From a virus, in IMG/VR virus record IMGVR_UViG_3300048554_000805, positions 1 through 45,196 of that record: a stretch of 45,196 bases of DNA; one strand, written 5' to 3'. Positions within the stretch are counted from its first letter, which is position 1, and every line of letters starts with the position of its first letter. The notes beneath the pieces were generated by a model. It did not search any database. It was not told where the DNA came from and was given only the letters and a program-made list of their open reading frames with translations. Below are positions 1-45,196 of this stretch, in pieces. Both the position numbers and the translations under genes were made by a program.

Positions 1-302
1 GGGCTTTATCTGATGTGCTGAGAAGAGCCCAAAATGAAATAGATGTGAAAGAGGAAAGGCTAATTGATCGCTCAACAGGTCTAAGCCTTGATCCTGTGGA
101 TTGGGCAAATGAGTTATTAAAGAACAGCCCTTATTTCTTCAGCCCCAACACAGGAGTTAACAGCAGAGGGAGTAGTTCAGAAACTGCTAAGAACAATCCT
201 TTTGCCAAGGAAACTTTAAACCTGACCCAACAGGCCAAACTTTATCAAGAAAACCCCACAGAGGCGAAAAGGCTTGCGGCAGCAGCAGGGATTGAGCTTT
301 GA
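1..302 (+). CDS. Capsid scaffold protein, 3' part (gene wraps the contig ends)
   Basis: This is the C-terminal part of a 252-residue protein that starts at 44613 and continues in the same frame across the 127-bp end overlap into base 1. It lies between the head morphogenesis gene and the major capsid gene, the usual place for a scaffold that fills the procapsid and is lost on packaging. The full chain is rich in Glu, Lys, Gln and Leu with a long predicted coiled coil over its first 150 residues, and ends in a low-complexity tail with an Ala-rich stretch. This matches GP20-type phage scaffold proteins in length and layout. The stop TGA (300-302) overlaps the TTG start of the next gene. Confidence 0.8.
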   Translation, partial: ALSDVLRRAQNEIDVKEERLIDRSTGLSLDPVDWANELLKNSPYFFSPNTGVNSRGSSSETAKNNPFAKETLNLTQQAKLYQENPTEAKRLAAAAGIEL

Positions 303-550
303 AATTTGAAGAGTTGGATGAAGTAAATACTGAGGTATTAAAAAAAATTTGCCTCAGGGCTGAAGCAGGGCTCAAAAATTACGGGGTAACAATGGACAGG
401 CAAGACTTGAGCTTGCTAAATTGGTTGCAACATTTGCAGGAGGAAATGCTTGATGCCTGTGTTTATATTCAGAAAATTTTAATGGAACATGAAAGGGGGC
501 AAGATGCCAAAACCAACCCAAGCAATTCAAGCAGCAGCAAGGAGGGCTAG
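299..550 (+). CDS. Small MazG-like / nucleotide pyrophosphohydrolase-like protein
   Basis: An 83-residue protein starting at TTG inside a TTGA overlap with the scaffold stop, so it is probably translated by coupling. Residues 38-65 read as an all-alpha segment with the pattern WLQHxxEExxDxxxY. It resembles the metal-binding EE..D motif of MazG/dUTPase-like all-alpha pyrophosphohydrolases, which hydrolyse nucleoside triphosphates. Only one helix pair is present, so it would have to oligomerise or has lost activity. Small proteins with this motif are common beside phage capsid genes. The last 60 bases overlap the next gene in another frame. The family call is an inference from the motif. Confidence 0.5.
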   Translation: MKFEELDEVNTEVLKKICLRAEAGLKNYGVTMDRQDLSLLNWLQHLQEEMLDACVYIQKILMEHERGQDAKTNPSNSSSSKEG

Positions 551-821
551 GAAGTTTAAATCAGAAGGGAAAGCTAAGGGTGCAGGAACTTTAGTTGGTT
601 GGAACAGAGCCGCACAATTAGCCAAAGGCGAGAATTTAAGTATGTCCACTGTAAAAAGGATGTATTCCTATTTATCAAGGCATGAAGTTGATAAGAAAGG
701 AAAGAACTTTGGAAATAATCAAACCCCATCAAAAGGCTATGTGATGTGGTTAGCTTGGGGTGGGGATGCAGCTTATTCTTGGTCTAAAAGATTGGTGGAA
801 GCAGATAAAAAGAAAAGCTGA
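504..821 (+). CDS. Conserved phage protein with RHEVDK...WLAWGGD motif
   Basis: A 105-residue basic protein. ATG 504 is preferred over ATG 489 because AGGGGGC sits just upstream of it. The chain has a basic N-terminal helix, then NLSMSTVKRM, then SRHEVDKKGK, then a C-terminal block containing WLAWGGDAAYSW. Many phages encode this domain near the capsid operon, free-standing or joined to other head genes. Its biochemical role is not known to me. It sits between the scaffold and the major capsid gene and ends before a long leader. A head-associated or packaged DNA-binding protein is possible but is inference. Confidence 0.6.
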   Translation: MPKPTQAIQAAARRARKFKSEGKAKGAGTLVGWNRAAQLAKGENLSMSTVKRMYSYLSRHEVDKKGKNFGNNQTPSKGYVMWLAWGGDAAYSWSKRLVEADKKKS

Positions 822-852
822 TAAAAACCGCTTGTTTTTTTTATTTTATTAT

Positions 853-870
853 TTTAACACTATGTTTAAA
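853..870. promoter_or_regulatory. 17-bp dispersed palindrome, capsid leader copy 1
   Basis: Reads TTTAACA-CTA-TGTTTAAA, one inserted T relative to the consensus TTTAACA-N3-TGTTAAA found at about eighteen places in this genome. Confidence 0.55.
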
Positions 871-966
871 GCGACAGTTTCGGTGAGACTGTAGCAACAA
901 AAACACTTCCTTTCATTGCAACAGGGTGAATCTCCTGCGGGGCGGGTTTTATTAAATCGCCCATAG

Positions 967-983
967 TTTAACAAGATGTTAAA
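967..983. promoter_or_regulatory. 17-bp dispersed palindrome, capsid leader copy 2 (perfect)
   Basis: Reads TTTAACA-AGA-TGTTAAA, a perfect 7-3-7 inverted repeat placed directly before the ribosome site of the major capsid gene. It could act as an operator in DNA or as a short hairpin beside the ribosome site in RNA. Confidence 0.7.
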
Positions 984-997
984 ACAGGAGAATCATC

Positions 998-1957
998 ATG
1001 GCGGCAACCCGTCTAACTAATGTAATTGTTCCCTCAATTTTTACCCCTTATACAATTGAGCAATCAGACGTTCGCTCTAACCTGCTCAATAGTGGTATTG
1101 TTACTTCAAGCCCTGCGCTCAATCAGCTAGCAGGTGGGGGAGGAAGTACTTTCAACCTTCCTTTCTTCAAAGACCTTACAGGTGATTCTGAGGTTATTGA
1201 GGACAACACAGCCCTCACAGTTAATGCTATTGATGGGGATCAGAGCCAAATTGGGGTAGCCCTCAACAGAGCCAAATCTTTCGGCTCAAGCTTCTTAGCT
1301 CAATATGTGTCAGGGGAAGACCCTATGCGTGTAATTGGCGATTTGGTCGCTGATTATTGGGTAAGAGAAGAGCAGAAGATTGTTATTAATATTCTAAAGG
1401 CTTTGTTTGGAACAAGTGGGCCAATTGTAAGCACTCATTTGGAAGACCAATCAGCAGCAGCATTAACCAATACAATGATGATTGATGCAATTGCAAATAT
1501 TGGTGATGCCTATGACAAGCTTTCTACCATTGTTTGCCACTCTGCCATTTATCACAGCCTCAGAAAACTTGATCTAGTTCAGTATGTTTCTGAGCCCTCA
1601 AATCTTCCGTTCCAATTCCCTACTTACATGGGAATGAATATTTTGGTTGATGATGGGGTGGAAGTCTCAGGTTCAGCTTACACAACCTACATTTTTGCAA
1701 CAGGTGCATTTAGTAGAGGAGTTGGAACACTTGACCCTGATGATGCGACTGAGATTGATAGAGACAGCCTAAAATCTGAGGATGTCCTAATTAATCGCAG
1801 ACGGTATATCCTGCATCCTAATGGGATGAAGTGGGTGGGTAGCCCTGCAGGTTCAAGCCCAACAAATACTGAACTAGCCACAGCAACCAATTGGAATAAA
1901 GTTTTTGAGAATAAAAATATTCCAATGGTAGCCCTCAAATCCTTGGTTTCTGCTTAA
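998..1957 (+). CDS. Major capsid protein
   Basis: A 319-residue protein that should form the icosahedral shell. It starts MAATRLTNVIVPSIF and shows the typical order of phage coat proteins of the major-capsid-13-like group (HK97 fold): N-terminal arm, Gly-rich loop near residue 46, DLTGD segment, an acidic helix DLVADYWVREEQ near 115-130, and a central domain with VCHSAIYHSLRKLDL. Length is normal for the family. It follows the scaffold and precedes the head-tail connectors. Its own strong ribosome site CAGGAG and the two upstream palindromes suit a highly expressed gene. The family name is from recognition of sequence pattern, not a search. Confidence 0.9.
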   Translation: MAATRLTNVIVPSIFTPYTIEQSDVRSNLLNSGIVTSSPALNQLAGGGGSTFNLPFFKDLTGDSEVIEDNTALTVNAIDGDQSQIGVALNRAKSFGSSFLAQYVSGEDPMRVIGDLVADYWVREEQKIVINILKALFGTSGPIVSTHLEDQSAAALTNTMMIDAIANIGDAYDKLSTIVCHSAIYHSLRKLDLVQYVSEPSNLPFQFPTYMGMNILVDDGVEVSGSAYTTYIFATGAFSRGVGTLDPDDATEIDRDSLKSEDVLINRRRYILHPNGMKWVGSPAGSSPTNTELATATNWNKVFENKNIPMVALKSLVSA

Positions 1958-1959
1958 TC

Positions 1960-2094
1960 ATGGGGATGATTAGTTTCAGACACCTTGAAGAGCAGCAAAA
2001 GGAGCAGAAGAAAGCTGAAGAACAACCACAGCAAGAACCTGCTCCTGTAGCTTCCAAGGAAGAAACCACAAGAAAGGCTGTTAAGAGAAAATGA
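1960..2094 (+). CDS. 44-residue Lys/Glu/Gln-rich head-region protein
   Basis: A short open frame starting at ATG 1960 (alternative ATG 1966) and ending in an ATGA overlap with the next gene at 2091. The product begins MGMISFRHLEEQQ and is otherwise low-complexity, alternating Lys, Glu, Gln, Pro and Ala. It fills the gap between capsid and connector genes exactly, which supports it being real. Small charged proteins at this position are common in phages, some with Rho-N-like domains, but no domain can be claimed here. Confidence 0.6.
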   Translation: MGMISFRHLEEQQKEQKKAEEQPQQEPAPVASKEETTRKAVKRK

Positions 2095-2651
2095 GCTTAG
2101 ATGTCACCATAGGGGGTAACTCTGCGGAGTCCTACAACTCAGTAGCTGAAGCAGATTCTCGCTTTGGTGATGACCTTTTTTTTAGTGATATTTGGTCAGC
2201 TTTGACCACCACTAAAAAAGAGCAATGGCTCAGGTTTTCAACAAGGTCTTTAGATTTGATTGACCAATGGCAGGGAGTAAGACAATCAGATTCTCAATCT
2301 CTTGAGTTTCCCCGAATTGATTACTCCCCTCATTTAAAGTCAGCTTATCAAATTTACAAGCATTTGAGAGAACATCCACTTCAAAGGCTTTTTGAACCAA
2401 ACACTATTCCCGATAAAATTAAAGAAGCTCAATATCAGATGTTGATCTTTCTTTATAATAATAAAACAGATTCTTCTGCTTTGGATGGCGCGGAAATTAA
2501 AGAGTTAGAAGCTCTTAATAGTTTGGTTGTTTTAAAATATGATACTGCAAGAAAAGACAGCAGAATTAATGCGACAGGACAAGGTTCTATTAGCACAGTA
2601 AAAGCTTTAGTTGTTGACTATACTTTAGCCACTCATTGGTATAGGTCATAA
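2091..2651 (+). CDS. Head-tail connector, DnaT-like family
   Basis: A 186-residue protein whose N-terminus shows the pattern SYNSVAEADSRF...WSAL...KEQWLRFSTRSLD followed by LEFPR. This is the signature of the phage family annotated as DnaT-like ssDNA-binding protein, whose members sit right after the capsid gene and act as adaptors below the portal. The helical layout fits gp6-type adaptors. It begins in an ATGA overlap with the 44-residue gene. The connector role is inferred from position; the family name itself is a historical label. Confidence 0.75.
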   Translation: MSLDVTIGGNSAESYNSVAEADSRFGDDLFFSDIWSALTTTKKEQWLRFSTRSLDLIDQWQGVRQSDSQSLEFPRIDYSPHLKSAYQIYKHLREHPLQRLFEPNTIPDKIKEAQYQMLIFLYNNKTDSSALDGAEIKELEALNSLVVLKYDTARKDSRINATGQGSISTVKALVVDYTLATHWYRS

Positions 2652-2716
2652 TTGGGGGAAAGTGAGCAGACACACTTTTACATGGAAGTTTAACCCCCTT
2701 TTGGATTTGGGCATAA

Positions 2717-3127
2717 ATGGCAGCATTAAACACTATTAATAAAACCATTACCCAACTTTTCTCTAACAAGGGAGTTGGAGGGCTCAAATTAACTCAGACC
2801 GCAACCTTACACCTCCAAACTCAGGGGGCTTACTCACCTTCTACAGGTGGCATAACAGGTGGAAATTACTATGATCCTGCAGCAGGGACATATACAGCAG
2901 GGACAGCCCAAGGGGTTGCTGTAATTCAAAGGTTGGACAGGAATTTCCAAACCATACAGGGTAAGGATGCTGCTTTAAATTTGGTGATCAAGCCTCTTTC
3001 AAATGTGTACCCCAAAGATTTGATTGGGGTTCAAATTACTTTCCAATCCCGTAACTTTGGCATTTCCCAAGTTACACCAATCAATCTAGGTGAATCTCAA
3101 ATTGTTTGGGAGTTGGTTTGTCAATAG
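2717..3127 (+). CDS. Putative head-closure or neck protein
   Basis: A 136-residue mostly beta protein with a Gly/Tyr/Thr-rich loop at about 36-62 and the segments FQTIQGKDAALNLVIKP and LIGVQITFQSRNFGIS. Length, fold type and position between the adaptor and the tail-completion protein match stopper (gp16-like) neck proteins. The 65-bp gap before it holds no clear signal beyond a G5/C5 complementarity. Its end overlaps the next gene. No family motif is decisive, so the role rests on gene order. Confidence 0.6.
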   Translation: MAALNTINKTITQLFSNKGVGGLKLTQTATLHLQTQGAYSPSTGGITGGNYYDPAAGTYTAGTAQGVAVIQRLDRNFQTIQGKDAALNLVIKPLSNVYPKDLIGVQITFQSRNFGISQVTPINLGESQIVWELVCQ

Positions 3128-3516
3128 AACAAAAAGGGATGGACACAGCAGCAAGAGAAGTAAAGCAAAAACTCTTGCGACAAATTAGAGGGGTGGCTCT
3201 GCAAGGTTTCTCCGAAATTATTCAAGGTTCGCCTGTAGACACAGGAAGATTCAGAAGCAATTGGCAAGCAAGCCTTGGGAGCAGACCAACAGGAGAAGTT
3301 GAGACTACACCTTATCAAAAAACCCAACCTGCAACACTTGAGGAAGTTCAAAAAATTAATAGTGAATTAGGAGGATTAGGGGAAACTCAATCCAATATTT
3401 ATTTTACCAATAATTTACCTTATGCAGAACCCTTGGAAAAAGGTCATAGCTCACAGAATCAAGGGTTTGTTGAAAGAGCAGTTAGGAACATGAAAACAAG
3501 GTTTTCAGCGTTATGA
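3118..3516 (+). CDS. Tail-completion protein, HK97 gp10-like
   Basis: A 132-residue protein. Start TTG 3118 is chosen because GGGAG lies five bases upstream; TTG 3106 in the same frame is possible. The segment LQGFSEIIQGSPVDTGRFRSNW is the hallmark of gp10-like neck/minor tail proteins (SPVDTG followed by aromatic residues), as is the later NNLPYAEPLEKGHSSQ (NxxPYAxxLExG). These proteins join the finished tail to the head. It overlaps the previous gene by 10 bp and ends in ATGA with the tail terminator gene. Confidence 0.8.
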   Translation: MSIEQKGMDTAAREVKQKLLRQIRGVALQGFSEIIQGSPVDTGRFRSNWQASLGSRPTGEVETTPYQKTQPATLEEVQKINSELGGLGETQSNIYFTNNLPYAEPLEKGHSSQNQGFVERAVRNMKTRFSAL

Positions 3517-3953
3517 CAACTGTTACTCAAGTGGAAAATGGGGTTTTGCTACACTTTGCAACAGAGTGGGGTAGTAGGACAGATATTAATTGGTCTGCGC
3601 AAAATGCTTCATTTGAGACAACAAAGCCAAGGACAGGCTTCACAGATAATGACACTTATTGTGTGCCGGTTTTACAGCAAGCTTCTGCAACTTCTGCAGA
3701 ATTTCCAATAAGTGAAAGTGTAAAAAGATTAACTTACCAATTGAATCTAAACCTTGTAACTAAACCACAAAAGGGAGTGTCTGTAATACAGGGCCATTTA
3801 GAAGAGATTAGAAATATTTTTGAATTAAAGACATTAAAAGTAGGTGATGCAGTTTTGCAATTTGAAATGCTGCAAACTTCTGCAGGTTTCAACTCACCAA
3901 CAGGGGATAGTTTTGAAATTCCTTGTTCTATTTTTTTTGAGACAACCATTTAA
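3513..3953 (+). CDS. Tail terminator protein
   Basis: A 146-residue alpha/beta protein starting in an ATGA overlap. The layout fits DUF4128-like terminators: an N-terminal helix with WGSRTDINW, a strand block with VKRLTYQLNLNLVTKP, a helix LEEIRNIFEL, and C-terminal strands. They cap the tail tube and control its length. The order connector, stopper, gp10-like, terminator, tube protein is the standard siphovirus order and supports the call strongly. Confidence 0.7.
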   Translation: MTTVTQVENGVLLHFATEWGSRTDINWSAQNASFETTKPRTGFTDNDTYCVPVLQQASATSAEFPISESVKRLTYQLNLNLVTKPQKGVSVIQGHLEEIRNIFELKTLKVGDAVLQFEMLQTSAGFNSPTGDSFEIPCSIFFETTI

Positions 3954-3958
3954 CTAAC

Positions 3959-3977
3959 TTAAAACATGGAGTTTTAA
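3959..3977. promoter_or_regulatory. Variant dispersed palindrome framing the tail-tube ribosome site
   Basis: Reads TTAAAAC-ATGGA-GTTTTAA, a perfect 7-bp inverted repeat around TGGAG, the ribosome site of the gene starting at 3980. The core AACATGGAGTT is identical to the copy at 36335, but the outer bases differ from the genome consensus. Confidence 0.5.
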
Positions 3978-3979
3978 AA

Positions 3980-5242
3980 ATGGCGCTTCCTTCTCGCTTT
4001 TTAAGAGTTCAATCATCTCAGCCTTATTTTACAACAGAAACCACAGCAGGTAATTTTGTTACCCCTTCAGCATCTAATGCTTTTGCCACTTCAGAATATA
4101 TTGACCTGTCTCAAAGCTATAACACATCCTCAGTTACTGAGGTTGGTGAAAGGCTTTTGCAAAATCGCTCAGTAGTTAACTATGCTGAAAGGTCAACTTT
4201 TGACATTCCCTTTTTGATCAAACCAAGTGGATCAGCAGGGACAGAGCCCGCAGAGGATTTTTTGCTTCAGCAAATTTTCGGGACTAAAACAACTGCTGCA
4301 GGTTCAGTAAAATACACAACTTCAAGAGTTAGCAACACTTTTCAAATCGCTCAGGTAACTGATGTCTATAAGCTGTGTGTGGCTAATGGTTGTGTTATAG
4401 AATCAGCTTCTTTGGATGTGAGTAGAGAGGGAGTGTTGTCAATGTCTTGCTCTGCAAGAGCCCAAAGGGTTCGCTATGGGGGGGCTCTTGAGCATGATGG
4501 AGGGGCTGCAGTTGCTGTTGATGACACAGGGGCAACAGTCACCTTTACAGTTGGGACAGGTCAAGTAGCTGCAGATTCTCTTTTTAATGGGATGACAGTA
4601 AACGTAGTGACTAGCTCAACAGGGACCGTTAAAAACACAGGTCTTGCCACTGTTTCTAATGTGTCCACATCAGCAGGGACTTGCACCCTAACAGCAGACA
4701 CAGGAGACAGTTTTAGCTTTGATAGTGGTGATGAGGTTAGACCTGCTTTTGCTAGTCCATCTCTTTCAACTTACTCTCCACTTTCTGCAGGAATTTCAAA
4801 AGTGTTCCTAGGAAATAATAATGCTGCAATTGGTACAGGGGCAGGAGAAATTTTTAACTCAGCTAATGAGTTTTTAGCAACCTCCTTTTCAATGAGTTTT
4901 AACAAAAACCTTGGCGATCCCGGAGTTTCCGAATTGACAGGCGACCTCTACCCTGCAGCCTCTTATGTTTCCCAAGATTTTGCAGTTTCGGGGAGCATTG
5001 AATTTATTACTAGACCTGACAAGGTGGCAAAGTTTGCTGAGATCATTAGAAAGCAATTTGTTTCTATTGGTTTGCAAATGGGAGACACTGCAGGAAGTAT
5101 AATTAAAATCGCAATTCCTTCCACAATGGTGACAATCCAAACACAGGGAATTGACGGTGCAATGGGTGGAACTATTAACTTTGAGCTAGACCAAGGGACA
5201 AGTTCAACAGATGCTGCTGCATTTGAGCTTGCCTATACTTAA
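3980..5242 (+). CDS. Major tail tube protein
   Basis: A 420-residue beta-rich protein following the tail terminator. The first 150 residues contain the strand-rich core with SVVNYAERSTFDIPFLIKPSGS, and the end has ISGSIEFITRP-like and FELDQGT segments typical of siphovirus tube proteins. It stacks as rings around the tape measure. Residues about 180-255 form a Thr/Ser/Val/Gly-rich insertion that resembles an added surface beta domain, making the protein longer than the usual 200-300 residues. Translation starts at ATG 3980 within an inverted repeat context. Ends just before another palindrome copy. Confidence 0.8.
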   Translation: MALPSRFLRVQSSQPYFTTETTAGNFVTPSASNAFATSEYIDLSQSYNTSSVTEVGERLLQNRSVVNYAERSTFDIPFLIKPSGSAGTEPAEDFLLQQIFGTKTTAAGSVKYTTSRVSNTFQIAQVTDVYKLCVANGCVIESASLDVSREGVLSMSCSARAQRVRYGGALEHDGGAAVAVDDTGATVTFTVGTGQVAADSLFNGMTVNVVTSSTGTVKNTGLATVSNVSTSAGTCTLTADTGDSFSFDSGDEVRPAFASPSLSTYSPLSAGISKVFLGNNNAAIGTGAGEIFNSANEFLATSFSMSFNKNLGDPGVSELTGDLYPAASYVSQDFAVSGSIEFITRPDKVAKFAEIIRKQFVSIGLQMGDTAGSIIKIAIPSTMVTIQTQGIDGAMGGTINFELDQGTSSTDAAAFELAYT

Positions 5243-5244
5243 AA

Positions 5245-5261
5245 TTTAACAAGGAATTAAA
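5245..5261. promoter_or_regulatory. Dispersed palindrome before the tail chaperone gene
   Basis: Reads TTTAACA-AGG-AATTAAA. The AAGGA inside it is the probable ribosome site of the chaperone gene at 5267. Confidence 0.55.
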
Positions 5262-5266
5262 TTGAT

Positions 5267-5647
5267 ATGGCTAAGGCTTCATCAGTAATTAAATCATCAA
5301 TCTCAGGGATTAAAACAAAGAATATTGTTGAAATCCCTTTCACTGATACACAGTTAGAAATTGATGCAGTTTTTAATTGTGAGCTTCCCCCTCAAAGAAT
5401 GGTTACTGATGCCTTGAGAGCATCAACCACAACAAAGGGGGGGAAGGATAGGACTGACCCAATGACATTTGCAAAGAAGATTTTTGTTCCTTGCGTGATG
5501 TCTTGGAGTTTTGAAGAAGATTGCACAGTAGAAGCTAAAATGGATTTTTGCGGAGATGACGCCATTCTTAATAAGATGGCGCAGCAAGTTTCTATGAAGC
5601 TAATGAAAATGGTGCAGCCTAACATAGATGAAGAAGAGGGAAATTAA
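5267..5647 (+). CDS. Tail assembly chaperone, short form (lambda gpG-like)
   Basis: A 126-residue protein between tube and tape-measure genes. It ends in an acidic tail DEEEGN. The last sense codons are GAG GGA AAT before TAA, giving the heptamer G-GGA-AAT (5638-5644) in the X-XXY-YYZ frame, one base different from the lambda G-T slippery site. A -1 slip there joins it to the downstream frame at 5644 and gives a long form. Both forms are expected to bind the tape measure while the tube polymerises around it. It is translated from AAGGA at 5251-5255. Confidence 0.8.
   Translation: MAKASSVIKSSISGIKTKNIVEIPFTDTQLEIDAVFNCELPPQRMVTDALRASTTTKGGKDRTDPMTFAKKIFVPCVMSWSFEEDCTVEAKMDFCGDDAILNKMAQQVSMKLMKMVQPNIDEEEGN
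5638..5644 (+). other. Programmed -1 frameshift slippery heptamer
   Basis: G-GGA-AAT, aligned with the reading frame of the chaperone gene so both tRNAs can re-pair one base back (GGG, AAA). The stop codon follows directly at 5645-5647. The lambda G-T site is G-GGA-AAG. Confidence 0.7.
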
Positions 5648-6096
5648 ATCAGTTTCTTGATGTCTTATTAGAAAGGGCTGAGTACCAAGAAGAAAGCCCT
5701 GTTCATGGGATTGAGCAGGGCATGAAATACAACAGCAGATTTTGTTGTAAAACTTCAGACAATGTTTGGGAAGTTGATGATTTAGAACCTCCCTGTGAAG
5801 TATGCCCTAATAATGTTATTCTGACTGAAAGAAACCATTTAGCAGTATCAGCTTTTAAAGATTTAGACCAAACAGGCCGAGACATTGGCTTTGATATAGG
5901 TTTTATTAGAGAAGAGGCTATTGATGTCTATCTAACCCGTTTTGACTGTAACACACCTAAAGTTTATGATGCCTTGGTTTTCATAGATAGAGAGGTTACA
6001 AAAAGTCGCAGGGATAAAAATGAGTTAGAAAGAAAAAATAAACAAAAAACCACCCCAAAAAAAGTAATGCCAAGGTCTAAAAATGGCCGCAGATAG
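5644..6096 (+). CDS. Tail chaperone frameshift extension (lambda gpT-like part)
   Basis: This frame is open from the slip site 5638-5644 through ATG 5722 to TAG 6094-6096. It encodes 150 residues that would be added to the 126 of the upstream gene, giving a 276-residue fusion. The stretch between the upstream stop and ATG 5722 reads like real protein (LNQFLDVLLERAEY) and ATG 5722 has no good ribosome site, both supporting frameshift expression. The extension has a Cys-rich part (FCCK, PPCEVCP), a central alpha/beta part and a very basic end. It overlaps the tape-measure start by 14 bp. Confidence 0.7.
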   Translation, partial: LNQFLDVLLERAEYQEESPVHGIEQGMKYNSRFCCKTSDNVWEVDDLEPPCEVCPNNVILTERNHLAVSAFKDLDQTGRDIGFDIGFIREEAIDVYLTRFDCNTPKVYDALVFIDREVTKSRRDKNELERKNKQKTTPKKVMPRSKNGRR

Positions 6097-9000
6097 CACC
6101 ATTAATATCGAGATTGAGCTTCAACAAGCTCTTAGAAAATTAGATGAACTTCAGAAAGCTTTTGATAAACAGTCTGAGCTTATAGATCAAGCCTCCAAAT
6201 CAGCTTCACGTTTTGAGAGGGTCATTAAAAAATCAATGACCTCTGCCACAAAAGCAGTTAAATCAGCAACAAGTGTTTTTCTCAATTTAAAATCAGCAGC
6301 AGTTGGAATTGTAGCCGCATTTTCAGCCCGTGAATTTGTGAATTTTGGGGCTAACTATGAAAGGCAAATATCCAAGTTAAACGCCTTAACTCAAGCCTCT
6401 CAAACTGAGCAGTTAAGGCTTAGGAAGGCTATTAGAGAAGTTGGCTCTTCAACAGCTTACACAGCTACACAGGCTGCAGAGGCTGCAAATGTTTTAGCTG
6501 CATTAGGCAGGTCTTCCAATCAAATCTCTAAAGAGCTTGGGGTTGTTGTTAAGGTGGCAGGAGCAACAGGGACAGCTATAGAAACAGTCTCTGAGGCTGT
6601 TGCTGCTCAAATGAATGTATTTGGGGAATCTGCAGAACAAGTTGGGAATGTTTTTGCTGCTGCTTATTCCACTTCTGCAGCAAATGTAGAAAAACTCCAA
6701 ACAGCTTTAGGGCAAGTTGGGCCTGTTGCAAAGGCCGCAGGGTTGAGCCTCACTCAGACTGCAGGAGCAATTTCTTTCTTAGTAGACAGAGGCTTCAGAG
6801 CAGAAGCCGCAGGGACAGCCTTGAGGGGTGTTCTTGTTAGATTGATTGACCCCACCAAAGTAGTCTTAAAAGAGTTTGATGCTTTGGGTATCTCTTTTGA
6901 GCAAATCCAAAAGCTTAGTTTTCAAGACCAAATGCAAGCGATTGCTGATCGCCTTGGGAATGTCGCCTCACAAGCTGAAAGAAACAGAATCCTCACCAAA
7001 ATTTTCGGGGTTGAAGCCCTTGCTGCAGCTAATAATTTCATTAATGCCCTGCAGGAAGGGAATCAAGTTATTGACAGCCAAGCACAAAAGTTAAGGCAAG
7101 CAACCACAGCCGCAGATTTATACAAGGAGATTACAAGTGATTTAAGAGGCTCAATTGATAATCTGATTTCAGCAGTACAGGACAAACTTTTAACAGCTTT
7201 CCAAGCTGCAGAGCCTTTTGTTCAAGGCATAGTTGACAAGCTGAAGGAGGCTGTTCAAGCATTAACTGCTGAAGATATAATTGATGCTGTTGAAAATATT
7301 GGGATTAAATTAGTCAAGGGGGCTTTTGCTTTTTATGATGCAATCAGAGTAGCAATTAATGCAGTTTATTCTTTCTTTAATAGTGCGGCCTTCCAAAATG
7401 TAATTGAAGTTGCAAAAAATGCTGTTTCAGCTTTGGGCTATTCTTCAATAGATGATCAGATTAGAAAGGCTGAAGATGATCTAAGATTTTACATTACTAA
7501 GGTTGCAGAAATCAGCCAACAACAAAGAGATGATAGAGATAGCCTTTTCCCCTCATTTATAAAAGGTGATTCACTTCAAGAGGCCCAACAAGAATTAGAG
7601 ATTGCAAAGCAAGTTTTAGCAGAGTTGCAAAAGCAAAAGACTGAACAAGCTTTATCTCTTGAGATAGTAAAAGATAGAAGTGGGCTAGAACAATTTTTAA
7701 TTGATAAGATCAGAGAAGGGGCTACCAAGATCAGAGAAAGATTAAAGGCCCAAGAAAATATTACAGATGCAGTTGAAAAACAGGTAACAGCTACGAAAGA
7801 TTTAGCTGAAGCTGAAGAAACCCTCCCTTCCCAAAAGAAGAGCCCATTTGCGGCCCTGACAGGGGCAGGAGGAGGGGGAGAGACATTTACCCCACCTCCA
7901 CAGATTGAGGGGCTTGTTGATGCCTACACAGCCCTTTCGCAATCCCTCACAGTTGCCTTTGAAAAAGCATTTGATGAATCAGAGCCTCTAGCAGAAAGAG
8001 CTTCTGAATTAACGGATTTTGTCTTCTCTATCAACAAGGGGTTAGAGGCTGTTGAAAAGCAAGGGACTTTTGACCCTCAACAAATGAAAGTCATACAATC
8101 TGTTCTTGTGGAAATGCTTGTCCTAGCAAAAGAGTTAGATAGAGATGCACAGTCTGAGGCTTTAGGTGAGGCAAACAAAAAAGCAAATGAGTTAGCTGCA
8201 ACAATTAAAAAACTTGATGATGCAAGGGCAGAGGCTAGCGAAAAAACAAGAAGAGAACAGGAAAAGATTGCAGCAGCAATTGCAGAACAGACAAGGCTTC
8301 AAAACCACACCTTTTTTGATTCAATTGTTAAGTCAGTAAAGGAAATTCTTGGTTATGAGGAAGACATAACAGGCGAGAAATTAAAACAGAATGATTATGA
8401 TAAATGGAGACTTCAACAAGCTGAAAAATATAAAGATGTTCTTGCAAATACTTTAGTGGAAGGAGTGGCAGGAGCAGGGCCAAATGCAAGTCGAGGAATT
8501 TCAGCAGGGAAGGCTTTTGCTCAAGGGGCTCAAGCAGGTGGCCCAATGGCAGGTTTGGCAAATATGGCTTTAGATATGGTGATGTCTAATGAGAAAGTGG
8601 CTAAAGCTATTGATGGGACATTTAAACTTTTCTTTGATGTTTTCGACCCCTTTATTGGTTTAATTGGGGATTTAATTGAAGCAATCAACAGATTAATTGG
8701 CGCACTGATAAAAAATATTACAAGTGGGATTGAAGGCGCTTTAGACCAAATAGGATTAGGCCCAAATGGTTATTTATTTGGGGGAGGGTTTGCCCAAGAT
8801 TTCGAACAATTCACCTTTGATATTTCGGGCGGAATGTTTGGGGTAGACAACACAAGAGACTATGATTTGACAGGGGATGATGTTGTAAATGCTCAGAAAC
8901 AATTATTGGCGAATGTTTTTGAAGACATTGAAACAGTTTTTGATGAGGGATTTAGAGAGCATAGTTCTGACCCACAATATAGAGGGCTGTTAGATACTAA

Positions 9001-11701
9001 TGGAAGATTCAGAACACAGTTTAATTTAACTGCTGAGACAATTGAAGATTTTGTCTCACAAGTTGAGAGGGTAGGATTTGAGGAGGCTTTAGAAGGCACA
9101 ACGGGAGCAATGCAAGGCGCATTTGATTCCATTTCAAGTATGTATATTAATGGTTATGACAAAGACAAACTAAGAAGAAATGCTGAAGAAGTAAAAACTA
9201 TTTTAACTGAGCTTTTAACTGATGCGTATTTTGATGTTCTATCTCAAGACTTTATTGATGAAATTGATTCAATGCGAGCAGGGATCTTTTCAGAATTAGA
9301 GTCGATAAGATTCAACAGTTTAAGCCCTGAGCAACAAATAAATGAGCAGAGCCATGAAAGACTAGATGCCATTGATGCTGAAAGAGATAAAGTTAATGAG
9401 CTAATCACATCAGAAGAACACAGAATAACCTTGCTTGATCATTTGGATGATTTAGAAGCTGATTCTAACAGGTTGTTAGCTGCACAAACTCTTCAATTAA
9501 AATTATTGAATGAGGAGAGAGAAAGAGATTTGTTCTTAATGCAAAGCTCAAACATGATGAACACAATCGGGCAAATACTATCTAATTTTGATGCCACAAT
9601 GATCAGAATTGGGGAATTGGTTGAGGGCTTGTTTGATCAAGTTAATGAGCTTTTATTTTCAGATTTCAACCTTGCCCCAAATACAGAAAAGTTTGAGTTA
9701 GCTACTCAAAAATATCAGCAATTGTTGGAGGCTGCATTTGACCCTGACGCATCAGAAGAAGATATTGAGAATGTTCAAGCATTTGTAAATGAATATCTGA
9801 AATCAGCCCGAGATGTTTACAAATCAAGCAGCACATTCCAACAAATTTTTGCAAGTGTTCTTGATGATCTTTCAATGCTTGGAGTAACCACAGGATTTAA
9901 CCAAACAGGAGGGGCTGTTTCGGATGCAACAAGCGAAATTGAAGAGTTTATTGCAGCAACTGAAGATTTAGATGAGGGGCTAAAAGATGCCCTTGACAAA
10001 GTAACAAGAGAATTAGGCTTGTTGGCTGTTGCCTTTCAAGAGCAACAACTTGATTTTATTATTGGGGAAGAAGGGTTAAATATCCCATTGGAAATTGATG
10101 GAAGTAACCTCAAACCTATCATTAGTCCAAGCATAGACCTTGCCCTTACCCAAGATGACATTGGTTCAATTGGTTTCTTTGATGAAAATGGCGATCCCTT
10201 AAAATTAGACTTTACAGAAGCTGCATCCTTCACAGCCAACATCAGTGGATTCTACAGCCAAGACACAGAAACCTATCCTGACGCCACAAGAACAGAATCC
10301 TCAACATTTACTGCTAATGTGACAGGATTTGATGATTACACGGGAGAGGCATCTGTTGATGTGACTTTGACAGGGTTTGAAGATGTCACAGCCACAGCCA
10401 CTTTGACCCCTGTGTTGACAGGATTTGAAGAGTACAACCCGAAAGCCTCAGTTAATCCAACATTTACAGGATTTCAGACATATAATGAGGCCGCAGATTT
10501 TAATGCGACTTTAACAGGTTGGACAGAATACACAGGAGAGGCTACTTTTGATGGGGATATTACAGTTAATTCTGATTTTAAAGTTGCTTTAACAAATTGG
10601 AAAACAATTTCTCAAGATGGCTTAACAGCAACATCTGATGTTTCTGTTTCTTCCACTCTGACAAAAACAACAACAGGTTGGACTGATGTAATAAGAAATG
10701 CAAATTTCAGTTATTCAGCAAATAATTGGGGCAATGTTTATAGAACATCAAATTTTTATGGGACAGCAAATAATTGGAGCAATGTTTATAAAACAGCAAA
10801 CTTTAGCTATACAGCCTCAGGATGGGGGGAGTTCTCAAGGAGTGCGACATTTAGCTTTACAACCAATTTGCAGACAGAAGTTAATAATTTAACAGATGCA
10901 ATTAGACAGGCTGTTGTAGATGCTGCTTATGATCTAGCACAGATTGATGTGAGTGGAGGGGGTTCAATTGGGGGAGGTGGAAGTGATGGAGGAAACACAG
11001 GGTCACAATATCCAATTGGGACAGGTGGGGGTGAGCTAATGGATCGCTATTATGAAGGAAGCACAGGCCACAGTTTCAATAGAATTTCCAATAGTTTAGG
11101 CTTTGAAAATATTTACTATTATACAGGGCAACAAGGAGAAAGTAACAGAGATGCAAGTTATGCTGCAGCATTTAAGACTAAAATGATTGATGAAGGCTTT
11201 ACTTATGAAGGACACCCTTATTTAATCACATATGATGCGCCTAATGGTTATAATTATGTTTATGCTTTTAAAGCAGACAAATTATCATTAGCTCAAGCTG
11301 ATTGGGAATGGTATGGAAAAAATCGAGCAAGCCAAATGCAATATTATAGTAAATATGGCTTTAGATATGGTGGTGTAGTCCCACATCCCGAAGACACAAT
11401 CCCTGCAATGTTGTCAGCAGGAGAGTATATTTTAAGCCCTGAGACAGTTAATAGATTTGGCGTAAGATCATTGAACAGATTAAACAATGGGGATTCATCA
11501 GCATTAGCACAAACTAATGATCCTGAGGTAAAAAGGTTATTGTCAGAATTGATTGTTGCAGTAAAAGAAAATGGGACTGATGTTCATGTTTACACTGACA
11601 TGAAAGGAGAAGCAAAAGCAGCAGTTTCAGAATTTAGGTCTGAGCTAAAAGAAAGAACTAGAAGGCAAGGCGATCAGTATGTTCCTGCAAAATATATCTA
11701 A
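6083..11701 (+). CDS. Tail tape measure protein
   Basis: A 1,872-residue protein that sets tail length and is delivered during DNA injection. Residues 1-50 form a coiled coil, about 85-330 match the TP901-type tape measure domain (YERQISKLNALTQASQTE, AEAANVLAALG, AFLVDRGFRAEAAGTALR), followed by hydrophobic helices near 370-460 and 830-920 and long coiled coils. Residues about 1375-1595 hold around ten short repeats of the type TGF/W-xx-Y-xxxAxF. A Gly-rich linker near 1620 leads to an end with GGVVPHPEDTIPAMLSAGEYILS, the usual tape measure tail. Length predicts a tail near 280 nm if all of it is helical, which the repeats make unlikely. Confidence 0.9.
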   Translation: MAADSTINIEIELQQALRKLDELQKAFDKQSELIDQASKSASRFERVIKKSMTSATKAVKSATSVFLNLKSAAVGIVAAFSAREFVNFGANYERQISKLNALTQASQTEQLRLRKAIREVGSSTAYTATQAAEAANVLAALGRSSNQISKELGVVVKVAGATGTAIETVSEAVAAQMNVFGESAEQVGNVFAAAYSTSAANVEKLQTALGQVGPVAKAAGLSLTQTAGAISFLVDRGFRAEAAGTALRGVLVRLIDPTKVVLKEFDALGISFEQIQKLSFQDQMQAIADRLGNVASQAERNRILTKIFGVEALAAANNFINALQEGNQVIDSQAQKLRQATTAADLYKEITSDLRGSIDNLISAVQDKLLTAFQAAEPFVQGIVDKLKEAVQALTAEDIIDAVENIGIKLVKGAFAFYDAIRVAINAVYSFFNSAAFQNVIEVAKNAVSALGYSSIDDQIRKAEDDLRFYITKVAEISQQQRDDRDSLFPSFIKGDSLQEAQQELEIAKQVLAELQKQKTEQALSLEIVKDRSGLEQFLIDKIREGATKIRERLKAQENITDAVEKQVTATKDLAEAEETLPSQKKSPFAALTGAGGGGETFTPPPQIEGLVDAYTALSQSLTVAFEKAFDESEPLAERASELTDFVFSINKGLEAVEKQGTFDPQQMKVIQSVLVEMLVLAKELDRDAQSEALGEANKKANELAATIKKLDDARAEASEKTRREQEKIAAAIAEQTRLQNHTFFDSIVKSVKEILGYEEDITGEKLKQNDYDKWRLQQAEKYKDVLANTLVEGVAGAGPNASRGISAGKAFAQGAQAGGPMAGLANMALDMVMSNEKVAKAIDGTFKLFFDVFDPFIGLIGDLIEAINRLIGALIKNITSGIEGALDQIGLGPNGYLFGGGFAQDFEQFTFDISGGMFGVDNTRDYDLTGDDVVNAQKQLLANVFEDIETVFDEGFREHSSDPQYRGLLDTNGRFRTQFNLTAETIEDFVSQVERVGFEEALEGTTGAMQGAFDSISSMYINGYDKDKLRRNAEEVKTILTELLTDAYFDVLSQDFIDEIDSMRAGIFSELESIRFNSLSPEQQINEQSHERLDAIDAERDKVNELITSEEHRITLLDHLDDLEADSNRLLAAQTLQLKLLNEERERDLFLMQSSNMMNTIGQILSNFDATMIRIGELVEGLFDQVNELLFSDFNLAPNTEKFELATQKYQQLLEAAFDPDASEEDIENVQAFVNEYLKSARDVYKSSSTFQQIFASVLDDLSMLGVTTGFNQTGGAVSDATSEIEEFIAATEDLDEGLKDALDKVTRELGLLAVAFQEQQLDFIIGEEGLNIPLEIDGSNLKPIISPSIDLALTQDDIGSIGFFDENGDPLKLDFTEAASFTANISGFYSQDTETYPDATRTESSTFTANVTGFDDYTGEASVDVTLTGFEDVTATATLTPVLTGFEEYNPKASVNPTFTGFQTYNEAADFNATLTGWTEYTGEATFDGDITVNSDFKVALTNWKTISQDGLTATSDVSVSSTLTKTTTGWTDVIRNANFSYSANNWGNVYRTSNFYGTANNWSNVYKTANFSYTASGWGEFSRSATFSFTTNLQTEVNNLTDAIRQAVVDAAYDLAQIDVSGGGSIGGGGSDGGNTGSQYPIGTGGGELMDRYYEGSTGHSFNRISNSLGFENIYYYTGQQGESNRDASYAAAFKTKMIDEGFTYEGHPYLITYDAPNGYNYVYAFKADKLSLAQADWEWYGKNRASQMQYYSKYGFRYGGVVPHPEDTIPAMLSAGEYILSPETVNRFGVRSLNRLNNGDSSALAQTNDPEVKRLLSELIVAVKENGTDVHVYTDMKGEAKAAVSEFRSELKERTRRQGDQYVPAKYI
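10210..10870 (+). repeat. Degenerate 16-residue repeat array inside the tape measure
   Basis: About ten units of 16-18 residues sharing T-x-T-G-F/W-x-x-Y/V-x-x-x-A-x-F/V, for example LTGFEEYNPKASV, FTGFQTYNEAADF and SANNWGNVYRTSNF. The last four units switch from Gly-Phe to Asn-Trp. Each unit is predicted as two short beta strands, unlike the helical rest of the protein. Confidence 0.75.
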
Positions 11702-11709
11702 GCTTATTT

Positions 11710-11726
11710 TTTAACAGTGTGTTAAA
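11710..11726. promoter_or_regulatory. Dispersed palindrome abutting a start codon (perfect)
   Basis: Reads TTTAACA-GTG-TGTTAAA, a perfect 7-3-7 inverted repeat whose final A is the first base of ATG 11726. No Shine-Dalgarno sequence is visible, so the palindrome occupies the place of the ribosome site. Confidence 0.7.
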
Positions 11727-12784
11727 TGTTACTTGCAGAAATAACAGTTGGAGGGGTTGATTATTATGGAAGCCTCAAGGGTCATGCAGGAGATACTTTT
11801 TATGCGCCTTGGGTTAAAAGAATGCCAACCCTTGAGCTAGGGCAGATTGAAGACAGTGGGAAAATTGGGGTTGTCTTTGGGAATATTGTTTTAACAAATG
11901 AGCATTTAAACAATGACCATCCTTTTAACACTGACAACTATGAGTTTTTAGTAAATGACCCTCAGTTATATGACTGCAAATTAAAGTGGGGTGAAGATGC
12001 CTCAGACTATCTTTTTGATGGTCAAATATTTTTGCAGGGGTTGAATGAAAAAGAGTTAACCTTTGCTCTGACTGATAGACAGTATGAGTTAGGCGCAAGG
12101 CCATTTACCTTAACGGAAGCTTTTGTTTTTGTTGAGGGGGTTAACTTTACCTCAGGTGGAACTTTAATTGAGATAACAGCCTTAAATCACAATCTAGCTG
12201 CAGGAACTTTAATAACCTTTGAAAGAATGACCTCCTATGGTCAGAACCTGAGTTATACAGGGGTAGTAGAAGATAATTATTATTATGTCAATGGCGTGAC
12301 TTCAGTTAATAGTTTTACCATCCTAGATAAAGATTTTGTCCCTGTCACAGGTGGGGTAGGTACAACAGGGACATTTATTTCTGATGCTCTCACACATAGA
12401 GTTGGCATTCCTCTCAGAGTGCCGTTTTCTTGGGGAGTGGTAAGGGAACAGACCCCTGTTATTAAAAAGCTAGATGTTGAGGTAGCTAACCCCTCATTAG
12501 CCTTAAATAGCTCAACAGCCCCTTTAACCATTAGAGAAGATGGAGTTGTTATCTTTACAACAGATTCCTCATCAGCAGAGTATTGGAATCATCCCACTAA
12601 TGGGTCAGGGATTGCCCCAACTACTGACACGATAACTCTCAATGCTCAGACAGTGGGGGGAACACTAAGCATTTCGGGAATATCAACAAGGTCAGGGAGT
12701 GAAGTAACCTCCCAAAATCTAGGAGATTTCTTTGCTTATGTAGCCACTCAGCTAGGGCTTACTATTGACAATAGTTTAATATGA
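11726..12784 (+). CDS. Distal tail / baseplate hub protein, N-terminal component
   Basis: A 352-residue beta-rich protein right after the tape measure. Its start (AEITVGGVDYYGSLKG...LGQIEDSGKIGVVFGNIVLTN) resembles the distal-tail ring of siphovirus tips. Residues about 135-215 form an inserted Gly/Thr-rich domain. The C-terminal part ends DFFAYVATQLGLTI, which in other phages continues in the same chain as hub sequence. Here it stops and the next gene begins by ATGA overlap, so the hub may be built from three polypeptides. The role is inferred from position and fold pattern. Confidence 0.6.
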   Translation: MLLAEITVGGVDYYGSLKGHAGDTFYAPWVKRMPTLELGQIEDSGKIGVVFGNIVLTNEHLNNDHPFNTDNYEFLVNDPQLYDCKLKWGEDASDYLFDGQIFLQGLNEKELTFALTDRQYELGARPFTLTEAFVFVEGVNFTSGGTLIEITALNHNLAAGTLITFERMTSYGQNLSYTGVVEDNYYYVNGVTSVNSFTILDKDFVPVTGGVGTTGTFISDALTHRVGIPLRVPFSWGVVREQTPVIKKLDVEVANPSLALNSSTAPLTIREDGVVIFTTDSSSAEYWNHPTNGSGIAPTTDTITLNAQTVGGTLSISGISTRSGSEVTSQNLGDFFAYVATQLGLTIDNSLI

Positions 12785-13002
12785 GTTTTGGAACAGGAAG
12801 CACTTTTTTATTAAGTGAGACAATCAATGATATTAGGATTTTAGATTCGCCTGTTGTCATTAGAGATTCTCAAAGAGTGGTAGTTAATGGAGTGGCAACC
12901 CTTCAGCCTGTGACTATTGAAATAAGCGCAACAGGAACTTTGATTTGTAGAGCCTTAGTAATTGCAACAGCTACTTCTCAGATTGAATTACACAGGCCAT
13001 AG
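12781..13002 (+). CDS. Small tail-hub segment
   Basis: A 73-residue beta-rich protein starting in an ATGA overlap and ending three bases before the next start, in the adjacent -1 frame. It reads as the middle of a hub protein: LLSETINDIRILDSPV then VVVNGVATLQPVTIEI then SQIELHRP. The following gene continues naturally with ANSRNEPLLDFAADI. It may be a genuinely separate subunit or a hub gene interrupted by a one-base frameshift between 12987 and 13004. No slippery heptamer is visible in that interval. Confidence 0.5.
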   Translation: MSFGTGSTFLLSETINDIRILDSPVVIRDSQRVVVNGVATLQPVTIEISATGTLICRALVIATATSQIELHRP

Positions 13003-13004
13003 AA

Positions 13005-13568
13005 ATGCCTTCTGCTAACTCAAGGAATGAGCCACTTTTAGATTTTGCAGCAGATATTGCCAAAGCTGCAAATATGCTGCTCCAAATAAATGGAAGTGTT
13101 TTAAGGGTTATAAATAAAATCCAAATTGCAAACCCCATAGCAACAATAAGAACACCCGAATTAATGAGTCTGACTGTTGCCCCAAGTTACCCAATTAAAA
13201 GAATTTACAGCGAATTTGAATTTAATACACCTTACCCTGAGTCTCAAACTCTTGCACAAGAAACAAAGCATGTAAGCCAACCTAATTTATCTTTTGGGGA
13301 AGAGATTGAGTACGATGCTTTAAGCACATCAGAGGAAAGTGTTTTACAATTTCTGAGGGCTCTTTTAACAACAGAATCAGCCCCTGTTGGCACAGCAAAA
13401 ATATTCGGGATTAAAACAGATTTACCCTTAGGTTATAGAGTCCAATGTTTTGATGAAATGAAGAACCTGCAAGCAATCATTACCATTACAAAAGTTGTTT
13501 ATCAGTTTGATGATGAGATGACTACAATAAGTGGCCCAAGTACCCTTGAATTTATTCGGGAAATATGA
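13005..13568 (+). CDS. Tail-hub protein, C-terminal segment
   Basis: A 187-residue protein that begins with NSRNEPLLDFAADIAKAANMLLQINGSVLRVIN. This resembles the internal segment of hub proteins where a short helix carrying DFAADI precedes strands. ATG 13005 has no ribosome site, and the frame is open upstream only to 12987, which supports translation coupled to, or fused with, the preceding gene. It ends in an ATGA overlap with the gene at 13565. Role inferred from position. Confidence 0.55.
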   Translation: MPSANSRNEPLLDFAADIAKAANMLLQINGSVLRVINKIQIANPIATIRTPELMSLTVAPSYPIKRIYSEFEFNTPYPESQTLAQETKHVSQPNLSFGEEIEYDALSTSEESVLQFLRALLTTESAPVGTAKIFGIKTDLPLGYRVQCFDEMKNLQAIITITKVVYQFDDEMTTISGPSTLEFIREI

Positions 13569-14524
13569 AGCTGATTTATACTGATTTAATTACCTCAGTT
13601 ACTACCTCCCAAGGTAATTTGAACAGTGATTATTCGGTTCTGAAAGTTTTAAATAATTACCCCAAACAACCTTTTATAGCTGATACAACCAATGTGACTT
13701 TGACAGTTACTTGCTCAGGTGCTGAAGCTATTTTTATTGGCTATCTTGCTGAGTATGTGCAGCTAACTTTTAAAAACTCAGGGGGCTCTACTTTAAACAC
13801 TCAAACAATTACAAATTCCTATGATATGGGAGAGGCTTATTTATTAAATGGCCTTACTCATTGGAATAATGGAATTTTTGCTGAATGCCCAAGCAATACT
13901 GAAACTGTTGATATTCAGCTAGTTAATTCTGTGAATGTCCAAGGAAATTTAAATTATTGGTCTGCTGCAGGGGATAGCTTTGGGAAGCTAATGACAGGGG
14001 GAGGGGCTAATTCAATCCTTCATGACAATTACCCCCAAATTAGACTTGGTTCTTTTGTTGGGCCAAACCAAATCACAAGAATTACAGGTTTGGGGGATGG
14101 TAATAGAAATATTAAATTTTCCTCAGGTGGAACAACTGATTTTTCAGTGGGTTCAATGCAGTTGCCTATTGCAGTCAATACCATTAGAGCAGGGAAACTT
14201 TTAACTACTGTTAACCCTCAAGTTGGGCTAACTGAAAGTTCTGAAGAGTTTGGGATAACAGAGGAAAATGCCACAGGGTTAAATTTTAGAATTGGAGAAT
14301 CTAGGCGAGTCTTTGCAGGAAGTCTTTCTGTTAAAGAATCTGAAAGAGCCAATGTTACTAGAATTTTTAAAGGCGTCAGAGCCCAACCAATAGCAGCAGA
14401 GATTTTAGGCTATCAAGAATCAACAAGTGTCTTTGGGTTTTTGTCAGTACAGCCAACACTTTCTTATTCAACCCAAGGTTCACAACTTTACTCTATGAAT
14501 TTTGAAATAAAAGAAATTGTATGA
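13565..14524 (+). CDS. Tail tip structural protein, unknown family
   Basis: A 319-residue, all-beta protein. Residues 1-100 look like a jelly-roll (VTLTVTCSGAEAIFIGYLAEYVQLTF), residues 105-140 are aromatic-rich, and the end (TQGSQLYSMNFEIKEIV) is a strand pair. It begins and ends in ATGA overlaps, placing it in the same translation unit as hub and fibre genes. I do not recognise the family. Gene order suggests a tip or fibre-attachment protein. Confidence 0.55.
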   Translation: MKLIYTDLITSVTTSQGNLNSDYSVLKVLNNYPKQPFIADTTNVTLTVTCSGAEAIFIGYLAEYVQLTFKNSGGSTLNTQTITNSYDMGEAYLLNGLTHWNNGIFAECPSNTETVDIQLVNSVNVQGNLNYWSAAGDSFGKLMTGGGANSILHDNYPQIRLGSFVGPNQITRITGLGDGNRNIKFSSGGTTDFSVGSMQLPIAVNTIRAGKLLTTVNPQVGLTESSEEFGITEENATGLNFRIGESRRVFAGSLSVKESERANVTRIFKGVRAQPIAAEILGYQESTSVFGFLSVQPTLSYSTQGSQLYSMNFEIKEIV

Positions 14525-15396
14525 GTTTATTAAAAGTAAATGAGATTGAGGTTTTTAATACCACAGTCTTAACCCTTACAGCCTCAGGTGGCGTTTCCAT
14601 TTCTAATGCCCTCGCCACAGGTGGGGCTATTTCAGTGACAGGGACAGCAAACCAAGCAACCACAAGAACCAATCTAGGGTTGGGGAGTATTGCAACACAA
14701 GCCTCTGATTCAGTGACCATCACAGGGGGAAGCGTTTCGGGAATTACTGATTTGGCAATTTCAGATGGGGGAACAGGGGCTTCAACTGCTGTAGTAGCAA
14801 GGAGAAACCTTCTTCCTTCAATGTCAGGGCATCAAGGGAAGGGGTTGATAGTCAACTCAAATGAGGATGATATAACTTATCAAGTGATTGGTGATGTCAC
14901 AGGAACTTCAACTCATACTTTCACAAATAAAAGTGGGGATATTTCCCAATGGACTAATGATTCGGGGTATTTAAGTGGGACAGTTGCAATTACAAATGGT
15001 GGGACAGGACAAACAACTCTAGGGGCTGTTGATGCCGCAGATTTTGGCTCAACTGATGCCCAAGGAAATCATGCTACAAGTGGATTTAATTTAACTTCTG
15101 ATGGAGCAGGAGGGGTTTCTTGGGCTTCCCCCTCAGTAGCAGATGGGGCTGTGACTAATGCCAAGATTGCAACCAATGCAGTTAGGGAAAACCAAATCTC
15201 TTCATATGACATTTCAATTCAAGCAAACGCCACTCAGGGTTATGTGTTGGTGGCTGATGGAACAGGTAACTCAGAATGGCTTCCAAATCAATCGGGTGGT
15301 GGTGGTGGTGGAAGTGGTACAGGGGATTTAGATGGGGGCAATAGCGCCTCAGTATACACAGCAGGGCAAACCTTTGATGCAGGAGCAAGCACCTAA
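14521..15396 (+). CDS. Tail fibre protein with GGTG-type repeats
   Basis: A 291-residue Gly/Ser/Thr/Ala-rich protein. The segments AISDGGTGASTAVVARRNL and AITNGGTGQTTLGAVDAADFG are the classic phage tail-fibre motif (DGGTGAxTAxxAxxNLG), and ANQATTRTNLGLGSIAT is another copy. Such fibres form trimeric beta-rich shafts. There is a poly-Gly linker near 258-266. Starts and stops overlap both neighbours (ATGA at 14521, TAATG at 15394). Confidence 0.8.
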   Translation: MSLLKVNEIEVFNTTVLTLTASGGVSISNALATGGAISVTGTANQATTRTNLGLGSIATQASDSVTITGGSVSGITDLAISDGGTGASTAVVARRNLLPSMSGHQGKGLIVNSNEDDITYQVIGDVTGTSTHTFTNKSGDISQWTNDSGYLSGTVAITNGGTGQTTLGAVDAADFGSTDAQGNHATSGFNLTSDGAGGVSWASPSVADGAVTNAKIATNAVRENQISSYDISIQANATQGYVLVADGTGNSEWLPNQSGGGGGGSGTGDLDGGNSASVYTAGQTFDAGAST

Positions 15397-15983
15397 TGGC
15401 TAGAATTATTCAACTTAGAAGGGACGCATCAGCCAATTGGACTAATGTTGATCCTACACTAGCTCAAGGAGAGTTAGGGCTAGAGACAGATACAAAATAT
15501 TTTAAGCTTGGGGATGGTGTCACTTCTTGGACAAACCTTGAATACAAAGACACTATTGATAATTTGCAGAATGTAAATATTACAAGCATAGCAAATAATG
15601 ATGTTTTAGTTTATGACAGCAGCAACACAGAATGGGTAAACCAAGGGCTTAATATTGCGGATTACTTCCCGACTAATTTGCCTTCAAGTGGCATTGCACT
15701 CAGGAAGTCAGACGGTTCAACAACTGTTTTAAGTGAAACAGGAGGAATTGCCACTTTAGACAATGTGGCTTTGGGGTCAAATGTAACAGGGGTAGGAGGT
15801 ACAGCAACCCAATATTTTGAGCTTTCTTTAGTTGCTGATGGGGCAGGGAACTTAACCAATTTAAATAAATATACTGCTGACCCAACTGATGTAGTTACTT
15901 TGAATGAATTGACAAAAGAGTATTACCTTGGGACTTCAATGGACTTTCAAATTATTAACAATGATTTAGTGATGGTAATATGA
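15396..15983 (+). CDS. Tail fibre protein with Mtd-type N-terminal domain
   Basis: A 195-residue protein whose first 50 residues (IQLRRDASANWTNVDPTLAQGELGLETDTKYFKLGDG, given here in parts: IQLRRDASANW, PTLAQGELGLE, FKLGDGVTSWTNL) match the N-terminal domain of major tropism determinant proteins. That domain forms intertwined trimers and anchors receptor-binding proteins. The remainder is beta-rich and lacks a C-type lectin fold, so this is probably a connector to the next fibres. It overlaps the RCC1 fibre gene by ATGA. Confidence 0.75.
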   Translation: MARIIQLRRDASANWTNVDPTLAQGELGLETDTKYFKLGDGVTSWTNLEYKDTIDNLQNVNITSIANNDVLVYDSSNTEWVNQGLNIADYFPTNLPSSGIALRKSDGSTTVLSETGGIATLDNVALGSNVTGVGGTATQYFELSLVADGAGNLTNLNKYTADPTDVVTLNELTKEYYLGTSMDFQIINNDLVMVI

Positions 15984-17854
15984 GTGTTACTAATGCAATT
16001 GACTATAAAAAAGTAGGCTATCGTTGGAAGGGTGAATACAGCGCATTAAATACTTATGAAAATAATGATGTTGTTCACAAAGAAGGTGCAGCTTGGAAAT
16101 ATAATAGCTCATCCAATGCGTTTGAGATATTTGCAAGGGGTAATATTGACGCATTAGTTAGAGGGGAAATTATAACAGGTGGAAACTATACAACCACAGG
16201 GGTAACAAGTGAAGTTTTAGTGGTTAATTCCTCAGGAACTGAGGTTGAATTTAATCATAGAATGGACAGAAATGGACAGCGAGTAACCCAAATAGCAAGC
16301 TATGGAATAAGTGAAGGCTACCGAATGGGCCATCTTCATGCCGCAAATTATTTCAGTGGCTTATTTTTAATGAATGATGGAACTGTAAGAGGGGTAGGAT
16401 ATAACCACTCAGGGGAACTTGGAACAGGAAATATTGATGGAGATGTTGGGCGAACTCCAAATGTTATTCCATTCCCAAAAGGGACAAGAATTAAGAAAAT
16501 ATTTGGTGGACAACACAGTAATTTTTACATAGATACAGACGATAGGCTTTGGGCTAATGGGCATTACCAAGCTCTTGGAATGAGTACAAGCACTTATCAA
16601 AATTTTACAGGTTCTATCTATTCAAGTAGTCATTTAGAAGTGCCTTTGTGCTTACATGAAGTAATGCCCTCAGTTTTTACAGCCAATGATAAAATTGTTG
16701 CGGTTGTTAGTTATTGGGGTCAATACGGTAGCCATCATGGAACTTTTGCTTTTTCAGACACAGGCAAGGTGTGGTCAGCAGGTCATAATGGTAATGGACA
16801 ATTGGGGATAGGAACAAATACAGACACTTGGGATTTTACACTGATTGAGCTTACTCAAGATGTTCCTATGGATGGGGTAACTTGTGCGCCTTGGGGTGCA
16901 GCAAGTGGGTTAAGGGCTGTAAATGGGGATTATTATGAAGCAGGTTGGCCTTCTTTACTTTGGGGGAATACTGACACAAATGTTTTTAGAAAAGTAGAGG
17001 CAGCAGGGAAAATAAAAATGGCTCAGATGAGCTACCAAAGACAACACAATTCGACAAGCGATTATTATGGTCATGTTTTAGTTCAAGAAAATGGGGATCT
17101 TTGGTTAAAACAAAATAATCCTGCTTATGTTAATGTTGGAAGTTCAGGAATTAATGGCTTAACTAATTCTTCAACTAATTACTTAGATTCCCGACTTAAT
17201 GATTCTTTATGGTGTCTTGGACAAGGTGTAAAAAGAGCTTGGTTTACTGCAAATGGGTATAATGAGTTAATTGTTGAAATGGAAAATGGAGATTATCGAC
17301 ATAGGGGTAATGGTGGTTATCAGACAGGCCCAACCTATAACACAAACAGTTTGCCCACCAATGGGACAGATTTTACAACAAACAACAAATTTCTTTTCGA
17401 TCAAAATTATTACAACAGCAACATCACCAAGTTCATAAATTTCGGTGGGAATATCTACAGATTACACGGTGCTTTAGACAATCAAGGAAGGCTTTTTTTG
17501 GCAGGATACAATTCAAAGGGGATTTTGGGGAATGGTGTTACTTACTCTATGGGGCCATCTGCTAATTATAATATCACAACTGATAATGCAGGATATGACA
17601 TTTATAGCAACAACAGCTTACTTAGACCAACACACACAAATGGCTATCCTTATGTTCCAATAAGAGACGCTATTGTTGATTTTCAAATAATGGGTAGGCT
17701 GTACTATGTATGGAACGTTGGTGAATATAATCAGGCATATTGTTATGCCTTAACAGACAAAGGGGATGTCTATGCTTGGGGCGATTCGGGGCATCATAAT
17801 TTTTTAAATACGACTAATTCAGACCAATATTCACCTGCAAAACTTATTTTTTAG
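15980..17854 (+). CDS. Receptor-binding fibre with RCC1 beta-propeller, copy 1
   Basis: A 624-residue protein. Residues 5-50 (GYRWKGEYSALNTYENNDVVHKEG in part) resemble small chitin-binding-like modules with W.G.Y...DVV. From about residue 125 to the end there are RCC1-type blades: VRGVGYNHSGELGTG, VWSAGHNGNGQLGIG, LFLAGYNSKGILGNG, VYAWGDSGHHNF. Each blade repeats the pattern of a hydrophobic strand, DG, a strand with W/V-x-x-G, then GxLGxG. A seven-bladed propeller at a fibre tip would be a receptor-binding surface. It is followed by a paralogue of the same layout. Confidence 0.8.
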   Translation: MSVTNAIDYKKVGYRWKGEYSALNTYENNDVVHKEGAAWKYNSSSNAFEIFARGNIDALVRGEIITGGNYTTTGVTSEVLVVNSSGTEVEFNHRMDRNGQRVTQIASYGISEGYRMGHLHAANYFSGLFLMNDGTVRGVGYNHSGELGTGNIDGDVGRTPNVIPFPKGTRIKKIFGGQHSNFYIDTDDRLWANGHYQALGMSTSTYQNFTGSIYSSSHLEVPLCLHEVMPSVFTANDKIVAVVSYWGQYGSHHGTFAFSDTGKVWSAGHNGNGQLGIGTNTDTWDFTLIELTQDVPMDGVTCAPWGAASGLRAVNGDYYEAGWPSLLWGNTDTNVFRKVEAAGKIKMAQMSYQRQHNSTSDYYGHVLVQENGDLWLKQNNPAYVNVGSSGINGLTNSSTNYLDSRLNDSLWCLGQGVKRAWFTANGYNELIVEMENGDYRHRGNGGYQTGPTYNTNSLPTNGTDFTTNNKFLFDQNYYNSNITKFINFGGNIYRLHGALDNQGRLFLAGYNSKGILGNGVTYSMGPSANYNITTDNAGYDIYSNNSLLRPTHTNGYPYVPIRDAIVDFQIMGRLYYVWNVGEYNQAYCYALTDKGDVYAWGDSGHHNFLNTTNSDQYSPAKLIF

Positions 17855-17864
17855 GAGTAGATAA

Positions 17865-19685
17865 ATGACAAATATAGTTCTTGGGAAAGTTGCCTTTACT
17901 TGGCGAGGTGCTTTTGATGCAACAACAACTTATTATTTACAAGATGTTGTTAGTTACACAGATGGAAGTGGTTTTACAAATACCTATGTTTGTAAGGTGG
18001 CAACTGCTGCCGCAGGAGCATTTGATTCAACTAATAATTTTGAGTTGTTTGCGTCAGGGACAGGGGTTGCTTTAAACAGTGGAGATTTAGTTTATAACAA
18101 TGGGACAACTATTGTTGCTTTACCAATTGGGACAGCGAACCAAGTTTTAGAAGTTGATGCAACAACTCTATTACCAACTTGGACAAGTATTCCAACAGCC
18201 TCCTCAAGAAGAGTAAAATACTTAGAAACTTATGACCATATGCAGTTGAACACAGTTTCAAGGTGGGCTGTGATGGAAGATGATTCTTTAGTTGGTTGGG
18301 GTTATAACGGTCATTATTTTATCAGAGGAGCAAATTCTACTACTTATTCTAACCCTGCTCCAATAGCTTTTCCCAAAGGATTTGCAGGAGTAAAAACAAC
18401 CACAGGATTGAATGGTTTTACTGTCCCTTTATTTTGGCATAATCACCGATTCGCTTGTTTTTGTGTAGATAAAAATAGTGATTTATGGGTTTGGGGTGAA
18501 TATCAAACATCATCATATGATGCAAAAGGGGTTGGGGCTTCAAAACATCTTTATCAACCATTTAATCTTTCAACTTATAATCATGTTGATAATGCCCTTT
18601 ATGGCAAAGATATTGTGCAGATCGGGCATCAATGTGGACAAGAAGCTGATGAATCTCAGCATGTTATAGACTCAGATGGTCGAGTTTATGGCTGTGGTTA
18701 TAATGCTTATGGACAGCTTGGGATGGGGAATGTGTCTCATGATACAACCACAGGGAGAAACTTTTTTGCAGAACTCCCATTTTTTGGGAATTTAAAATCA
18801 ACAAGTAATATAACTGTTACTCAGGTTGCCAAAACAAGAGAAGAATATTCAACAACTTATTTTGTTACCTCAGATAATAAAGTTTATTCAGTAGGGTATA
18901 ATGCTAATGGTGCTTTGGGCAATGGAACGACAGGGACAGGTACTGCTTCTATTCCTTACCTTATGAATGGTGGATCTTTGGACTCATCTAATGGTGACAC
19001 AAACGGGATAATTTCTAAGGTTTTTGCGGGGCCGGAATTTGCGTTTATTTTAACAACAGATGGGAATTTGAGTTTTGTAGGAAGGTCACTCCACGGAGTA
19101 TCAGGGTTAGGAAATGGATCTGATATAGATATTACCACCCCAACAATAACCATTAGCTCAGGAAATGTATCTCAAGTAATCTGCCCAAGATATGATTATT
19201 ACTCAGCTTGGGTTTTGTTATCAGATGGGACAGTGAAAGCCACAGGTTATAATGGTTATGGGAAACTTGGCAATGGCAATACAACACAGCAGAACACTTG
19301 GATTGATGTTCTTTTGACAGCAGCAGATGGTAATACTTCTGATGCACCTGTAGGAGCAGGGGAAACAGTAACAAAGATATTTACAGGCAACTCAGGCTCT
19401 TACGAAAGGTTTGGTGTTTTAACTGATGCAGGTAAAGTTTATGTCTGTGGTTATGGAGGAAACGGGACAGGTATTGGACATGCAAATGCAACCAACCAAT
19501 TTTTAAGAGAAGTACCTTGTCAGAAAACCATCACAGATGCAAAATTTTATGGCTATAATGAATATGGTGGAATCGAGGTTTTAACTGATGATGGACAATT
19601 ATGGGCAGCAGGAGCAGGGGATTATAGGATGCTAGGAGGTGAGGATGATGATGACAATTACACATTAACCCCGATAAAGTTTTGA
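17865..19685 (+). CDS. Receptor-binding fibre with RCC1 beta-propeller, copy 2
   Basis: A 606-residue paralogue of the preceding fibre with its own strong ribosome site AGGAG (17854-17858). The N-terminal module (FTWRGAFDATTTYYLQDVV) is the same W.G.Y..DVV type. Blades are clearer than in copy 1: VYGCGYNAYGQLGMG, VYSVGYNANGALGNG, VKATGYNGYGKLGNG, VYVCGYGGNGTGIG, LWAAGAGDYRMLGG, plus two degenerate ones, giving seven. The divergence between the two copies is high, suggesting old duplication and selection on receptor choice. Role inferred from position and propeller fold. Confidence 0.8.
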   Translation: MTNIVLGKVAFTWRGAFDATTTYYLQDVVSYTDGSGFTNTYVCKVATAAAGAFDSTNNFELFASGTGVALNSGDLVYNNGTTIVALPIGTANQVLEVDATTLLPTWTSIPTASSRRVKYLETYDHMQLNTVSRWAVMEDDSLVGWGYNGHYFIRGANSTTYSNPAPIAFPKGFAGVKTTTGLNGFTVPLFWHNHRFACFCVDKNSDLWVWGEYQTSSYDAKGVGASKHLYQPFNLSTYNHVDNALYGKDIVQIGHQCGQEADESQHVIDSDGRVYGCGYNAYGQLGMGNVSHDTTTGRNFFAELPFFGNLKSTSNITVTQVAKTREEYSTTYFVTSDNKVYSVGYNANGALGNGTTGTGTASIPYLMNGGSLDSSNGDTNGIISKVFAGPEFAFILTTDGNLSFVGRSLHGVSGLGNGSDIDITTPTITISSGNVSQVICPRYDYYSAWVLLSDGTVKATGYNGYGKLGNGNTTQQNTWIDVLLTAADGNTSDAPVGAGETVTKIFTGNSGSYERFGVLTDAGKVYVCGYGGNGTGIGHANATNQFLREVPCQKTITDAKFYGYNEYGGIEVLTDDGQLWAAGAGDYRMLGGEDDDDNYTLTPIKF

Positions 19686-19686
19686 T

Positions 19687-19703
19687 TTTAACACCACATT
19701 AAA
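19687..19703. promoter_or_regulatory. Dispersed palindrome before the lysis cassette
   Basis: Reads TTTAACA-CCA-CATTAAA, followed by the ribosome site AGAGG for ATG 19718. A further copy, CTTAACA-CCA-CGTTAAC, lies inside the gene at 19985-20001. Confidence 0.55.
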
Positions 19704-19717
19704 AAGAGGTTTTTAAA

Positions 19718-20062
19718 ATGCCAACAGAGCCCAATACTTTAATTTCCTTAGTTCAAGATTTGGGCTTTGGTATGGCTTCCTTAACCTTCTCGGGTTGGTT
19801 GATTGTTTTTCTTTTAAGGGGGTTTGAAAAAGAGCGGAATATTTGGCTTTCTAAAGATTCTGATAGTGATATCCGTGTTAGTGAACTTCTACGAGAAAAT
19901 TCACAACTACAACAGGCAACAACAGAGAAGTTAGCAAATTTACAAGCAAGCCAATCTCAACAGCTTTTACAAGTACATGAGAAACTTAACACCACGTTAA
20001 CTAATATGACTGTTGCCATTTCTGAACTATCTCAAAAGATGGACTCATTAAAAGGTAAATAA
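19718..20062 (+). CDS. Membrane-anchored coiled-coil protein, possible holin
   Basis: A 114-residue protein with one transmembrane segment at about 16-34 (FGMASLTFSGWLIVFLL) and a long Gln/Leu-rich coiled coil to the end. Small membrane proteins with this layout in front of an endolysin often serve as holins or holin partners. It heads a run of short genes leading to the GH24 lysozyme. It overlaps the next gene by TAATG. The holin role is inference; spanin-like or regulatory functions are possible. Confidence 0.5.
   Translation: MPTEPNTLISLVQDLGFGMASLTFSGWLIVFLLRGFEKERNIWLSKDSDSDIRVSELLRENSQLQQATTEKLANLQASQSQQLLQVHEKLNTTLTNMTVAISELSQKMDSLKGK
19985..20001. promoter_or_regulatory. Dispersed palindrome inside the possible holin gene
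   Basis: Reads CTTAACA-CCA-CGTTAAC, same 7-3-7 shape as the intergenic copies. It lies in coding sequence, so it may be a real site or chance. Confidence 0.35.
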
Positions 20063-20271
20063 TGGTTAAAGGAAGATTTTTGGGGCCAAAAGATAAGCAT
20101 GAACATTTTGACCATGATGATGATTTAGAGAAATGCCCTAAATGTAAATCTGATAATTTAGGGTTTCATCCTAAATTTGGGTTGATGTGTGGGGAATGTG
20201 GTTTTGATGAAGGCAAGGAGCAAGTTGCCAAATTAAAAGAGAAGGAATTAAATGAAACTCCTTATAACTAG
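20062..20271 (+). CDS. Small zinc-ribbon protein
   Basis: A 69-residue protein with a CPKC...CGEC pair spaced as in a rubredoxin-like zinc ribbon (residues about 25-46), a His/Asp-rich N-terminus and a Lys/Glu-rich end. Its start ATG overlaps the stop of the upstream gene (TAATG) and its end overlaps the next gene by 20 bp. Such ribbons are frequent in late phage genes of unknown role. Confidence 0.6.
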   Translation: MVKGRFLGPKDKHEHFDHDDDLEKCPKCKSDNLGFHPKFGLMCGECGFDEGKEQVAKLKEKELNETPYN

Positions 20272-20611
20272 CTTTTTAATTATTATTGGATTATTTGCTT
20301 GTTCTCCTCCTGCATACACTCAGGACAATAAAACTCTTGATTACCCAACACTTTATTTAGCTCAATGGGTTTATAATTGTTCACAAGCTTTGTATCCAAT
20401 GTACTACAACATGGGCGCACCAAAAGATTTCGCAATTCAATTAGCCGCACAAAATTGTTCCTGTGTAGTTGATGAATTTAGAAAGAATTTTACTTGGTTA
20501 GAAGTTCAAACAATGAGTGTAGAAGATAGGGCATTATTCTCTGAAACCTTTGCAAATATATGTGGGGGAAATGGAAGAAATATTAAAAAGTCTAATAACA
20601 AGTGCTGTTGA
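20252..20611 (+). CDS. Secreted Cys-containing protein, possible lipoprotein
   Basis: A 119-residue protein with a signal peptide: basic MK, hydrophobic ITSFLIIIGLF, then AC at residue 17, which could be a weak lipobox. The mature part has four further conserved-looking cysteines (YNCSQ, NCSCVVD, ICGG), likely disulphide-bonded in the periplasm. Ribosome site AAGGA at 20243. In the lysis region a periplasmic protein could be a spanin component or an exclusion protein; neither can be shown from sequence. Confidence 0.6.
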   Translation: MKLLITSFLIIIGLFACSPPAYTQDNKTLDYPTLYLAQWVYNCSQALYPMYYNMGAPKDFAIQLAAQNCSCVVDEFRKNFTWLEVQTMSVEDRALFSETFANICGGNGRNIKKSNNKCC

Positions 20612-20837
20612 AGATGAAGTTGTAGAAAAAACAACTAATGTTTTAATTGAAACAACAGCAGAACCTCCCCAAGCTGTAGAAGTTGAAGATTTAGCCTTAG
20701 GTCTTTTTGACTTAGCTTTATCAACAGGTTTCGCTGAAGCTGCAGTTGTTTTAGCAGGTGGGCCTGTTGCTTTGGTAATGGGGGTTAAATTTTTAAAACA
20801 ATGGAGAAAAAAGCAGAAGGAGAAAAATGAAGGGTGA
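20571..20837 (+). CDS. Small membrane protein of the lysis cassette, holin candidate
   Basis: An 88-residue protein overlapping the secreted-protein gene. ATG 20571 gives the natural start MEEILKSLI; ATG 20550 in the same frame is possible and neither has an ideal ribosome site. It has an acidic N-terminal half and one hydrophobic segment (FAEAAVVLAGGPVALVMGVKFL) near residues 58-79, then a very basic tail of about ten residues. This acidic-TM-basic order immediately before the endolysin gene fits a class III holin or pinholin-like protein. Inference from order and topology. Confidence 0.55.
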   Translation: MEEILKSLITSAVEDEVVEKTTNVLIETTAEPPQAVEVEDLALGLFDLALSTGFAEAAVVLAGGPVALVMGVKFLKQWRKKQKEKNEG

Positions 20838-21261
20838 AGTTTATTCTATCCTTTTGGAACATCTAAAAGCTCATGAAGGCTTTTCCTCCAAGGCTTACCA
20901 AGATCATTTAGGAAATTGGACTATTGGCTATGGCAGAAGAATTGATGGGGATAAGGGGCTAACAGTTGATGAGTCCACAGTCCTTTTAAAGAATGATGTT
21001 GATGAAGCTAAAGCCCAATTAGAAGCTAGTGTTGATCTCCCTGAGGATATTGATGAGGTGAGACATGCAATTTTAGTTGCAATGGTTTTTCAGCTAGGAA
21101 TTGGGACTTTTTTAAAGTTTAAAAGGATGATTAGAGCAGTTGAGGTTTCTGAGTGGGATGAAGCAGCAAAAGAAGCTTTAGATTCTCGTTGGGCTGATCA
21201 AACTCCTAGAAGAGCCAATGAAGTCGCTTTAATTCTTAAAACAGGTAATTGGAATGCGTAA
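20827..21261 (+). CDS. Endolysin, GH24 lysozyme (T4-type)
   Basis: A 144-residue muramidase that cleaves the glycan strand of peptidoglycan for lysis. The catalytic triad is visible: Glu17 in AHEGF, Asp26 in YQDHLG and Thr32 in WTIGYG, each six positions after the T4 lysozyme residues Glu11, Asp20, Thr26. The C-terminal lobe ends with SRWADQTPRRANEVA, matching the family. Length is slightly below T4 lysozyme. There is no signal sequence, so a holin is needed. Ribosome site AAGGAG at 20816. Confidence 0.93.
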   Translation: MKGEVYSILLEHLKAHEGFSSKAYQDHLGNWTIGYGRRIDGDKGLTVDESTVLLKNDVDEAKAQLEASVDLPEDIDEVRHAILVAMVFQLGIGTFLKFKRMIRAVEVSEWDEAAKEALDSRWADQTPRRANEVALILKTGNWNA

Positions 21262-21448
21262 ATTTAGAAAGGTTGCTAAATCAAAAGGGGTTCCTAAAAA
21301 ATACCTGTCAGGGGCTAGAAATAAGCGAAAGAAAGCACAAGAAATTAAAAGGACAGCCTTAGCTTATAAAAGAGGTGAATATATTGATGTTGCGGCAGTT
21401 AATCGTTCAAGGACTGCACAAGGTAAAACTAAAAAAAGGAGAAAGTGA
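21254..21448 (+). CDS. Small very basic protein (64 residues)
   Basis: Starts 8 bases before the endolysin stop and ends in a GTGA overlap with the next gene. More than a third of residues are Lys or Arg. It contains VPKKYLSGARNKRKKA and a later RGEYIDVAAVNRSRTAQG. It resembles basic proteins placed in pairs with DUF5872-like genes in other phages. Probably DNA- or RNA-binding; function unknown. Confidence 0.6.
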   Translation: MRKFRKVAKSKGVPKKYLSGARNKRKKAQEIKRTALAYKRGEYIDVAAVNRSRTAQGKTKKRRK

Positions 21449-21699
21449 GTCAAAAAAGAAAACGAAAACCACTAAGCCAAGCTACAGAAAAATATTTGTT
21501 GGCTAAGGCTAAAGAAAGTGGGATAAAAAAATCTATTTTGGCAGCAGTTTACAGGAGAGGTCAGGGAGCTTTTTTGAGCAGTGGCTCAAGAAATGTCTCT
21601 ATGGCTGCATGGGCTAGAGGGAGAGTTAACAGTTTTGTGAGTGGTAAGGGCAAGGCTAGACAAGCAGATGCTGATCTATGGCGAAAACGTAAAACTTAG
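21445..21699 (+). CDS. Basic conserved phage protein (DUF5872-like)
   Basis: An 84-residue protein starting at GTG with a good AGGAG site at 21437-21441, inside a GTGA overlap. The pattern SILAAVYRRGQGAFLSSGSR followed by MAAWARGRVNSFVSGKGKARQADADL is a recurring motif in phage proteins: RRGxGA...AWAxGRVNSF...AD.DL. The role is unknown to me. It sits at the end of the late operon with the two other basic mini-proteins. Confidence 0.7.
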   Translation: MSQKRKRKPLSQATEKYLLAKAKESGIKKSILAAVYRRGQGAFLSSGSRNVSMAAWARGRVNSFVSGKGKARQADADLWRKRKT

Positions 21700-21708
21700 G
21701 AGAATAAA

Positions 21709-21780
21709 ATGATTCAGTTTCCTTCTCATTATGGAAGTAAGAAAAAGAAAAAGAAAAAAAAGAAAACCGGCAAAAAATAG
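21709..21780 (+). CDS. 23-residue poly-lysine mini-protein
   Basis: ATG 21709 follows an excellent ribosome site (TTAGGAGAATAAA, the TAG being the previous stop). The product starts MIQFPSHYGS and then has nine consecutive lysines before a short TGKK end. Its strong start signal and tight spacing argue that it is translated. A run of nine Lys codons could itself slow ribosomes. It is the last gene of the late operon before attP. Confidence 0.5.
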   Translation: MIQFPSHYGSKKKKKKKKKTGKK

Positions 21781-21885
21781 CATTTCCTTTTTTCCTTCTT
21801 ATCATTAACCTCTTCCTGCCATTTAACTAATATAGGACAGGCTTCTCCTTTACAGTGTGGCTTGAGTTTCTTTGTAAGTGTTCTG

Positions 21886-21910
21886 TTTTTCAGAACCTTA
21901 TTAGAACCAA
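21886..21910 (+). repeat. Integrase arm-type repeat, left
   Basis: TTTTTCAGAACC, five bases, AGAACCAA. The same outer parts and spacing recur at 22050-22074, on the other side of the tRNA-derived core. Each contains two direct AGAACC boxes 11 bp apart, one helical turn. Confidence 0.75.
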
Positions 21911-21953
21911 CATAATATGTTGCTATTAGAGGCAGGAAAAACAGGGATTAATC

Positions 21954-22005
21954 CGCTTGTTTTGGGAACAAGAGGTCGCTGGTTCGAACCCAGTCACCCC
22001 GACCA
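21954..22005 (+). other. attP: attP core: 3' half of a tRNA-Pro (TGG) gene
   Basis: From 21956 the sequence folds as the 3' part of a tRNA: anticodon stem CTTGT / ACAAG with loop TTTGGGA (anticodon TGG, proline), variable loop AGGTC, T arm GCTGG-TTCGAAC-CCAGT, acceptor strand CACCCCG, discriminator A and encoded CCA. No 5' half precedes it, so it is not a functional tRNA gene. Integration here would rebuild the host tRNA-Pro gene. It lies beside the integrase. Confidence 0.9.
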
Positions 22006-22049
22006 TGAAACGCCTTTAGTCCGCATCAATTTCTTTTAATTCCCCTTAT

Positions 22050-22074
22050 TTTTTCAGAACCACAAAAGAACCAA
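22050..22074 (+). repeat. Integrase arm-type repeat, right
   Basis: TTTTTCAGAACC, five bases, AGAACCAA; only the central five bases differ from the copy at 21886. It lies six bases beyond the integrase stop, so it is not coding. Confidence 0.75.
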
Positions 22075-22079
22075 ATCTT

Positions 22080-23213
22080 TTACTCCCCAACCAATTCCAT
22101 TGCATCTTTAGTTTCTAACTGTGTGTTATTGAAATAAATCATAGTTGTTTCAATCTTTTTGTGTCCTAAGATTTTTTGAACATCTACTAAGGGAACGCCT
22201 TTTGTTAAAAGCTCAGTCGCTAAAGTGTACCTGAACCCATGTGTTGGAGATGGATCTTGTAAGATGCCTAGCTCTTTATTTATCTTTTTAAAGGTGCGTG
22301 TGATTGGGTCAAGTTCAGACCAAAAAGGGCTCACCCCTTCAGATTTTAAAAAGTGTCCTTCAGCTTGTCTTTGTAAGCTCATCAAATATTGATACAAAAC
22401 AGAACCAATCTGAACCACTCTTTCTTCTCCCCCTTTCACTTGCTGATTTTCTGTTTCTTTAATTGTGATTGTTTTTTCAATCAGATTGATCTGCTCCCAT
22501 TTCAAATGCACAAGCTCACCCCCTCTTGCCCCTGTGTATCTCGCTAGCATAAAAAAACGGAATACAAGAGCCCACCTTTTTTGATACCTCCCACCTTCTT
22601 TAATTTTTCGGGAAATATAGGATTCAATCTTTTTGCAGTCTTCAACAGAATAAATGGTTGGGTTTTTCTTTGTGTATTTCAGACGTTTAATTTTTGGGCG
22701 TTTCAAGATAATGCCTTGTTCAACAAGCCAATTCAGCCATGTCCCTAATTGGATCAGATAGCTGTTGATTGTAATGGGCCTGAGTTGCTTGGCTTTCAGA
22801 AATGCTGTAAATTTACTAATTAGATCAATATTGAGGTCAATAGCTTCTTGATCCCCAAACATCTCCACAAATGGGCAGAGAGATGCTTTGAGGTGGATGA
22901 TGGAATTTTTGGAGAGGAGAGGGGTCTGAATCTTCAGATAAATTTGGAAGACTTGGCGGATTGATTTGGTGGGAGGTTGGGCAACAGCTTTTTCTTTGGT
23001 TTCAAGCTCTTTCAGTTTTTTCAACCAAAGCTGTTCTAGGAGAATATCCTTTTCTAAAAGCGAACGGGCTACTCTCCCCCTTTGTGTTGTTTTTACAATA
23101 AGGTCAGACTCATTAATCAAGAAATGGCGAACCCTCCCATTTTCAGAATCAAAGATGCCATAATAATATTTCCTATCTGCTCTGTAGCCAATTTTCTTGC
23201 GACTTCTTCCCAC
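22080..23213 (-). CDS. int: Tyrosine recombinase, phage integrase
   Basis: A 377-residue site-specific recombinase starting at GTG 23213, overlapping the TAG stop of the upstream gene by one base. An N-terminal beta arm-binding part (residues 1-60) is followed by a SAM-like core-binding domain (about 78-165) and the catalytic domain. Catalytic residues visible: Arg in YTGARGGELVHLKW, His and Arg in THGFRYTLATELL, His in ILGHKKIETT, and Tyr in MIYFN. Length is normal. It should recombine the tRNA-Pro core at 21954 with the host copy, using the arm repeats beside it. Confidence 0.95.
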   Translation of the reverse strand: MGRSRKKIGYRADRKYYYGIFDSENGRVRHFLINESDLIVKTTQRGRVARSLLEKDILLEQLWLKKLKELETKEKAVAQPPTKSIRQVFQIYLKIQTPLLSKNSIIHLKASLCPFVEMFGDQEAIDLNIDLISKFTAFLKAKQLRPITINSYLIQLGTWLNWLVEQGIILKRPKIKRLKYTKKNPTIYSVEDCKKIESYISRKIKEGGRYQKRWALVFRFFMLARYTGARGGELVHLKWEQINLIEKTITIKETENQQVKGGEERVVQIGSVLYQYLMSLQRQAEGHFLKSEGVSPFWSELDPITRTFKKINKELGILQDPSPTHGFRYTLATELLTKGVPLVDVQKILGHKKIETTMIYFNNTQLETKDAMELVGE

Positions 23214-23530
23214 TAAACCCCGAAATTTTCTTTTTCTGCAAGGGTTGCATTTATTCTCATAGAAGCTAAAGGAACAGCCATTTTTTCAGACTTCAAATCC
23301 TTTAAATAGTCTTCAAGCCAAGATATCACCACTTCATCAGTTACCTGAGAATTAGCGAAATGCTCCGCTAGGGCTCTTGATAAATCAGCGATTCTTTCTG
23401 TGCTTAATTCTCTCTGTGATTTTCCTAGTAAGCCCTCATCTAAGGCTTTACTGTCAATTCCTAGCTGTTGACATAAATTATCACGCCTCTTTTTCAGCCC
23501 GTTCGCTATATCGTTTTCTTCTGCTTTCAT
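23213..23530 (-). CDS. Unknown protein coupled to the integrase
   Basis: A 105-residue mostly helical protein with a good ribosome site (AAGGAAGGGC before ATG 23530). Its first 50 bp overlap the end of the repressor gene and its stop overlaps the integrase start. The mid-part LSRALAEHFANSQVTDEVVISWLEDYL looks like a small helical domain. Position suggests an excisionase-like or lysogeny-associated role, but no winged-helix excisionase pattern is visible. Confidence 0.6.
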   Translation of the reverse strand: MKAEENDIANGLKKRRDNLCQQLGIDSKALDEGLLGKSQRELSTERIADLSRALAEHFANSQVTDEVVISWLEDYLKDLKSEKMAVPLASMRINATLAEKENFGV

Positions 23531-23849
23531 CTTGCCCTTCCTTTAAGACGACCAATCTTTCCAAGATTTGTACTTGCTCCCTAAGTGATTGGATTTCTTC
23601 CTGCTGATCCTTGAAAACAGCTTTCTGTGACCCTGCACCATAAAGAAGCCAAGTTATATTATATCCTAATTTTGCTAGTCCATTTAATACTGATTTGGGT
23701 AAATCTCTCTCAGGGTTGTTAGGGTTTTGGAAATTTCCTAAAACTTGTGGGGATACTCCTAAAGCTTGGCAAAATTCCGTCTTGGATCTGTAAGGAGATT
23801 CTTCAATAATTTGATTGAGTCTGTCATTTACTTTTACTTTATTATACAT
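23481..23849 (-). CDS. CI-type repressor without peptidase domain
   Basis: A 122-residue protein. Residues 8-68 match the phage CI helix-turn-helix family: SKTEFCQALGVSPQVLGNF as the helix-turn-helix, then the characteristic LAKLGYNITWLLYG. Instead of an S24 LexA-like peptidase domain the rest is a heptad-rich coiled coil (EEIQSLREQVQILERLVVL) and a basic tail. It is therefore not self-cleaving and must be inactivated by another route. It is the first gene of the lysogeny block with integrase and lies opposite the exonuclease operon. It is a candidate binder of the 17-bp palindromes. Confidence 0.8.
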   Translation of the reverse strand: MYNKVKVNDRLNQIIEESPYRSKTEFCQALGVSPQVLGNFQNPNNPERDLPKSVLNGLAKLGYNITWLLYGAGSQKAVFKDQQEEIQSLREQVQILERLVVLKEGQDESRRKRYSERAEKEA

Positions 23850-23899
23850 TGTTAATCTCTGATATTATTATTAAAATTAGTGAGGGCTCAGGTGCTTTA

Positions 23900-23925
23900 A
23901 GTCGAGGAAACCCAAGAGATCGACT
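23900..23925. promoter_or_regulatory. Inverted repeat upstream of the repressor gene
   Basis: AGTCGA, 14 bases, TCGACT, perfect 6-bp arms within TTTAAGTCGA...TCGACTAAA. It is about 50 bp upstream of the repressor start and could be an operator for autoregulation. It is unrelated in sequence to the dispersed palindrome. Confidence 0.45.
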
Positions 23926-24006
23926 AAATTTAATCAATCAAAGAGAAACAAAAATTTTTCATAAATAATTGATAGTGACGAATATTTCTTTTGTTGCATC
24001 CTTTTT

Positions 24007-24195
24007 CTAAAGTAGATCATGATAGCCCATTGTCATTTTCCAAAATTTGGATTGTCTCAAGAAATGTTTACGAGCAAATACTCTTTTAGAATAGACATGC
24101 AGCCCACCACCAAAAGCTATATGAGCAACTTTTTGGAAAAACAAAGTTTTCCTTCTGCTCATATTTCTGTATTCAACAGTAAAGGCTGAAAACAT
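24007..24195 (-). CDS. Possible small protein in the regulatory gap (62 residues)
   Basis: An open frame opposite the exonuclease operon. It reads RKTLFFQKVAHIAFGGGLHVYSKRVF and ends WKMTMGYHDLL, which looks protein-like and basic. There is no ribosome site before ATG 24195. A plus-strand frame of 57 residues (24018-24191) overlaps it completely, so at most one is real. A Cro-like or superinfection gene would be expected here but no helix-turn-helix is visible. Confidence 0.35.
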   Translation of the reverse strand: MFSAFTVEYRNMSRRKTLFFQKVAHIAFGGGLHVYSKRVFARKHFLRQSKFWKMTMGYHDLL

Positions 24196-24207
24196 CAGTT
24201 ATTTATA

Positions 24208-24236
24208 TTGATCTTTAACATAGAGTTAAATATAAT
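24208..24236 (+). promoter_or_regulatory. Early promoter with operator in the spacer
   Basis: -35 TTGATC (24208-24213), then the 17-bp palindrome TTTAACA-TAG-AGTTAAA (24214-24230) filling the spacer exactly, then -10 TATAAT (24231-24236). A protein bound to the palindrome would block RNA polymerase. It should drive the exonuclease-ERF-replication operon starting at 24339. Confidence 0.7.
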
Positions 24237-24338
24237 CTTTGGATTATATTTGCATATAATGAATATTTAACACCGAGCAGGATTTACCGCAAGTTTTAAT
24301 TAAGAAGAAGTTAATTAATATAATTAAAGGTAAACATA

Positions 24339-25211
24339 ATGTTAACAAGACCCGACCACAAAAGTTATATAGGCGGCAGTGATGCCGCAGCATTGATGGG
24401 GCAGGGATACAAAACACCCCTTCAAGTTTTTAATGAAAAGATTGGGAGGAAAGAGCCCGAAGATTTAAGTGAAAATATAGCTGTTCAGCTTGGCAGTTAT
24501 TTAGAACCATTTGTTTTAAATGAGGCAACAAAAATACTAGGGAATCCTATTATTCCTTCTAACTTTAAACGCCATGTTAAATATAAGTTTATCGGGGGGC
24601 ATGTTGATGGCCTAATTAATTGGAATCCCCCCGCAATTGTTGAAACCAAAACGGGAATGTCTAGGAATTACAGACTTGGACTTCCCCCCTATATAGAGTG
24701 GCAGGTTAGGCACTACATGATGATTTTTGGGAGCCCTGTCTGCTATGTGGTGGCCCTGCTCTTAGATCAGAGAAAGACAGTCAGATTTGACATTGAGCGA
24801 GACTTAGAAATTGAGGAGAGAATGATTGAAACCTATTTAGACTTTTGGCAGAGAGTTGAAGAAGAAAGACCCCCTACGCCTTCACAGCCTGTTGATGTGG
24901 ATTTAATCCAATTACAGGGGGCTCAGGAAGCAACTGATGAGGAACTAGACATCTGTCTAGACCTCAGAGACATAAAAATCCAATTGGCTGAAATAAACAG
25001 CAGAAAGGAGGAGAAGGAGAATCAATTAAAAATGGCTTTACTCAAAAGAGGCTCTGAATCTCTCACTTTGTCCAATGATGGTTCGCCTTTGGTGAAGTGG
25101 GGGGAGCAGCAAAGAACAACCCTAAATCAGAAGGAGTTAAAAAAAGCACATCCCGAAATTTGTGACCTTTTCCAAGTCACAAAGACATCTAGAGTTTTTC
25201 AAGTATATTGA
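24339..25211 (+). CDS. YqaJ/lambda-type exonuclease
   Basis: A 290-residue 5'-3' double-strand exonuclease of the YqaJ viral recombinase family, partner of the annealing protein encoded next. The N-terminal IGGSDAAALMG, the QLGSYLEPFVLNEA segment, the metal-binding GGHVDGLI (Asp) and AIVETKTG (Glu-x-Lys), and WQVRHYMMIFG are all family motifs of the PD-(D/E)xK core. Residues 200-240 form a coiled-coil linker. Start ATG 24339 has AAAGGT upstream. First gene of the early operon. Confidence 0.92.
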   Translation: MLTRPDHKSYIGGSDAAALMGQGYKTPLQVFNEKIGRKEPEDLSENIAVQLGSYLEPFVLNEATKILGNPIIPSNFKRHVKYKFIGGHVDGLINWNPPAIVETKTGMSRNYRLGLPPYIEWQVRHYMMIFGSPVCYVVALLLDQRKTVRFDIERDLEIEERMIETYLDFWQRVEEERPPTPSQPVDVDLIQLQGAQEATDEELDICLDLRDIKIQLAEINSRKEEKENQLKMALLKRGSESLTLSNDGSPLVKWGEQQRTTLNQKELKKAHPEICDLFQVTKTSRVFQVY

Positions 25212-25243
25212 CCATTATATTTAGATATTATAAGAGGTGCAAA

Positions 25244-25939
25244 ATGGAATTATTCCAAACATCAGCTAGCATTAATGAACTTCTCAAAGCTATGAAAGAG
25301 GCCAAAAAGATGCTTGGGAATACTATTAAATTTGATAACAGAAATGACCATTTCAAGAATGATTTTGCTTCATTGAAGGCGTCACTTGAAAAAATTGACC
25401 CTATTTTAGAAGATTCAAAACTAAGCTTCACTCAGTGGCCCTGTGGGGAGATGGTTATTTCTAGGCTGCAAGACTTGGAATCTGAGCAGTATGTTCAGAC
25501 AGCCTTTAATCTGACAATGGTTAAGAAAGACCCACAGGCCGCAGGTTCAGCCCTCTCATATGGAAGGAGACAAAGCCTTCAGACCATCTTTCTATTAGTT
25601 GGGGATAAAGATGATGATGCAGAAACAGCAGTTGGTAGAGGTGAGCTAAAAGAGCCTCAGGAACAGCCCCAAGAAAGCCCTAAGAAGGAAAGAGGCAGAG
25701 TGCAGCAGAACAAGAAAAATGCGCCTGTTCAACCTCCTTCCACCAATGATAATTATCAGCTAAGAATTGATGAGCTTAGGACGGGATTAGCTACTGCTAA
25801 AAATAAATCTCAATTTGATGCAGCAATGAAAGCAGTACAAAATGCTAGACAGGCAGGGTTTAAAATTATGCCCGAAGATTTTCAATCACTTCAACAAACC
25901 AAGGAGAAGAAGGCTGAAGACTTGGGAGTAAATGCGTGA
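25244..25939 (+). CDS. ERF-family single-strand annealing protein
   Basis: A 231-residue recombinase. Start ATG 25244 is preferred because AAGAGG lies 8 bases upstream. Residues 1-125 are the ERF core, with LKASLEKIDPILEDSKLSF, MVISRLQDLES and AAGSALSYGRRQSLQTIFLLVGDKDDDAE, the last part being the hallmark. A Gln/Pro/Lys-rich linker joins a C-terminal helical tail. Together with the upstream exonuclease it makes a two-component homologous recombination system, used for genome circularisation and replication-dependent repair. Confidence 0.9.
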   Translation: MELFQTSASINELLKAMKEAKKMLGNTIKFDNRNDHFKNDFASLKASLEKIDPILEDSKLSFTQWPCGEMVISRLQDLESEQYVQTAFNLTMVKKDPQAAGSALSYGRRQSLQTIFLLVGDKDDDAETAVGRGELKEPQEQPQESPKKERGRVQQNKKNAPVQPPSTNDNYQLRIDELRTGLATAKNKSQFDAAMKAVQNARQAGFKIMPEDFQSLQQTKEKKAEDLGVNA

Positions 25940-25943
25940 CATT

Positions 25944-25960
25944 TTTAACATCATTTTAAA
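25944..25960. promoter_or_regulatory. Dispersed palindrome before the replication gene
   Basis: Reads TTTAACA-TCA-TTTTAAA, in the 40-bp gap before ATG 25980, upstream of ribosome site AGAGG. Confidence 0.5.
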
Positions 25961-25979
25961 TTTTTATCAGAGGTTTTAA

Positions 25980-26789
25980 ATGATTCCTTATCTTAGAAGA
26001 AAAAGAAGTGAGTTCAAAAAGTGCGAAAGTTTGATACTTTTGTCAACCTTGAAACATGCGGCTGATACTCTCCCAAATCGGGGGGGATGGATTGAAATTA
26101 AGTCAGCTAAGATCATGGAGATTTTTGGGCTGAGTGCATCAGAGTTCAGAAATGCTTCCAAGGAGTTGGAAGAGAAGCAACTGATTGAGAGAAGTAAATT
26201 TGGGAAATTCCCTTTTATCAGACTGACAAATACTGAAATATTTTCGGAGGAACAGCCCCAAAATGAGGCTAAAGGGACAGTATATAATAACTCTTTTAAT
26301 ATTAATTCTTCTTTAGATATTAATATTAATAATAATATACTGTCTGATCACCCCCAAAATGAGGCTGAAAATCCTAAATTAGTTTTGTTCCCCCAACAAA
26401 AACTGAAGCATATTGAGGCTGATGTTCTCCCTGAGTTTTCTGATTGGTGGGCTAGGTGGAAATCAGCACATCAAAGACTGCCTGAGAAAAATGAGTGCAA
26501 GAAGAAAAGTCTAGCAGGGCTCAGGAATTCAAGTAGAGCCAAGGCAGAGAAAGCTTATTTGAGGTTGAGAGGTAGATTTGAAAGGGCTGAAATCTTTTTA
26601 GCTACTAGGTACTATCTTTTAAACAAGAGGGATTCCTTACAGCAAACTGCTCATGCAGAGAGATTTTTGACAGAAGAGCTAATTTCTCAATTTCTAACTC
26701 AGGTGCAGGAGGAGAAAGAAGAAGCTGAAGCTTCAGAGGTTGCCACTTATGAAGCCCTAAATCTGAATGTGGGGGTTTATGGAACTTAA
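25980..26789 (+). CDS. Replication protein (initiator-like) with internal origin
   Basis: A 269-residue protein. Residues 1-90 look like a winged helix (ILLSTLKHAAD...WIEIKSAKIMEIFGLSASEFRNASKELEEKQLIER...IRLTN). Residues 90-135 are a Asn/Ile/Ser-rich linker encoded by extreme AT-rich DNA, and the C-terminal half (FSDWWARWKSAHQRLPEKNECKKK...) resembles the C-terminal domain of phage replication proteins that bind helicase loaders. The repeat and AT-rich block within the gene recall lambda O. Two repeats encode QNEAKG and QNEAEN. Confidence 0.65.
   Translation: MIPYLRRKRSEFKKCESLILLSTLKHAADTLPNRGGWIEIKSAKIMEIFGLSASEFRNASKELEEKQLIERSKFGKFPFIRLTNTEIFSEEQPQNEAKGTVYNNSFNINSSLDININNNILSDHPQNEAENPKLVLFPQQKLKHIEADVLPEFSDWWARWKSAHQRLPEKNECKKKSLAGLRNSSRAKAEKAYLRLRGRFERAEIFLATRYYLLNKRDSLQQTAHAERFLTEELISQFLTQVQEEKEEAEASEVATYEALNLNVGVYGT
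26256..26366 (+). other. ori: Candidate replication origin
   Basis: Two copies of CCCCAAAATGAGGCT (26256-26270 and 26352-26366), 96 bp apart, flank an A/T-only-like stretch (about 26280-26342, nearly 90 percent A+T). Repeats plus an unwinding-type region inside an initiator-like gene match the organisation of lambdoid origins. Confidence 0.55.
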
Positions 26790-27342
26790 AACAGTAACCA
26801 AGCAGGAGATTGAAGAGGGCTGTAAAATTCTAGCTGTCAATTTTCGCAAGGAAGTTGAAGCAGAGTTTAAGCAGTTAATGTTTAATGAGTTTGTTTTGAA
26901 GCACAAATGGCCTCAGGGATTATTCAAGACCACTTGTATTAAAATCATTGAAGTAGAAGAGTTTTTCCCTGTAGCTCAGAAAATTCTCTATTGGGGTGGC
27001 AAAATCCAAAGGCATTATGAAATGAGTAAGCCCTTGAAAGCCACAACAGGAGAAACCTTTTATTTGACTGACCTCCCCAAATTAATCGGGGGTACTCAGG
27101 ATTTAGGAGGTGAGGATATTGATGAGGTGACTAGAGAAGGGACTAAAAAGGTTCATCCAAAAATTCACAGCTTTTTCCAAGAGCTAGAGGCTTTCAAAGC
27201 TCAAAGGAGGGCTGAAGAGTTGGGGAAAAGAGATAGGAGTACAGACCCTGAGATGAAGGCACTTGAGGAGTATGGAAAGAGGCTTGAGGAGGGGGTTGCC
27301 CTTCAAAAGGCTCAGAAAGCTCAACATAGCCCTTTTTCTTAG
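26779..27342 (+). CDS. Unknown early protein, possible helicase-loader partner
   Basis: A 187-residue protein overlapping the end of the replication gene. Start ATG 26779 is preferred over 26767 because GGGGG precedes it. It has an acidic/Phe-rich first half (EGCKILAVNFRKEVEAEFKQLMF, WPQGLFKTTCIKII) and a Lys/Glu-rich helical end. The order initiator, this gene, nuclease suggests a replication accessory protein. I recognise no motif, and no P-loop is present. Confidence 0.55.
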   Translation: MELKTVTKQEIEEGCKILAVNFRKEVEAEFKQLMFNEFVLKHKWPQGLFKTTCIKIIEVEEFFPVAQKILYWGGKIQRHYEMSKPLKATTGETFYLTDLPKLIGGTQDLGGEDIDEVTREGTKKVHPKIHSFFQELEAFKAQRRAEELGKRDRSTDPEMKALEEYGKRLEEGVALQKAQKAQHSPFS

Positions 27343-27372
27343 CAACATAGGTCTTTATACTCATCTCTAATT

Positions 27373-27389
27373 TTTAACGCTGTGTTGAT
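27373..27389. promoter_or_regulatory. Dispersed palindrome before the VRR-NUC gene
   Basis: Reads TTTAACG-CTG-TGTTGAT in the 67-bp gap before ATG 27410, followed by TATAAG at 27393-27398. Confidence 0.5.
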
Positions 27390-27409
27390 TGATATAAGAG
27401 TTTTTAAAT

Positions 27410-27751
27410 ATGCCCTTAAAAAACAAAATCAAAGAAACTCAGATTCAAAAGGCAATCATGGAGTTTCTAAGGTTTCAAAAAATCCAATGTTGGAGAATCA
27501 ACACAGTGGGCATTCCCAATGGAGAGGGGGCTTTTCGCTATAACAATGAAATGAGAGGAATGGCGGATATTTGTCTGATTTTTAAGGGGCTGAGTGTTTG
27601 GTTTGAAGTCAAAACGGCAACAGGCAAACAGACACCCCATCAAAAAGAATTCCAAAGACAGGTTGAATCGGCAGGAGGTTTCTATTTCCTTGTTAGGTCT
27701 GTGGATGATGCGATTTCAGCCATTAATCAACTAAAAATTCAGAGAGGCTAA
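27410..27751 (+). CDS. VRR-NUC domain nuclease
   Basis: A 113-residue stand-alone VRR-NUC nuclease, a small PD-(D/E)xK fold thought to cut branched DNA such as Holliday junctions. Motifs visible: ETQIQKAIMEFLR, the loop INTVGIPNGEG, GMADICLI (metal-binding Asp), WFEVKTATGKQTPHQKEF (Glu-x-Lys and Gln). Full length for phage members. Its stop overlaps the next start (TAATG). It would resolve intermediates from the exonuclease/ERF system. Confidence 0.9.
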   Translation: MPLKNKIKETQIQKAIMEFLRFQKIQCWRINTVGIPNGEGAFRYNNEMRGMADICLIFKGLSVWFEVKTATGKQTPHQKEFQRQVESAGGFYFLVRSVDDAISAINQLKIQRG

Positions 27752-28896
27752 TGAAAATTTGTGTAATTTGTGGTTTTGCCTATGTCCCTTCAAAAATTAA
27801 AAGCAATGCAAACAGGCAGTTAGTGTGCGGTGAAATGTGCAAGGGGCTTTTGCAGAAGCAACGGTACAAGGAATCAAGAAAAGGAAGTTATGATTTAGGG
27901 AATTGTAAAAATTGCGGAACCTCCTTTGTGACAACAAGGGAATTAAAAGTTTATTGTTCCCCAAATTGTAAGGAAGAGTTTTTAAAGCCCAAAGTAGAAT
28001 GTTTAAGTTGTGGGGGTAAATTTAGAAGATCCCAAAAATTTATGTATTACTGCTCTGCGAAATGCCAAGAAAATTCGCATTTATGGGCAAAGCTGAACCG
28101 TAAGAAAAAAATCGGGTCAATAACTCAATGTTTAAATTGCCAAAAAGAATATGAAGTGACCAATAACTGTCAAAAACACTGCTCATCAGCCTGTCAACAG
28201 CAGTTTTCAAGGAGAAAAAGGGGGATTACTTTAACTCAAGAAATAGGTCAAAGAAATTGTAAAACCTGTGAAAATCTATTTATTCCGCAAAATTTCAACA
28301 GTTTATATTGCTCAGAACCCTGTAAAAAAACTGCTCAGGCAAAACACAGAAAAAAGAATTATGAGAAATTTCACGCAAAAAGATTAGCTGCAAGAGCCGC
28401 AAAACCTAAGGTTGAGGTTGTTTGTGGCTTCCATGAGTGCAATGTAAAATTCATCCCCAAAAATAGGGAACACCGTTTTTGCTGCTCTAAGCATTTAAAG
28501 GACCATTACAGAGCCTGTGCGGAAACAAAATTGATTGAAAGAGAGAAAAAACCTCTTCCCAACTGTGGAGACTGTGGGGTTAAACTCAAATCTCATTTTA
28601 AAAAGTTTTGTGATAAATGCTTTTCAGCTAGGAGAAAGAAACTTAAAAAAGGCTATGTTCCTGAGGTTGAGGTTGAAAGCTGTTTTGATGCTGATACAGG
28701 GGATTTTTACAGAAGTCCTTGGGCTATCATTGGGGATAGATGCAAGCTTGATAGAACCCCCACAGAGTTGAACCCTGAGGATTCAGAGTTTTCAGAACAG
28801 ATTGAAGCCTTCTTAAAGAAGGGGGGTAAAATTAAAAAGCTTCCTGTGGGTTTCTGTTCAGCGCCCATTATGATTCATGGCTCAGGAGTAAAGTAA
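27751..28896 (+). CDS. Protein with seven tandem Cys-rich zinc modules
   Basis: A 381-residue very basic protein. Seven modules of the type CxxC-x(15-20)-CxxxC occupy residues about 3-290: CVIC...CGEMC, CKNC...CSPNC, CLSC...CSAKC, CLNC...CSSAC, CKTC...CSEPC, CGFHEC...CCSKH and CGDC...CDKC. Between modules 5 and 6 lies a Lys/Ala-rich helix. The end contains EAFLKKGGKIKKLP, a segment often seen at the end of phage DNA-binding regulators. Each module looks like a small treble-clef or FCS-type finger. DNA or RNA binding is likely; I know no described protein with exactly this array. Confidence 0.7.
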   Translation: MKICVICGFAYVPSKIKSNANRQLVCGEMCKGLLQKQRYKESRKGSYDLGNCKNCGTSFVTTRELKVYCSPNCKEEFLKPKVECLSCGGKFRRSQKFMYYCSAKCQENSHLWAKLNRKKKIGSITQCLNCQKEYEVTNNCQKHCSSACQQQFSRRKRGITLTQEIGQRNCKTCENLFIPQNFNSLYCSEPCKKTAQAKHRKKNYEKFHAKRLAARAAKPKVEVVCGFHECNVKFIPKNREHRFCCSKHLKDHYRACAETKLIEREKKPLPNCGDCGVKLKSHFKKFCDKCFSARRKKLKKGYVPEVEVESCFDADTGDFYRSPWAIIGDRCKLDRTPTELNPEDSEFSEQIEAFLKKGGKIKKLPVGFCSAPIMIHGSGVK

Positions 28897-28968
28897 AATT
28901 TTCTCACAGCCTAAAACCTCTTGTAATAGAAACACCTTTTCATGTTCAAATGTATGCAGCTTGAAGAC

Positions 28969-29098
28969 TAATTTTTATGGGGGATTGATTGGATAAACCT
29001 CTATCCACAGAGAGAAAAAATCGGCTCATCTCTGTAAGAATCAAGTAAGTGATATGGGTAAAAAAGACGCTATACCCTAAACTCCCCCATAGAAATTA
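28969..29098 (+). ncRNA. Candidate structured RNA with 16-bp closing stem
   Basis: P1 pairs 28969-28984 with 29083-29098 over 16 bp, with one G-U wobble at 28975/29092. That wobble becomes an A-C mismatch on the other strand, favouring a plus-strand RNA. Inside, P2 TTGATT (28985-28990) pairs with AATCAA (29039-29044) and encloses two hairpins: GGATA/TATCC (28991-29006) and ACAGAGA/TCTCTGT (29007-29035). P3 GGGTA/TACCC (29056-29077) follows. All pairings nest. No known class recognised. It could be a 3' element of the zinc-protein mRNA or an independent RNA. Confidence 0.55.
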
Positions 29099-29105
29099 AA
29101 TTATT

Positions 29106-29122
29106 TTTAATAAGGCGTTAAA
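29106..29122. promoter_or_regulatory. Dispersed palindrome upstream of the 29131 promoter
   Basis: Reads TTTAATA-AGG-CGTTAAA, eight bases before the -35 element. Confidence 0.5.
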
Positions 29123-29130
29123 AAAAAGTG

Positions 29131-29160
29131 TTGACATTAAATCTCATGTTAACATATTAT
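29131..29160 (+). promoter_or_regulatory. Promoter with operator-like spacer
   Basis: -35 TTGACA (29131-29136), 18-bp spacer, -10 TATTAT (29155-29160). The spacer begins, directly after the -35 box, with TTAAATC-TCA-TGTTAAC, whose right half is a perfect dispersed-palindrome half. Start of transcription near 29167 gives a 46-nt leader for the gene at 29213. Confidence 0.7.
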
Positions 29161-29212
29161 AGGTTCACACGCTGAGTGAGTCAGCAAAAACAAACCCCAA
29201 CGAGGAAACAAA

Positions 29213-29389
29213 ATGAGAACGACAAAAGACATGAACACACAAGCAGACATTGCACTTCAGATCATGAATCACACAAAGAGCGGGCTTTCTTCAACAGAAG
29301 CTTGGGAGGCGATCTTTGGAGAAGGGAGTCAGGAGTTGATGAAATCTTGGGACATGAAAAAAGTTTGCAAGAAATTCAGAAGCCTCTGA
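29213..29389 (+). CDS. 58-residue protein under the 29131 promoter
   Basis: ATG 29213 has the ribosome site GAGGAA at 29203. The product reads MNTQADIALQIMNHTKSG then STEAWEAIFGEGSQELMKSWDMKK and ends with a basic FRSL. It is predicted as three helices, a plausible small DNA-binding or antirepressor fold, though no motif is certain. This frame is preferred to the overlapping 74-residue frame at 29176, whose composition is unlike protein. It is followed directly by a terminator, so the transcript is short and abundant-looking. Confidence 0.65.
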   Translation: MRTTKDMNTQADIALQIMNHTKSGLSSTEAWEAIFGEGSQELMKSWDMKKVCKKFRSL

Positions 29390-29399
29390 GGGGTGAATA

Positions 29400-29428
29400 A
29401 GAGGCATCAAGTTGGTGTCTCTTTTTAA
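29400..29428 (+). terminator. Rho-independent terminator
   Basis: AGAGGCATCA, loop AGT, TGGTGTCTCT, then TTTTTAATT. Ten-bp stem including two G-U pairs. It closes the 29213 transcription unit. Confidence 0.75.
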
Positions 29429-29429
29429 T

Positions 29430-29690
29430 TCCTTAGATACCCCAAGCCACTTCCCTCAGGGATTTACGGGGTGACAATTGAGACTCAGCACTGACCTGAA
29501 AAGGTAAGTAGAGAACGAAGACTTGAACGAGTGCTGTTTAGAAAGACTTCCTCACTGAGAAAATCAGGGGGTAGCGATAAAAAGAAGTGTCATGGATGAT
29601 ATTAGCTTTTTTGCATTGCGTAAGTCACAGCCGAATGGCTGTAGAGATCAACTCAATAAAGAGTTTGTCTCCTAAGCCATTTAACTTTTT
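29430..29690 (+). ncRNA. Candidate structured non-coding region
   Basis: A 313-bp gap between genes (29390-29702). Beyond the terminator it has ACCCC/GGGGT (29439-29472) enclosing TCCC/GGGA; CAGCACT (29486-29492) pairing with AGTGCTG (29530-29536) and enclosing ACCT-GAAA-AGGT, a GNRA tetraloop hairpin; ACAGCC-GAAT-GGCTGT (29627-29642); and AACTC/GAGTT inside GAGA/TCTC (29644-29671). A 27-residue frame from ATG 29592 overlaps the last two hairpins and is an alternative explanation. Class unknown. Confidence 0.4.
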
Positions 29691-29702
29691 GAGGTATTTA
29701 AA

Positions 29703-29849
29703 ATGATTGATCCAATTTCAGCAGCAATCAACAACAGAGATTATTACAAATTAGAGGAACTTTGGGCTGAAGCTTCAGAGGTAGATAAAGCGGTTATTGA
29801 TGTGGCAATGAATATGTTAGAGCAAGAGCTAGAAGAAAACGGGTGTTAA
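29703..29849 (+). CDS. 48-residue acidic helical protein
   Basis: ATG 29703 with ribosome site GAGG at 29691. The product (MIDPISAAINNRDYYKLEELW... DKAVIDVAMNMLEQELEENGC) is acidic and helical, resembling half of a small helical hairpin. It is followed by another small helical protein 21 bp downstream. Unknown function. Confidence 0.6.
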   Translation: MIDPISAAINNRDYYKLEELWAEASEVDKAVIDVAMNMLEQELEENGC

Positions 29850-29870
29850 TAACTTTTATTGAGGAACCAA

Positions 29871-30077
29871 ATGCTTACTTATCTAGATGCTTATAAAAAC
29901 TCTTTAGGAAAAGCAGATGCTTTTTATAAAAGTGGTGATTTTGTAAAAGCTGCAAACTTTTACGTTCACGCTAGAGAAATGTTTCAAAACCATTCGTATA
30001 CTAAGCATGGACTTTTTGACACTGAGGAAAGTAAAAGAATCACCAAAATAGTTATTGACTGTATCAGAAACTATTAG
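29871..30077 (+). CDS. Small TPR-like helical protein (68 residues)
   Basis: Start ATG 29871 fits the ribosome site GAGG at 29861. The region LGKADAFYKSGDFVKAANFYVHAREMF has the pattern of one tetratricopeptide-type helix pair. Probably a protein-protein interaction module; partner unknown. It ends just before a UUCG hairpin. Confidence 0.6.
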   Translation: MLTYLDAYKNSLGKADAFYKSGDFVKAANFYVHAREMFQNHSYTKHGLFDTEESKRITKIVIDCIRNY

Positions 30078-30081
30078 AGCC

Positions 30082-30099
30082 CAACCCCTTCGGGGGTTG
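30082..30099 (+). terminator. UUCG-capped hairpin between small genes
   Basis: CAACCCC-TTCG-GGGGTTG, a perfect 7-bp stem with the very stable UUCG loop. No U-tract follows, so it may be an mRNA processing or stability element rather than a terminator. A second hairpin TGAATT/AATTCA (30103-30122) follows it in the leader of the next gene. Confidence 0.6.
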
Positions 30100-30164
30100 C
30101 TGATGAATTCCCTTTGCAATTCAGTGAGGGGGGTTCACAAGCAACCTATCAGAGGAATTTTACA

Positions 30165-31139
30165 ATGACAGCAAAAGCCCAAACCCAAAGCAAGCAAGTA
30201 GAAGCAACCACAACCAACAAGAGAGCAGCAGCAAAGAAACCTGCGGCCCCCAAGAAGCCCACAACTTCAGCGGTAAAGAAGGCTGTTTCCAAGGTTTCTG
30301 CAGGAGTAAAAGCCAAAGCTGCAGCCCCGAAAAAGCCAACCACAAAGAAGCCAATCACAAAAAAGCCAAGTACCCCAAAGGCAAAAGTTGAAGCCCCTGC
30401 AGCCCCTGCAGTTTCACCACAGCCTGAGAAGCTTGTTGTTGAGGCATGGAGTGTCACAGGGAAGCCAATTGTAAGGGTAGAAGCCCCTGAACAAAGCCAA
30501 AAGCAGGAAACCAAAGTTGAGACTGAGACAGATTTGCATGAGGCAGAGAAGGAAGCAAAGATTGCAGCAGTGGAAGAAATGCAAGCCCTTGCTTCTAATT
30601 GCACCAAGGTTGAAAAACTTTTAGAGTTTCTTTTGATCAGTAAGAAACTGCAGGTTGACCCCCCGCATGTCACGTTCTGCAATGATTTGACTAATCTGCT
30701 GAGTGATTGTCTTGATCAAGATGGGAAGCTGAAGATTTCAGTCAAGCCTATCAACCCAAGGGGTGGAAAGAAGACACAATCCAAGGTTAATGGTTCTTCA
30801 GCACTTAGAGCATTTTGGGCTGAGTTGATTGATCGACCTGAAGGAGCAACAAGAGAGGAACTGTTTGAAGGGGGCAAGGAAAACTTCCCTGACCTTTCGC
30901 CCAAAACAATGATGTCTCAGATGTCTCAGCTAAGACTTGGCTATGATTACGGTGTCTCAATTCATCCCGAATATTCAGGGAGAAAGGCATCAGAAATCAA
31001 CGGGGTTTATACTTGGCTTCCTGCTGAAGAGACAAAGTTGGAAGATTACAGAATAGCTAAGAAAGAAAAGACTGTTGGTGGAATTGAAATGATTGGCTCT
31101 GACGGCAGAGTTTGGGCAGGTGTGCAAAAGGTTGGCTAA
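30165..31139 (+). CDS. Histone H1-like Lys/Ala/Pro-rich DNA-binding protein
   Basis: A 324-residue protein. ATG 30165 with AGAGGAA upstream is preferred over an earlier in-frame start. Residues 1-110 are a disordered tail of AAKKPAAPKKP-like repeats, as in bacterial histone H1-like and HU-extended proteins. Residues about 135-200 are helical, and residues 220-300 form a winged-helix-like domain: ALRAFWAELIDRPEGATREEL, then SPKTMMSQMSQLRLGYDYGV, then GVYTWLP. It should bind DNA non-specifically through the tail. High expression is suggested by its hairpin-rich leader and strong terminator. Confidence 0.7.
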   Translation: MTAKAQTQSKQVEATTTNKRAAAKKPAAPKKPTTSAVKKAVSKVSAGVKAKAAAPKKPTTKKPITKKPSTPKAKVEAPAAPAVSPQPEKLVVEAWSVTGKPIVRVEAPEQSQKQETKVETETDLHEAEKEAKIAAVEEMQALASNCTKVEKLLEFLLISKKLQVDPPHVTFCNDLTNLLSDCLDQDGKLKISVKPINPRGGKKTQSKVNGSSALRAFWAELIDRPEGATREELFEGGKENFPDLSPKTMMSQMSQLRLGYDYGVSIHPEYSGRKASEINGVYTWLPAEETKLEDYRIAKKEKTVGGIEMIGSDGRVWAGVQKVG

Positions 31140-31146
31140 CACTTTT

Positions 31147-31171
31147 GGGGGGCTTTGCTCCCCTTTATTTT
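31147..31171 (+). terminator. Rho-independent terminator
   Basis: GGGGGGC-TTT-GCTCCCC (one G-U pair) followed by TTTATTTT. Eight bases after the H1-like gene. A sister hairpin with loop TCT occurs at 32528. Confidence 0.75.
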
Positions 31172-31185
31172 AACAAGGAGTTTAA
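31169..31185. promoter_or_regulatory. Dispersed palindrome containing a ribosome site
   Basis: Reads TTTAACA-AGG-AGTTTAA; the AAGGAG within it is the ribosome site for ATG 31188. Confidence 0.55.
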
Positions 31186-31187
31186 AA

Positions 31188-31313
31188 ATGTTTGAGCCAT
31201 TTGAACAAAATGAAGCTGAATTAAACCACCTGTTAGACAGGATAAAAGACAGGTCACTAAATGATTATTTGGATTCTTTAGACAACCCTTTTGAGGGAGA
31301 AGAAGAGCTTTAA
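31188..31313 (+). CDS. 41-residue acidic protein
   Basis: ATG 31188 with a perfect AAGGAG site. The product is acidic (MFEPFEQNEAELNHLLDRIK then DRSLNDYLDSL and a Glu-rich end) and helical. Too short for a family call. It follows the terminator of the H1-like gene and precedes a folded gap. Confidence 0.55.
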   Translation: MFEPFEQNEAELNHLLDRIKDRSLNDYLDSLDNPFEGEEEL

Positions 31314-31318
31314 ATTAA

Positions 31319-31432
31319 AGGGAGGGGCAAGGGCTAAGGCTCTGCAGACATCAGCTTCACACCAAGGGCTGATTGAGCCCCACAGCCTCAAGCAATGCAG
31401 AAAAAACGCATGCTTCTGTCGCTCCCCTCCCT
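31319..31432 (+). ncRNA. Candidate structured RNA, three-way junction
   Basis: P1 AGGGAGGGG (31319-31327) pairs with CCCCTCCCT (31424-31432). Inside, GGGCT/AGCCC (31331-31380) encloses ATCAGC/GCTGAT (31350-31373), and AAGCAATGC (31390-31398) pairs with GCATGCTT (31408-31415) leaving one bulged A. All helices nest. It fills the non-coding gap before the DUF932 gene. No known class recognised. A minus-strand open frame here (31278-31478) is best explained as a by-product. Confidence 0.5.
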
Positions 31433-31442
31433 CCTCATTTTG

Positions 31443-31486
31443 AAGAACTACTGAAGCACTCAATTCCGAGTGTTTCAATGAGTAAC
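31443..31486 (+). promoter_or_regulatory. Leader hairpin element, copy 1
   Basis: AGAACTACT, stem GAAGCACTC, loop AATTCC, stem GAGTGTTTC, then AATGAGTAAC. Twenty bases before ATG 31506. The flanks are identical to the copy at 32870 while both strands of the stem have changed together. AATGAGTAAC contains ATG AGT AAC, opening a five-codon frame that ends at the ribosome site. Confidence 0.65.
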
Positions 31487-31505
31487 TCTAATTGAGGAAT
31501 TGAAA

Positions 31506-32516
31506 ATGAGTCATGAATTAGCAAGCGCCAACGATATGATTTACACAGGCGCAAAGCCTTGGCATGGACTAGGGCAGGAGATGCCTGAGGGCTTCACTAC
31601 TGAAGATTTGAAGGCCAATCCAAACTTAAATTTTAAGGTGGAATTAAGACCTTCAGCTATGAAAGTCAATGGCAAATGGGAGCAAGTCCCTAATGCTAAT
31701 TTTGTTGTCAGAGCAGATAACAATACAGTCTTTGGGAAGGGGCTTTCTGACGGTTATGTGCCTGTTCAAAATGATGTGGCTTTTGACTGTTTTGATAAGT
31801 TTATCAAGGAGGGAATAGCAACCTATGAGACCGCAGGGGTTTTACATGGGGGCTCAAGAATTTGGGTTTTGTGCAAGATGAATCTTGACCCAATTGAGCC
31901 AATCAAAAATGACCCAATCATGCCTTACTTCCTTTTTTCAAGCGGTCATGATGGGGAACATGCCGTTAAGATTCTCCCCACTTCTGTCAGGGTAGTTTGT
32001 CAGAATACTTTGGGTTGGGCGGATACAGCAGGGCAAAACTATCATGTAAAAATCATACACAAGTCAGGAGTCCATGAGGCTATAGCAGACATTCAGAAAG
32101 TGACTGATGCAGCAGTGAAGGGGCTCAAGCTGACTGAGGAAATGTTGAGGGCTATGGCAGACAAGCCCTTTGACTACAAGAGCCTAGAAAATTATTTTCG
32201 CTATACCTTGAAGAAACCTTATCGTGACCCCAATGAGCTAAAGGCTGAAGATGAGGCTTACGAAGAGGCTTTGAAGTCAGGCTCTAGGGCGATTGAGCAA
32301 ATGTTTGAGGCTTATGAGTGGGAAGCCTTCAATCTTCCCCCTGAGAAGAGAGGAAGTGTTTTCCATGCCTATCAAGCGACAACCCACTACACAGCCCATC
32401 TCAGGGGAGGGGAAAATAAATCAGCTTCTCAGAGGTGTGCTGTTAATTGGTATGGGGAAGGCGCAAACATTAGAAACAGGGGGCTCAAGCAAGCTAGAAA
32501 GCTTATTGCAGCCTAA
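31506..32516 (+). CDS. DUF932 phage/plasmid-like protein
   Basis: A 336-residue protein of the DUF932 / phage-plasmid-like (TIGR03299) family. Motifs: SHELAS at the start, AKPWHGLGQ, VRADNNTVFGKGLSDGYVPVQN, HGGSRIWVLCKM, GHDGEHAVKILPTSVRVVCQNTLGWA, and the end SQRCAVNWYGEGANIRNRGLKQARKL. Family members occur in early regions of many phages and plasmids; the biochemical role is unknown. ATG 31506 with TTGAGG upstream is the start. It is translated behind a hairpin leader shared with the gene at 32930. Confidence 0.9.
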   Translation: MSHELASANDMIYTGAKPWHGLGQEMPEGFTTEDLKANPNLNFKVELRPSAMKVNGKWEQVPNANFVVRADNNTVFGKGLSDGYVPVQNDVAFDCFDKFIKEGIATYETAGVLHGGSRIWVLCKMNLDPIEPIKNDPIMPYFLFSSGHDGEHAVKILPTSVRVVCQNTLGWADTAGQNYHVKIIHKSGVHEAIADIQKVTDAAVKGLKLTEEMLRAMADKPFDYKSLENYFRYTLKKPYRDPNELKAEDEAYEEALKSGSRAIEQMFEAYEWEAFNLPPEKRGSVFHAYQATTHYTAHLRGGENKSASQRCAVNWYGEGANIRNRGLKQARKLIAA

Positions 32517-32527
32517 TTAATAACTCA

Positions 32528-32556
32528 GGGGGGCTCTGCTCCCCTAGAAGCTAGGG
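32528..32556 (+). promoter_or_regulatory. Mutually exclusive hairpins over a ribosome site
   Basis: Hairpin A is GGGGGGC-TCT-GCTCCCC (32528-32544). Hairpin B is CCCTAG-AAG-CTAGGG (32542-32556). They share bases 32542-32544, so only one can form. AGGG in the 3' arm of B is the ribosome site for ATG 32565, so B would hide it and A would expose it. Confidence 0.6.
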
Positions 32557-32564
32557 TTTATCTG

Positions 32565-32798
32565 ATGAAATTAAGAACTGCAATCAAAAAATCAACCCGT
32601 GTATTTGTTCAAGCCTCATGCAATGGTACACCTATTAAATTTCAGGTTTCTAAAAAAGAAGCTCTTCTTAAATTAAGCGGATTTCATAATTATTTAGATG
32701 AGGATTTAGATAAGGAAGAGAATGATTTTATTTGGTCTATTTCGGAAGGTTTATTCCCTTTTTGGTCTGAAAACGATCTGATTCTTTCGTTTACATAA
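32565..32798 (+). CDS. Small early protein, MKL-family paralogue 1
   Basis: A 77-residue protein beginning MKLRTAIKKS. It shares with genes at 35330 and 36802 the start MKLxxA, a central segment with small strand then KKEALLKL or KxxLxxFL, an acidic middle and an aromatic/strand end (FPFWSENDLILSF). The three look like diverged copies of one fold. Function unknown. Its ribosome site lies within a switch-like hairpin pair. Confidence 0.55.
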   Translation: MKLRTAIKKSTRVFVQASCNGTPIKFQVSKKEALLKLSGFHNYLDEDLDKEENDFIWSISEGLFPFWSENDLILSFT

Positions 32799-32803
32799 AA
32801 GCA

Positions 32804-32861
32804 GTAAGCAAAACTATTTACCGGTAAGCAAAACTATTTACCGGTAAGTAAAACTATTTAC
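32804..32861 (+). repeat. Three tandem 20-bp iterons
   Basis: GTAAGCAAAACTATTTAC at 32804, the same at 32824, and GTAAGTAAAACTATTTAC at 32844, each followed by CG or TG, so the period is exactly 20 bp. Each unit is itself an imperfect inverted repeat (CGGTAA...TTACCG around the middle copy). The block is non-coding and lies just before the second leader hairpin. Confidence 0.85.
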
Positions 32862-32869
32862 TGTTTTTG

Positions 32870-32913
32870 GAGAACTACTGAAAGGCTCAATGCAGAGCCT
32901 TTCAATGAGTAAC
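32870..32913 (+). promoter_or_regulatory. Leader hairpin element, copy 2
   Basis: AGAACTACT, stem GAAAGGCTC, loop AATGCA, stem GAGCCTTTC, then AATGAGTAAC. Perfect 9-bp stem. Seventeen bases before ATG 32930. See copy at 31443. Confidence 0.65.
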
Positions 32914-32929
32914 CCAAAACAGGAGTGTG

Positions 32930-33154
32930 ATGGAAGAAATAACGGTTGAGCAGTTAGAAATTATCTCCTCAGTGATGGAGTTAGATTCTAATGAACATTT
33001 AGTTTTGCCTCAGGCTGTTTTAGCCTTACAGAGGGCTGCAGATGTAGATCCTGACATTCTTTTTAAAAGGATTGTTTCATATACTACTTTGCAGACTTAT
33101 ATTAGGGCTTTAATTAAGGCGAGACTTCCATATTTTTGCAACCCTAATAATTAG
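32930..33154 (+). CDS. Small early protein (74 residues)
   Basis: Start ATG 32930 lies five bases after AGGAG; GTG 32927 is possible. A helical protein with EEITVEQLEIISSVMEL and DPDILFKRIVSYTTLQTYIRALIKARLP. No motif recognised. It precedes SSB by 7 bp, and its mRNA carries the iterons and leader hairpin, so its expression is probably specifically controlled. Confidence 0.6.
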   Translation: MEEITVEQLEIISSVMELDSNEHLVLPQAVLALQRAADVDPDILFKRIVSYTTLQTYIRALIKARLPYFCNPNN

Positions 33155-33161
33155 AGGGCTG

Positions 33162-33590
33162 ATGTTAAACAAGGTGATGGTAATAGGGCGTTTAGGTAAA
33201 AACCCTGAGATTAGATATACAAATGATGGGAAGGCTGTTTGCTCTTTTTCTGTAGCTACAACTGAATATTGGAGAGATAAGCAGGGGCAGAAACAGGAAA
33301 AAACGGAATGGGTTAATGTGGTTGCTTGGGAGAGACTAGCTGACCAAGCTCAGTCCTTTCTTTCAAAGGGTTCTATTCTCTATGTGGAGGGCAAGCTTTC
33401 AACTAAATCTTGGGAGCAGGAGGGGCAGAAGAAGTACAAGACAGAGGTTATAGCTTCACAGTTTAGATTCTTGGATTCTCGCCAATCTGAGCCACAAAAT
33501 AACCAAGTGAAAGAGGATCAACCTGCTTGGGAGAGTGGGGAAAATCGCAACCAAAACACCCCTTATATTGATGATGATACACCTTTTTAA
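33162..33590 (+). CDS. ssb: Single-stranded DNA-binding protein
   Basis: A 142-residue SSB. The OB-fold motifs are complete: MLNKVMVIGRLGKNPEIRYTNDG (residues 1-23, seen in parts), the SFSVAT strand, EWVNVVAWERLADQA, GSILYVEGKLSTKSWEQEG and EVIASQFRFLDS. The C-terminal third is a flexible acidic linker ending DDDTPF, the tip that recruits partner proteins in bacterial SSBs. It coats replication and recombination intermediates. Ribosome site AGAGG at 33152. Confidence 0.95.
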   Translation: MLNKVMVIGRLGKNPEIRYTNDGKAVCSFSVATTEYWRDKQGQKQEKTEWVNVVAWERLADQAQSFLSKGSILYVEGKLSTKSWEQEGQKKYKTEVIASQFRFLDSRQSEPQNNQVKEDQPAWESGENRNQNTPYIDDDTPF

Positions 33591-33605
33591 AAAGGGAACA
33601 TTTTA

Positions 33606-33803
33606 ATGAAAGGTCAAAATCAAATAACCCATAAATTAGCACAACTAGAAGATGTGGTTGACAAACTTTTAGATGTGCTTGTTAAACAACAAGAACTTAA
33701 TCGGGAGATGTGCAACCTTAATAATAAAATGAGTGACAGAATTGATTTACTTGAAGTTCAAATCCTAGAAGCTGAAGGGGGTGGAAATGCCAAAATTAAT
33801 TGA
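33606..33803 (+). CDS. Small coiled-coil protein
   Basis: A 65-residue protein with continuous heptads (ITHKLAQLEDVVDKLLDVLVKQQ...). Ribosome site AAAGGG at 33592. Overlaps the next gene by 17 bp. It may be an SSB-linked accessory or dimerisation module; unknown. Confidence 0.6.
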   Translation: MKGQNQITHKLAQLEDVVDKLLDVLVKQQELNREMCNLNNKMSDRIDLLEVQILEAEGGGNAKIN

Positions 33804-34209
33804 GTTGGTGATTGAAGCTGAATATTTATTGAAAGTGGCTAGGGTTTGCCCTGTCCAAATCAATAAGACTGAATTAATTGAAGACATGGCTAGACATTAC
33901 CAAGTTTCAAAAAAGCTAATTCGGGAAGATTTTGAGACTTACACAACTGATTATTTTAAATCAAAGGATGTACAGCAAAAATGGAATTTATACACCCAAG
34001 CAAAAGAGAGGTTCAACCCTAATATTGGAGATGATGAAGCCCTTTATATTGCGGATTTATTAACAGATGATTTAACAGGACTGCAAGATTTAAATGTGGA
34101 GTTAAACGGGAAAAGTTGGGAAGGAGATGTGCGTTTAAAAGGTGTGGTTTTTAAGCAAGAGAATCCCAATGTTACCGAAAGAGGATTCACTTATATAAGT
34201 GTTCCTTGA
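33787..34209 (+). CDS. Unknown early protein (140 residues)
   Basis: ATG 33787 follows GGGGGTGG. The first half is helical with a possible helix-turn-helix (DMARHYQVSKKLIREDF). The second half is acidic and strand-rich (ADLLTDDLTGLQDLNVELNGKSWEGDV). It ends in a TTGA overlap with the SWIM-type protein. Not recognised. Confidence 0.55.
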   Translation: MPKLIELVIEAEYLLKVARVCPVQINKTELIEDMARHYQVSKKLIREDFETYTTDYFKSKDVQQKWNLYTQAKERFNPNIGDDEALYIADLLTDDLTGLQDLNVELNGKSWEGDVRLKGVVFKQENPNVTERGFTYISVP

Positions 34210-34511
34210 GTCAGGAGTTTATTTTAAGAGCCTATTGCCTTAGCAGTGATAATTTCAAGCAGGAGGTAACAGGCTCTAAGGGGGAGGTTTATGAAATCAC
34301 CCCGAATAATTCATACTCAGATGAGCATGATTTAAACTGTACCTGTCCACAATTCACATACAGAAACAAGAAATGTAAGCACATTAAAATGGTTGAGGAA
34401 TGGGGCTTTTATTGTGGTTGGCATTGTGAATTTTCGGAAGGATTACAGGAGGAACTTGGAGTTTGCCCCAAATGTAAACAACCAACAGGATATGAAAAAT
34501 GGACGGTTTAA
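34206..34511 (+). CDS. Small protein with SWIM-like zinc motif
   Basis: A 101-residue protein starting TTG in a TTGA overlap. Residues 44-58 read CTCPQFTYRNKKCKHI, matching the CxC...CxH pattern of SWIM zinc fingers, which bind DNA or proteins. A second pair (CGWHC) and CPKC near the end may form a further site. Length is short for known SWIM proteins, so it is probably a stand-alone module. Confidence 0.65.
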   Translation: MSQEFILRAYCLSSDNFKQEVTGSKGEVYEITPNNSYSDEHDLNCTCPQFTYRNKKCKHIKMVEEWGFYCGWHCEFSEGLQEELGVCPKCKQPTGYEKWTV

Positions 34512-34924
34512 TGAAGGAAGCAATTAAAAATGCTATTGGGGATTTAACGCCTCAGGCGCATGAGCAGATATTGAAGGCAAAAACCCATGAAAAGGAGGAA
34601 ATACTCAAACTGATAGACCATGTTCAGTCAAAGCTAGATCATGATGAAGCTATGATAATGGATGGTAAAAAAACCTTGGTCGATTTTGAATGGCGCAGCA
34701 AAACCAAGTCATTTATTAAACACAAAAGAAGGGAGATTCAAAAGCTAGAGGCGCAGATTGGAGAGCATAAAAGAGCTATTTTAAGAAGCTCAAATGAGTC
34801 AAGGATTAAAGACCTTGAGGAGGAAGTTCAATCCCTTAAAGAAGCGGTGGAAATCCTAAATCAATTTAAAGAAGCAAGTAAAGATGCTTTTGCACACTTT
34901 AATTTTCACAGGGGGGCTTTATGA
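34499..34924 (+). CDS. Coiled-coil early protein (141 residues)
   Basis: Starts at ATG 34499 with AGGA upstream, overlapping the SWIM gene. Nearly all helical, with long heptad repeats (LEEEVQSLKEAVEILNQF) and basic patches. It ends in an ATGA overlap with the UDG-like gene. Function unknown; a structural or DNA-bridging role is possible. Confidence 0.6.
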   Translation: MDGLMKEAIKNAIGDLTPQAHEQILKAKTHEKEEILKLIDHVQSKLDHDEAMIMDGKKTLVDFEWRSKTKSFIKHKRREIQKLEAQIGEHKRAILRSSNESRIKDLEEEVQSLKEAVEILNQFKEASKDAFAHFNFHRGAL

Positions 34925-35343
34925 GTGATGGGCTTTTGAGAATACTTTTTGTTGGGGAAGAGCCAAGTAAGACAGCTAAAGAAAGAGCTTGGAAATGGGG
35001 AGATATGCACCTTAGCAGCAAGACCTTGCTTGAGGCTTTTGATGCTGCAGGATTCCCACACAACCAAGCAAATTTTGAAAATATCTTTGAAGATGGAGTT
35101 GTTAAAAAGGAAGTAGTCCGAAAAGTTCGGGTCAGGGCAATGAGTAAGCCTGTTGTGGCAATGGGTAATAAGGTTCAGAGTGTTTTAAACAGTCATGGAA
35201 TCCCACACATTCCAATGGTACACCCTGCAGCTAGAGGAGAGATTAGGAAAACTGAAAACTTCCAAGCTCATGTTGCTGAAGTTCTTGAGCTAGTTAGAGA
35301 GAAGTACCCTGTAATTGAGGAGGAAGAGAATGAAATTAATTGA
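34921..35343 (+). CDS. UDG-superfamily-like protein
   Basis: A 140-residue protein that resembles a minimal uracil-DNA glycosylase fold. It has LFVGEEPSKTA at the start, a central strand ending VVAMGNKVQSVLNSHG, and IPHIPMVHPAARG, which recalls the HPS/HPA loop of the superfamily. The catalytic Asp/Asn motif GxxP-type residues are partly replaced, so activity is uncertain. If active it would remove uracil or modified bases from DNA. Interesting next to a DNA-modification-type glycosyltransferase in the genome. Confidence 0.55.
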   Translation: MSDGLLRILFVGEEPSKTAKERAWKWGDMHLSSKTLLEAFDAAGFPHNQANFENIFEDGVVKKEVVRKVRVRAMSKPVVAMGNKVQSVLNSHGIPHIPMVHPAARGEIRKTENFQAHVAEVLELVREKYPVIEEEENEIN

Positions 35344-35671
35344 TGCCGTTGAAGCAGTCCGCAAAAAGCTTTTAGTTGTGGATGTTGAGTATTCTCATAA
35401 TTCTTATTATGTCACCCTTTCAAAAAAGCAATTGAAGAATTTCCTAAGGCAAATTTCCATAATGGAAACTAATGCTTATGGGGTTTTAGGGCTGAAAATG
35501 CTGCTTGATAAAGAGATGGTAAAAGAAGAAAAGCCCCGCACTTCTAAATATGAAACCAATACTTCTAAATTCGAAATCAATGTAGTGATGTGGAGTTTAG
35601 AGACAAAATCGGTGGAAATTGTTTACAGTCCCGATTTAAAACTACTTTATATTTATCCAAAAAAATACTAG
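35330..35671 (+). CDS. Small early protein, MKL-family paralogue 2
   Basis: A 113-residue protein starting MKLIDAVEAVRKKLL with ribosome site GAGGAGGAAG. Like the genes at 32565 and 36802 it has MKLxxA, a strand, then SKKQLKNFLRQI, and a C-terminal strand pair (VVMWSLETKSVEIVY, LKLLYIY). Its middle contains two short repeats SKYETN/SKFEIN. Overlaps the UDG-like gene by 14 bp. Confidence 0.6.
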   Translation: MKLIDAVEAVRKKLLVVDVEYSHNSYYVTLSKKQLKNFLRQISIMETNAYGVLGLKMLLDKEMVKEEKPRTSKYETNTSKFEINVVMWSLETKSVEIVYSPDLKLLYIYPKKY

Positions 35672-35677
35672 AGCAGC

Positions 35678-35803
35678 ATGGATGCAACTTTAAGAATTTT
35701 GACCTTCATGATTTTGACAAGCTTTGGGTTTCTTTTGCTTGTCCCATCAATTTTAAATTCAATTACCTTTTGGACAAGGGTTTTTGAAATCACTATTAAA
35801 TGA
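35678..35803 (+). CDS. 41-residue single-span membrane protein
   Basis: ATG 35678 to TGA 35801. The product is almost wholly one hydrophobic segment (ILTFMILTSFGFLLLVPSIL) with a short basic tail. Its stop lies in the ribosome site of the next gene. No strong ribosome site of its own (GAGCAG at 35671). A larger frame at 35590 overlaps it and is less protein-like. Confidence 0.45.
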   Translation: MDATLRILTFMILTSFGFLLLVPSILNSITFWTRVFEITIK

Positions 35804-35811
35804 GGAGATAA

Positions 35812-36078
35812 ATGAGCCTAGATGTAAATAGAGATAAGTTTAAAAAAACTGTCAGCAAGACAATCAAAGCCTTGGAGGAGATTCGTAACACTTCATGGCA
35901 GGATTGGGCAGACCCTAAAAGTGTTAAACTCAACAGAGAGGAGGATTTTGAAATAACTAAATCAAAGCAAGCACTAAACAGAATTTTGGATGCTATTCAT
36001 GAGGCTGAGACTAACCAATTAAAGTTGTCTTTAGCTATACCAACAGAACCTAAATTACTAAAGGAAGAAAATGAGTAA
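35812..36078 (+). CDS. Unknown early protein (88 residues)
   Basis: Strong ribosome site GAGGAGA before ATG 35812. Helical and charged, with KFKKTVSKTIKALEEIRN and KSKQALNRILDAIHEAETNQ. Overlaps the RHH gene by 8 bp, so the two are probably co-translated. Not recognised. Confidence 0.6.
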   Translation: MSLDVNRDKFKKTVSKTIKALEEIRNTSWQDWADPKSVKLNREEDFEITKSKQALNRILDAIHEAETNQLKLSLAIPTEPKLLKEENE

Positions 36079-36316
36079 AAAAAGAGGAAGACCAACTAAA
36101 GGTGATTCTCCTTTAAAAGTTCGGATGGGCTTCCGCATTCCTGATGAGATGCTAGAAGAAGTTGAAGCTGTTTGTAAGAAAAAGGGGATGAGGAAAACAG
36201 ATTTTATTATTTTATCAATTAGGAGTCAGTTACTAAATCAAAGATTGAAAGAATATCATGATAAAAAAGATTTGGAGGAAGTGCCTTCATCCTTTGGGCG
36301 AATTGTTAATTTTTAG
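36071..36316 (+). CDS. Ribbon-helix-helix DNA-binding protein (CopG-like)
   Basis: An 81-residue protein. After a basic AT-hook-like RGRPTKGD, residues 18-55 give a ribbon-helix-helix: strand VRMGFRI, helix PDEMLEEVEAVCKKKG, helix RKTDFIILSIRSQL. Such proteins bind as dimers to palindromic operators. It is one of three candidate regulators in this genome and lies 18 bp upstream of a perfect-type palindrome copy. Confidence 0.75.
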   Translation: MSKKRGRPTKGDSPLKVRMGFRIPDEMLEEVEAVCKKKGMRKTDFIILSIRSQLLNQRLKEYHDKKDLEEVPSSFGRIVNF

Positions 36317-36334
36317 CATTTTGGCAGACAACTT

Positions 36335-36351
36335 TTTAACATGGAGTTAAA
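36335..36351. promoter_or_regulatory. Dispersed palindrome after the RHH gene
   Basis: Reads TTTAACA-TGG-AGTTAAA; GGAG inside it is the ribosome site for ATG 36358. Confidence 0.6.
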
Positions 36352-36357
36352 AAAATT

Positions 36358-36582
36358 ATGCGAACAAGACAGGATCTTTTAATAGCTAACAGTGTTTTTT
36401 GTAGAGACTTCAAATTATGGGATCGCCTTGAAAGAGTAACTAAGTTGCTTATCAGAATGGAACTTTACCAAGGGTTCAATATTGGCGAAAGCTATTGGCA
36501 TTTAACAAGGAGGCAGACCGAAATTTATGATCTATTGAAAATGCGGTACTTTGAAAACAGAAAATCATTAACAGGATGTTAA
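36358..36582 (+). CDS. Unknown early protein (74 residues)
   Basis: Basic, Leu/Arg-rich helical protein (DFKLWDRLERVTKLLIRMELYQ). Its end (SLTGC) overlaps a palindrome copy, and the next gene starts directly after. Not recognised. Confidence 0.55.
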   Translation: MRTRQDLLIANSVFCRDFKLWDRLERVTKLLIRMELYQGFNIGESYWHLTRRQTEIYDLLKMRYFENRKSLTGC

Positions 36583-36583
36583 A
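36567..36583. promoter_or_regulatory. Dispersed palindrome at a gene junction
   Basis: Reads ATTAACA-GGA-TGTTAAA, overlapping the stop of the upstream gene and holding AGGA for ATG 36585. Confidence 0.6.
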
Positions 36584-36584
36584 A

Positions 36585-36833
36585 ATGGTTTTACTTAAAG
36601 GTTTTGTGAAGGGAATTGAATGGAAGGAATTGGACAGAACACCCTTGTCAGGATGTCAGGGGATGGTGCTGCTCTACCCTAATTGTGAAGAGCATTCTGC
36701 TGATTTGGTGGATTTGGCAATTAGTGAGTTAAAGCAGTTAAATCGGCCTATCTTTGTTGATTATGGGATGGGCTTAATTCAACTAGCAAGGAAAGGAAGC
36801 TATGAAGCTCAAGGATGCAATAGACAATGCTGA
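36585..36833 (+). CDS. Unknown early protein (82 residues)
   Basis: ATG 36585 lies eight bases after CAGGA; ATG 36576 in frame is inside the palindrome. Strand-helix pattern with GMVLLYPNCEEHSADLVDLAISELKQL and PIFVDYGMGLIQLARKG, an alpha/beta protein. It overlaps the next gene by 32 bp. Not recognised. Confidence 0.55.
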   Translation: MVLLKGFVKGIEWKELDRTPLSGCQGMVLLYPNCEEHSADLVDLAISELKQLNRPIFVDYGMGLIQLARKGSYEAQGCNRQC

Positions 36834-37095
36834 TTTTTGTCAGCTTCAAACAAATTCAACATATGGGACACCTATAAATCTCAAGCTGACTAAAACAGCC
36901 TTAAGGGATTTCCTTTTTCATAAGGTTGGGCCTTCAAGAAGATACAGGTGTGAAATGCTAAATCTTCAGATTGGAAAAGATGAGGCTGAAACCTTTGAAG
37001 AGGGTTTTTATTTTGATAAAGCTTTGTCTGCTTCAATTAATTGGACAAACACAGAGCCCCCTAATCACTTGGTTTTTACTCTATTTGTGAGGTGA
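36802..37095 (+). CDS. Small early protein, MKL-family paralogue 3
   Basis: A 97-residue protein starting MKLKDAIDNAD with ribosome site AAGGAAG. Shares with paralogue 1 the segment GTPIN/GTPIK then a strand and KTALRDFL, an acidic middle and a final strand (NHLVFTLFV). Supports one duplicated family with the genes at 32565 and 35330. Confidence 0.6.
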   Translation: MKLKDAIDNADFCQLQTNSTYGTPINLKLTKTALRDFLFHKVGPSRRYRCEMLNLQIGKDEAETFEEGFYFDKALSASINWTNTEPPNHLVFTLFVR

Positions 37096-37099
37096 AGGA

Positions 37100-37351
37100 A
37101 TGAGCAAAAAACTCTATTGGTCTGAGCTTGAGAAGGTCTGTCTGAAGCAAGGCTTTGTGAAAGAGGACTTTATTGGACTTGTGAAGGATATTTCCCCAAG
37201 TTCTGAACAGTTGGCTTCTATGATCAGAGGGATAAGGGACAGGGATGTTTTTTCAGCCCTCCTAGAGTCCCAAAAGGATAACTTTAACCCTGAGCATAGG
37301 GCATTGATAAAAGAAAGGAGAGAAGCCCAAAATATAGCCCCTGCTAGTTAA
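37100..37351 (+). CDS. Unknown protein, last early gene (83 residues)
   Basis: GAGGTG precedes ATG 37100. Helical: YWSELEKVCLKQGFVKEDFIGLV and SEQLASMIRGIRDRDVFSALL. Its stop overlaps the stop of the opposing RHH regulator by four bases, ending the early operon. Not recognised. Confidence 0.55.
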   Translation: MSKKLYWSELEKVCLKQGFVKEDFIGLVKDISPSSEQLASMIRGIRDRDVFSALLESQKDNFNPEHRALIKERREAQNIAPAS

Positions 37352-37815
37352 GCCGCCTTTTTTTTGCGGGTAATCATATCTTGAATTACTCGCAAATCCT
37401 CCTCAGGAAGCCCCTTTCTCAACTCCTCAATTATTTCCTCTACAATCAAAGAGTGTGAGCAGTTTCTCGCCTGTGCAACCAATCCCAAGTGTCTATAAAT
37501 TTCTAGCTCAGGCTGAAAATGGATAGTGACAGGTTTTGATTTCTTGGAAGTCTCTTTAATCAATTCTCCTGTTTTGTTCACTTCTAACTTAGCAATCAGC
37601 CTTGAAAGTAAATTGATTCTGCTTTCAGCAAAAAGAAAACAATAAGTGTCCAAAAACTCTGCATGGTCTTGAGTTAAAGTTATTGTTGTTCTCATCTTTC
37701 CATCTTTGCCCCGATTTGCCACTCTGTTTAAAATAACAGATAACTCATCTTCAGCTTTCTCCCCGAAAATTTCTCTCCATCTATCCCAAATTTTGTCTTC
37801 CACAATAATTTCCAT
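37348..37815 (-). CDS. Tandem ribbon-helix-helix regulator
   Basis: A 155-residue protein, the only minus-strand gene outside the lysogeny block. It carries two ribbon-helix-helix units: residues about 41-80 (RTTITLTQDHAEFLDTYCFL then ESRINLLSRLIAKL) and about 95-137 (KPVTIHFQPELEIYRHLGLV then NCSHSLIVEEIIEEL). Two units in one chain can form a complete RHH fold or bridge operators. Its promoter region contains two copies of the dispersed palindrome (37867, 37931), suggesting autoregulation and control of the divergent late operon. Confidence 0.75.
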   Translation of the reverse strand: MEIIVEDKIWDRWREIFGEKAEDELSVILNRVANRGKDGKMRTTITLTQDHAEFLDTYCFLFAESRINLLSRLIAKLEVNKTGELIKETSKKSKPVTIHFQPELEIYRHLGLVAQARNCSHSLIVEEIIEELRKGLPEEDLRVIQDMITRKKKAA

Positions 37816-37866
37816 TTCAGCCTAATACTCCAAGAGTTTGAACAATAGTTTGCAATAATGTCTCAA

Positions 37867-37883
37867 TTTAACATGAGGTTAAA
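37867..37883. promoter_or_regulatory. Dispersed palindrome upstream of the tandem RHH gene
   Basis: Reads TTTAACA-TGA-GGTTAAA, 52 bp before the RHH start. Confidence 0.65.
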
Positions 37884-37924
37884 ATACCGCAAGCATTATT
37901 CAAGGCTATCAATGCAAAGTTGCT

Positions 37925-37953
37925 TGACATTTAACACTATGTTAACGAATTTT
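37925..37953 (+). promoter_or_regulatory. -35 box followed by dispersed palindrome, late/packaging promoter candidate
   Basis: TTGACA (37925-37930) is followed directly by TTTAACA-CTA-TGTTAAC (37931-37947), the same register as at 24208 and 29131. A good -10 box is lacking (GAATTT at 37948-37953), so the promoter may need an activator. It faces the operon starting at 38015. Confidence 0.55.
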
Positions 37954-38014
37954 AATGTTAGGCTAGAAATGAATAATTTACAGATAATCACTTAGTTTAT
38001 TGTTTGGCTGTTTA

Positions 38015-38545
38015 ATGAGCTATGATGTACCAAAAACTTTCGAAGCTGCACAGATTGAAATGGCATATAATGCCCCTAGACCTGTTTTTGAAAACAATGA
38101 ATCTCTAAGCAATGAAAACTTATTTGCAAAGTACCTAGAGGAAAGCAAAGTCTCTAAGGGTTATAAATTTAAGTTGGACAAATGCCCCCCTAAATATCAT
38201 TTTGATTTTGCTTTGACAAATTTAAGCACAGGCAAAATTGAAATGCTGATAGAATACAAACACAGAAAATGTTCTTGGGAGTCTCAAAAAGGATGGGGAG
38301 GTTATAGAATTGGGTTAGATAAATGGTCTGCTTTGTGTGATTGGCAAGAGAAGCTTAATATTAAATGTGTGTTCTATGCCCATTTTTCTGATTCCCCTCC
38401 TAATGGCTTTCATAGGTACAGGATTTTTAAAGAGGAACTTAAAGAATTAGAATTAGTTTTTTGGGGGAATCACACAAGACACAAGGATGATAATGAACCT
38501 GCAGTTATTTTACCCTGTGAAAAATTTACTTACATCCAACTTTAA
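38015..38545 (+). CDS. Nuclease-like protein (PD-(D/E)xK type)
   Basis: A 176-residue protein. ATG 38015 gives MSYDVPKTFEA; an upstream TTG is less likely. The segment YHFDFALTNLSTG followed by MLIEYKHRKC has Asp and Glu-x-Lys spaced as in the core of PD-(D/E)xK nucleases. The later part is aromatic-rich (WGGYRIGLDKWSALCDW, CVFYAHF). It begins the packaging operon downstream of the divergent regulator. Endonuclease activity is inference. Confidence 0.5.
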   Translation: MSYDVPKTFEAAQIEMAYNAPRPVFENNESLSNENLFAKYLEESKVSKGYKFKLDKCPPKYHFDFALTNLSTGKIEMLIEYKHRKCSWESQKGWGGYRIGLDKWSALCDWQEKLNIKCVFYAHFSDSPPNGFHRYRIFKEELKELELVFWGNHTRHKDDNEPAVILPCEKFTYIQL

Positions 38546-38555
38546 ACTCGAATTT

Positions 38556-38572
38556 TTTAACACCATATGAAA
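38556..38572. promoter_or_regulatory. Dispersed palindrome overlapping the ParB-like start
   Basis: Reads TTTAACA-CCA-TATGAAA with ATG 38567 inside the right half. As at 11710, no Shine-Dalgarno sequence is visible. Confidence 0.5.
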
Positions 38573-39217
38573 AAAGAAGACTTGAAAATTCACAATTGGG
38601 ATATTGAACATATTTACCCTAACCCTTGGAATCCTAACATGACTTCCAAAAGGGTAGATGAAGCTATAAGGGAATCAATTGGAATTTATGGGATGGTTGA
38701 CCCTATCACTTGCCGCAGACATCCCGAAATTGATGGGGCTCTGCAAGTTATTGATGGGGAACATAGATTGGAGGCTTGCAAGGAAATGGGGCTTTCAACA
38801 GTCCCTGTTATTGTTCTTGATGTTAATGATGCCAATGCGAAAAAGCTCACTATTATTGCCAATGAGACAAGGGGGAGAGCAGAAAAGCAAAGCCTAGCTC
38901 AATTGGTGGCTGAAATTGCTGAAGAGCTTGATGTTGACACGTTTAGGCTAGGGCTTCCCTATTATGCTGATGAGCTTGAGAACATGCTAGGGGATGGAGA
39001 TTCAGCAGGAGATGTTGACCCCTCCAAAGAATGGGAGGGAATGCCTGAGTTCAATAATGAGAATGTGGAGAGTTGGAAACAGATTATAGTTCATTTTGAA
39101 TGCGAAAATGATTATTTAGAGTTTCAAAAGCTGATTAAACAAGAGTTGACTGAAAAAACTAAATTTATTTATTTCCCTAAAAAGGAGAGTTTAGACCTTA
39201 TCAATTATGAATCCTAG
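38567..39217 (+). CDS. ParB/sulfiredoxin-like nuclease domain protein
   Basis: A 216-residue protein. The N-terminal 100 residues are a ParB/Srx domain: YPNPWNPN, IGIYGMVDPITCRRH, QVIDGEHRLEACKEMG, VPVIVLDVNDANAKKL. The GEHR core binds nucleotide in the superfamily, which includes DNA-partition CTPases and nucleases. The C-terminal part is acidic and not recognised. No ParA partner is present, so partition is unlikely. Overlaps the glycosyltransferase start by 11 bp, indicating a functional pair. Confidence 0.85.
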   Translation: MKKEDLKIHNWDIEHIYPNPWNPNMTSKRVDEAIRESIGIYGMVDPITCRRHPEIDGALQVIDGEHRLEACKEMGLSTVPVIVLDVNDANAKKLTIIANETRGRAEKQSLAQLVAEIAEELDVDTFRLGLPYYADELENMLGDGDSAGDVDPSKEWEGMPEFNNENVESWKQIIVHFECENDYLEFQKLIKQELTEKTKFIYFPKKESLDLINYES

Positions 39218-40052
39218 ATACCCTGTTTATATTATTAGTAAAGGGAGATGGAAGAGCAGACTTACAAGCAAAGCTTTGGAGAAAAGAAAAATTCCTTATC
39301 ACATTGTGATAGAGCCCCAAGAATTTGCGGATTATGCTGCTGTAATTGATAAGAGTAAAATTCTTGTTTTGCCCTTTTCCAATCTTGGACAGGGAAGCAT
39401 ACCTGCAAGAAATTGGGTTTGGGAAGATAGCATTTCAAAAGGTTATGAAAGACATTGGATTTTAGATGATAATATTGATGCCTTTTACAGGCTGAATAAT
39501 AACATAAAATTTAGGACAACTGACGGGGCTTCTTTTTGTGCTATTGAGGATTTTGTTGAGCGATATAAAAATGTTCCTATGGCAGGTATGCAGTATGAGT
39601 CACTTGTAAAAAGAAAAACAAAAGTCCCTCCATTTATTTTAAATACAAGGATTTACTCAGCTATCTTACTTTCCAATAAGATCCCCCACAGGTGGAGAGG
39701 AAGATATAACGAAGACACTGATTTATCTTTGAGAATTCTAAAAGATGGGTTTTGTACTTTGCTCTTTCAAGCCTTTTTAGCAAAAAAAACTGCAACCATG
39801 AGAATGAAAGGAGGGAATACTGATCAGCTTTATCAACAGAATGAAAAGTTTGATGGGCGTTTAGCTATGGCGCAAAGTTTGGCAGAGCAACACCCTGACA
39901 TTTGCAAAGTAATCCGCAGGTTTAATAGATGGCAGCATTTGGTTGATTATTCGCCATTTAAAAAGAATAAACTTATAAAAAAGGAAAGCTTGGGAGTTAC
40001 TAAAGGTAAAAATGAATATGGGATGAAAATGAGGCGTAAGAATGGGAAATAA
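39207..40052 (+). CDS. TET-associated-type glycosyltransferase
   Basis: A 281-residue GT-A-like enzyme. The pattern matches the TAGT family described in phages with modified DNA bases: YPVYIISKGRW, VIEPQEFADY, LPFSNLGQGSIPARNWVW, HWILDDNIDAFYRLN (DxD-like metal site), FILNTRIYSAIL, RWRGRYNEDTDLSLRILKDG and KGGNTDQLY. The family transfers sugar to hydroxylated bases in DNA in known contexts. No TET/JBP oxygenase or hydroxymethylase is encoded here, so the substrate is unknown. Lies between the ParB-like gene and terminase. Confidence 0.85.
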   Translation: MNPRYPVYIISKGRWKSRLTSKALEKRKIPYHIVIEPQEFADYAAVIDKSKILVLPFSNLGQGSIPARNWVWEDSISKGYERHWILDDNIDAFYRLNNNIKFRTTDGASFCAIEDFVERYKNVPMAGMQYESLVKRKTKVPPFILNTRIYSAILLSNKIPHRWRGRYNEDTDLSLRILKDGFCTLLFQAFLAKKTATMRMKGGNTDQLYQQNEKFDGRLAMAQSLAEQHPDICKVIRRFNRWQHLVDYSPFKKNKLIKKESLGVTKGKNEYGMKMRRKNGK

Positions 40053-40674
40053 AGAATTATACCCTGTGATGGTTGAGCCCTATTTAGATGAAGTGGAAGA
40101 GCTATCAAGAGAAGGGTACAATGAAAAAGAAATAGCCTATGTTTTCGGGGTTAGCGAAAGAGCTTGGCGAACTTATAAAAAGAAATATGAGGCGCTTGCT
40201 GCCGCTGTAAAAGCAGGGAGAAGGAAATCACAGAAAGAAATTACAAATGCCCTCTACAAAAGAGCTACAGGGTTTAAAGAGCAGGTTGAAGAATTAGTAG
40301 CTGTGAGAGATGCCCAAAACAACATTGTGAGGCATGATGTAAAAAGGGTGAGCAAGTATTTTCCCCCTGATATGGGAGCGATTAGGATGTGGCTGAATTA
40401 TCGACATCCTGACAAATGGGGCGATAAGGTTTTGGATAGGCAGACAGAAATAGAGAAGGTCAGAGAGGTTTATAAAAAGAGAGAATTGCAAGGGTGGAAT
40501 GCCTTGGAAACTGCAAGAGCATTAGAAGTTGAAGGGATTTCAATTCCTGAGAGTCTGCGCCTTGAGTTGGCTAAGGAAACAAAAGAAACCATTACAACTT
40601 TAGAAAGCAATGCAATCCGAATTGTTTTGCCAAGTGAGCTTGAAGAAAAGGAAGCTGAAGAGGCTGAAAGTTAA
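40042..40674 (+). CDS. terS: Terminase small subunit
   Basis: A 210-residue protein. An N-terminal helix-turn-helix (NEKEIAYVFGVSERAWRTYKKKY) binds the packaging site. ALYKRATGFKEQ and PPDMGAIRMWLNYRHPDKW are typical of phage small terminases. The C-terminal half is helical for ring oligomerisation. It overlaps the glycosyltransferase by 11 bp and precedes the large subunit by 2 bp. Confidence 0.88.
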   Translation: MGNKELYPVMVEPYLDEVEELSREGYNEKEIAYVFGVSERAWRTYKKKYEALAAAVKAGRRKSQKEITNALYKRATGFKEQVEELVAVRDAQNNIVRHDVKRVSKYFPPDMGAIRMWLNYRHPDKWGDKVLDRQTEIEKVREVYKKRELQGWNALETARALEVEGISIPESLRLELAKETKETITTLESNAIRIVLPSELEEKEAEEAES

Positions 40675-40676
40675 TA

Positions 40677-41966
40677 GTGCCTCAGGATATTCAGCTTTTA
40701 TCTCATCAGTATAAGGTCTTAGCCTCTAGGAAGAGGGAGATTTTTCTAGGTGGTGGGGTTGGGGCAGGTAAAACAATGATTGGCTCATTGTGGGCGATTC
40801 TGAAAGCTAGAAGAACCCCTAAGGATGTATATGGGCTAGTAGTTAGTAATACCTACCCTCAACTGTATGACACAACAATTAGGGCTCTTTATGAAATAGC
40901 AGATAAAGCAGGGGTAAAAATGTTACCTGCTCAAATACCAAGAGGGAGAGGCCCAACAGATTTATTAGTACAGACAGCCACAGGACAAACTAGAATTTTA
41001 ATTAGATCATTAGAACATTATGAAAGGCTTTCGGGGTTAGAAGTTGGTTGGTTTTGGGCTGATGAAGTTTGGCAAACAAGAAAGGAAGCAATTGATGTTT
41101 TAAATGCCCGTTTGAGAGATAAAAGAATGGGCAGATTACAGAGCCTTTACACTTCAACTTTAGATGACCCCTCAACTTGGATGTATCAGAGATTTGTTGA
41201 GCAGGTTAATCCTAAAAGAACAGACGTTTTTTATGCCAAAACAGCAGACAACCCAAACCTCCCGAAAGATTATATTGAAACCCTCAAGTCCACTTACTCA
41301 GAAAGCATGTATAGGCGCATGGTTCTTTCTGAGTGGGTTGCCCTTGATCAGAATAGGATTTACACCTCATTCGCCCGTGAAAATAATGTATCAACAGAAG
41401 TTCATTATGAAGAAGCCCTCCCTCTCCTTTGGAGTCATGATTTTAATATTGGGGTGGGGAAGCCCATGTCTTCCTGTGTTTTACAGTACCATCCAAAGAC
41501 TGATGAATATCATGTTATTGATGAGATCATACTTGATAAATCAGATACCCATGATGCAGTCACAGAATTTCTTTCCCGTTACCCCTCCTCAGGGGTGGTA
41601 ATCTATGGCGATGCAAGTGGACAAGCTAGAGACACAAGAAGCAGATTAACAGACTTTGAAATACTAAGAAGAGCAGGATTCACAGAGCAAAAAGTACCAA
41701 GATCAAACCCTCCTGTTAGAGAAAGACACAATTTAATTAACGCTCTGTTAAAATCAGCAAATGGGAAGGTTAGAATAAAGATTAGTCCAAAATGCAGAAC
41801 CTTAATAAAAGGGTTGGATACTGTCCATTTAAAGAAGGGGGCTAACTATGTGGAAGATGACAGCCAAAGGGAACAGCATGTAACGACAGCCTTGGGTTAT
41901 TGCCTGTTTGAAGAGCTAGGAAGTCGCAAGGGTCAAATGAGTCAAATCAGAGTGAAAGGGATTTAA
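40677..41966 (+). CDS. terL: Terminase large subunit
   Basis: A 429-residue packaging motor starting at GTG. ATPase: Walker A GGGVGAGKT near residue 25, Walker B VGWFWADE near 123. Nuclease with RNase H-like Asp residues in SHDFNIG, VIYGDASG and the final HVTTALGY region. Full length for the family. It cuts and pumps DNA into the procapsid. Confidence 0.95.
   Translation: MPQDIQLLSHQYKVLASRKREIFLGGGVGAGKTMIGSLWAILKARRTPKDVYGLVVSNTYPQLYDTTIRALYEIADKAGVKMLPAQIPRGRGPTDLLVQTATGQTRILIRSLEHYERLSGLEVGWFWADEVWQTRKEAIDVLNARLRDKRMGRLQSLYTSTLDDPSTWMYQRFVEQVNPKRTDVFYAKTADNPNLPKDYIETLKSTYSESMYRRMVLSEWVALDQNRIYTSFARENNVSTEVHYEEALPLLWSHDFNIGVGKPMSSCVLQYHPKTDEYHVIDEIILDKSDTHDAVTEFLSRYPSSGVVIYGDASGQARDTRSRLTDFEILRRAGFTEQKVPRSNPPVRERHNLINALLKSANGKVRIKISPKCRTLIKGLDTVHLKKGANYVEDDSQREQHVTTALGYCLFEELGSRKGQMSQIRVKGI
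41736..41752. promoter_or_regulatory. Palindrome-like sequence inside terminase
   Basis: Reads ATTAACG-CTC-TGTTAAA within the terL coding sequence. Same shape as the intergenic sites, but may be chance. Confidence 0.3.
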
Positions 41967-41972
41967 CAGCAT

Positions 41973-43322
41973 ATGAATAACTACGAAAAAGAACACCCCA
42001 ATTACAGCAAGATGCTGAGATTTTGGGAGAGATGCAGACACCTATATTTAGGTGAGGATGCAGTTAAAGAGTTTGCAGAAAACAGGGGATACCTCCCAAG
42101 ACCTTACGGCATGAAAGCAGAGGTTTATTTTGAGTATGTCAACAGAGCAACTTTACTTGGGCTTTTTGCTTCCACTGTTGAGGGCAGATTAGGAGATATT
42201 CAAAGGAAAAAGATTTTAACAAGTGGGTCAGAAGAGTTAGAGATTTTTTGGGAAACTATGACCCTAAACAATGAAGGATTAACAGGGTTAGCAACTCAAA
42301 TAATGAGGGAGTTGTTAATCACAGGAAGAGCTTTAGCCCTCTTGGATTTTAAAGAAGACAATCAAACCTTTTACACTTCTCTTTATAGAGCAGAAGATAT
42401 TGTTTATTGGGAAGGTGAAGCAGAGCCAACTTATATTGTTTTGAATGAGCCAAGAGTAAAGCATGAAAAGGCTAATTATTATGATGAAGACATTAGGCTA
42501 GTTCTTTCTTTAGAAGAGGAAGGTTACTTAGCTTGTCGCTATCTCAAAACCCCTCAGGGTTGGGAGAAGATTGAGGAGTTGACCCCCACAGGCCCAAGTG
42601 GGAGGTTGCAAGAAATCCCTGCCGTAATCTTCAACTGCGGGCATCTAGGCTGCAAAGTTGCTGACCCTCCAATGCTCCACCTTGCCAATCTTCTCCTCTC
42701 AATATTTCGAAACTCAGCAGACTATGAGCAAGGACTACATGCTCTTGGAGTCCCAACTCCTGTTGTCTCAGGCATCAGAAAAGAAGATGCCAAGTTTGCC
42801 TTAGGCCCAAGTACCCCAATCATCCTTGAACCCCCTGACGCAAAAGTTAGCTTCCTTGAATTTTCGGGAGCAGGATTAAATCAACTCAAGGGGGCAATGG
42901 ATGAAAAGGTAATGCAAGCTGTGATGATGGGGGCAAGGCTTATACAGACAAGGCGACAGGTTGAGTCTGCAGAAGCTGCAAAGACAAGGATGGGGGCAGA
43001 GTCTAGCCTGTTAAATGTTTTGGTTGGGACAACTGAGCAGGGGCTTAAAAAGCTGACAAAAAGATTTTTAGCTTGGAAGGGATCAGCTAACCCTGAGGAA
43101 GAAGAGTTTAAGCTAGAAATCAATAGGGACTTTGTAGATGAGAGCTTTAGCCCTGACGCCTTCAAAGCAATCAATGAGGCTGAGTTGCAAGGGGTGATTA
43201 GCCCATTGGTAGCCTTTAACCTCCGCAAAAAATTTGAGATTTACCCTGACGGTTGGACTTACCAAGAAGAGAGGGAAAATCTTATGCAACTTGGGACAGG
43301 CATTTCAGCCAATGAGGGCTAA
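41973..43322 (+). CDS. Portal protein (DUF4055 family)
   Basis: A 449-residue portal forming the ring through which DNA enters and leaves. Family features: YLPRPYGMKAEVYFEYVNRATLLGLFASTVEGRLG near the start, LLITGRALALLDF, a middle domain ending IPAVIFNCG, the stem helix region SADYEQGLHALGVPTPVVSG and the QVESAEAAKTRMGAESS clip/wing helix. Gene order terminase, portal, head morphogenesis confirms it. Stop overlaps the next start (TAATG). Confidence 0.92.
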   Translation: MNNYEKEHPNYSKMLRFWERCRHLYLGEDAVKEFAENRGYLPRPYGMKAEVYFEYVNRATLLGLFASTVEGRLGDIQRKKILTSGSEELEIFWETMTLNNEGLTGLATQIMRELLITGRALALLDFKEDNQTFYTSLYRAEDIVYWEGEAEPTYIVLNEPRVKHEKANYYDEDIRLVLSLEEEGYLACRYLKTPQGWEKIEELTPTGPSGRLQEIPAVIFNCGHLGCKVADPPMLHLANLLLSIFRNSADYEQGLHALGVPTPVVSGIRKEDAKFALGPSTPIILEPPDAKVSFLEFSGAGLNQLKGAMDEKVMQAVMMGARLIQTRRQVESAEAAKTRMGAESSLLNVLVGTTEQGLKKLTKRFLAWKGSANPEEEEFKLEINRDFVDESFSPDAFKAINEAELQGVISPLVAFNLRKKFEIYPDGWTYQEERENLMQLGTGISANEG

Positions 43323-44500
43323 TGTTAATTGCAGAGGTTGTAGAAGATGAAGTCTTTAAAAATGCAATTAATCTTTCTAGGTATGAGAAAGAATTAAATA
43401 GAAAGATTGTTAATCCTTTAATCAAAGGGGCATGGGCTGAAGTTAAAGAAAAGCTCAAAGATTTTGATGAGCTAACAGAATTTCAGCAGCAAAGACTTGT
43501 GGCCCAAAATAACTTTCTTGGCAAAACTTTTCAGTCTCAGTTTTCTGAAGCTGAAACTGATTTAAAAGAAGAGCTTGTTGACTTTTCAGCCCTGCAAGCC
43601 CAACAAGCAATTAATGAAATAAATACTGCTGTAAAAATCCCACTTCTATCTGTTGCTTCTTCCCCTAAGTTTTTTGAAACCCTAGTTGATAAAACACTGA
43701 TTGAAGGGTTGCCGCTTTTTACCCAACCTAACAAAAATGGCCTTCCATCCTATTGGACTAAATTGGGGGAAGATACACAGCTTCAAATAGCTCAGGAAAT
43801 TAGGAAGGGATTGATTCTAGGAGAAACCCCAAGACAGTTAAGAGCCCGTTTAATTGGCAAGAGGGACAGGCAAGGTAATTACCAAGGAGGGCTTTTAAAC
43901 ATCACAAGAAGAAATGCGGAAGCAATCACAAGGACAGCAGTTCATTCAGTCACCAATGAGACTAGGGCTAGAATGTATGAAGAAAACACTGATGTAATTG
44001 AGGCTGTTCAAAGCATTGCAACCTTAGATGGTAGGACAACCCTTCTCTGTAGAAGTTATGATGGGCTCAAATGGTCTTTACCTGACTACACCCCAAGAGG
44101 TCATAACAAAAGATATATTAGACCACCAAGACATTTCAGATGCCGCTCAGTTTTGGTTCCTGTGATTGCAGGGATTGAAGAAATTGATAAGAAAGCAAAA
44201 AAGATGGGGTTGGAAATAGAGCCAACAGTTAGGGCTTCCAATAGTGGGCCTGTTGCGGCTAGTAAGCTGAATGACACAGGCAAAGACATGGAAGATTGGT
44301 TTAAAAAACAATCTTCAACATCTCAAAATGAAATGATTGGAGTTGGGAAAGCTGAAATTTGGAGACAAGGGAAAGCTTCACTTTATCAAATGGTCAATAA
44401 AGAAGGTGAGGTTTTAACCCTTTCAGAACTTCAAGAACAGATTTCAAAAAACTCTTTAACTCCACTTCCAAAACCTTATAGAAAAAGGGCTAAGAAGTGA
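43322..44500 (+). CDS. Head morphogenesis protein (SPP1 gp7 / Mu F-like)
   Basis: A 392-residue minor head protein. The central part IARRNAEAITRTAVHSVTNETRARMY-type segment (here ITRRNAEAITRTAVHSV) followed by IATLDGRTTLLCRSYDG and HFRCRSVLVPV is the hallmark of the phage Mu F/SPP1 gp7 family. The first 150 residues are helical. It acts in procapsid assembly and DNA ejection. The stop overlaps the GTG of the next gene. Confidence 0.9.
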   Translation: MLIAEVVEDEVFKNAINLSRYEKELNRKIVNPLIKGAWAEVKEKLKDFDELTEFQQQRLVAQNNFLGKTFQSQFSEAETDLKEELVDFSALQAQQAINEINTAVKIPLLSVASSPKFFETLVDKTLIEGLPLFTQPNKNGLPSYWTKLGEDTQLQIAQEIRKGLILGETPRQLRARLIGKRDRQGNYQGGLLNITRRNAEAITRTAVHSVTNETRARMYEENTDVIEAVQSIATLDGRTTLLCRSYDGLKWSLPDYTPRGHNKRYIRPPRHFRCRSVLVPVIAGIEEIDKKAKKMGLEIEPTVRASNSGPVAASKLNDTGKDMEDWFKKQSSTSQNEMIGVGKAEIWRQGKASLYQMVNKEGEVLTLSELQEQISKNSLTPLPKPYRKRAKK

Positions 44501-44622
44501 CCATTTTAGTAACCTGTTTAAAATGCCATGAGAGGCTAGAGATTCGTTTAGTTAATAAACATGGCGTTTGTTTAAGATGCCAACCACCACCAAAGAAGAA
44601 AAAAGGGAAAGAATGGCCTTGA
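44497..44622 (+). CDS. 41-residue zinc-ribbon mini-protein
   Basis: GTG 44497 lies in a GTGA overlap with the head gene stop, and the frame ends 10 bases into the scaffold gene. The product has CLKC and CLRC pairs spaced 14 residues apart and a PPPKKKKGKEW end. The overlaps at both ends and the matched Cys pairs make it a credible gene. Confidence 0.6.
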   Translation: MTILVTCLKCHERLEIRLVNKHGVCLRCQPPPKKKKGKEWP

Positions 44623-45196
44623 AAACTTATATTAATACTCTTGAAGAAGTAGATGAGCAATTACAAAGCCTTTACAAGCCTAAGGGAGATGGTTTTGCTT
44701 TAGATGTGGAGGGAGAGCAAGACCGCCAAGCTTTGAGGGAAAAAGTAAAAGAATTTAGGGATAACAACACAAGACTGCAGGAGCAACTTGAGCAGATGCA
44801 GGGGCGCATTTCTTTAGTTGAGGATTTAGACCCAACAGATTTGAAAGCAGCAATTGAAGCTCATAAGCAGGTTAAAGAAAAAGAAATGATTCCTGCGACT
44901 GAGATGGACAAGCTGATGAATCAGAAGATTCAAGCAGAGCGCAAAAAATATGAATCTGAGCTTGAAGAATCCAAGACTATAGCCCTAAGGCTACAGGGAG
45001 AAATGAACAGAATGCACATTGAAAAGACCATAACAGAAGGTCTAAATAAAGTGGGTCAGCTTCAAAAGGGGGCTTTATCTGATGTGCTGAGAAGAGCCCA
45101 AAATGAAATAGATGTGAAAGAGGAAAGGCTAATTGATCGCTCAACAGGTCTAAGCCTTGATCCTGTGGATTGGGCAAATGAGTTATTAAAGAACAG
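44613..45196 (+). CDS. Capsid scaffold protein, 5' part (continues at base 1)
   Basis: Starts ATG 44613 with AAAGGGAAAG upstream. The first 150 residues are strongly coiled-coil and Glu/Lys/Gln-rich (EFRDNNTRLQEQLEQMQG, LDPTDLKAAIEAHKQVKEKE). The frame is open to the contig end and joins base 1-302, giving 252 residues in total. Phage scaffolds of the GP20 type contain the same LxxAxxAHKQVKEK-like segment. Confidence 0.8.
   Translation, partial: MALKTYINTLEEVDEQLQSLYKPKGDGFALDVEGEQDRQALREKVKEFRDNNTRLQEQLEQMQGRISLVEDLDPTDLKAAIEAHKQVKEKEMIPATEMDKLMNQKIQAERKKYESELEESKTIALRLQGEMNRMHIEKTITEGLNKVGQLQKGALSDVLRRAQNEIDVKEERLIDRSTGLSLDPVDWANELLKN
45070..45196. repeat. 127-bp terminal overlap identical to bases 1-127
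   Basis: Bases 45070-45196 equal bases 1-127 throughout and keep one reading frame across the join. This is the signature of a circular or circularly permuted genome of 45,069 bp; 127 is also a common assembler k-mer length, so it is not evidence for physical terminal repeats. Confidence 0.95.

Follow-up and report, generated by a model that had tools for sequence, protein, structure and literature searches.

The window analysed here is the whole of IMG/VR record IMGVR_UViG_3300048554_000805 (45,196 nt), the genome of an uncultured tailed phage from an aquatic (marine) source. Its two ends share an exact 127-bp repeat, and the genome is circularly closed. The gene content includes a tyrosine integrase, terminase, the major head protein, a gene of tape-measure size, and RecE/Erf recombination genes; a single-strand-binding-like gene was also spotted by eye. 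The integrase gene lies at 22080–23213 on the minus strand (PHROG integrase, E 1.2e-40), and a likely attP, recognised from its sequence as the 3′ part of a tRNA-Pro gene with anticodon TGG, at 21954–22010 on the plus strand. Together, the integrase and attP show that the phage is temperate.

No nucleotide match to the left half of the genome was found among named phages, and the best terminase matches among these are only about 30% identical. Relatives were found in metagenomes only. In IMG/VR, a single relative is complete and syntenic: G001 (IMGVR_UViG_2778261618_000001, which is NZFK01000029.1; 48.4 kb), with mostly 70–80% nucleotide identity to the window and the same 57 bp of attP. Six further relatives there are fragments (L005, L007–L010, and L018). 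The G001 contig sits in a MAG binned as Rickettsiales, whose tRNA-Pro genes do not match attP, so this bin is probably not the host. Across 74 genomes from the phylum of the MAG, the attP tRNA-Pro sequence matched the phage contig itself and nothing else, and nothing further was found with it in IMG/VR.

Two genes encode putative binders of the sites described below. The first adjoins the integrase gene and encodes a small lambda-type (XRE/Cro-CI) HTH protein of 122 aa (23481–23849, minus strand; PHROG transcriptional regulator, E 0.0005); its G001 homologue is 81% identical and has the same recognition helix. A single-sequence model of this protein (mean pLDDT 76) has a five-helix DNA-binding domain and one long C-terminal helix. 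The best fold matches of the model, which are weak (E 0.02 or worse), are ClgR, SinR, 434 Cro and repressor, P22 c2, and phage HTH proteins, and the predicted fold resembles the Cro/CI type. The second gene (37348–37815, minus strand) encodes a putative tandem ribbon-helix-helix (RHH) protein, in which two strand-helix-helix repeats can be seen by eye. Its homologues are 64% (G001) and 54% (L008) identical, no family match was found, and the structure model (pLDDT 42) is too poor for a fold search. Distant relatives of the two proteins were not found among sequenced phages, and a search of IMG/VR with both gave the known relatives only.

The initial annotation described a genome-wide family of a palindrome, TTTAACA-N3-TGTTAAA, and this family is real. 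With up to three mismatches, the genome contains 31 matches, compared with 8.10 ± 2.68 in shuffled sequences, and 31 was reached in 0 of 100 shuffles. With up to two mismatches, there are 17 places in the genome and 2 for the reversed control pattern. A half-site gap of 3 alone is enriched (17 in the genome, 15 in G001), while the other gaps from 0 to 13 give 0–4. As a guard against circularity, a weight matrix was made from 14 intergenic sites picked by the left arm, TTTAACA, alone. In these sites G12, T13, T14, A15, A16, and A17 are each significantly enriched, and since these downstream positions played no part in the choice, the two-fold symmetry is real and not a selection artefact. At a threshold of ≥10 bits, the matrix finds 23 matches in the genome, and 19 of these touch non-coding DNA, which makes up 8% of the genome; shuffled non-coding DNA gives 0.3. 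This agrees with the earlier description of the copies as mostly intergenic. The same matrix finds 20 matches of ≥10 bits in G001, which was not used in building it, and 14 of them touch non-coding DNA, where 0.5 are expected. Among intergenic gaps of at least 15 bp, 13 of 25 hold a site. Unseeded motif discovery with a simple EM procedure fell into A-runs. The genome and its relatives contain some 15–20 intergenic copies of one short, near-symmetric word, a well-conserved family of regulatory sites.

The motif was not found in distant phages with a terminase or head protein 32–36% identical, and it is thus confined to this phage group. The MAG that contains G001 has 90 copies, about 15 of them in the phage contig, against 73 for the reversed control; this small excess indicates that the motif belongs to the phage.

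Sites given below with both end coordinates are on the plus strand. Three sites lie directly behind a −35 box, and two of these are within a recognisable −35/−10 pair. The site TTTAACATAGAGTTAAA (24214–24230), located before the recE, erf, and replication genes, exactly fills a 17-bp promoter spacer (TTGATC at 24208, TATAAT ending at 24236), and the arrangement is kept in G001, where TTGATT-17-TATTAT surrounds the site. The site TTAAATCTCATGTTAAC (29137–29153), initially listed as a half-site, is a weaker full site (10.4 bits) in the spacer of TTGACA(29131)-18-TATTAT (ending at 29160), and both the genome and G001 have this promoter. The site TTTAACACTATGTTAAC (37930–37946) directly follows the −35 box TTGACA (37924–37929); its start had been given as 37931, the one listed coordinate that needed correction. 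The −10 box is poor here, and the TTGAC box directly before the site is conserved in three phages, in the context CTTGAC(A/T)TTTAACAC..TGTTAA(C/T)GA. A reading of the motif itself as a late promoter, with TTAACA as the −35 box and a −10 box further on, was rejected on inspecting the sequence context of the sites.

Further sites occupy the narrow spaces that separate a stop codon from the next start codon. The gene for the major head protein is preceded by TTTAACACTATGTTTAA (853–869; 19.5 bits), with the left arm kept in four relatives, and TTTAACAAGATGTTAAA (967–983), a perfect match 14 bp before the gene that is kept in four relatives. The next start codon begins with the last base of TTTAACAGTGTGTTAAA (11710–11726), TTTAACACCACATTAAA (19687–19703; TTTAACAAGGAGTTAAA in G001) is directly 3′ of a stop codon, and TTTAACATCATTTTAAA (25944–25960) is found before a replication-initiation-like gene. 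A relative has TTTAACACTGTGTTGAA in place of TTTAACGCTGTGTTGAT (27373–27389; 11.7 bits), and TTTAATAAGGCGTTAAA (29106–29122) is identical in the syntenic relative. The site ATTAACAGGATGTTAAA (36567–36583), kept in two relatives, spans a stop codon and ends 1 bp before the next ATG (36585), and TTTAACATGAGGTTAAA (37867–37883) lies 51 bp upstream of the tandem RHH gene and has the same place in G001 and L008. A Shine-Dalgarno sequence runs across the spacer and right arm in TTTAACAAGGAATTAAA (5245–5261; AAGGA), in TTTAACAAGGAGTTTAA (31169–31185; AAGGAG), which is just 3′ of a terminator-like hairpin (31147–31163), in TTTAACATGGAGTTAAA (36335–36351; GGAG; 22.8 bits), which is kept in two relatives, and in some of the relatives' sites. 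The copies had been described as tied to gene starts, and this holds loosely: the offset of the start codon from the end of the site ranges from −8 to +128, and the tie is largely a leftover of the placement in short stop-to-start gaps.

Most entries of the initial list stand, and four were missing. The weaker site GTAAACATAATGTTAAC (24330–24346; 11.3 bits) covers the recE start codon, where a relative has GTTAATAGAATGTTAAT, and TTAAACGCCATGTTAAA (24565–24581; 17.8 bits), within recE, is kept in the syntenic relative with a spacer change only. A further site at 34090 lies in a gene. The fourth is a left half-site, TTTAACA (41962–41978), that spans the terminase stop codon, with the next start codon replacing the right arm; TTTAACA is kept in seven phages, and the right side is variable. 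Similarly, the ParB-like gene has its start codon in the weak right arm of TTTAACACCATATGAAA (38556–38572), of which the left arm is kept in two relatives. A symmetric dimer by itself does not explain these two sites, at which the left arm alone is kept. The listed copy at 41736–41752, ATTAACGCTCTGTTAAA, is a family member with arms kept in seven phages and a variable spacer, but it is within the terminase gene and not in a gap. Two entries drop out, as TTAAAACATGGAGTTTT, listed as a variant copy at 3959, does not fit the motif, and the match at 19985 lies within a gene and, like one at 44505, is not kept in G001.

Fifteen intergenic sites, defined as window matches that align in G001, are orthologous. 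Between the two genomes, 147 of 150 core bases at these sites are identical, compared with 46 of 75 in the spacer and 243 of 333 in the flanks (p ~3e-13). Neither of the two outcomes that the initial annotation had named as refuting the family, similar numbers of intergenic matches in shuffled sequence and a lack of positional conservation among relatives, was observed. The two arms are unequal: the left arms have 3 mismatches in the genome and 2 in G001, while the right arms have 17 and 24, part of which decay is explained by the Shine-Dalgarno overlap. The better arm is upstream in 11 of 12 unequal sites of the genome and in 12 of 12 of G001, and exact TTTAACA in non-coding DNA occurs forward and reverse in ratios of 14:3 and 14:2, respectively. 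Thus, the sites called symmetric have a significant two-fold symmetry, but with arms of very different quality, and they are oriented with transcription. The sites had been set apart from the stoperators of mycobacteriophage L5 by their symmetry; this contrast does not hold, since they are oriented like those of L5.

The orientation, together with the frequent proximity to start codons, the Shine-Dalgarno sequences within several sites, and the retention of the left arm alone at 38556 and 41962, could be understood if the element acted in mRNA, as a hairpin, as a start-associated control of translation, or as a boxA-like antitermination signal. The left arm TTTAACA equals the 3′ half of boxA TGCTCTTTAACA. 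However, the GCTC half is absent, so the boxA reading fails. Changes in the arms between phages are one-sided in 25 cases and paired in 0, which argues for selection on DNA and not on a hairpin, and several sites do not fold as RNA (four of nine are at 0 to −0.7 kcal/mol); for these two reasons the hairpin reading fails as well. In the start-associated sequences (SAS) of cluster K mycobacteriophages, which lie near starts and hold a Shine-Dalgarno sequence, the associated inverted repeats also have a better-kept left arm (PMC3203893), but SAS are confined to the non-structural half of the genome and to positions only 3–7 bp ahead of a start codon. The sites in the window also fill promoters, three being behind a −35 box and so upstream of the expected transcription start; many have no Shine-Dalgarno sequence, and the distance to the start varies. 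A purely translational element is therefore also a worse fit than repressor operators, and we regard an mRNA element of any kind as the least probable of the readings considered.

The sites might instead bind a regulator of the host, for which CtrA of Alphaproteobacteria (TTAA-N7-TTAA) is the foremost candidate; the phage would in this way read the host cell cycle. The best-kept bases are indeed TTAA-N7-TTAA, a spacing that is enriched, with 18 copies of which 12 touch non-coding DNA. The G001 contig was binned as Rickettsiales, and phages of Alphaproteobacteria are known to have intergenic CtrA sites, which are grouped in a single gap or terminal repeat (PMC9437464). The sites described here are spread over the genome, unlike those clusters. 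Furthermore, Caulobacter CtrA sites are a direct repeat, TTAAC-N6-TTAAC, with C after the second TTAA (PMC3751295), while in 14 sites of the window this base is A 12 times and C once, and the right TTAA follows a G. CtrA acts at −35, and most of the sites are too close to the start codon for a promoter to fit in between. Given also that the Rickettsiales-labelled bin, with no tRNA-Pro matching attP, is probably not the host, a CtrA box is a worse fit than a repressor operator, and we consider this explanation very unlikely.

We favour the proposal that a single regulator encoded by the phage uses the copies, dispersed over the genome, as its DNA operators, and that the HTH protein at 23481–23849 is the likeliest binder. 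From the evidence of sequence and structure models, we hold this with moderate confidence. The putative target of either the HTH or the RHH protein is TTTAACANNNTGTTAAA. A dimer of the HTH repressor would bind the two TTTAACA half-sites, which lie 10 bp apart on the same face of the DNA. The lambda-type traits are a Cro/CI-type HTH gene near the integrase and a palindrome with half-sites ~10 bp apart that overlaps early promoters. The operators of lambda CI and P22 c2 are 17–18 bp long with half-sites about one helical turn apart, and the P22 half-sites contain TTTAA. However, lambda CI and P22 c2 have few sites in two clusters, in contrast to the genome-wide spread seen here. No clear site was found at the start of the HTH gene itself, so its autoregulation is not evident.

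The RHH gene, unlike the HTH gene, has two strong sites just upstream (37867 and 37930), which are kept in three phages although the flanks are only 62–68% identical. The operators could thus be bound by the tandem RHH protein as two molecules, each a built-in dimer, one per half-site; it would then regulate early and late genes during the lytic phase and control its own expression. The strand residues R42, T44, T97, and H99 are kept. On the other hand, relatives with the same motif have A and L in place of T46, a strand position that we take to be DNA-facing by inference from CopG. The gene is away from the integrase/immunity region, and the poor model offers no structural support. We regard this assignment as a serious rival, if a rather unlikely one, on account of the two conserved sites upstream of the gene.

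If the HTH repressor is the binder, its occupancy of the sites at 24214, 29137, and 37930 would block initiation at those promoters. The other intergenic sites, which lie in operons between stop and start codons and point with transcription, would allow the bound repressor to stop leaking or invading transcription, as stoperators do, and such a block of elongation would keep the late genes silent in the lysogen and give immunity. Most likely, judged from the layout of the sites and by analogy, the repressor silences the whole viral genome at many points. Few phages are documented to have repressor sites throughout the genome: the L5 group, SPbeta, and phiC31. The conserved inverted repeats (CIRs) of Streptomyces phage phiC31 are about 18 palindromic repressor sites distributed over intergenic DNA, similar to the present sites in length and spread, with a different sequence and repressor. 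In Bacillus phage SPbeta, a 15-bp motif, SPBRE, is likewise repeated at promoters and intergenic regions across the prophage and is bound by a single lysogeny repressor, MrpR (PMC10516654); MrpR has a tyrosine-recombinase fold, and the SPBRE sequence is different.

As scattered sites for one regulator, the copies had been likened to the L5 stoperators. This is well supported by their enrichment, their location between genes, the strict half-site spacing, and the retention of their positions in relatives. L5 has more than 20 stoperators genome-wide, which are found at promoters and in narrow gaps between genes and follow the direction of transcription (PMC9283540), a layout that the present sites share. 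The L5 site, however, is 13 bp, asymmetric, and bound by a monomer with HTH and stoperator domains, whereas here it is a 17-bp near-palindrome with significant two-fold symmetry, and the candidate protein has 122 aa, with a C-terminal half modelled as one long helix. We suggest that the system works like stoperators, yet is not a member of the L5 type, because of this difference between the sites. More tentatively, a symmetric lambda-type repressor might use unequal, oriented palindromes, some fused with a Shine-Dalgarno sequence and some retaining the upstream half only, as direction-dependent stoperators throughout the genome, an arrangement that may have arisen independently of the monomeric mycobacteriophage repressors. 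The occurrence of such sites in a group of uncultured aquatic phages, up to seven of which keep the positions, suggests that multi-point prophage silencing is commoner than the few documented cases. The oriented near-palindromes also pose the question of whether a symmetric repressor needs orientation to stop elongation, as the L5 monomer does. Paired sites are spaced close to whole helical turns, with the site at 29106 lying 31 bp (~3 turns) upstream of that at 29137, and other pairs 63–64 bp apart, including those at 37867 and 37930 (63 bp).

The copy of the 17-bp near-palindrome TTTAACA-N3-TGTTAAA at 41736-41752, a proposed repressor operator, lies inside the terminase gene. Its arms are conserved in seven phages, even at synonymous positions, and its spacer is variable among the same phages.

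Across 29100-29702, the window is 91-94% identical to its full syntenic relative, G001 (IMGVR_UViG_2778261618_000001), non-coding DNA included, against mostly 70-80% for the remainder. This stretch contains a strong promoter before a 58-aa ORF (29213-29389; 97% identical to its G001 counterpart), a terminator-like hairpin after the ORF (29399-29423), and, past the hairpin, a conserved non-coding region of about 280 nt. A search of Rfam gave no match for the stretch. It may encode an early regulator and a structured RNA.

The likely attP, at 21954-22010, carries the 3′ portion of a tRNA-Pro gene with anticodon TGG, and the identical 57 bp are also found in G001. The G001 phage contig (NZFK01000029.1; L015-L017, L025) was binned as Rickettsiales MED721. 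This contig is probably mis-binned, since the tRNA-Pro genes of that bin do not match the phage attP. The 57-bp sequence was not found in 73 other genomes of the bin's phylum.

Two neighboring large genes at 15980-19685, the first with RCC1-like repeats and the second similar by eye, are 82.7% and 91.6% identical to those of G001, and their position suggests tail proteins. An intergenic gap holds three near-perfect tandem copies of the 20-bp unit GTAAGCAAAACTATTTACCG (32804-32861).

Follow-up and report, generated by a model that had tools for sequence, protein, structure and literature searches.

The window, meaning the whole stretch of 45,196 nucleotides that was analysed, encodes a terminase, portal, major head protein, tape measure, endolysin, Erf-like annealing protein, YqaJ-like nuclease, DnaD-like replication protein, SSB, and integrase. 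Its ends (1-127 and 45070-45196) are an identical 127 bp repeat, which indicates a closed circular genome of 45,069 bp; a repeat of 127 bp is also compatible with an assembler k-mer overlap. Adjoining the integrase, at 21969-22004, is a tRNA 3' end (GAGGTCGCTGGTTCGAACCCAGTCACCCCGACCA) that is likely to be the attP core. The gene set, the integrase, and the attP-like sequence together point to a temperate tailed phage. One near relative was found, G001 (IMGVR_UViG_2778261618_000001, contig NZFK01000029.1), which is collinear with the window once rotated and 75% identical to it. In binning, G001 was assigned to the MAG 'Rickettsiales bacterium isolate MED721', and the lineage is probably one of marine phages. 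The MAG was considered as a host, but its match to the tRNA end falls where G001's own attP is expected and is thus uninformative; the match was absent from 26 other genomes of the MAG's class.

The predicted early promoter and the palindrome within it are arranged as follows.

24208-24213, plus strand: -35 box TTGATC of the predicted early promoter (TTGATT in G001)
24214-24230, plus strand: putative operator TTTAACATAGAGTTAAA inside the promoter spacer (orthologue in G001, TTTAACAAGTTGTTAAC)
24231-24236, plus strand: -10 box TATAAT of the predicted early promoter (TATTAT in G001)

As the preliminary description had stated, the palindrome (two arms of 6 bases and a spacer of 5) abuts both boxes with no extra base. 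In a weight-matrix scan, 24208-24236 is the top local promoter-like match at 11.9 bits (random 99th percentile, 8.5). G001 retains the promoter as TTGATT-17-TATTAT (10.5 bits), with the operator displaced by one base relative to it; the exact fill is therefore not conserved, whereas the overlap of operator and promoter is. G001 preserves both the promoter and the arms of the operator but not the intergenic DNA around them, which lends good support to a putative DNA operator at the early promoter. As the site precedes the predicted start of the transcript, it would act as DNA.

The palindrome at 24214 has many counterparts. Approximately 17 copies of a 17-mer with the consensus TTTAACAnnnTGTTAAA are present in the genome, each a version of the 17 bp near-palindrome TTTAAC-N5-GTTAAA. 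The window holds five exact copies of this pattern and ten with one mismatch, where shuffled sequence yields 0 and 0.43, respectively. An exact-pattern scan for the motif elsewhere returned three contigs with only one or two copies each, which are therefore regarded as chance matches. Apart from the copies beside -35-like boxes and one close neighbour, which are given below, the sites are these (handles beginning with L denote further relatives).

853-869, plus strand: site TTTAACACTATGTTTAA, upstream of the major head protein gene; orthologues in L005, L007, L019
967-983, plus strand: site TTTAACAAGATGTTAAA, 14 bases before the major head protein ATG; orthologues in L005, L007, L019
5245-5261, plus strand: site TTTAACAAGGAATTAAA, 5 bases before ATG 5267, its spacer carrying ribosome-binding AAGGA; orthologue in L019
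11710-11726, plus strand: site TTTAACAGTGTGTTAAA, abutting ATG 11726, 3' of the tape measure gene; kept in G001
19687-19703, plus strand: site TTTAACACCACATTAAA, ahead of lysis-region genes; exact TTTAACAAGGAGTTAAA in G001
25944-25960, plus strand: site TTTAACATCATTTTAAA, ahead of the DnaD-like replication gene; kept in G001
27373-27389, plus strand: site TTTAACGCTGTGTTGAT, ahead of an endonuclease gene; TTTAACACTGTGTTGAA in G001
31169-31185, plus strand: site TTTAACAAGGAGTTTAA, with ribosome-binding AAGGAG inside, 2 bases before ATG 31188
36335-36351, plus strand: site TTTAACATGGAGTTAAA, 6 bases before ATG 36358; orthologue in L006
36567-36583, plus strand: site ATTAACAGGATGTTAAA, spanning a stop/start junction; exact copy in G001
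37867-37883, plus strand: site TTTAACATGAGGTTAAA, between a divergent 155-aa gene and the right-hand operon; orthologue also in L006
38556-38572, plus strand: site TTTAACACCATATGAAA, overlapping the ATG of the ParB-like gene; orthologue in L006
41962-41978, plus strand: weak copy TTTAACAGCATATGAAT, lying across the ATG of the portal gene; left arm retained in L003, L005, L006, L007, L008, and G001

Two strong motif matches, both reversed, also lie within coding sequence, at 24565-24581 (YqaJ-like gene) and 41736-41752 (terminase gene). Relatives retain both, the arms showing few synonymous changes, and the two are possible auxiliary operators.

Each conserved site has a G001 orthologue at the same position. 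Across 14 such pairs, positions 2-6, 13, 14, and 16 are identical in every pair and position 7 in 13, while the spacer and flanks are at the background level (about 9 of 14 identical). Near-invariant arms beside a spacer and flanks that drift at background rate are the footprint of a protein on DNA, and the copies are on this evidence putative protein-binding sites. Several sites also recur in fragments from additional relatives, namely those ahead of the major head protein gene, of 36358, and of the ParB-like gene, and the two at 37867 and 37930. In contrast, distant relatives recognised by head protein or terminase (L009, L010, L020-L024) have neither the site nor, where searched, the gene for the helix-turn-helix (HTH) protein described below.

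Of the 15 sites with at most one mismatch, 12 are noncoding, although noncoding DNA makes up just 8.4% of the genome. The sites precede early, late, and lysis genes alike, and about ten of them lie within 20 bases of a start codon or overlap one; several intergenic gaps have no site. Ribosome-binding sequences (AAGGAG, AAGGA, TGGAG) occur within the spacers of several sites. The sites are also oriented. A occupies position 7 in 29 of 30 sites, but the mirror base, T at position 11, is present in just 15 of 30, and the plus orientation scores better at 11-12 of 15 sites in the window and 14 of 15 in G001; the sites are thus co-oriented with transcription, the reversed exceptions being one promoter copy (29137) and the two intragenic candidates. 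Such polarity is not expected of a simple dimer on a palindrome. The asymmetry of the right arm may result partly from ribosome-binding and start-codon constraints, but the right arm also diverges at 853 and 25944, which are free of them.

Two further copies follow a TTGACA box, and a third site lies close to one of them.

29106-29122, plus strand: site TTTAATAAGGCGTTAAA, 31 bp (about 3 helical turns) upstream of the 29137 copy; identical in G001
29131-29160, plus strand: predicted promoter TTGACA-18-TATTAT with a degenerate inverted site (29137-29153) in its spacer; 13.0 bits in both phages
37924-37946, plus strand: TTGACA followed by site TTTAACACTATGTTAAC (37930-37946), -10 unclear; TTGACT directly ahead of the site in G001 and L006

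The preliminary description had taken these, together with the early promoter, as three promoters with the site in the same register. On the -35 side this holds: TTGACA at 29131-29136 directly precedes TTAAATCTCATGTTAAC, and the other TTGACA (at 37924-37929, rather than starting at 37925) directly precedes TTTAACACTATGTTAAC. It does not hold beyond that, as the copies are of unequal quality, one is inverted, and the operator of the early promoter is shifted by one base in G001. Specifically, the copy at 29137-29153 is poor, with 3 mismatches in 12 and a motif score of 10.9 reversed against -0.3 forward, and its -10 box, TATTAT, is 18 rather than 17 bases away. For the 37930 copy, no good -10 box was found at 17-18 bases (best, AATTTT); the promoter score is 8.4 bits in the window and 9.6 in G001, near the 99% level of 8.5, with hexamers that differ between the two phages.

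Overall, a scan with a sigma-70 matrix of E. coli type, which may not be that of the host, found just three of the approximately 17 sites (24214, 29137, and 37930) at which promoter-like sequence exceeds, in both phages, the 95-99% level of random positions. At the remaining 14 conserved copies, promoter scores equalled those of random positions in both phages. Therefore, the earlier proposal of an operator controlling initiation fits the early promoter, but initiation alone does not account for 14 copies that lack promoter-like sequence.

Three genes of the window are candidates for the protein that would bind the sites.

23481-23849, minus strand: 122-aa lambda-repressor-like HTH protein with a C-terminal coiled coil, the favoured candidate binder
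37348-37815, minus strand: 155-aa protein, its gene divergent from sites 37867 and 37930, an alternative binder; to the eye, its sequence resembles two ribbon-helix-helix motifs
36071-36316, plus strand: 81-aa Arc/CopG-like protein, an alternative binder; phrog_876 transcriptional repressor, E 5e-8

The HTH protein is, on balance, the probable binder. Its AlphaFold model (helices at 3-17, 23-30, 34-41, and 52-60) is consistent with a domain of the lambda-repressor type and, after it, a long helix that probably forms a coiled coil. Foldseek neighbours include 434 Cro, 434 repressor, SinR, and HigA (probability 0.9-1.0, E 0.08 or worse); PHROG matches are to transcriptional regulators or repressors and are weak, and a search of Pfam and NCBIfam families gave none above threshold. 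The start of the gene is 365 bases from the 24214 site, which counts against this assignment.

It is conceivable, though on the whole unlikely, that the 155-aa or the 81-aa protein binds the sites instead. Arc-type repressors, too, bind palindromic half-sites about 11 bp apart. The 155-aa gene is divergent from two of the sites, and the 81-aa protein has its match to a transcriptional repressor family. For the 155-aa protein, a family search gave no significant match and the structure model is unusable (pLDDT 40). A single-sequence scan of viral contigs returned no relatives of it; that scan also missed its homologue in G001, and is thus insensitive. However, it is the HTH gene that occupies the usual position of a repressor, with the integrase operon on one side and the early promoter on the other, and the HTH protein is better conserved in G001 than the 155-aa protein (82% against 64% identity), as fits an unchanged site.

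Taken together, these observations are best explained, with somewhat better than even confidence, by a genome-wide operator family, to which the 24214 palindrome belongs, serving a single phage repressor that would prevent initiation at two or three promoters and halt elongation wherever else it is bound. We infer that the likely regulator, the CI-like HTH protein, would bind as a dimer at 24214-24230, cover the spacer, and exclude polymerase. Bound within 24208-24236, 29131-29160, and probably at 37924, it would fill the space between -35 and -10 and so block initiation, an ordinary step that is well supported. At sites without a promoter, by analogy with the stoperators of phage L5, the repressor may act as a roadblock to elongating RNA polymerase or may cover the start region of the next gene, such that read-through transcription in the lysogen would be halted gene by gene. 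Since 14 of the approximately 17 copies have no promoter and most of these lie 0-20 bases before, or over, start codons, a block to elongation reads better than initiation control alone.

Rather improbable, by comparison, is the reading in which every site marks a promoter of its own, of a kind unlike E. coli sigma-70 promoters, and the regulator controls only initiation, as at most SPBRE sites of phage SPbeta. Three sites do lie within good promoters, and MrpR of phage SPbeta binds dispersed elements in promoter regions (PMC10516654). However, about ten sites end 0-20 bases from an ATG or overlap the ribosome-binding sequence or ATG, which leaves no space for a -10 box and a transcript start, and the other sites score as random positions for promoters in both phages.

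It is very improbable that the sites act as RNA, either as small hairpins that regulate translation or as boxes for an RNA-binding protein. The inverted repeats do stand directly ahead of ATGs, the loop in some cases containing the ribosome-binding sequence, and the segments at 957 and 36557 fold better than shuffled sequence at about the 2-5% level. However, most of the eight sites that were folded do no better than shuffles, changes in the right arm are not compensated in the left, and the copies at 24214 and 29137 lie upstream of the predicted transcript start, the latter inverted. Some copies read ACAGGAUGU, as at CsrA/RsmA-like sites, but the GGA is missing from copies away from an ATG and is thus the ribosome-binding sequence. 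Least credible of all is a role in partition (as parS/sopC-like elements), replication, or packaging, with the ParB-like protein (38567-39217) as the binder: dispersed inverted repeats do accompany a ParB-like gene on this phage, but no ParA was seen, an integrase is present, the protein has ParB_N only and matches partition nucleases and methyltransferases, and placement at gene starts and promoters fits regulation better.

The preferred reading of a single repressor can be extended, although only tentatively. One palindromic site and a dimeric CI-like repressor might perform three jobs, namely filling of promoter spacers, an oriented roadblock, and occlusion of translation starts, with the ribosome-binding sequence housed in the operator's free spacer (TTTAACAAGGAGTTAAA). 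If so, a single element of 17 bases would combine a gene start with its off-switch, in a group of phages that has no relation to the actinobacteriophages.

Several known phages carry comparable repeats. In Streptomyces phage phiC31, intergenic inverted repeats (CIRs) are distributed genome-wide and bound by the repressor; intergenic inverted repeats are shared with the phage studied here, while sequence, host, and repressor differ. The L5-clade (Cluster A) mycobacteriophages have 20-30 dispersed repressor sites, mostly in short gaps away from promoters with a few in early promoters, and predominantly co-oriented with transcription (PMC6550527, PMC9283540); reversal of an L5 stoperator abolishes its effect (PMC9283540). 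Similarly, the approximately 17 sites described here are dispersed, mostly intergenic, and co-oriented, with three linked to promoters. However, the L5 site is 13-14 bp without dyad symmetry and its repressor is a monomer with two DNA-binding domains, whereas a 17 bp near-palindrome suggests a dimer and the candidate is a 122-aa protein with an HTH and a coiled coil. Phage P1 has 22 C1 operators of 17 bp dispersed over a temperate genome (PMC8546580), but their consensus, ATTGCTCTAATAAATTT, is asymmetric where TTTAACAnnnTGTTAAA is palindromic, and the prophage is a plasmid. In SPbeta, one master repressor, MrpR, acts with an element (SPBRE) repeated in many intergenic regions (PMC10516654). 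MrpR is, however, derived from a tyrosine recombinase and has a 15 bp motif with sites in promoter regions, while most sites here are away from promoters. The T1-like lytic phages Stevie and TLS have oriented intergenic repeats whose role is not known (PMC4319613, PMC11447400). These are intergenic and co-oriented as here, although the Stevie and T1 repeats are asymmetric and the phages lytic; oriented arrays thus need not be repressor sites.

Dispersed operators are therefore already known, and what is new here is the palindromic site, the ribosome-binding sequence inside an operator, and their occurrence in an unrelated phage. Most known examples of silencing through scattered repressor sites come from actinobacteriophages, with P1 and SPbeta as partial parallels. 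If the preferred reading is correct, genome-wide blocking of elongation would have evolved more than once and would require neither an asymmetric site nor a two-domain monomeric repressor. A symmetric core with a stronger upstream half would also allow a direct test of the role of orientation in a roadblock formed by a dimer.

A further noncoding feature lies downstream of the copies at 29106 and 29137. Approximately 313 bases (29390-29702) are free of open reading frames and more than 93% identical to G001, against the genome average of 75%; the block of high identity extends over about 29090-29690. Folding of 29390-29702 gives -98.6 kcal/mol (z -4.4), far better than shuffles. An Rfam search of this segment gave no match, and its core has an exact match in no other viral contig. 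The segment probably specifies a structured RNA of a kind not yet described, transcribed from the operator-covered promoter at 29131. Additionally, a short tandem direct repeat with a period of about 20 bp (GTAAGCAAAACTATTTACCG) lies in a noncoding gap at 32805-32860.

Follow-up and report, generated by a model that had tools for sequence, protein, structure and literature searches.

In phage HK022, the put RNA causes factor-independent read-through of terminators via the zinc-binding domain of the RNA polymerase β′ subunit. In the c4 RNA of phages P1 and P7, one loop complements a Shine-Dalgarno region of the phage, and the lambda sib element consists of a simple hairpin that RNase III cleaves. 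HK022 put measures ~70 nt, comprises two stem-loops near the early promoters, and antiterminates without a dedicated protein (PMC9378689); the c4 antisense RNA family is listed as RF01695 (PMC2864571). Catalog coverage of structured phage RNAs beyond the model coliphages is poor.

The element described here, at positions 28969-29098, lies in a 45,196-nucleotide window (positions 1 to 45,196 of IMG/VR virus record IMGVR_UViG_3300048554_000805) with the gene content of a temperate tailed phage. Compared by architecture rather than by sequence, the predicted RNA resembles HK022 putL and putR as a phage early-operon RNA with compact stem-loops 5′ of terminators, but differs in being 130 nt long, multi-branched, and located mid-operon, with five helices that include a closing helix. 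As in c4, one of its loops may pair with a Shine-Dalgarno sequence of the phage, with complementarity that is near chance; unlike c4, it is not in an immunity region and gives no match to the RF01695 model at E up to 10. As with lambda sib, a structured element follows an early phage gene on its 3′ side, but the body here is multi-branched and its joints are conserved. The element is thus neither a c4 member, as judged by the model, nor a put, as judged by architecture, and might act like either.

The rightward early genes encode, in order, a YqaJ exonuclease, an ERF annealing protein, a replication initiator, an endonuclease, and a 381-aa zinc-knuckle protein, and the element occupies the intercistronic gap of this early operon 3′ of the last gene (Table 1). 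A promoter-like sequence, a 58-aa ORF, and a terminator-like hairpin follow. Beyond the hairpin lie a conserved non-coding stretch and then genes for a DUF932 protein, an SSB-like protein (a label that rests on reading the sequence, without a family match), and others.

Table 1 Coordinates of the helices of the element and of neighboring features in the window.
Feature	Position	Strand	Remark
Integrase	22080-23213	leftward	gene content
Repressor-like gene		leftward	assigned by reading the sequence, without a family match
AGAGGTTT, 5′ of the replication-initiator ATG (25980)	25969-25976	+	complement of AAACCTCT in P3 (antisense reading)
381-aa zinc-knuckle protein, repeated CxxC motifs	27751-28896	+	partial PHROG match to HNH endonuclease
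P1 closing stem, 16 bp	28969-28984/29083-29098	+	one U-G; inner 10 bp conserved
P2 inner stem, 6 bp, enclosing P3 and P4	28985-28990/29039-29044	+	compensatory changes in relative
P3 hairpin, 5 bp, GGATA-AACCTC-TATCC	28991-29006 (arms 28991-28995/29002-29006)	+	loop identical in relative
P4 hairpin, 6-7 bp	29007-29035 (arms 29007-29013/29029-29035)	+	loop varies in sequence and length
Unpaired joint GTAAGTGATAY	29045-29055	+	conserved in relative
P5 hairpin GGGTA...TACCC, 5 bp	29056-29077 (arms 29056-29060/29073-29077)	+	loop mostly conserved
Promoter-like TTGACA-18-TATTAT	29131-29160	+	both hexamers identical in relative
58-aa ORF	29213-29389	+	97% identical in relative
Intrinsic-terminator-like hairpin	29399-29423	+	also present in relative

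Folding and comparison together indicate that 28969-29098 is very probably a real, conserved RNA. The initial annotation had proposed a 16-bp stem, an inner 6-bp stem, and three nested hairpins here; all of these helices exist in the window, and all 39 pairs are standard. It had also named equally stable shuffled controls in advance as a possible refutation, and the plus strand reaches -41.0 kcal/mol, whereas dinucleotide shuffles give -23.5 ± 3.5 kcal/mol (z -5.0), with 0 of 200 shuffles as low. The proposed structure (-39.6 kcal/mol) is not the MFE structure, from which P2 is missing; because the pair probability of P2 is also only ~0.2, single-sequence folding could not establish this helix. 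It is predicted in the related phage described below with a pair probability of ~0.6-0.8 and becomes a consensus helix when that sequence is added (RNAalifold), so that the proposed inner stem is backed by the comparison and not by the window sequence folded by itself. Strong local folding is not unique to the element within the window: a coarse 130-nt scan returned other sites with z -4 to -5, some of them within genes, although its 65-nt steps placed no tile exactly over 28969-29098. The strongest local fold in that scan (z -5.1) lies on the plus strand at 12026-12156, inside the ORF at 11726-12784.

One relative was found, the phage contig NZFK01000029.1 (IMGVR 2778261618; 48,397 bases) from the MAG “Rickettsiales bacterium MED721”, and the same contig was reached by four protein queries and one RNA pattern. 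Scans with the zinc-knuckle, 341-aa, YqaJ, and DUF932 proteins returned this relative and no others, as did searches of IMG/VR for the conserved joint with both exact and gapped patterns. A further 24 gapped pattern matches there were attributed to chance, the best unrelated covariance-model match scoring 20 bits (E 0.03). Among GTDB genomes of the relative’s class and phylum (74 species), only the MAG itself was recovered, and collections of phage and plasmid DNA gave no relevant match. The phylum assigned to the MAG, with 74 species in the genome set searched, is too small for Pseudomonadota, and the Rickettsiales title or the binning may therefore mislead as to the host.

In the relative, the RNA occupies the corresponding place in the genome, directly 3′ of the stop codon of the 381-aa homolog; the gap between stop codon and RNA is a few nucleotides there and 72 nt in the window. 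The order of zinc-knuckle gene, RNA, promoter, 58-aa ORF, and terminator is common to both phages. The two RNAs are 74% identical (32 of 124 aligned letters differ), and the relative’s RNA folds at z -3.0. Their RNAalifold consensus contains 31 pairs, five of which are changed on both sides while none is broken; covariation in homologs, the other point on which the initial annotation had staked its proposal, is thus seen in the one relative. Two compensatory pairs fall in the conserved core of P1 (A-U to G-C and G-C to A-U; columns 9/122 and 14/117), two in P2 (A-U to G-C and U-A to C-G; TTGATT/AATCAA in the window, TTGG-C/GCCAA in the relative), and one in P3 (U-A to A-U). P4 and P5 show no covariation because their arms are invariant, except for one broken outer P4 pair. 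The full 16-bp closing helix is present in the window, but its outer third is unconserved: the relative has lost pairing at columns 4-6, and the conserved closing helix is therefore 10 bp.

When the 32 substitutions were placed at random, at least five compensated pairs arose in 647 of 200,000 trials (0.3%), and at least five with no more broken pairs in 75 of 200,000 (0.04%), in tests that are lenient because the structure was partly chosen with both sequences in view. Sliding the helices along the alignment abolished the pairing, leaving 36-56% of cells paired versus 100% for the consensus with a pseudoknot. This 4-bp pseudoknot, between AGUG of the joint (29048-29051) and CRCU (29068-29071), fits both sequences with one U-A/U-G change and is a suggestion only for a possible extra helix. 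Conservation extends to unpaired positions, with 6 of 6 kept in the P3 loop and 10 of 11 in the joint at 29045-29055, whereas the P4 loop diverges in sequence and length. Retention of the P3 loop and of GUAAGUGAUAY while the P4 loop changes would suggest a specific contact, with protein or RNA, over a plain stem, but two sequences make only a weak case for such a binding partner.

Because the minus strand folds almost equally well (z -4.2, again with no shuffle as low), we considered a DNA-level role as a cruciform or as a site of replication or recombination bordering an exchanged module, and a block of 94-98% identity does start immediately at the element’s 3′ end. We regard this reading as highly improbable. 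The single imperfect pair, correctly picked out in the initial annotation, is a U-G in P1 that is conserved at columns 7/124; it suits a plus-strand RNA, as the other strand would present A-C. There is also no skew switch near the element and no iteron within it, and an origin with iterons is likewise unsupported. The adjoining block itself, at 29099-29702, is the most conserved stretch among the compared parts of the two phages (~94-98% DNA identity versus 66-87% elsewhere). It contains the promoter, the 58-aa ORF, the terminator, and ~270 nt of non-coding sequence that end just before the next ORF and fold at z -2.8. The block may represent another structured RNA or a module exchanged recently.

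As the initial annotation had anticipated, the element is unlike known riboswitches and phage RNAs: Rfam 15 gave no match above threshold anywhere in the window and, with E relaxed to 10, none that is credible or overlaps 28969-29098. ARAGORN reported no tRNA or tmRNA at 28969-29098, leaving a tRNA identity unsupported, and a coding region was considered and is also unsupported. The fold appears to be under selection in a phage RNA without a known family. The window yielded no second copy, and the two-level-junction RNA has so far been seen in only two marine-type temperate phages; two homologs do not suffice to define a family. It is conceivable, if rather doubtful, that they represent a new family of phage RNAs that combine a two-level junction with a pseudoknot and control an early-to-middle switch by direct action on the machinery of transcription or translation.

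We infer that 28969-29098 is a plus-strand structured RNA within the early, replication-operon transcript. No promoter directly upstream of it is common to both phages, and the few nucleotides between stop codon and RNA in the relative make it most simply part of that transcript. The early promoter candidate lies at 24208, ~4.7 kb before the RNA, and the only terminator-like site on the plus strand between them is intragenic. An intrinsic terminator at the element itself is unsupported: the structure is not terminator-shaped, no U-tract follows directly after the P1 stem, and the terminator scan reported nothing at 28969-29098. The hairpin at 29399-29423 is the first intergenic terminator 3′ of 24208; the next in the window is at 31147.

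The position just 3′ of the 381-aa gene stop, together with the long closing helix, would suit a cis-acting 3′-end or processing element (an RNase III site or exonuclease barrier in the manner of lambda sib), which would determine how long the upstream early mRNA persists and divide that mRNA from the 58-aa module. The outer helix is unconserved, however, and a simple barrier would not require conserved single-stranded joints, so that we consider this explanation unlikely. Multiple branches, conserved joints, and a possible pseudoknot could also belong to a riboswitch-like leader that senses a ligand or protein for the downstream genes. With a strong promoter between the RNA and the next ORF, the RNA would be absent from that promoter’s transcript, which argues against a sensor; an expression platform is not recognizable and none of the Rfam riboswitches matches, and this reading is the less probable of the two.

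In both phages the RNA stands ahead of the first clear intergenic terminator of the early transcript, with the internal promoter in between, an order that suits passage of early transcripts and termination of internal ones. We tentatively favor, as a possibility, a put-like antiterminator acting as nascent RNA. RNA polymerase from the early promoter would transcribe 28969-29098, and folding of the nascent RNA would give a compact body, P1/P2(P3,P4)/P5, whose joints are conserved. The folded RNA could then alter the polymerase such that it reads through the intrinsic terminator ~300 nt downstream and continues into the SSB/DUF932 half of the operon, whereas transcripts from the internal promoter (29131), which lack the RNA, would terminate after the 58-aa ORF. 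Set against this proposal are the count of only two homologs, with invariant pairing in P4 and P5; the length and promoter-proximal position of HK022 put, compared with 130 nt and ~4.7 kb here; and the single copy in the window. A protein antiterminator could equally handle the early terminators, and no terminator of the 31147 type was detected in the relative. A compensated fold ahead of a promoter and a terminator is a candidate for RNA control of the lytic program in uncultured marine bacteria, and the element is at present an orphan with candidate functions only.

The main rival to the put-like mechanism is a trans-acting antisense role resembling c4 of P1/P7, in which the P3 hairpin (AAACCUCU) would pair with the Shine-Dalgarno region of the replication initiator (AGAGGUUU) and limit initiator translation as early transcripts accumulate. 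A perfect complement occurs at the same gene in both phages, 8 nt in the window and 11 nt in the relative, and the initiator ranks third among gene starts in the window and first in the relative. Only 24 of 905 GC-matched conserved 12-mers (2.7%) do as well, while among all conserved 12-mers from the two genomes 5.8% match the complementarity of the P3 loop to the initiator. CCUC is, however, the anti-Shine-Dalgarno core, and 15 of the 29 conserved CCUC-containing 12-mers elsewhere (52%) do as well. Other start regions score similarly, the P3 loop is one of several and was examined after the fact, and the RNA has no promoter or terminator of its own that could be seen. The complementarity appears barely above chance, and we judge the antisense role improbable.

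In both phages, the plus-strand promoter is overlapped by a promoter-like sequence on the minus strand (CTGACT-17-TATAAT, 29184-29156), from which transcription would run antisense across the RNA; the 10 of 12 matches of this sequence are possibly due to chance. Further along, a leader hairpin of the form GAACTACTGAA-[stem]-TTCAATGAGTAAC occurs at 31444-31490 and 32870-32913 in the window and at positions 1780-1828 and 3562-3611 of the compared piece of the relative, in both phages just 5′ of the DUF932 gene and of a 75-aa ORF. Its stem arms covary (CACTC/GAGTG and GGCTC/GAGCC), and it looks like a regulatory element common to the two genes. An operator- or iteron-like array at 32804-32861 consists of three 20-bp units (GTAAGCAAAACTATTTACCG) in tandem, and every unit is an imperfect inverted repeat.

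Follow-up and report, generated by a model that had tools for sequence, protein, structure and literature searches.

A structured RNA element duplicated upstream of two phage genes

A 43-nt element stands directly before the start codons of two genes in a temperate phage genome, and comparison of four copies from two related phages indicates an RNA-type fold whose internal loops are invariant while its stems and hairpin loop vary with pairing kept. The role that we consider most probable, at slightly better than even odds (about 0.5), is that of a cis-acting structured RNA in two early-gene leaders, functioning as a translational operator. The window, meaning the whole 45,196-nt stretch of DNA analyzed here, is a 45-kb temperate tailed phage that encodes an integrase, a RecE-like nuclease, a replication initiation protein, SSB, a ParB-like protein, and terminase, portal, head and tail proteins.

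The core of copy 1 occupies positions 31444 to 31486 (AGAACTACTGAAGCACTCAATTCCGAGTGTTTCAATGAGTAAC, 43 nt) and that of copy 2 positions 32871 to 32913 (AGAACTACTGAAAGGCTCAATGCAGAGCCTTTCAATGAGTAAC, 43 nt), both on the + strand. The two copies with identical flanks reported in the preliminary description are thereby confirmed, the flanks AGAACTACT and AATGAGTAAC matching exactly between them. Compared as a 54-nt direct repeat, the copies are 81% identical. A degenerate pattern written for the element has two matches in the window, and none of 100 dinucleotide shuffles contains one. In copy 1, the segment AGA-ACU-AC is followed by the inner stem (residues 31452 to 31461 with 31468 to 31477) and by AUG-AGU-AAC, with ACU (31447 to 31449) pairing AGU (31481 to 31483). 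In copy 2, the inner stem joins residues 32879 to 32888 with 32895 to 32904, and ACU (32874 to 32876) pairs AGU (32908 to 32910). Both copies do lie just upstream of start codons, as first described, although the distance from core end to ATG is 19 nt (copy 1) and 16 nt (copy 2) rather than 17-20 bases.

The complete fold starts with an outer stem and a small internal loop beside an invariant G-C pair, continues with the ACU/AGU pairing and a further internal loop (AC/AUG), and ends in an inner stem of 10 bp (UGAANNNCUC/GAGNNUUUCA) capped by a hairpin loop; the loop strands around ACU/AGU read ACUAC and AUGAGUAA. The hairpin originally proposed is therefore structured but was drawn too short, since the outer stem and two internal loops also belong to it. 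Folding energies of the 44-nt cores are -14.7 and -17.0 kcal/mol, with a z score of about -4.1 in each case, and the longer leaders give folding z scores of -3.9 and -4.6. The outer stem of copy 1 has its 5' side at 31432 to 31443 and its 3' side at 31493 to 31498 (+ strand), with UCCUCA (31432 to 31437) pairing UGAGGA (31493 to 31498); in the related phage, this pairing is kept as UCCUUA/UGAGGA. In copy 2, residues 32861 to 32870 pair with 32914 to 32922 (+ strand).

The claim that the stems carry compensating changes within one genome was borne out. Three of the 10 inner-stem pairs differ between copies 1 and 2, two of them on both sides (C-G/G-C and A-U/G-C) and one on a single side (G-U/A-U); when 3 + 2 substitutions were placed at random on the two arms, every pair was kept in just 0.47% of cases. 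In an alignment of four sequences (two copies each from two related phages), 94.7% of 76 cells are paired, and sliding the register by 1-3 columns lowers pairing to 26-50%. Four pairs change on both sides across the four copies (2 in the inner stem, 2 in the outer stem), and RNAalifold recovers the same core. The covariation score was reached in 14 of 500 shuffles, a moderately unusual result of the kind expected from four related sequences; neither the number of double-change pairs nor the pair types of this alignment was unusual against shuffles. The hairpin loop varies across the four copies (AAUUCC, AAUGCA, AAUUCU and AAA). The internal loops may form a bulged-G (loop E) module (AGUA/GAA), which is put forward as a candidate idea.

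Conservation and distribution

Both copies, with the same genes downstream, are found in a second phage, IMGVR_UViG_2778261618 (48,397 nt; equivalent to NZFK01000029.1, whose title names a Rickettsiales MAG). Copy 1 is 96.5% identical to its orthologue over 57 nt, and copy 2 is 92.6% identical over 54 aligned nt. The neighboring genes are less similar between the two phages: the DUF932 gene reaches 76%, the gene encoding a 74-aa protein 61% and neighboring small genes 67-70%. This difference indicates that the element is under selection. Furthermore, orthologous copies are 93-96% alike, compared with 81% for the paralogous copies, so the duplication is ancestral and predates the split of the two phages, with the two sites kept apart since.

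According to the preliminary description, a lack of further copies would count against the element; two more were found in this one relative, and none elsewhere in the sequences searched. The exact loop pattern matched 28 stretches in IMG/VR and GTDB genomes, where the hairpin was present only in the relative's two records and the remaining matches were chance-like. Looser patterns, which weak copies could escape, gave the relative alone among the matches listed. Protein-led searches (DUF932, the 74-aa protein and SSB), followed by a covariance model run on SSB and DUF932 loci, yielded no more copies. Of the 190 relatives and 27 members of the same class examined for the relative's genome record, only the relative itself carried the element; it was not found in eight head-protein relatives, most of which are fragments, or by blastn against phages and plasmids. 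Within the limited scope of these searches of genomes, phages and plasmids, the element thus looks narrow in distribution.

None of the 4227 families of Rfam release 15 matched at gathering score, and nothing emerged at permissive thresholds, the best sub-threshold family being STnc450 (18.2 bits vs 37). The element is therefore undescribed in Rfam, while its general kind, the phage mRNA leader or operator hairpin, is known.

Downstream genes and their ribosome-binding sites

Copy 1 precedes the gene for a DUF932 protein (31506 to 32516, + strand; PF06067, phrog_1221). Copy 2 precedes the gene for an all-helical 74-aa protein of unassigned family (32930 to 33154, + strand), which is followed by ssb, encoding the single-stranded DNA-binding protein (33162 to 33590, + strand; PF00436, phrog_44). 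The AlphaFold model of the DUF932 protein is too poor for use (pLDDT 36), and nine distant DUF932 proteins, once aligned, proved too divergent to serve as a search query. The 74-aa protein is modeled as four helices (pLDDT 90), with no match among solved folds.

The two copies relate differently to the Shine-Dalgarno sequences. At copy 1, the 3' side of the outer stem holds the Shine-Dalgarno GAGG (31494 to 31497) of the DUF932 gene; the ensembles computed for both phages show this motif completely paired (unpaired probability 0.00-0.01). At copy 2, the outer stem adjoins the Shine-Dalgarno AGGAG (32921 to 32925) of the 74-aa gene and its last two bases are the start of this motif, without hiding it; the unpaired probability of this site, which lies outside the hairpin, is 0.14-0.32 in the window, where it pairs mainly with sequence downstream, and about 0.56 in the relative. 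The fold's 3' boundary thus falls on the Shine-Dalgarno or up to about 6 nt away. The element shares with phage translational operators of the T4 gp43, T4 gp32 and Mu Com type a conserved RNA structure that reaches or borders the ribosome-binding site.

A putative translational operator

The position directly before start codons suggests control of translation initiation, and invariant letters in the internal loops combined with a free hairpin loop are the expected look of an internal-loop site for a protein or small ligand. Since the Shine-Dalgarno is hidden at copy 1 alone, simple sequestration cannot be the shared mechanism, and occlusion of the 30S site by the hairpin, possibly in a bound form, is more likely. 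In the operator reading, one putative trans-acting factor, for which an early or replication protein of the phage working in feedback is the most likely candidate, would recognize both internal loops at both leaders and stabilize or open the hairpin, so that 30S entry is controlled. At the DUF932 gene, this would combine Shine-Dalgarno pairing with occlusion, whereas the locus of the 74-aa gene and ssb would rely on occlusion alone; both genome segments would thereby be regulated together. Feedback repression has the best precedent as the direction of control, and activation, as in Mu Com/mom, is possible. A more specific version is speculative and rather unlikely: that a phage-encoded RNA-binding regulator, for which SSB, the helical 74-aa protein and the DUF932 protein are possible candidates, reads the two-internal-loop module and ties DUF932 translation to the ssb operon, making a new RNA-recognition pair.

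Several characterized systems resemble this arrangement. In T4, replication genes gp43 and gp32 carry a structured element before the start codon that is bound by a phage protein (PMC3014915), and the element described here is likewise a candidate structured operator before the start codon of a phage early or replication-region gene. However, the gp32 operator is a pseudoknot and the gp43 operator a hairpin read by the polymerase, whereas here a single two-internal-loop element stands at two genes and its factor is putative. Com, a small protein of the temperate phage Mu, acts at a hairpin before mom (PMC6483171), and in both cases the hairpin is located at a translation start; unlike the present element, whose hairpin loop is variable, Com reads a hairpin-loop motif, and it activates. 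Conserved structured RNAs of phage or marine genomes include STAXI, manA and wcaG, of which STAXI often occurs near ssb (PMC2864571). STAXI is a repeated pseudoknot, in contrast to the element in this study, which matches no Rfam model.

Alternative explanations

The main rival of the operator explanation is RNase III processing; the architecture is similar to that of T7 early-region sites. In T7 early mRNAs, RNase III cuts irregular junction hairpins built from an internal loop and an upper stem of roughly 10 bp. A T7-like signal here would be cut by the host enzyme in the internal loop at gene junctions, separating mRNAs, setting the downstream 5' end and placing RNA ends within AAUGAGUAA; we regard this as a possible but less favored function. 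The element is indeed an irregular hairpin at a gene junction and, much like R0.3, R0.5, R1.1 and R1.3, has an internal loop next to an upper stem of about 10 bp, together with a lower stem where folded. As in T7, copies lie before start codons with several in one genome, more irregular hairpins occur at other junctions of the region, and by eye the loops resemble those of T7 (ACU.../...AUGA). R1.1, with its 4/5-nt internal loop, is cut by an alphaproteobacterial RNase III (PMC6121014). Across R0.3 to R1.3, though, the likeness is one of irregular junction hairpins with different loop letters and no model match. A covariance model was built from five T7 sites, with other T7 junction sites held out. 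The T7 sites used here were placed according to the general T7 map and were then folded. This model found held-out T7 junction sites at E values of 1e-8, 0.01 and 0.05 but gave the element background scores, with an E value of 1.8 (rank 4) for the window and of 0.36 and 4 for the relative, and in the reverse search the element model matched no T7 site. Moreover, RNase III has no obvious requirement for invariant loop letters, yet the loops are invariant here and, although at least five junctions carry hairpins, occur in just two of these. On the other side, the operator reading draws on four sequences from two related phages and a putative factor, and the long hairpins that occur at further junctions in this region would suit general processing equally.

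Function as a DNA element, whether an operator, a replication or recombination site, or a single-stranded-DNA hairpin, is improbable. The three tandem 20-bp repeats just upstream of copy 2 and the proximity of ssb would fit such a role, but copy 1 has no tandem repeats upstream, and the G-U pairs of the inner stems (copy 1 in both phages, copy 2 in the relative), the asymmetric invariant loops, which are not dyads, and the same orientation and start-codon distance at two genes argue for RNA rather than DNA. A small riboswitch, with internal loops that would serve as the binding site for a metabolite or ion and an outer stem that would gate the Shine-Dalgarno, accords with invariant internal loops among variable stems and with the paired Shine-Dalgarno of copy 1. 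Its probability is nevertheless low, as the core is very small, has no Rfam match and was seen in two related phages only, the downstream genes are not known as metabolic, and no expression platform is common to both copies. Very improbable is an attenuation leader peptide, whose translation from ATG AGT AAC would control the hairpin. The preliminary description had proposed this motif as a possible leader-peptide start, and ATGAGTAAC is invariant in the four copies; however, the four frames (MSNSN, MSNPKQECDGRNNG, MSNFN and MSNLKKGV, each followed by a stop) share only MSN and differ in length, and the best upstream Shine-Dalgarno is a 3-nt GAG buried in the stem, so that no conserved short frame with a usable ribosome-binding site was found. 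The proposed start is not supported; AUGAGUAAC is better accounted for as the 3' side of the internal loops. A Rho-independent terminator or attenuator was rejected: neither copy appeared in the terminator scan, and AATGAGTAAC, not a U-run, follows the stem.

Additional structured features of the region

Several other features were observed in this genome. A multibranched structure of about 118 nt (28973 to 29096) has 31 consensus pairs between the two phages, 5 of which are changed on both sides, and no Rfam match. It may represent a novel non-coding RNA or an element of riboswitch type, on either strand, and is arguably stronger than the hairpin finding. The block from 28975 to 29706 is 91-94% identical between the two phages, compared with about 72-82% over most of the genome, and contains a promoter-like site, a small gene and two hairpins. 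The promoter-like site (29131 to 29160, TTGACA-18-TATTAT) lies upstream of the region's junction hairpins, which include irregular ones at 29385 to 29438 and 29625 to 29690, kept in the relative. A hairpin of very high stability that contains a 2x2 internal loop (30086 to 30155), also kept in the relative, precedes the gene starting at 30165, and its basal stem holds the Shine-Dalgarno AGAGG. The product of this gene (30165 to 31139) carries an N-terminal tail of repeats rich in Lys, Ala and Pro (KKPTT, KKAV) as well as a conserved C-terminal domain, and it matches neither Pfam nor PHROG families. Another duplicated hairpin, GGGGGGCTYTGCTCCCC, directly follows the stop codons of two genes (31147 to 31163 and 32528 to 32544), and both copies are present in the relative.

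Just before copy 1, the non-coding stretch from 31320 to 31435 is closed by GGGAGGGG/CCCCTCCC and is 79% conserved with several indels; it is possibly a separate ncRNA. The tandem 20-bp repeats just before copy 2 (32804 to 32863, GTAAGCAAAACTATTTACCG) occur nowhere else in the window, with two good copies in the relative, and look like operator or iteron sites. The integrase end of the genome (21881 to 22925) shares 92% identity with the relative, far more than most of the genome does, possibly reflecting recent exchange or strong constraint.

Biological significance

The element is of interest mainly because its two copies spell out the recognition core and connect two operon segments. It illustrates clearly how covariation within a single genome can expose a regulatory RNA: the copies are identical at the letters presumably read by a factor and differ where only pairing counts, which precisely defines the 43-nt element. 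If it is an operator, the DUF932 gene and the ssb operon would form one post-transcriptional regulon, providing a handle for finding the regulator. Should the more specific link to the ssb operon be true, the DUF932 family, whose function is unassigned, would gain a regulatory connection to phage replication.
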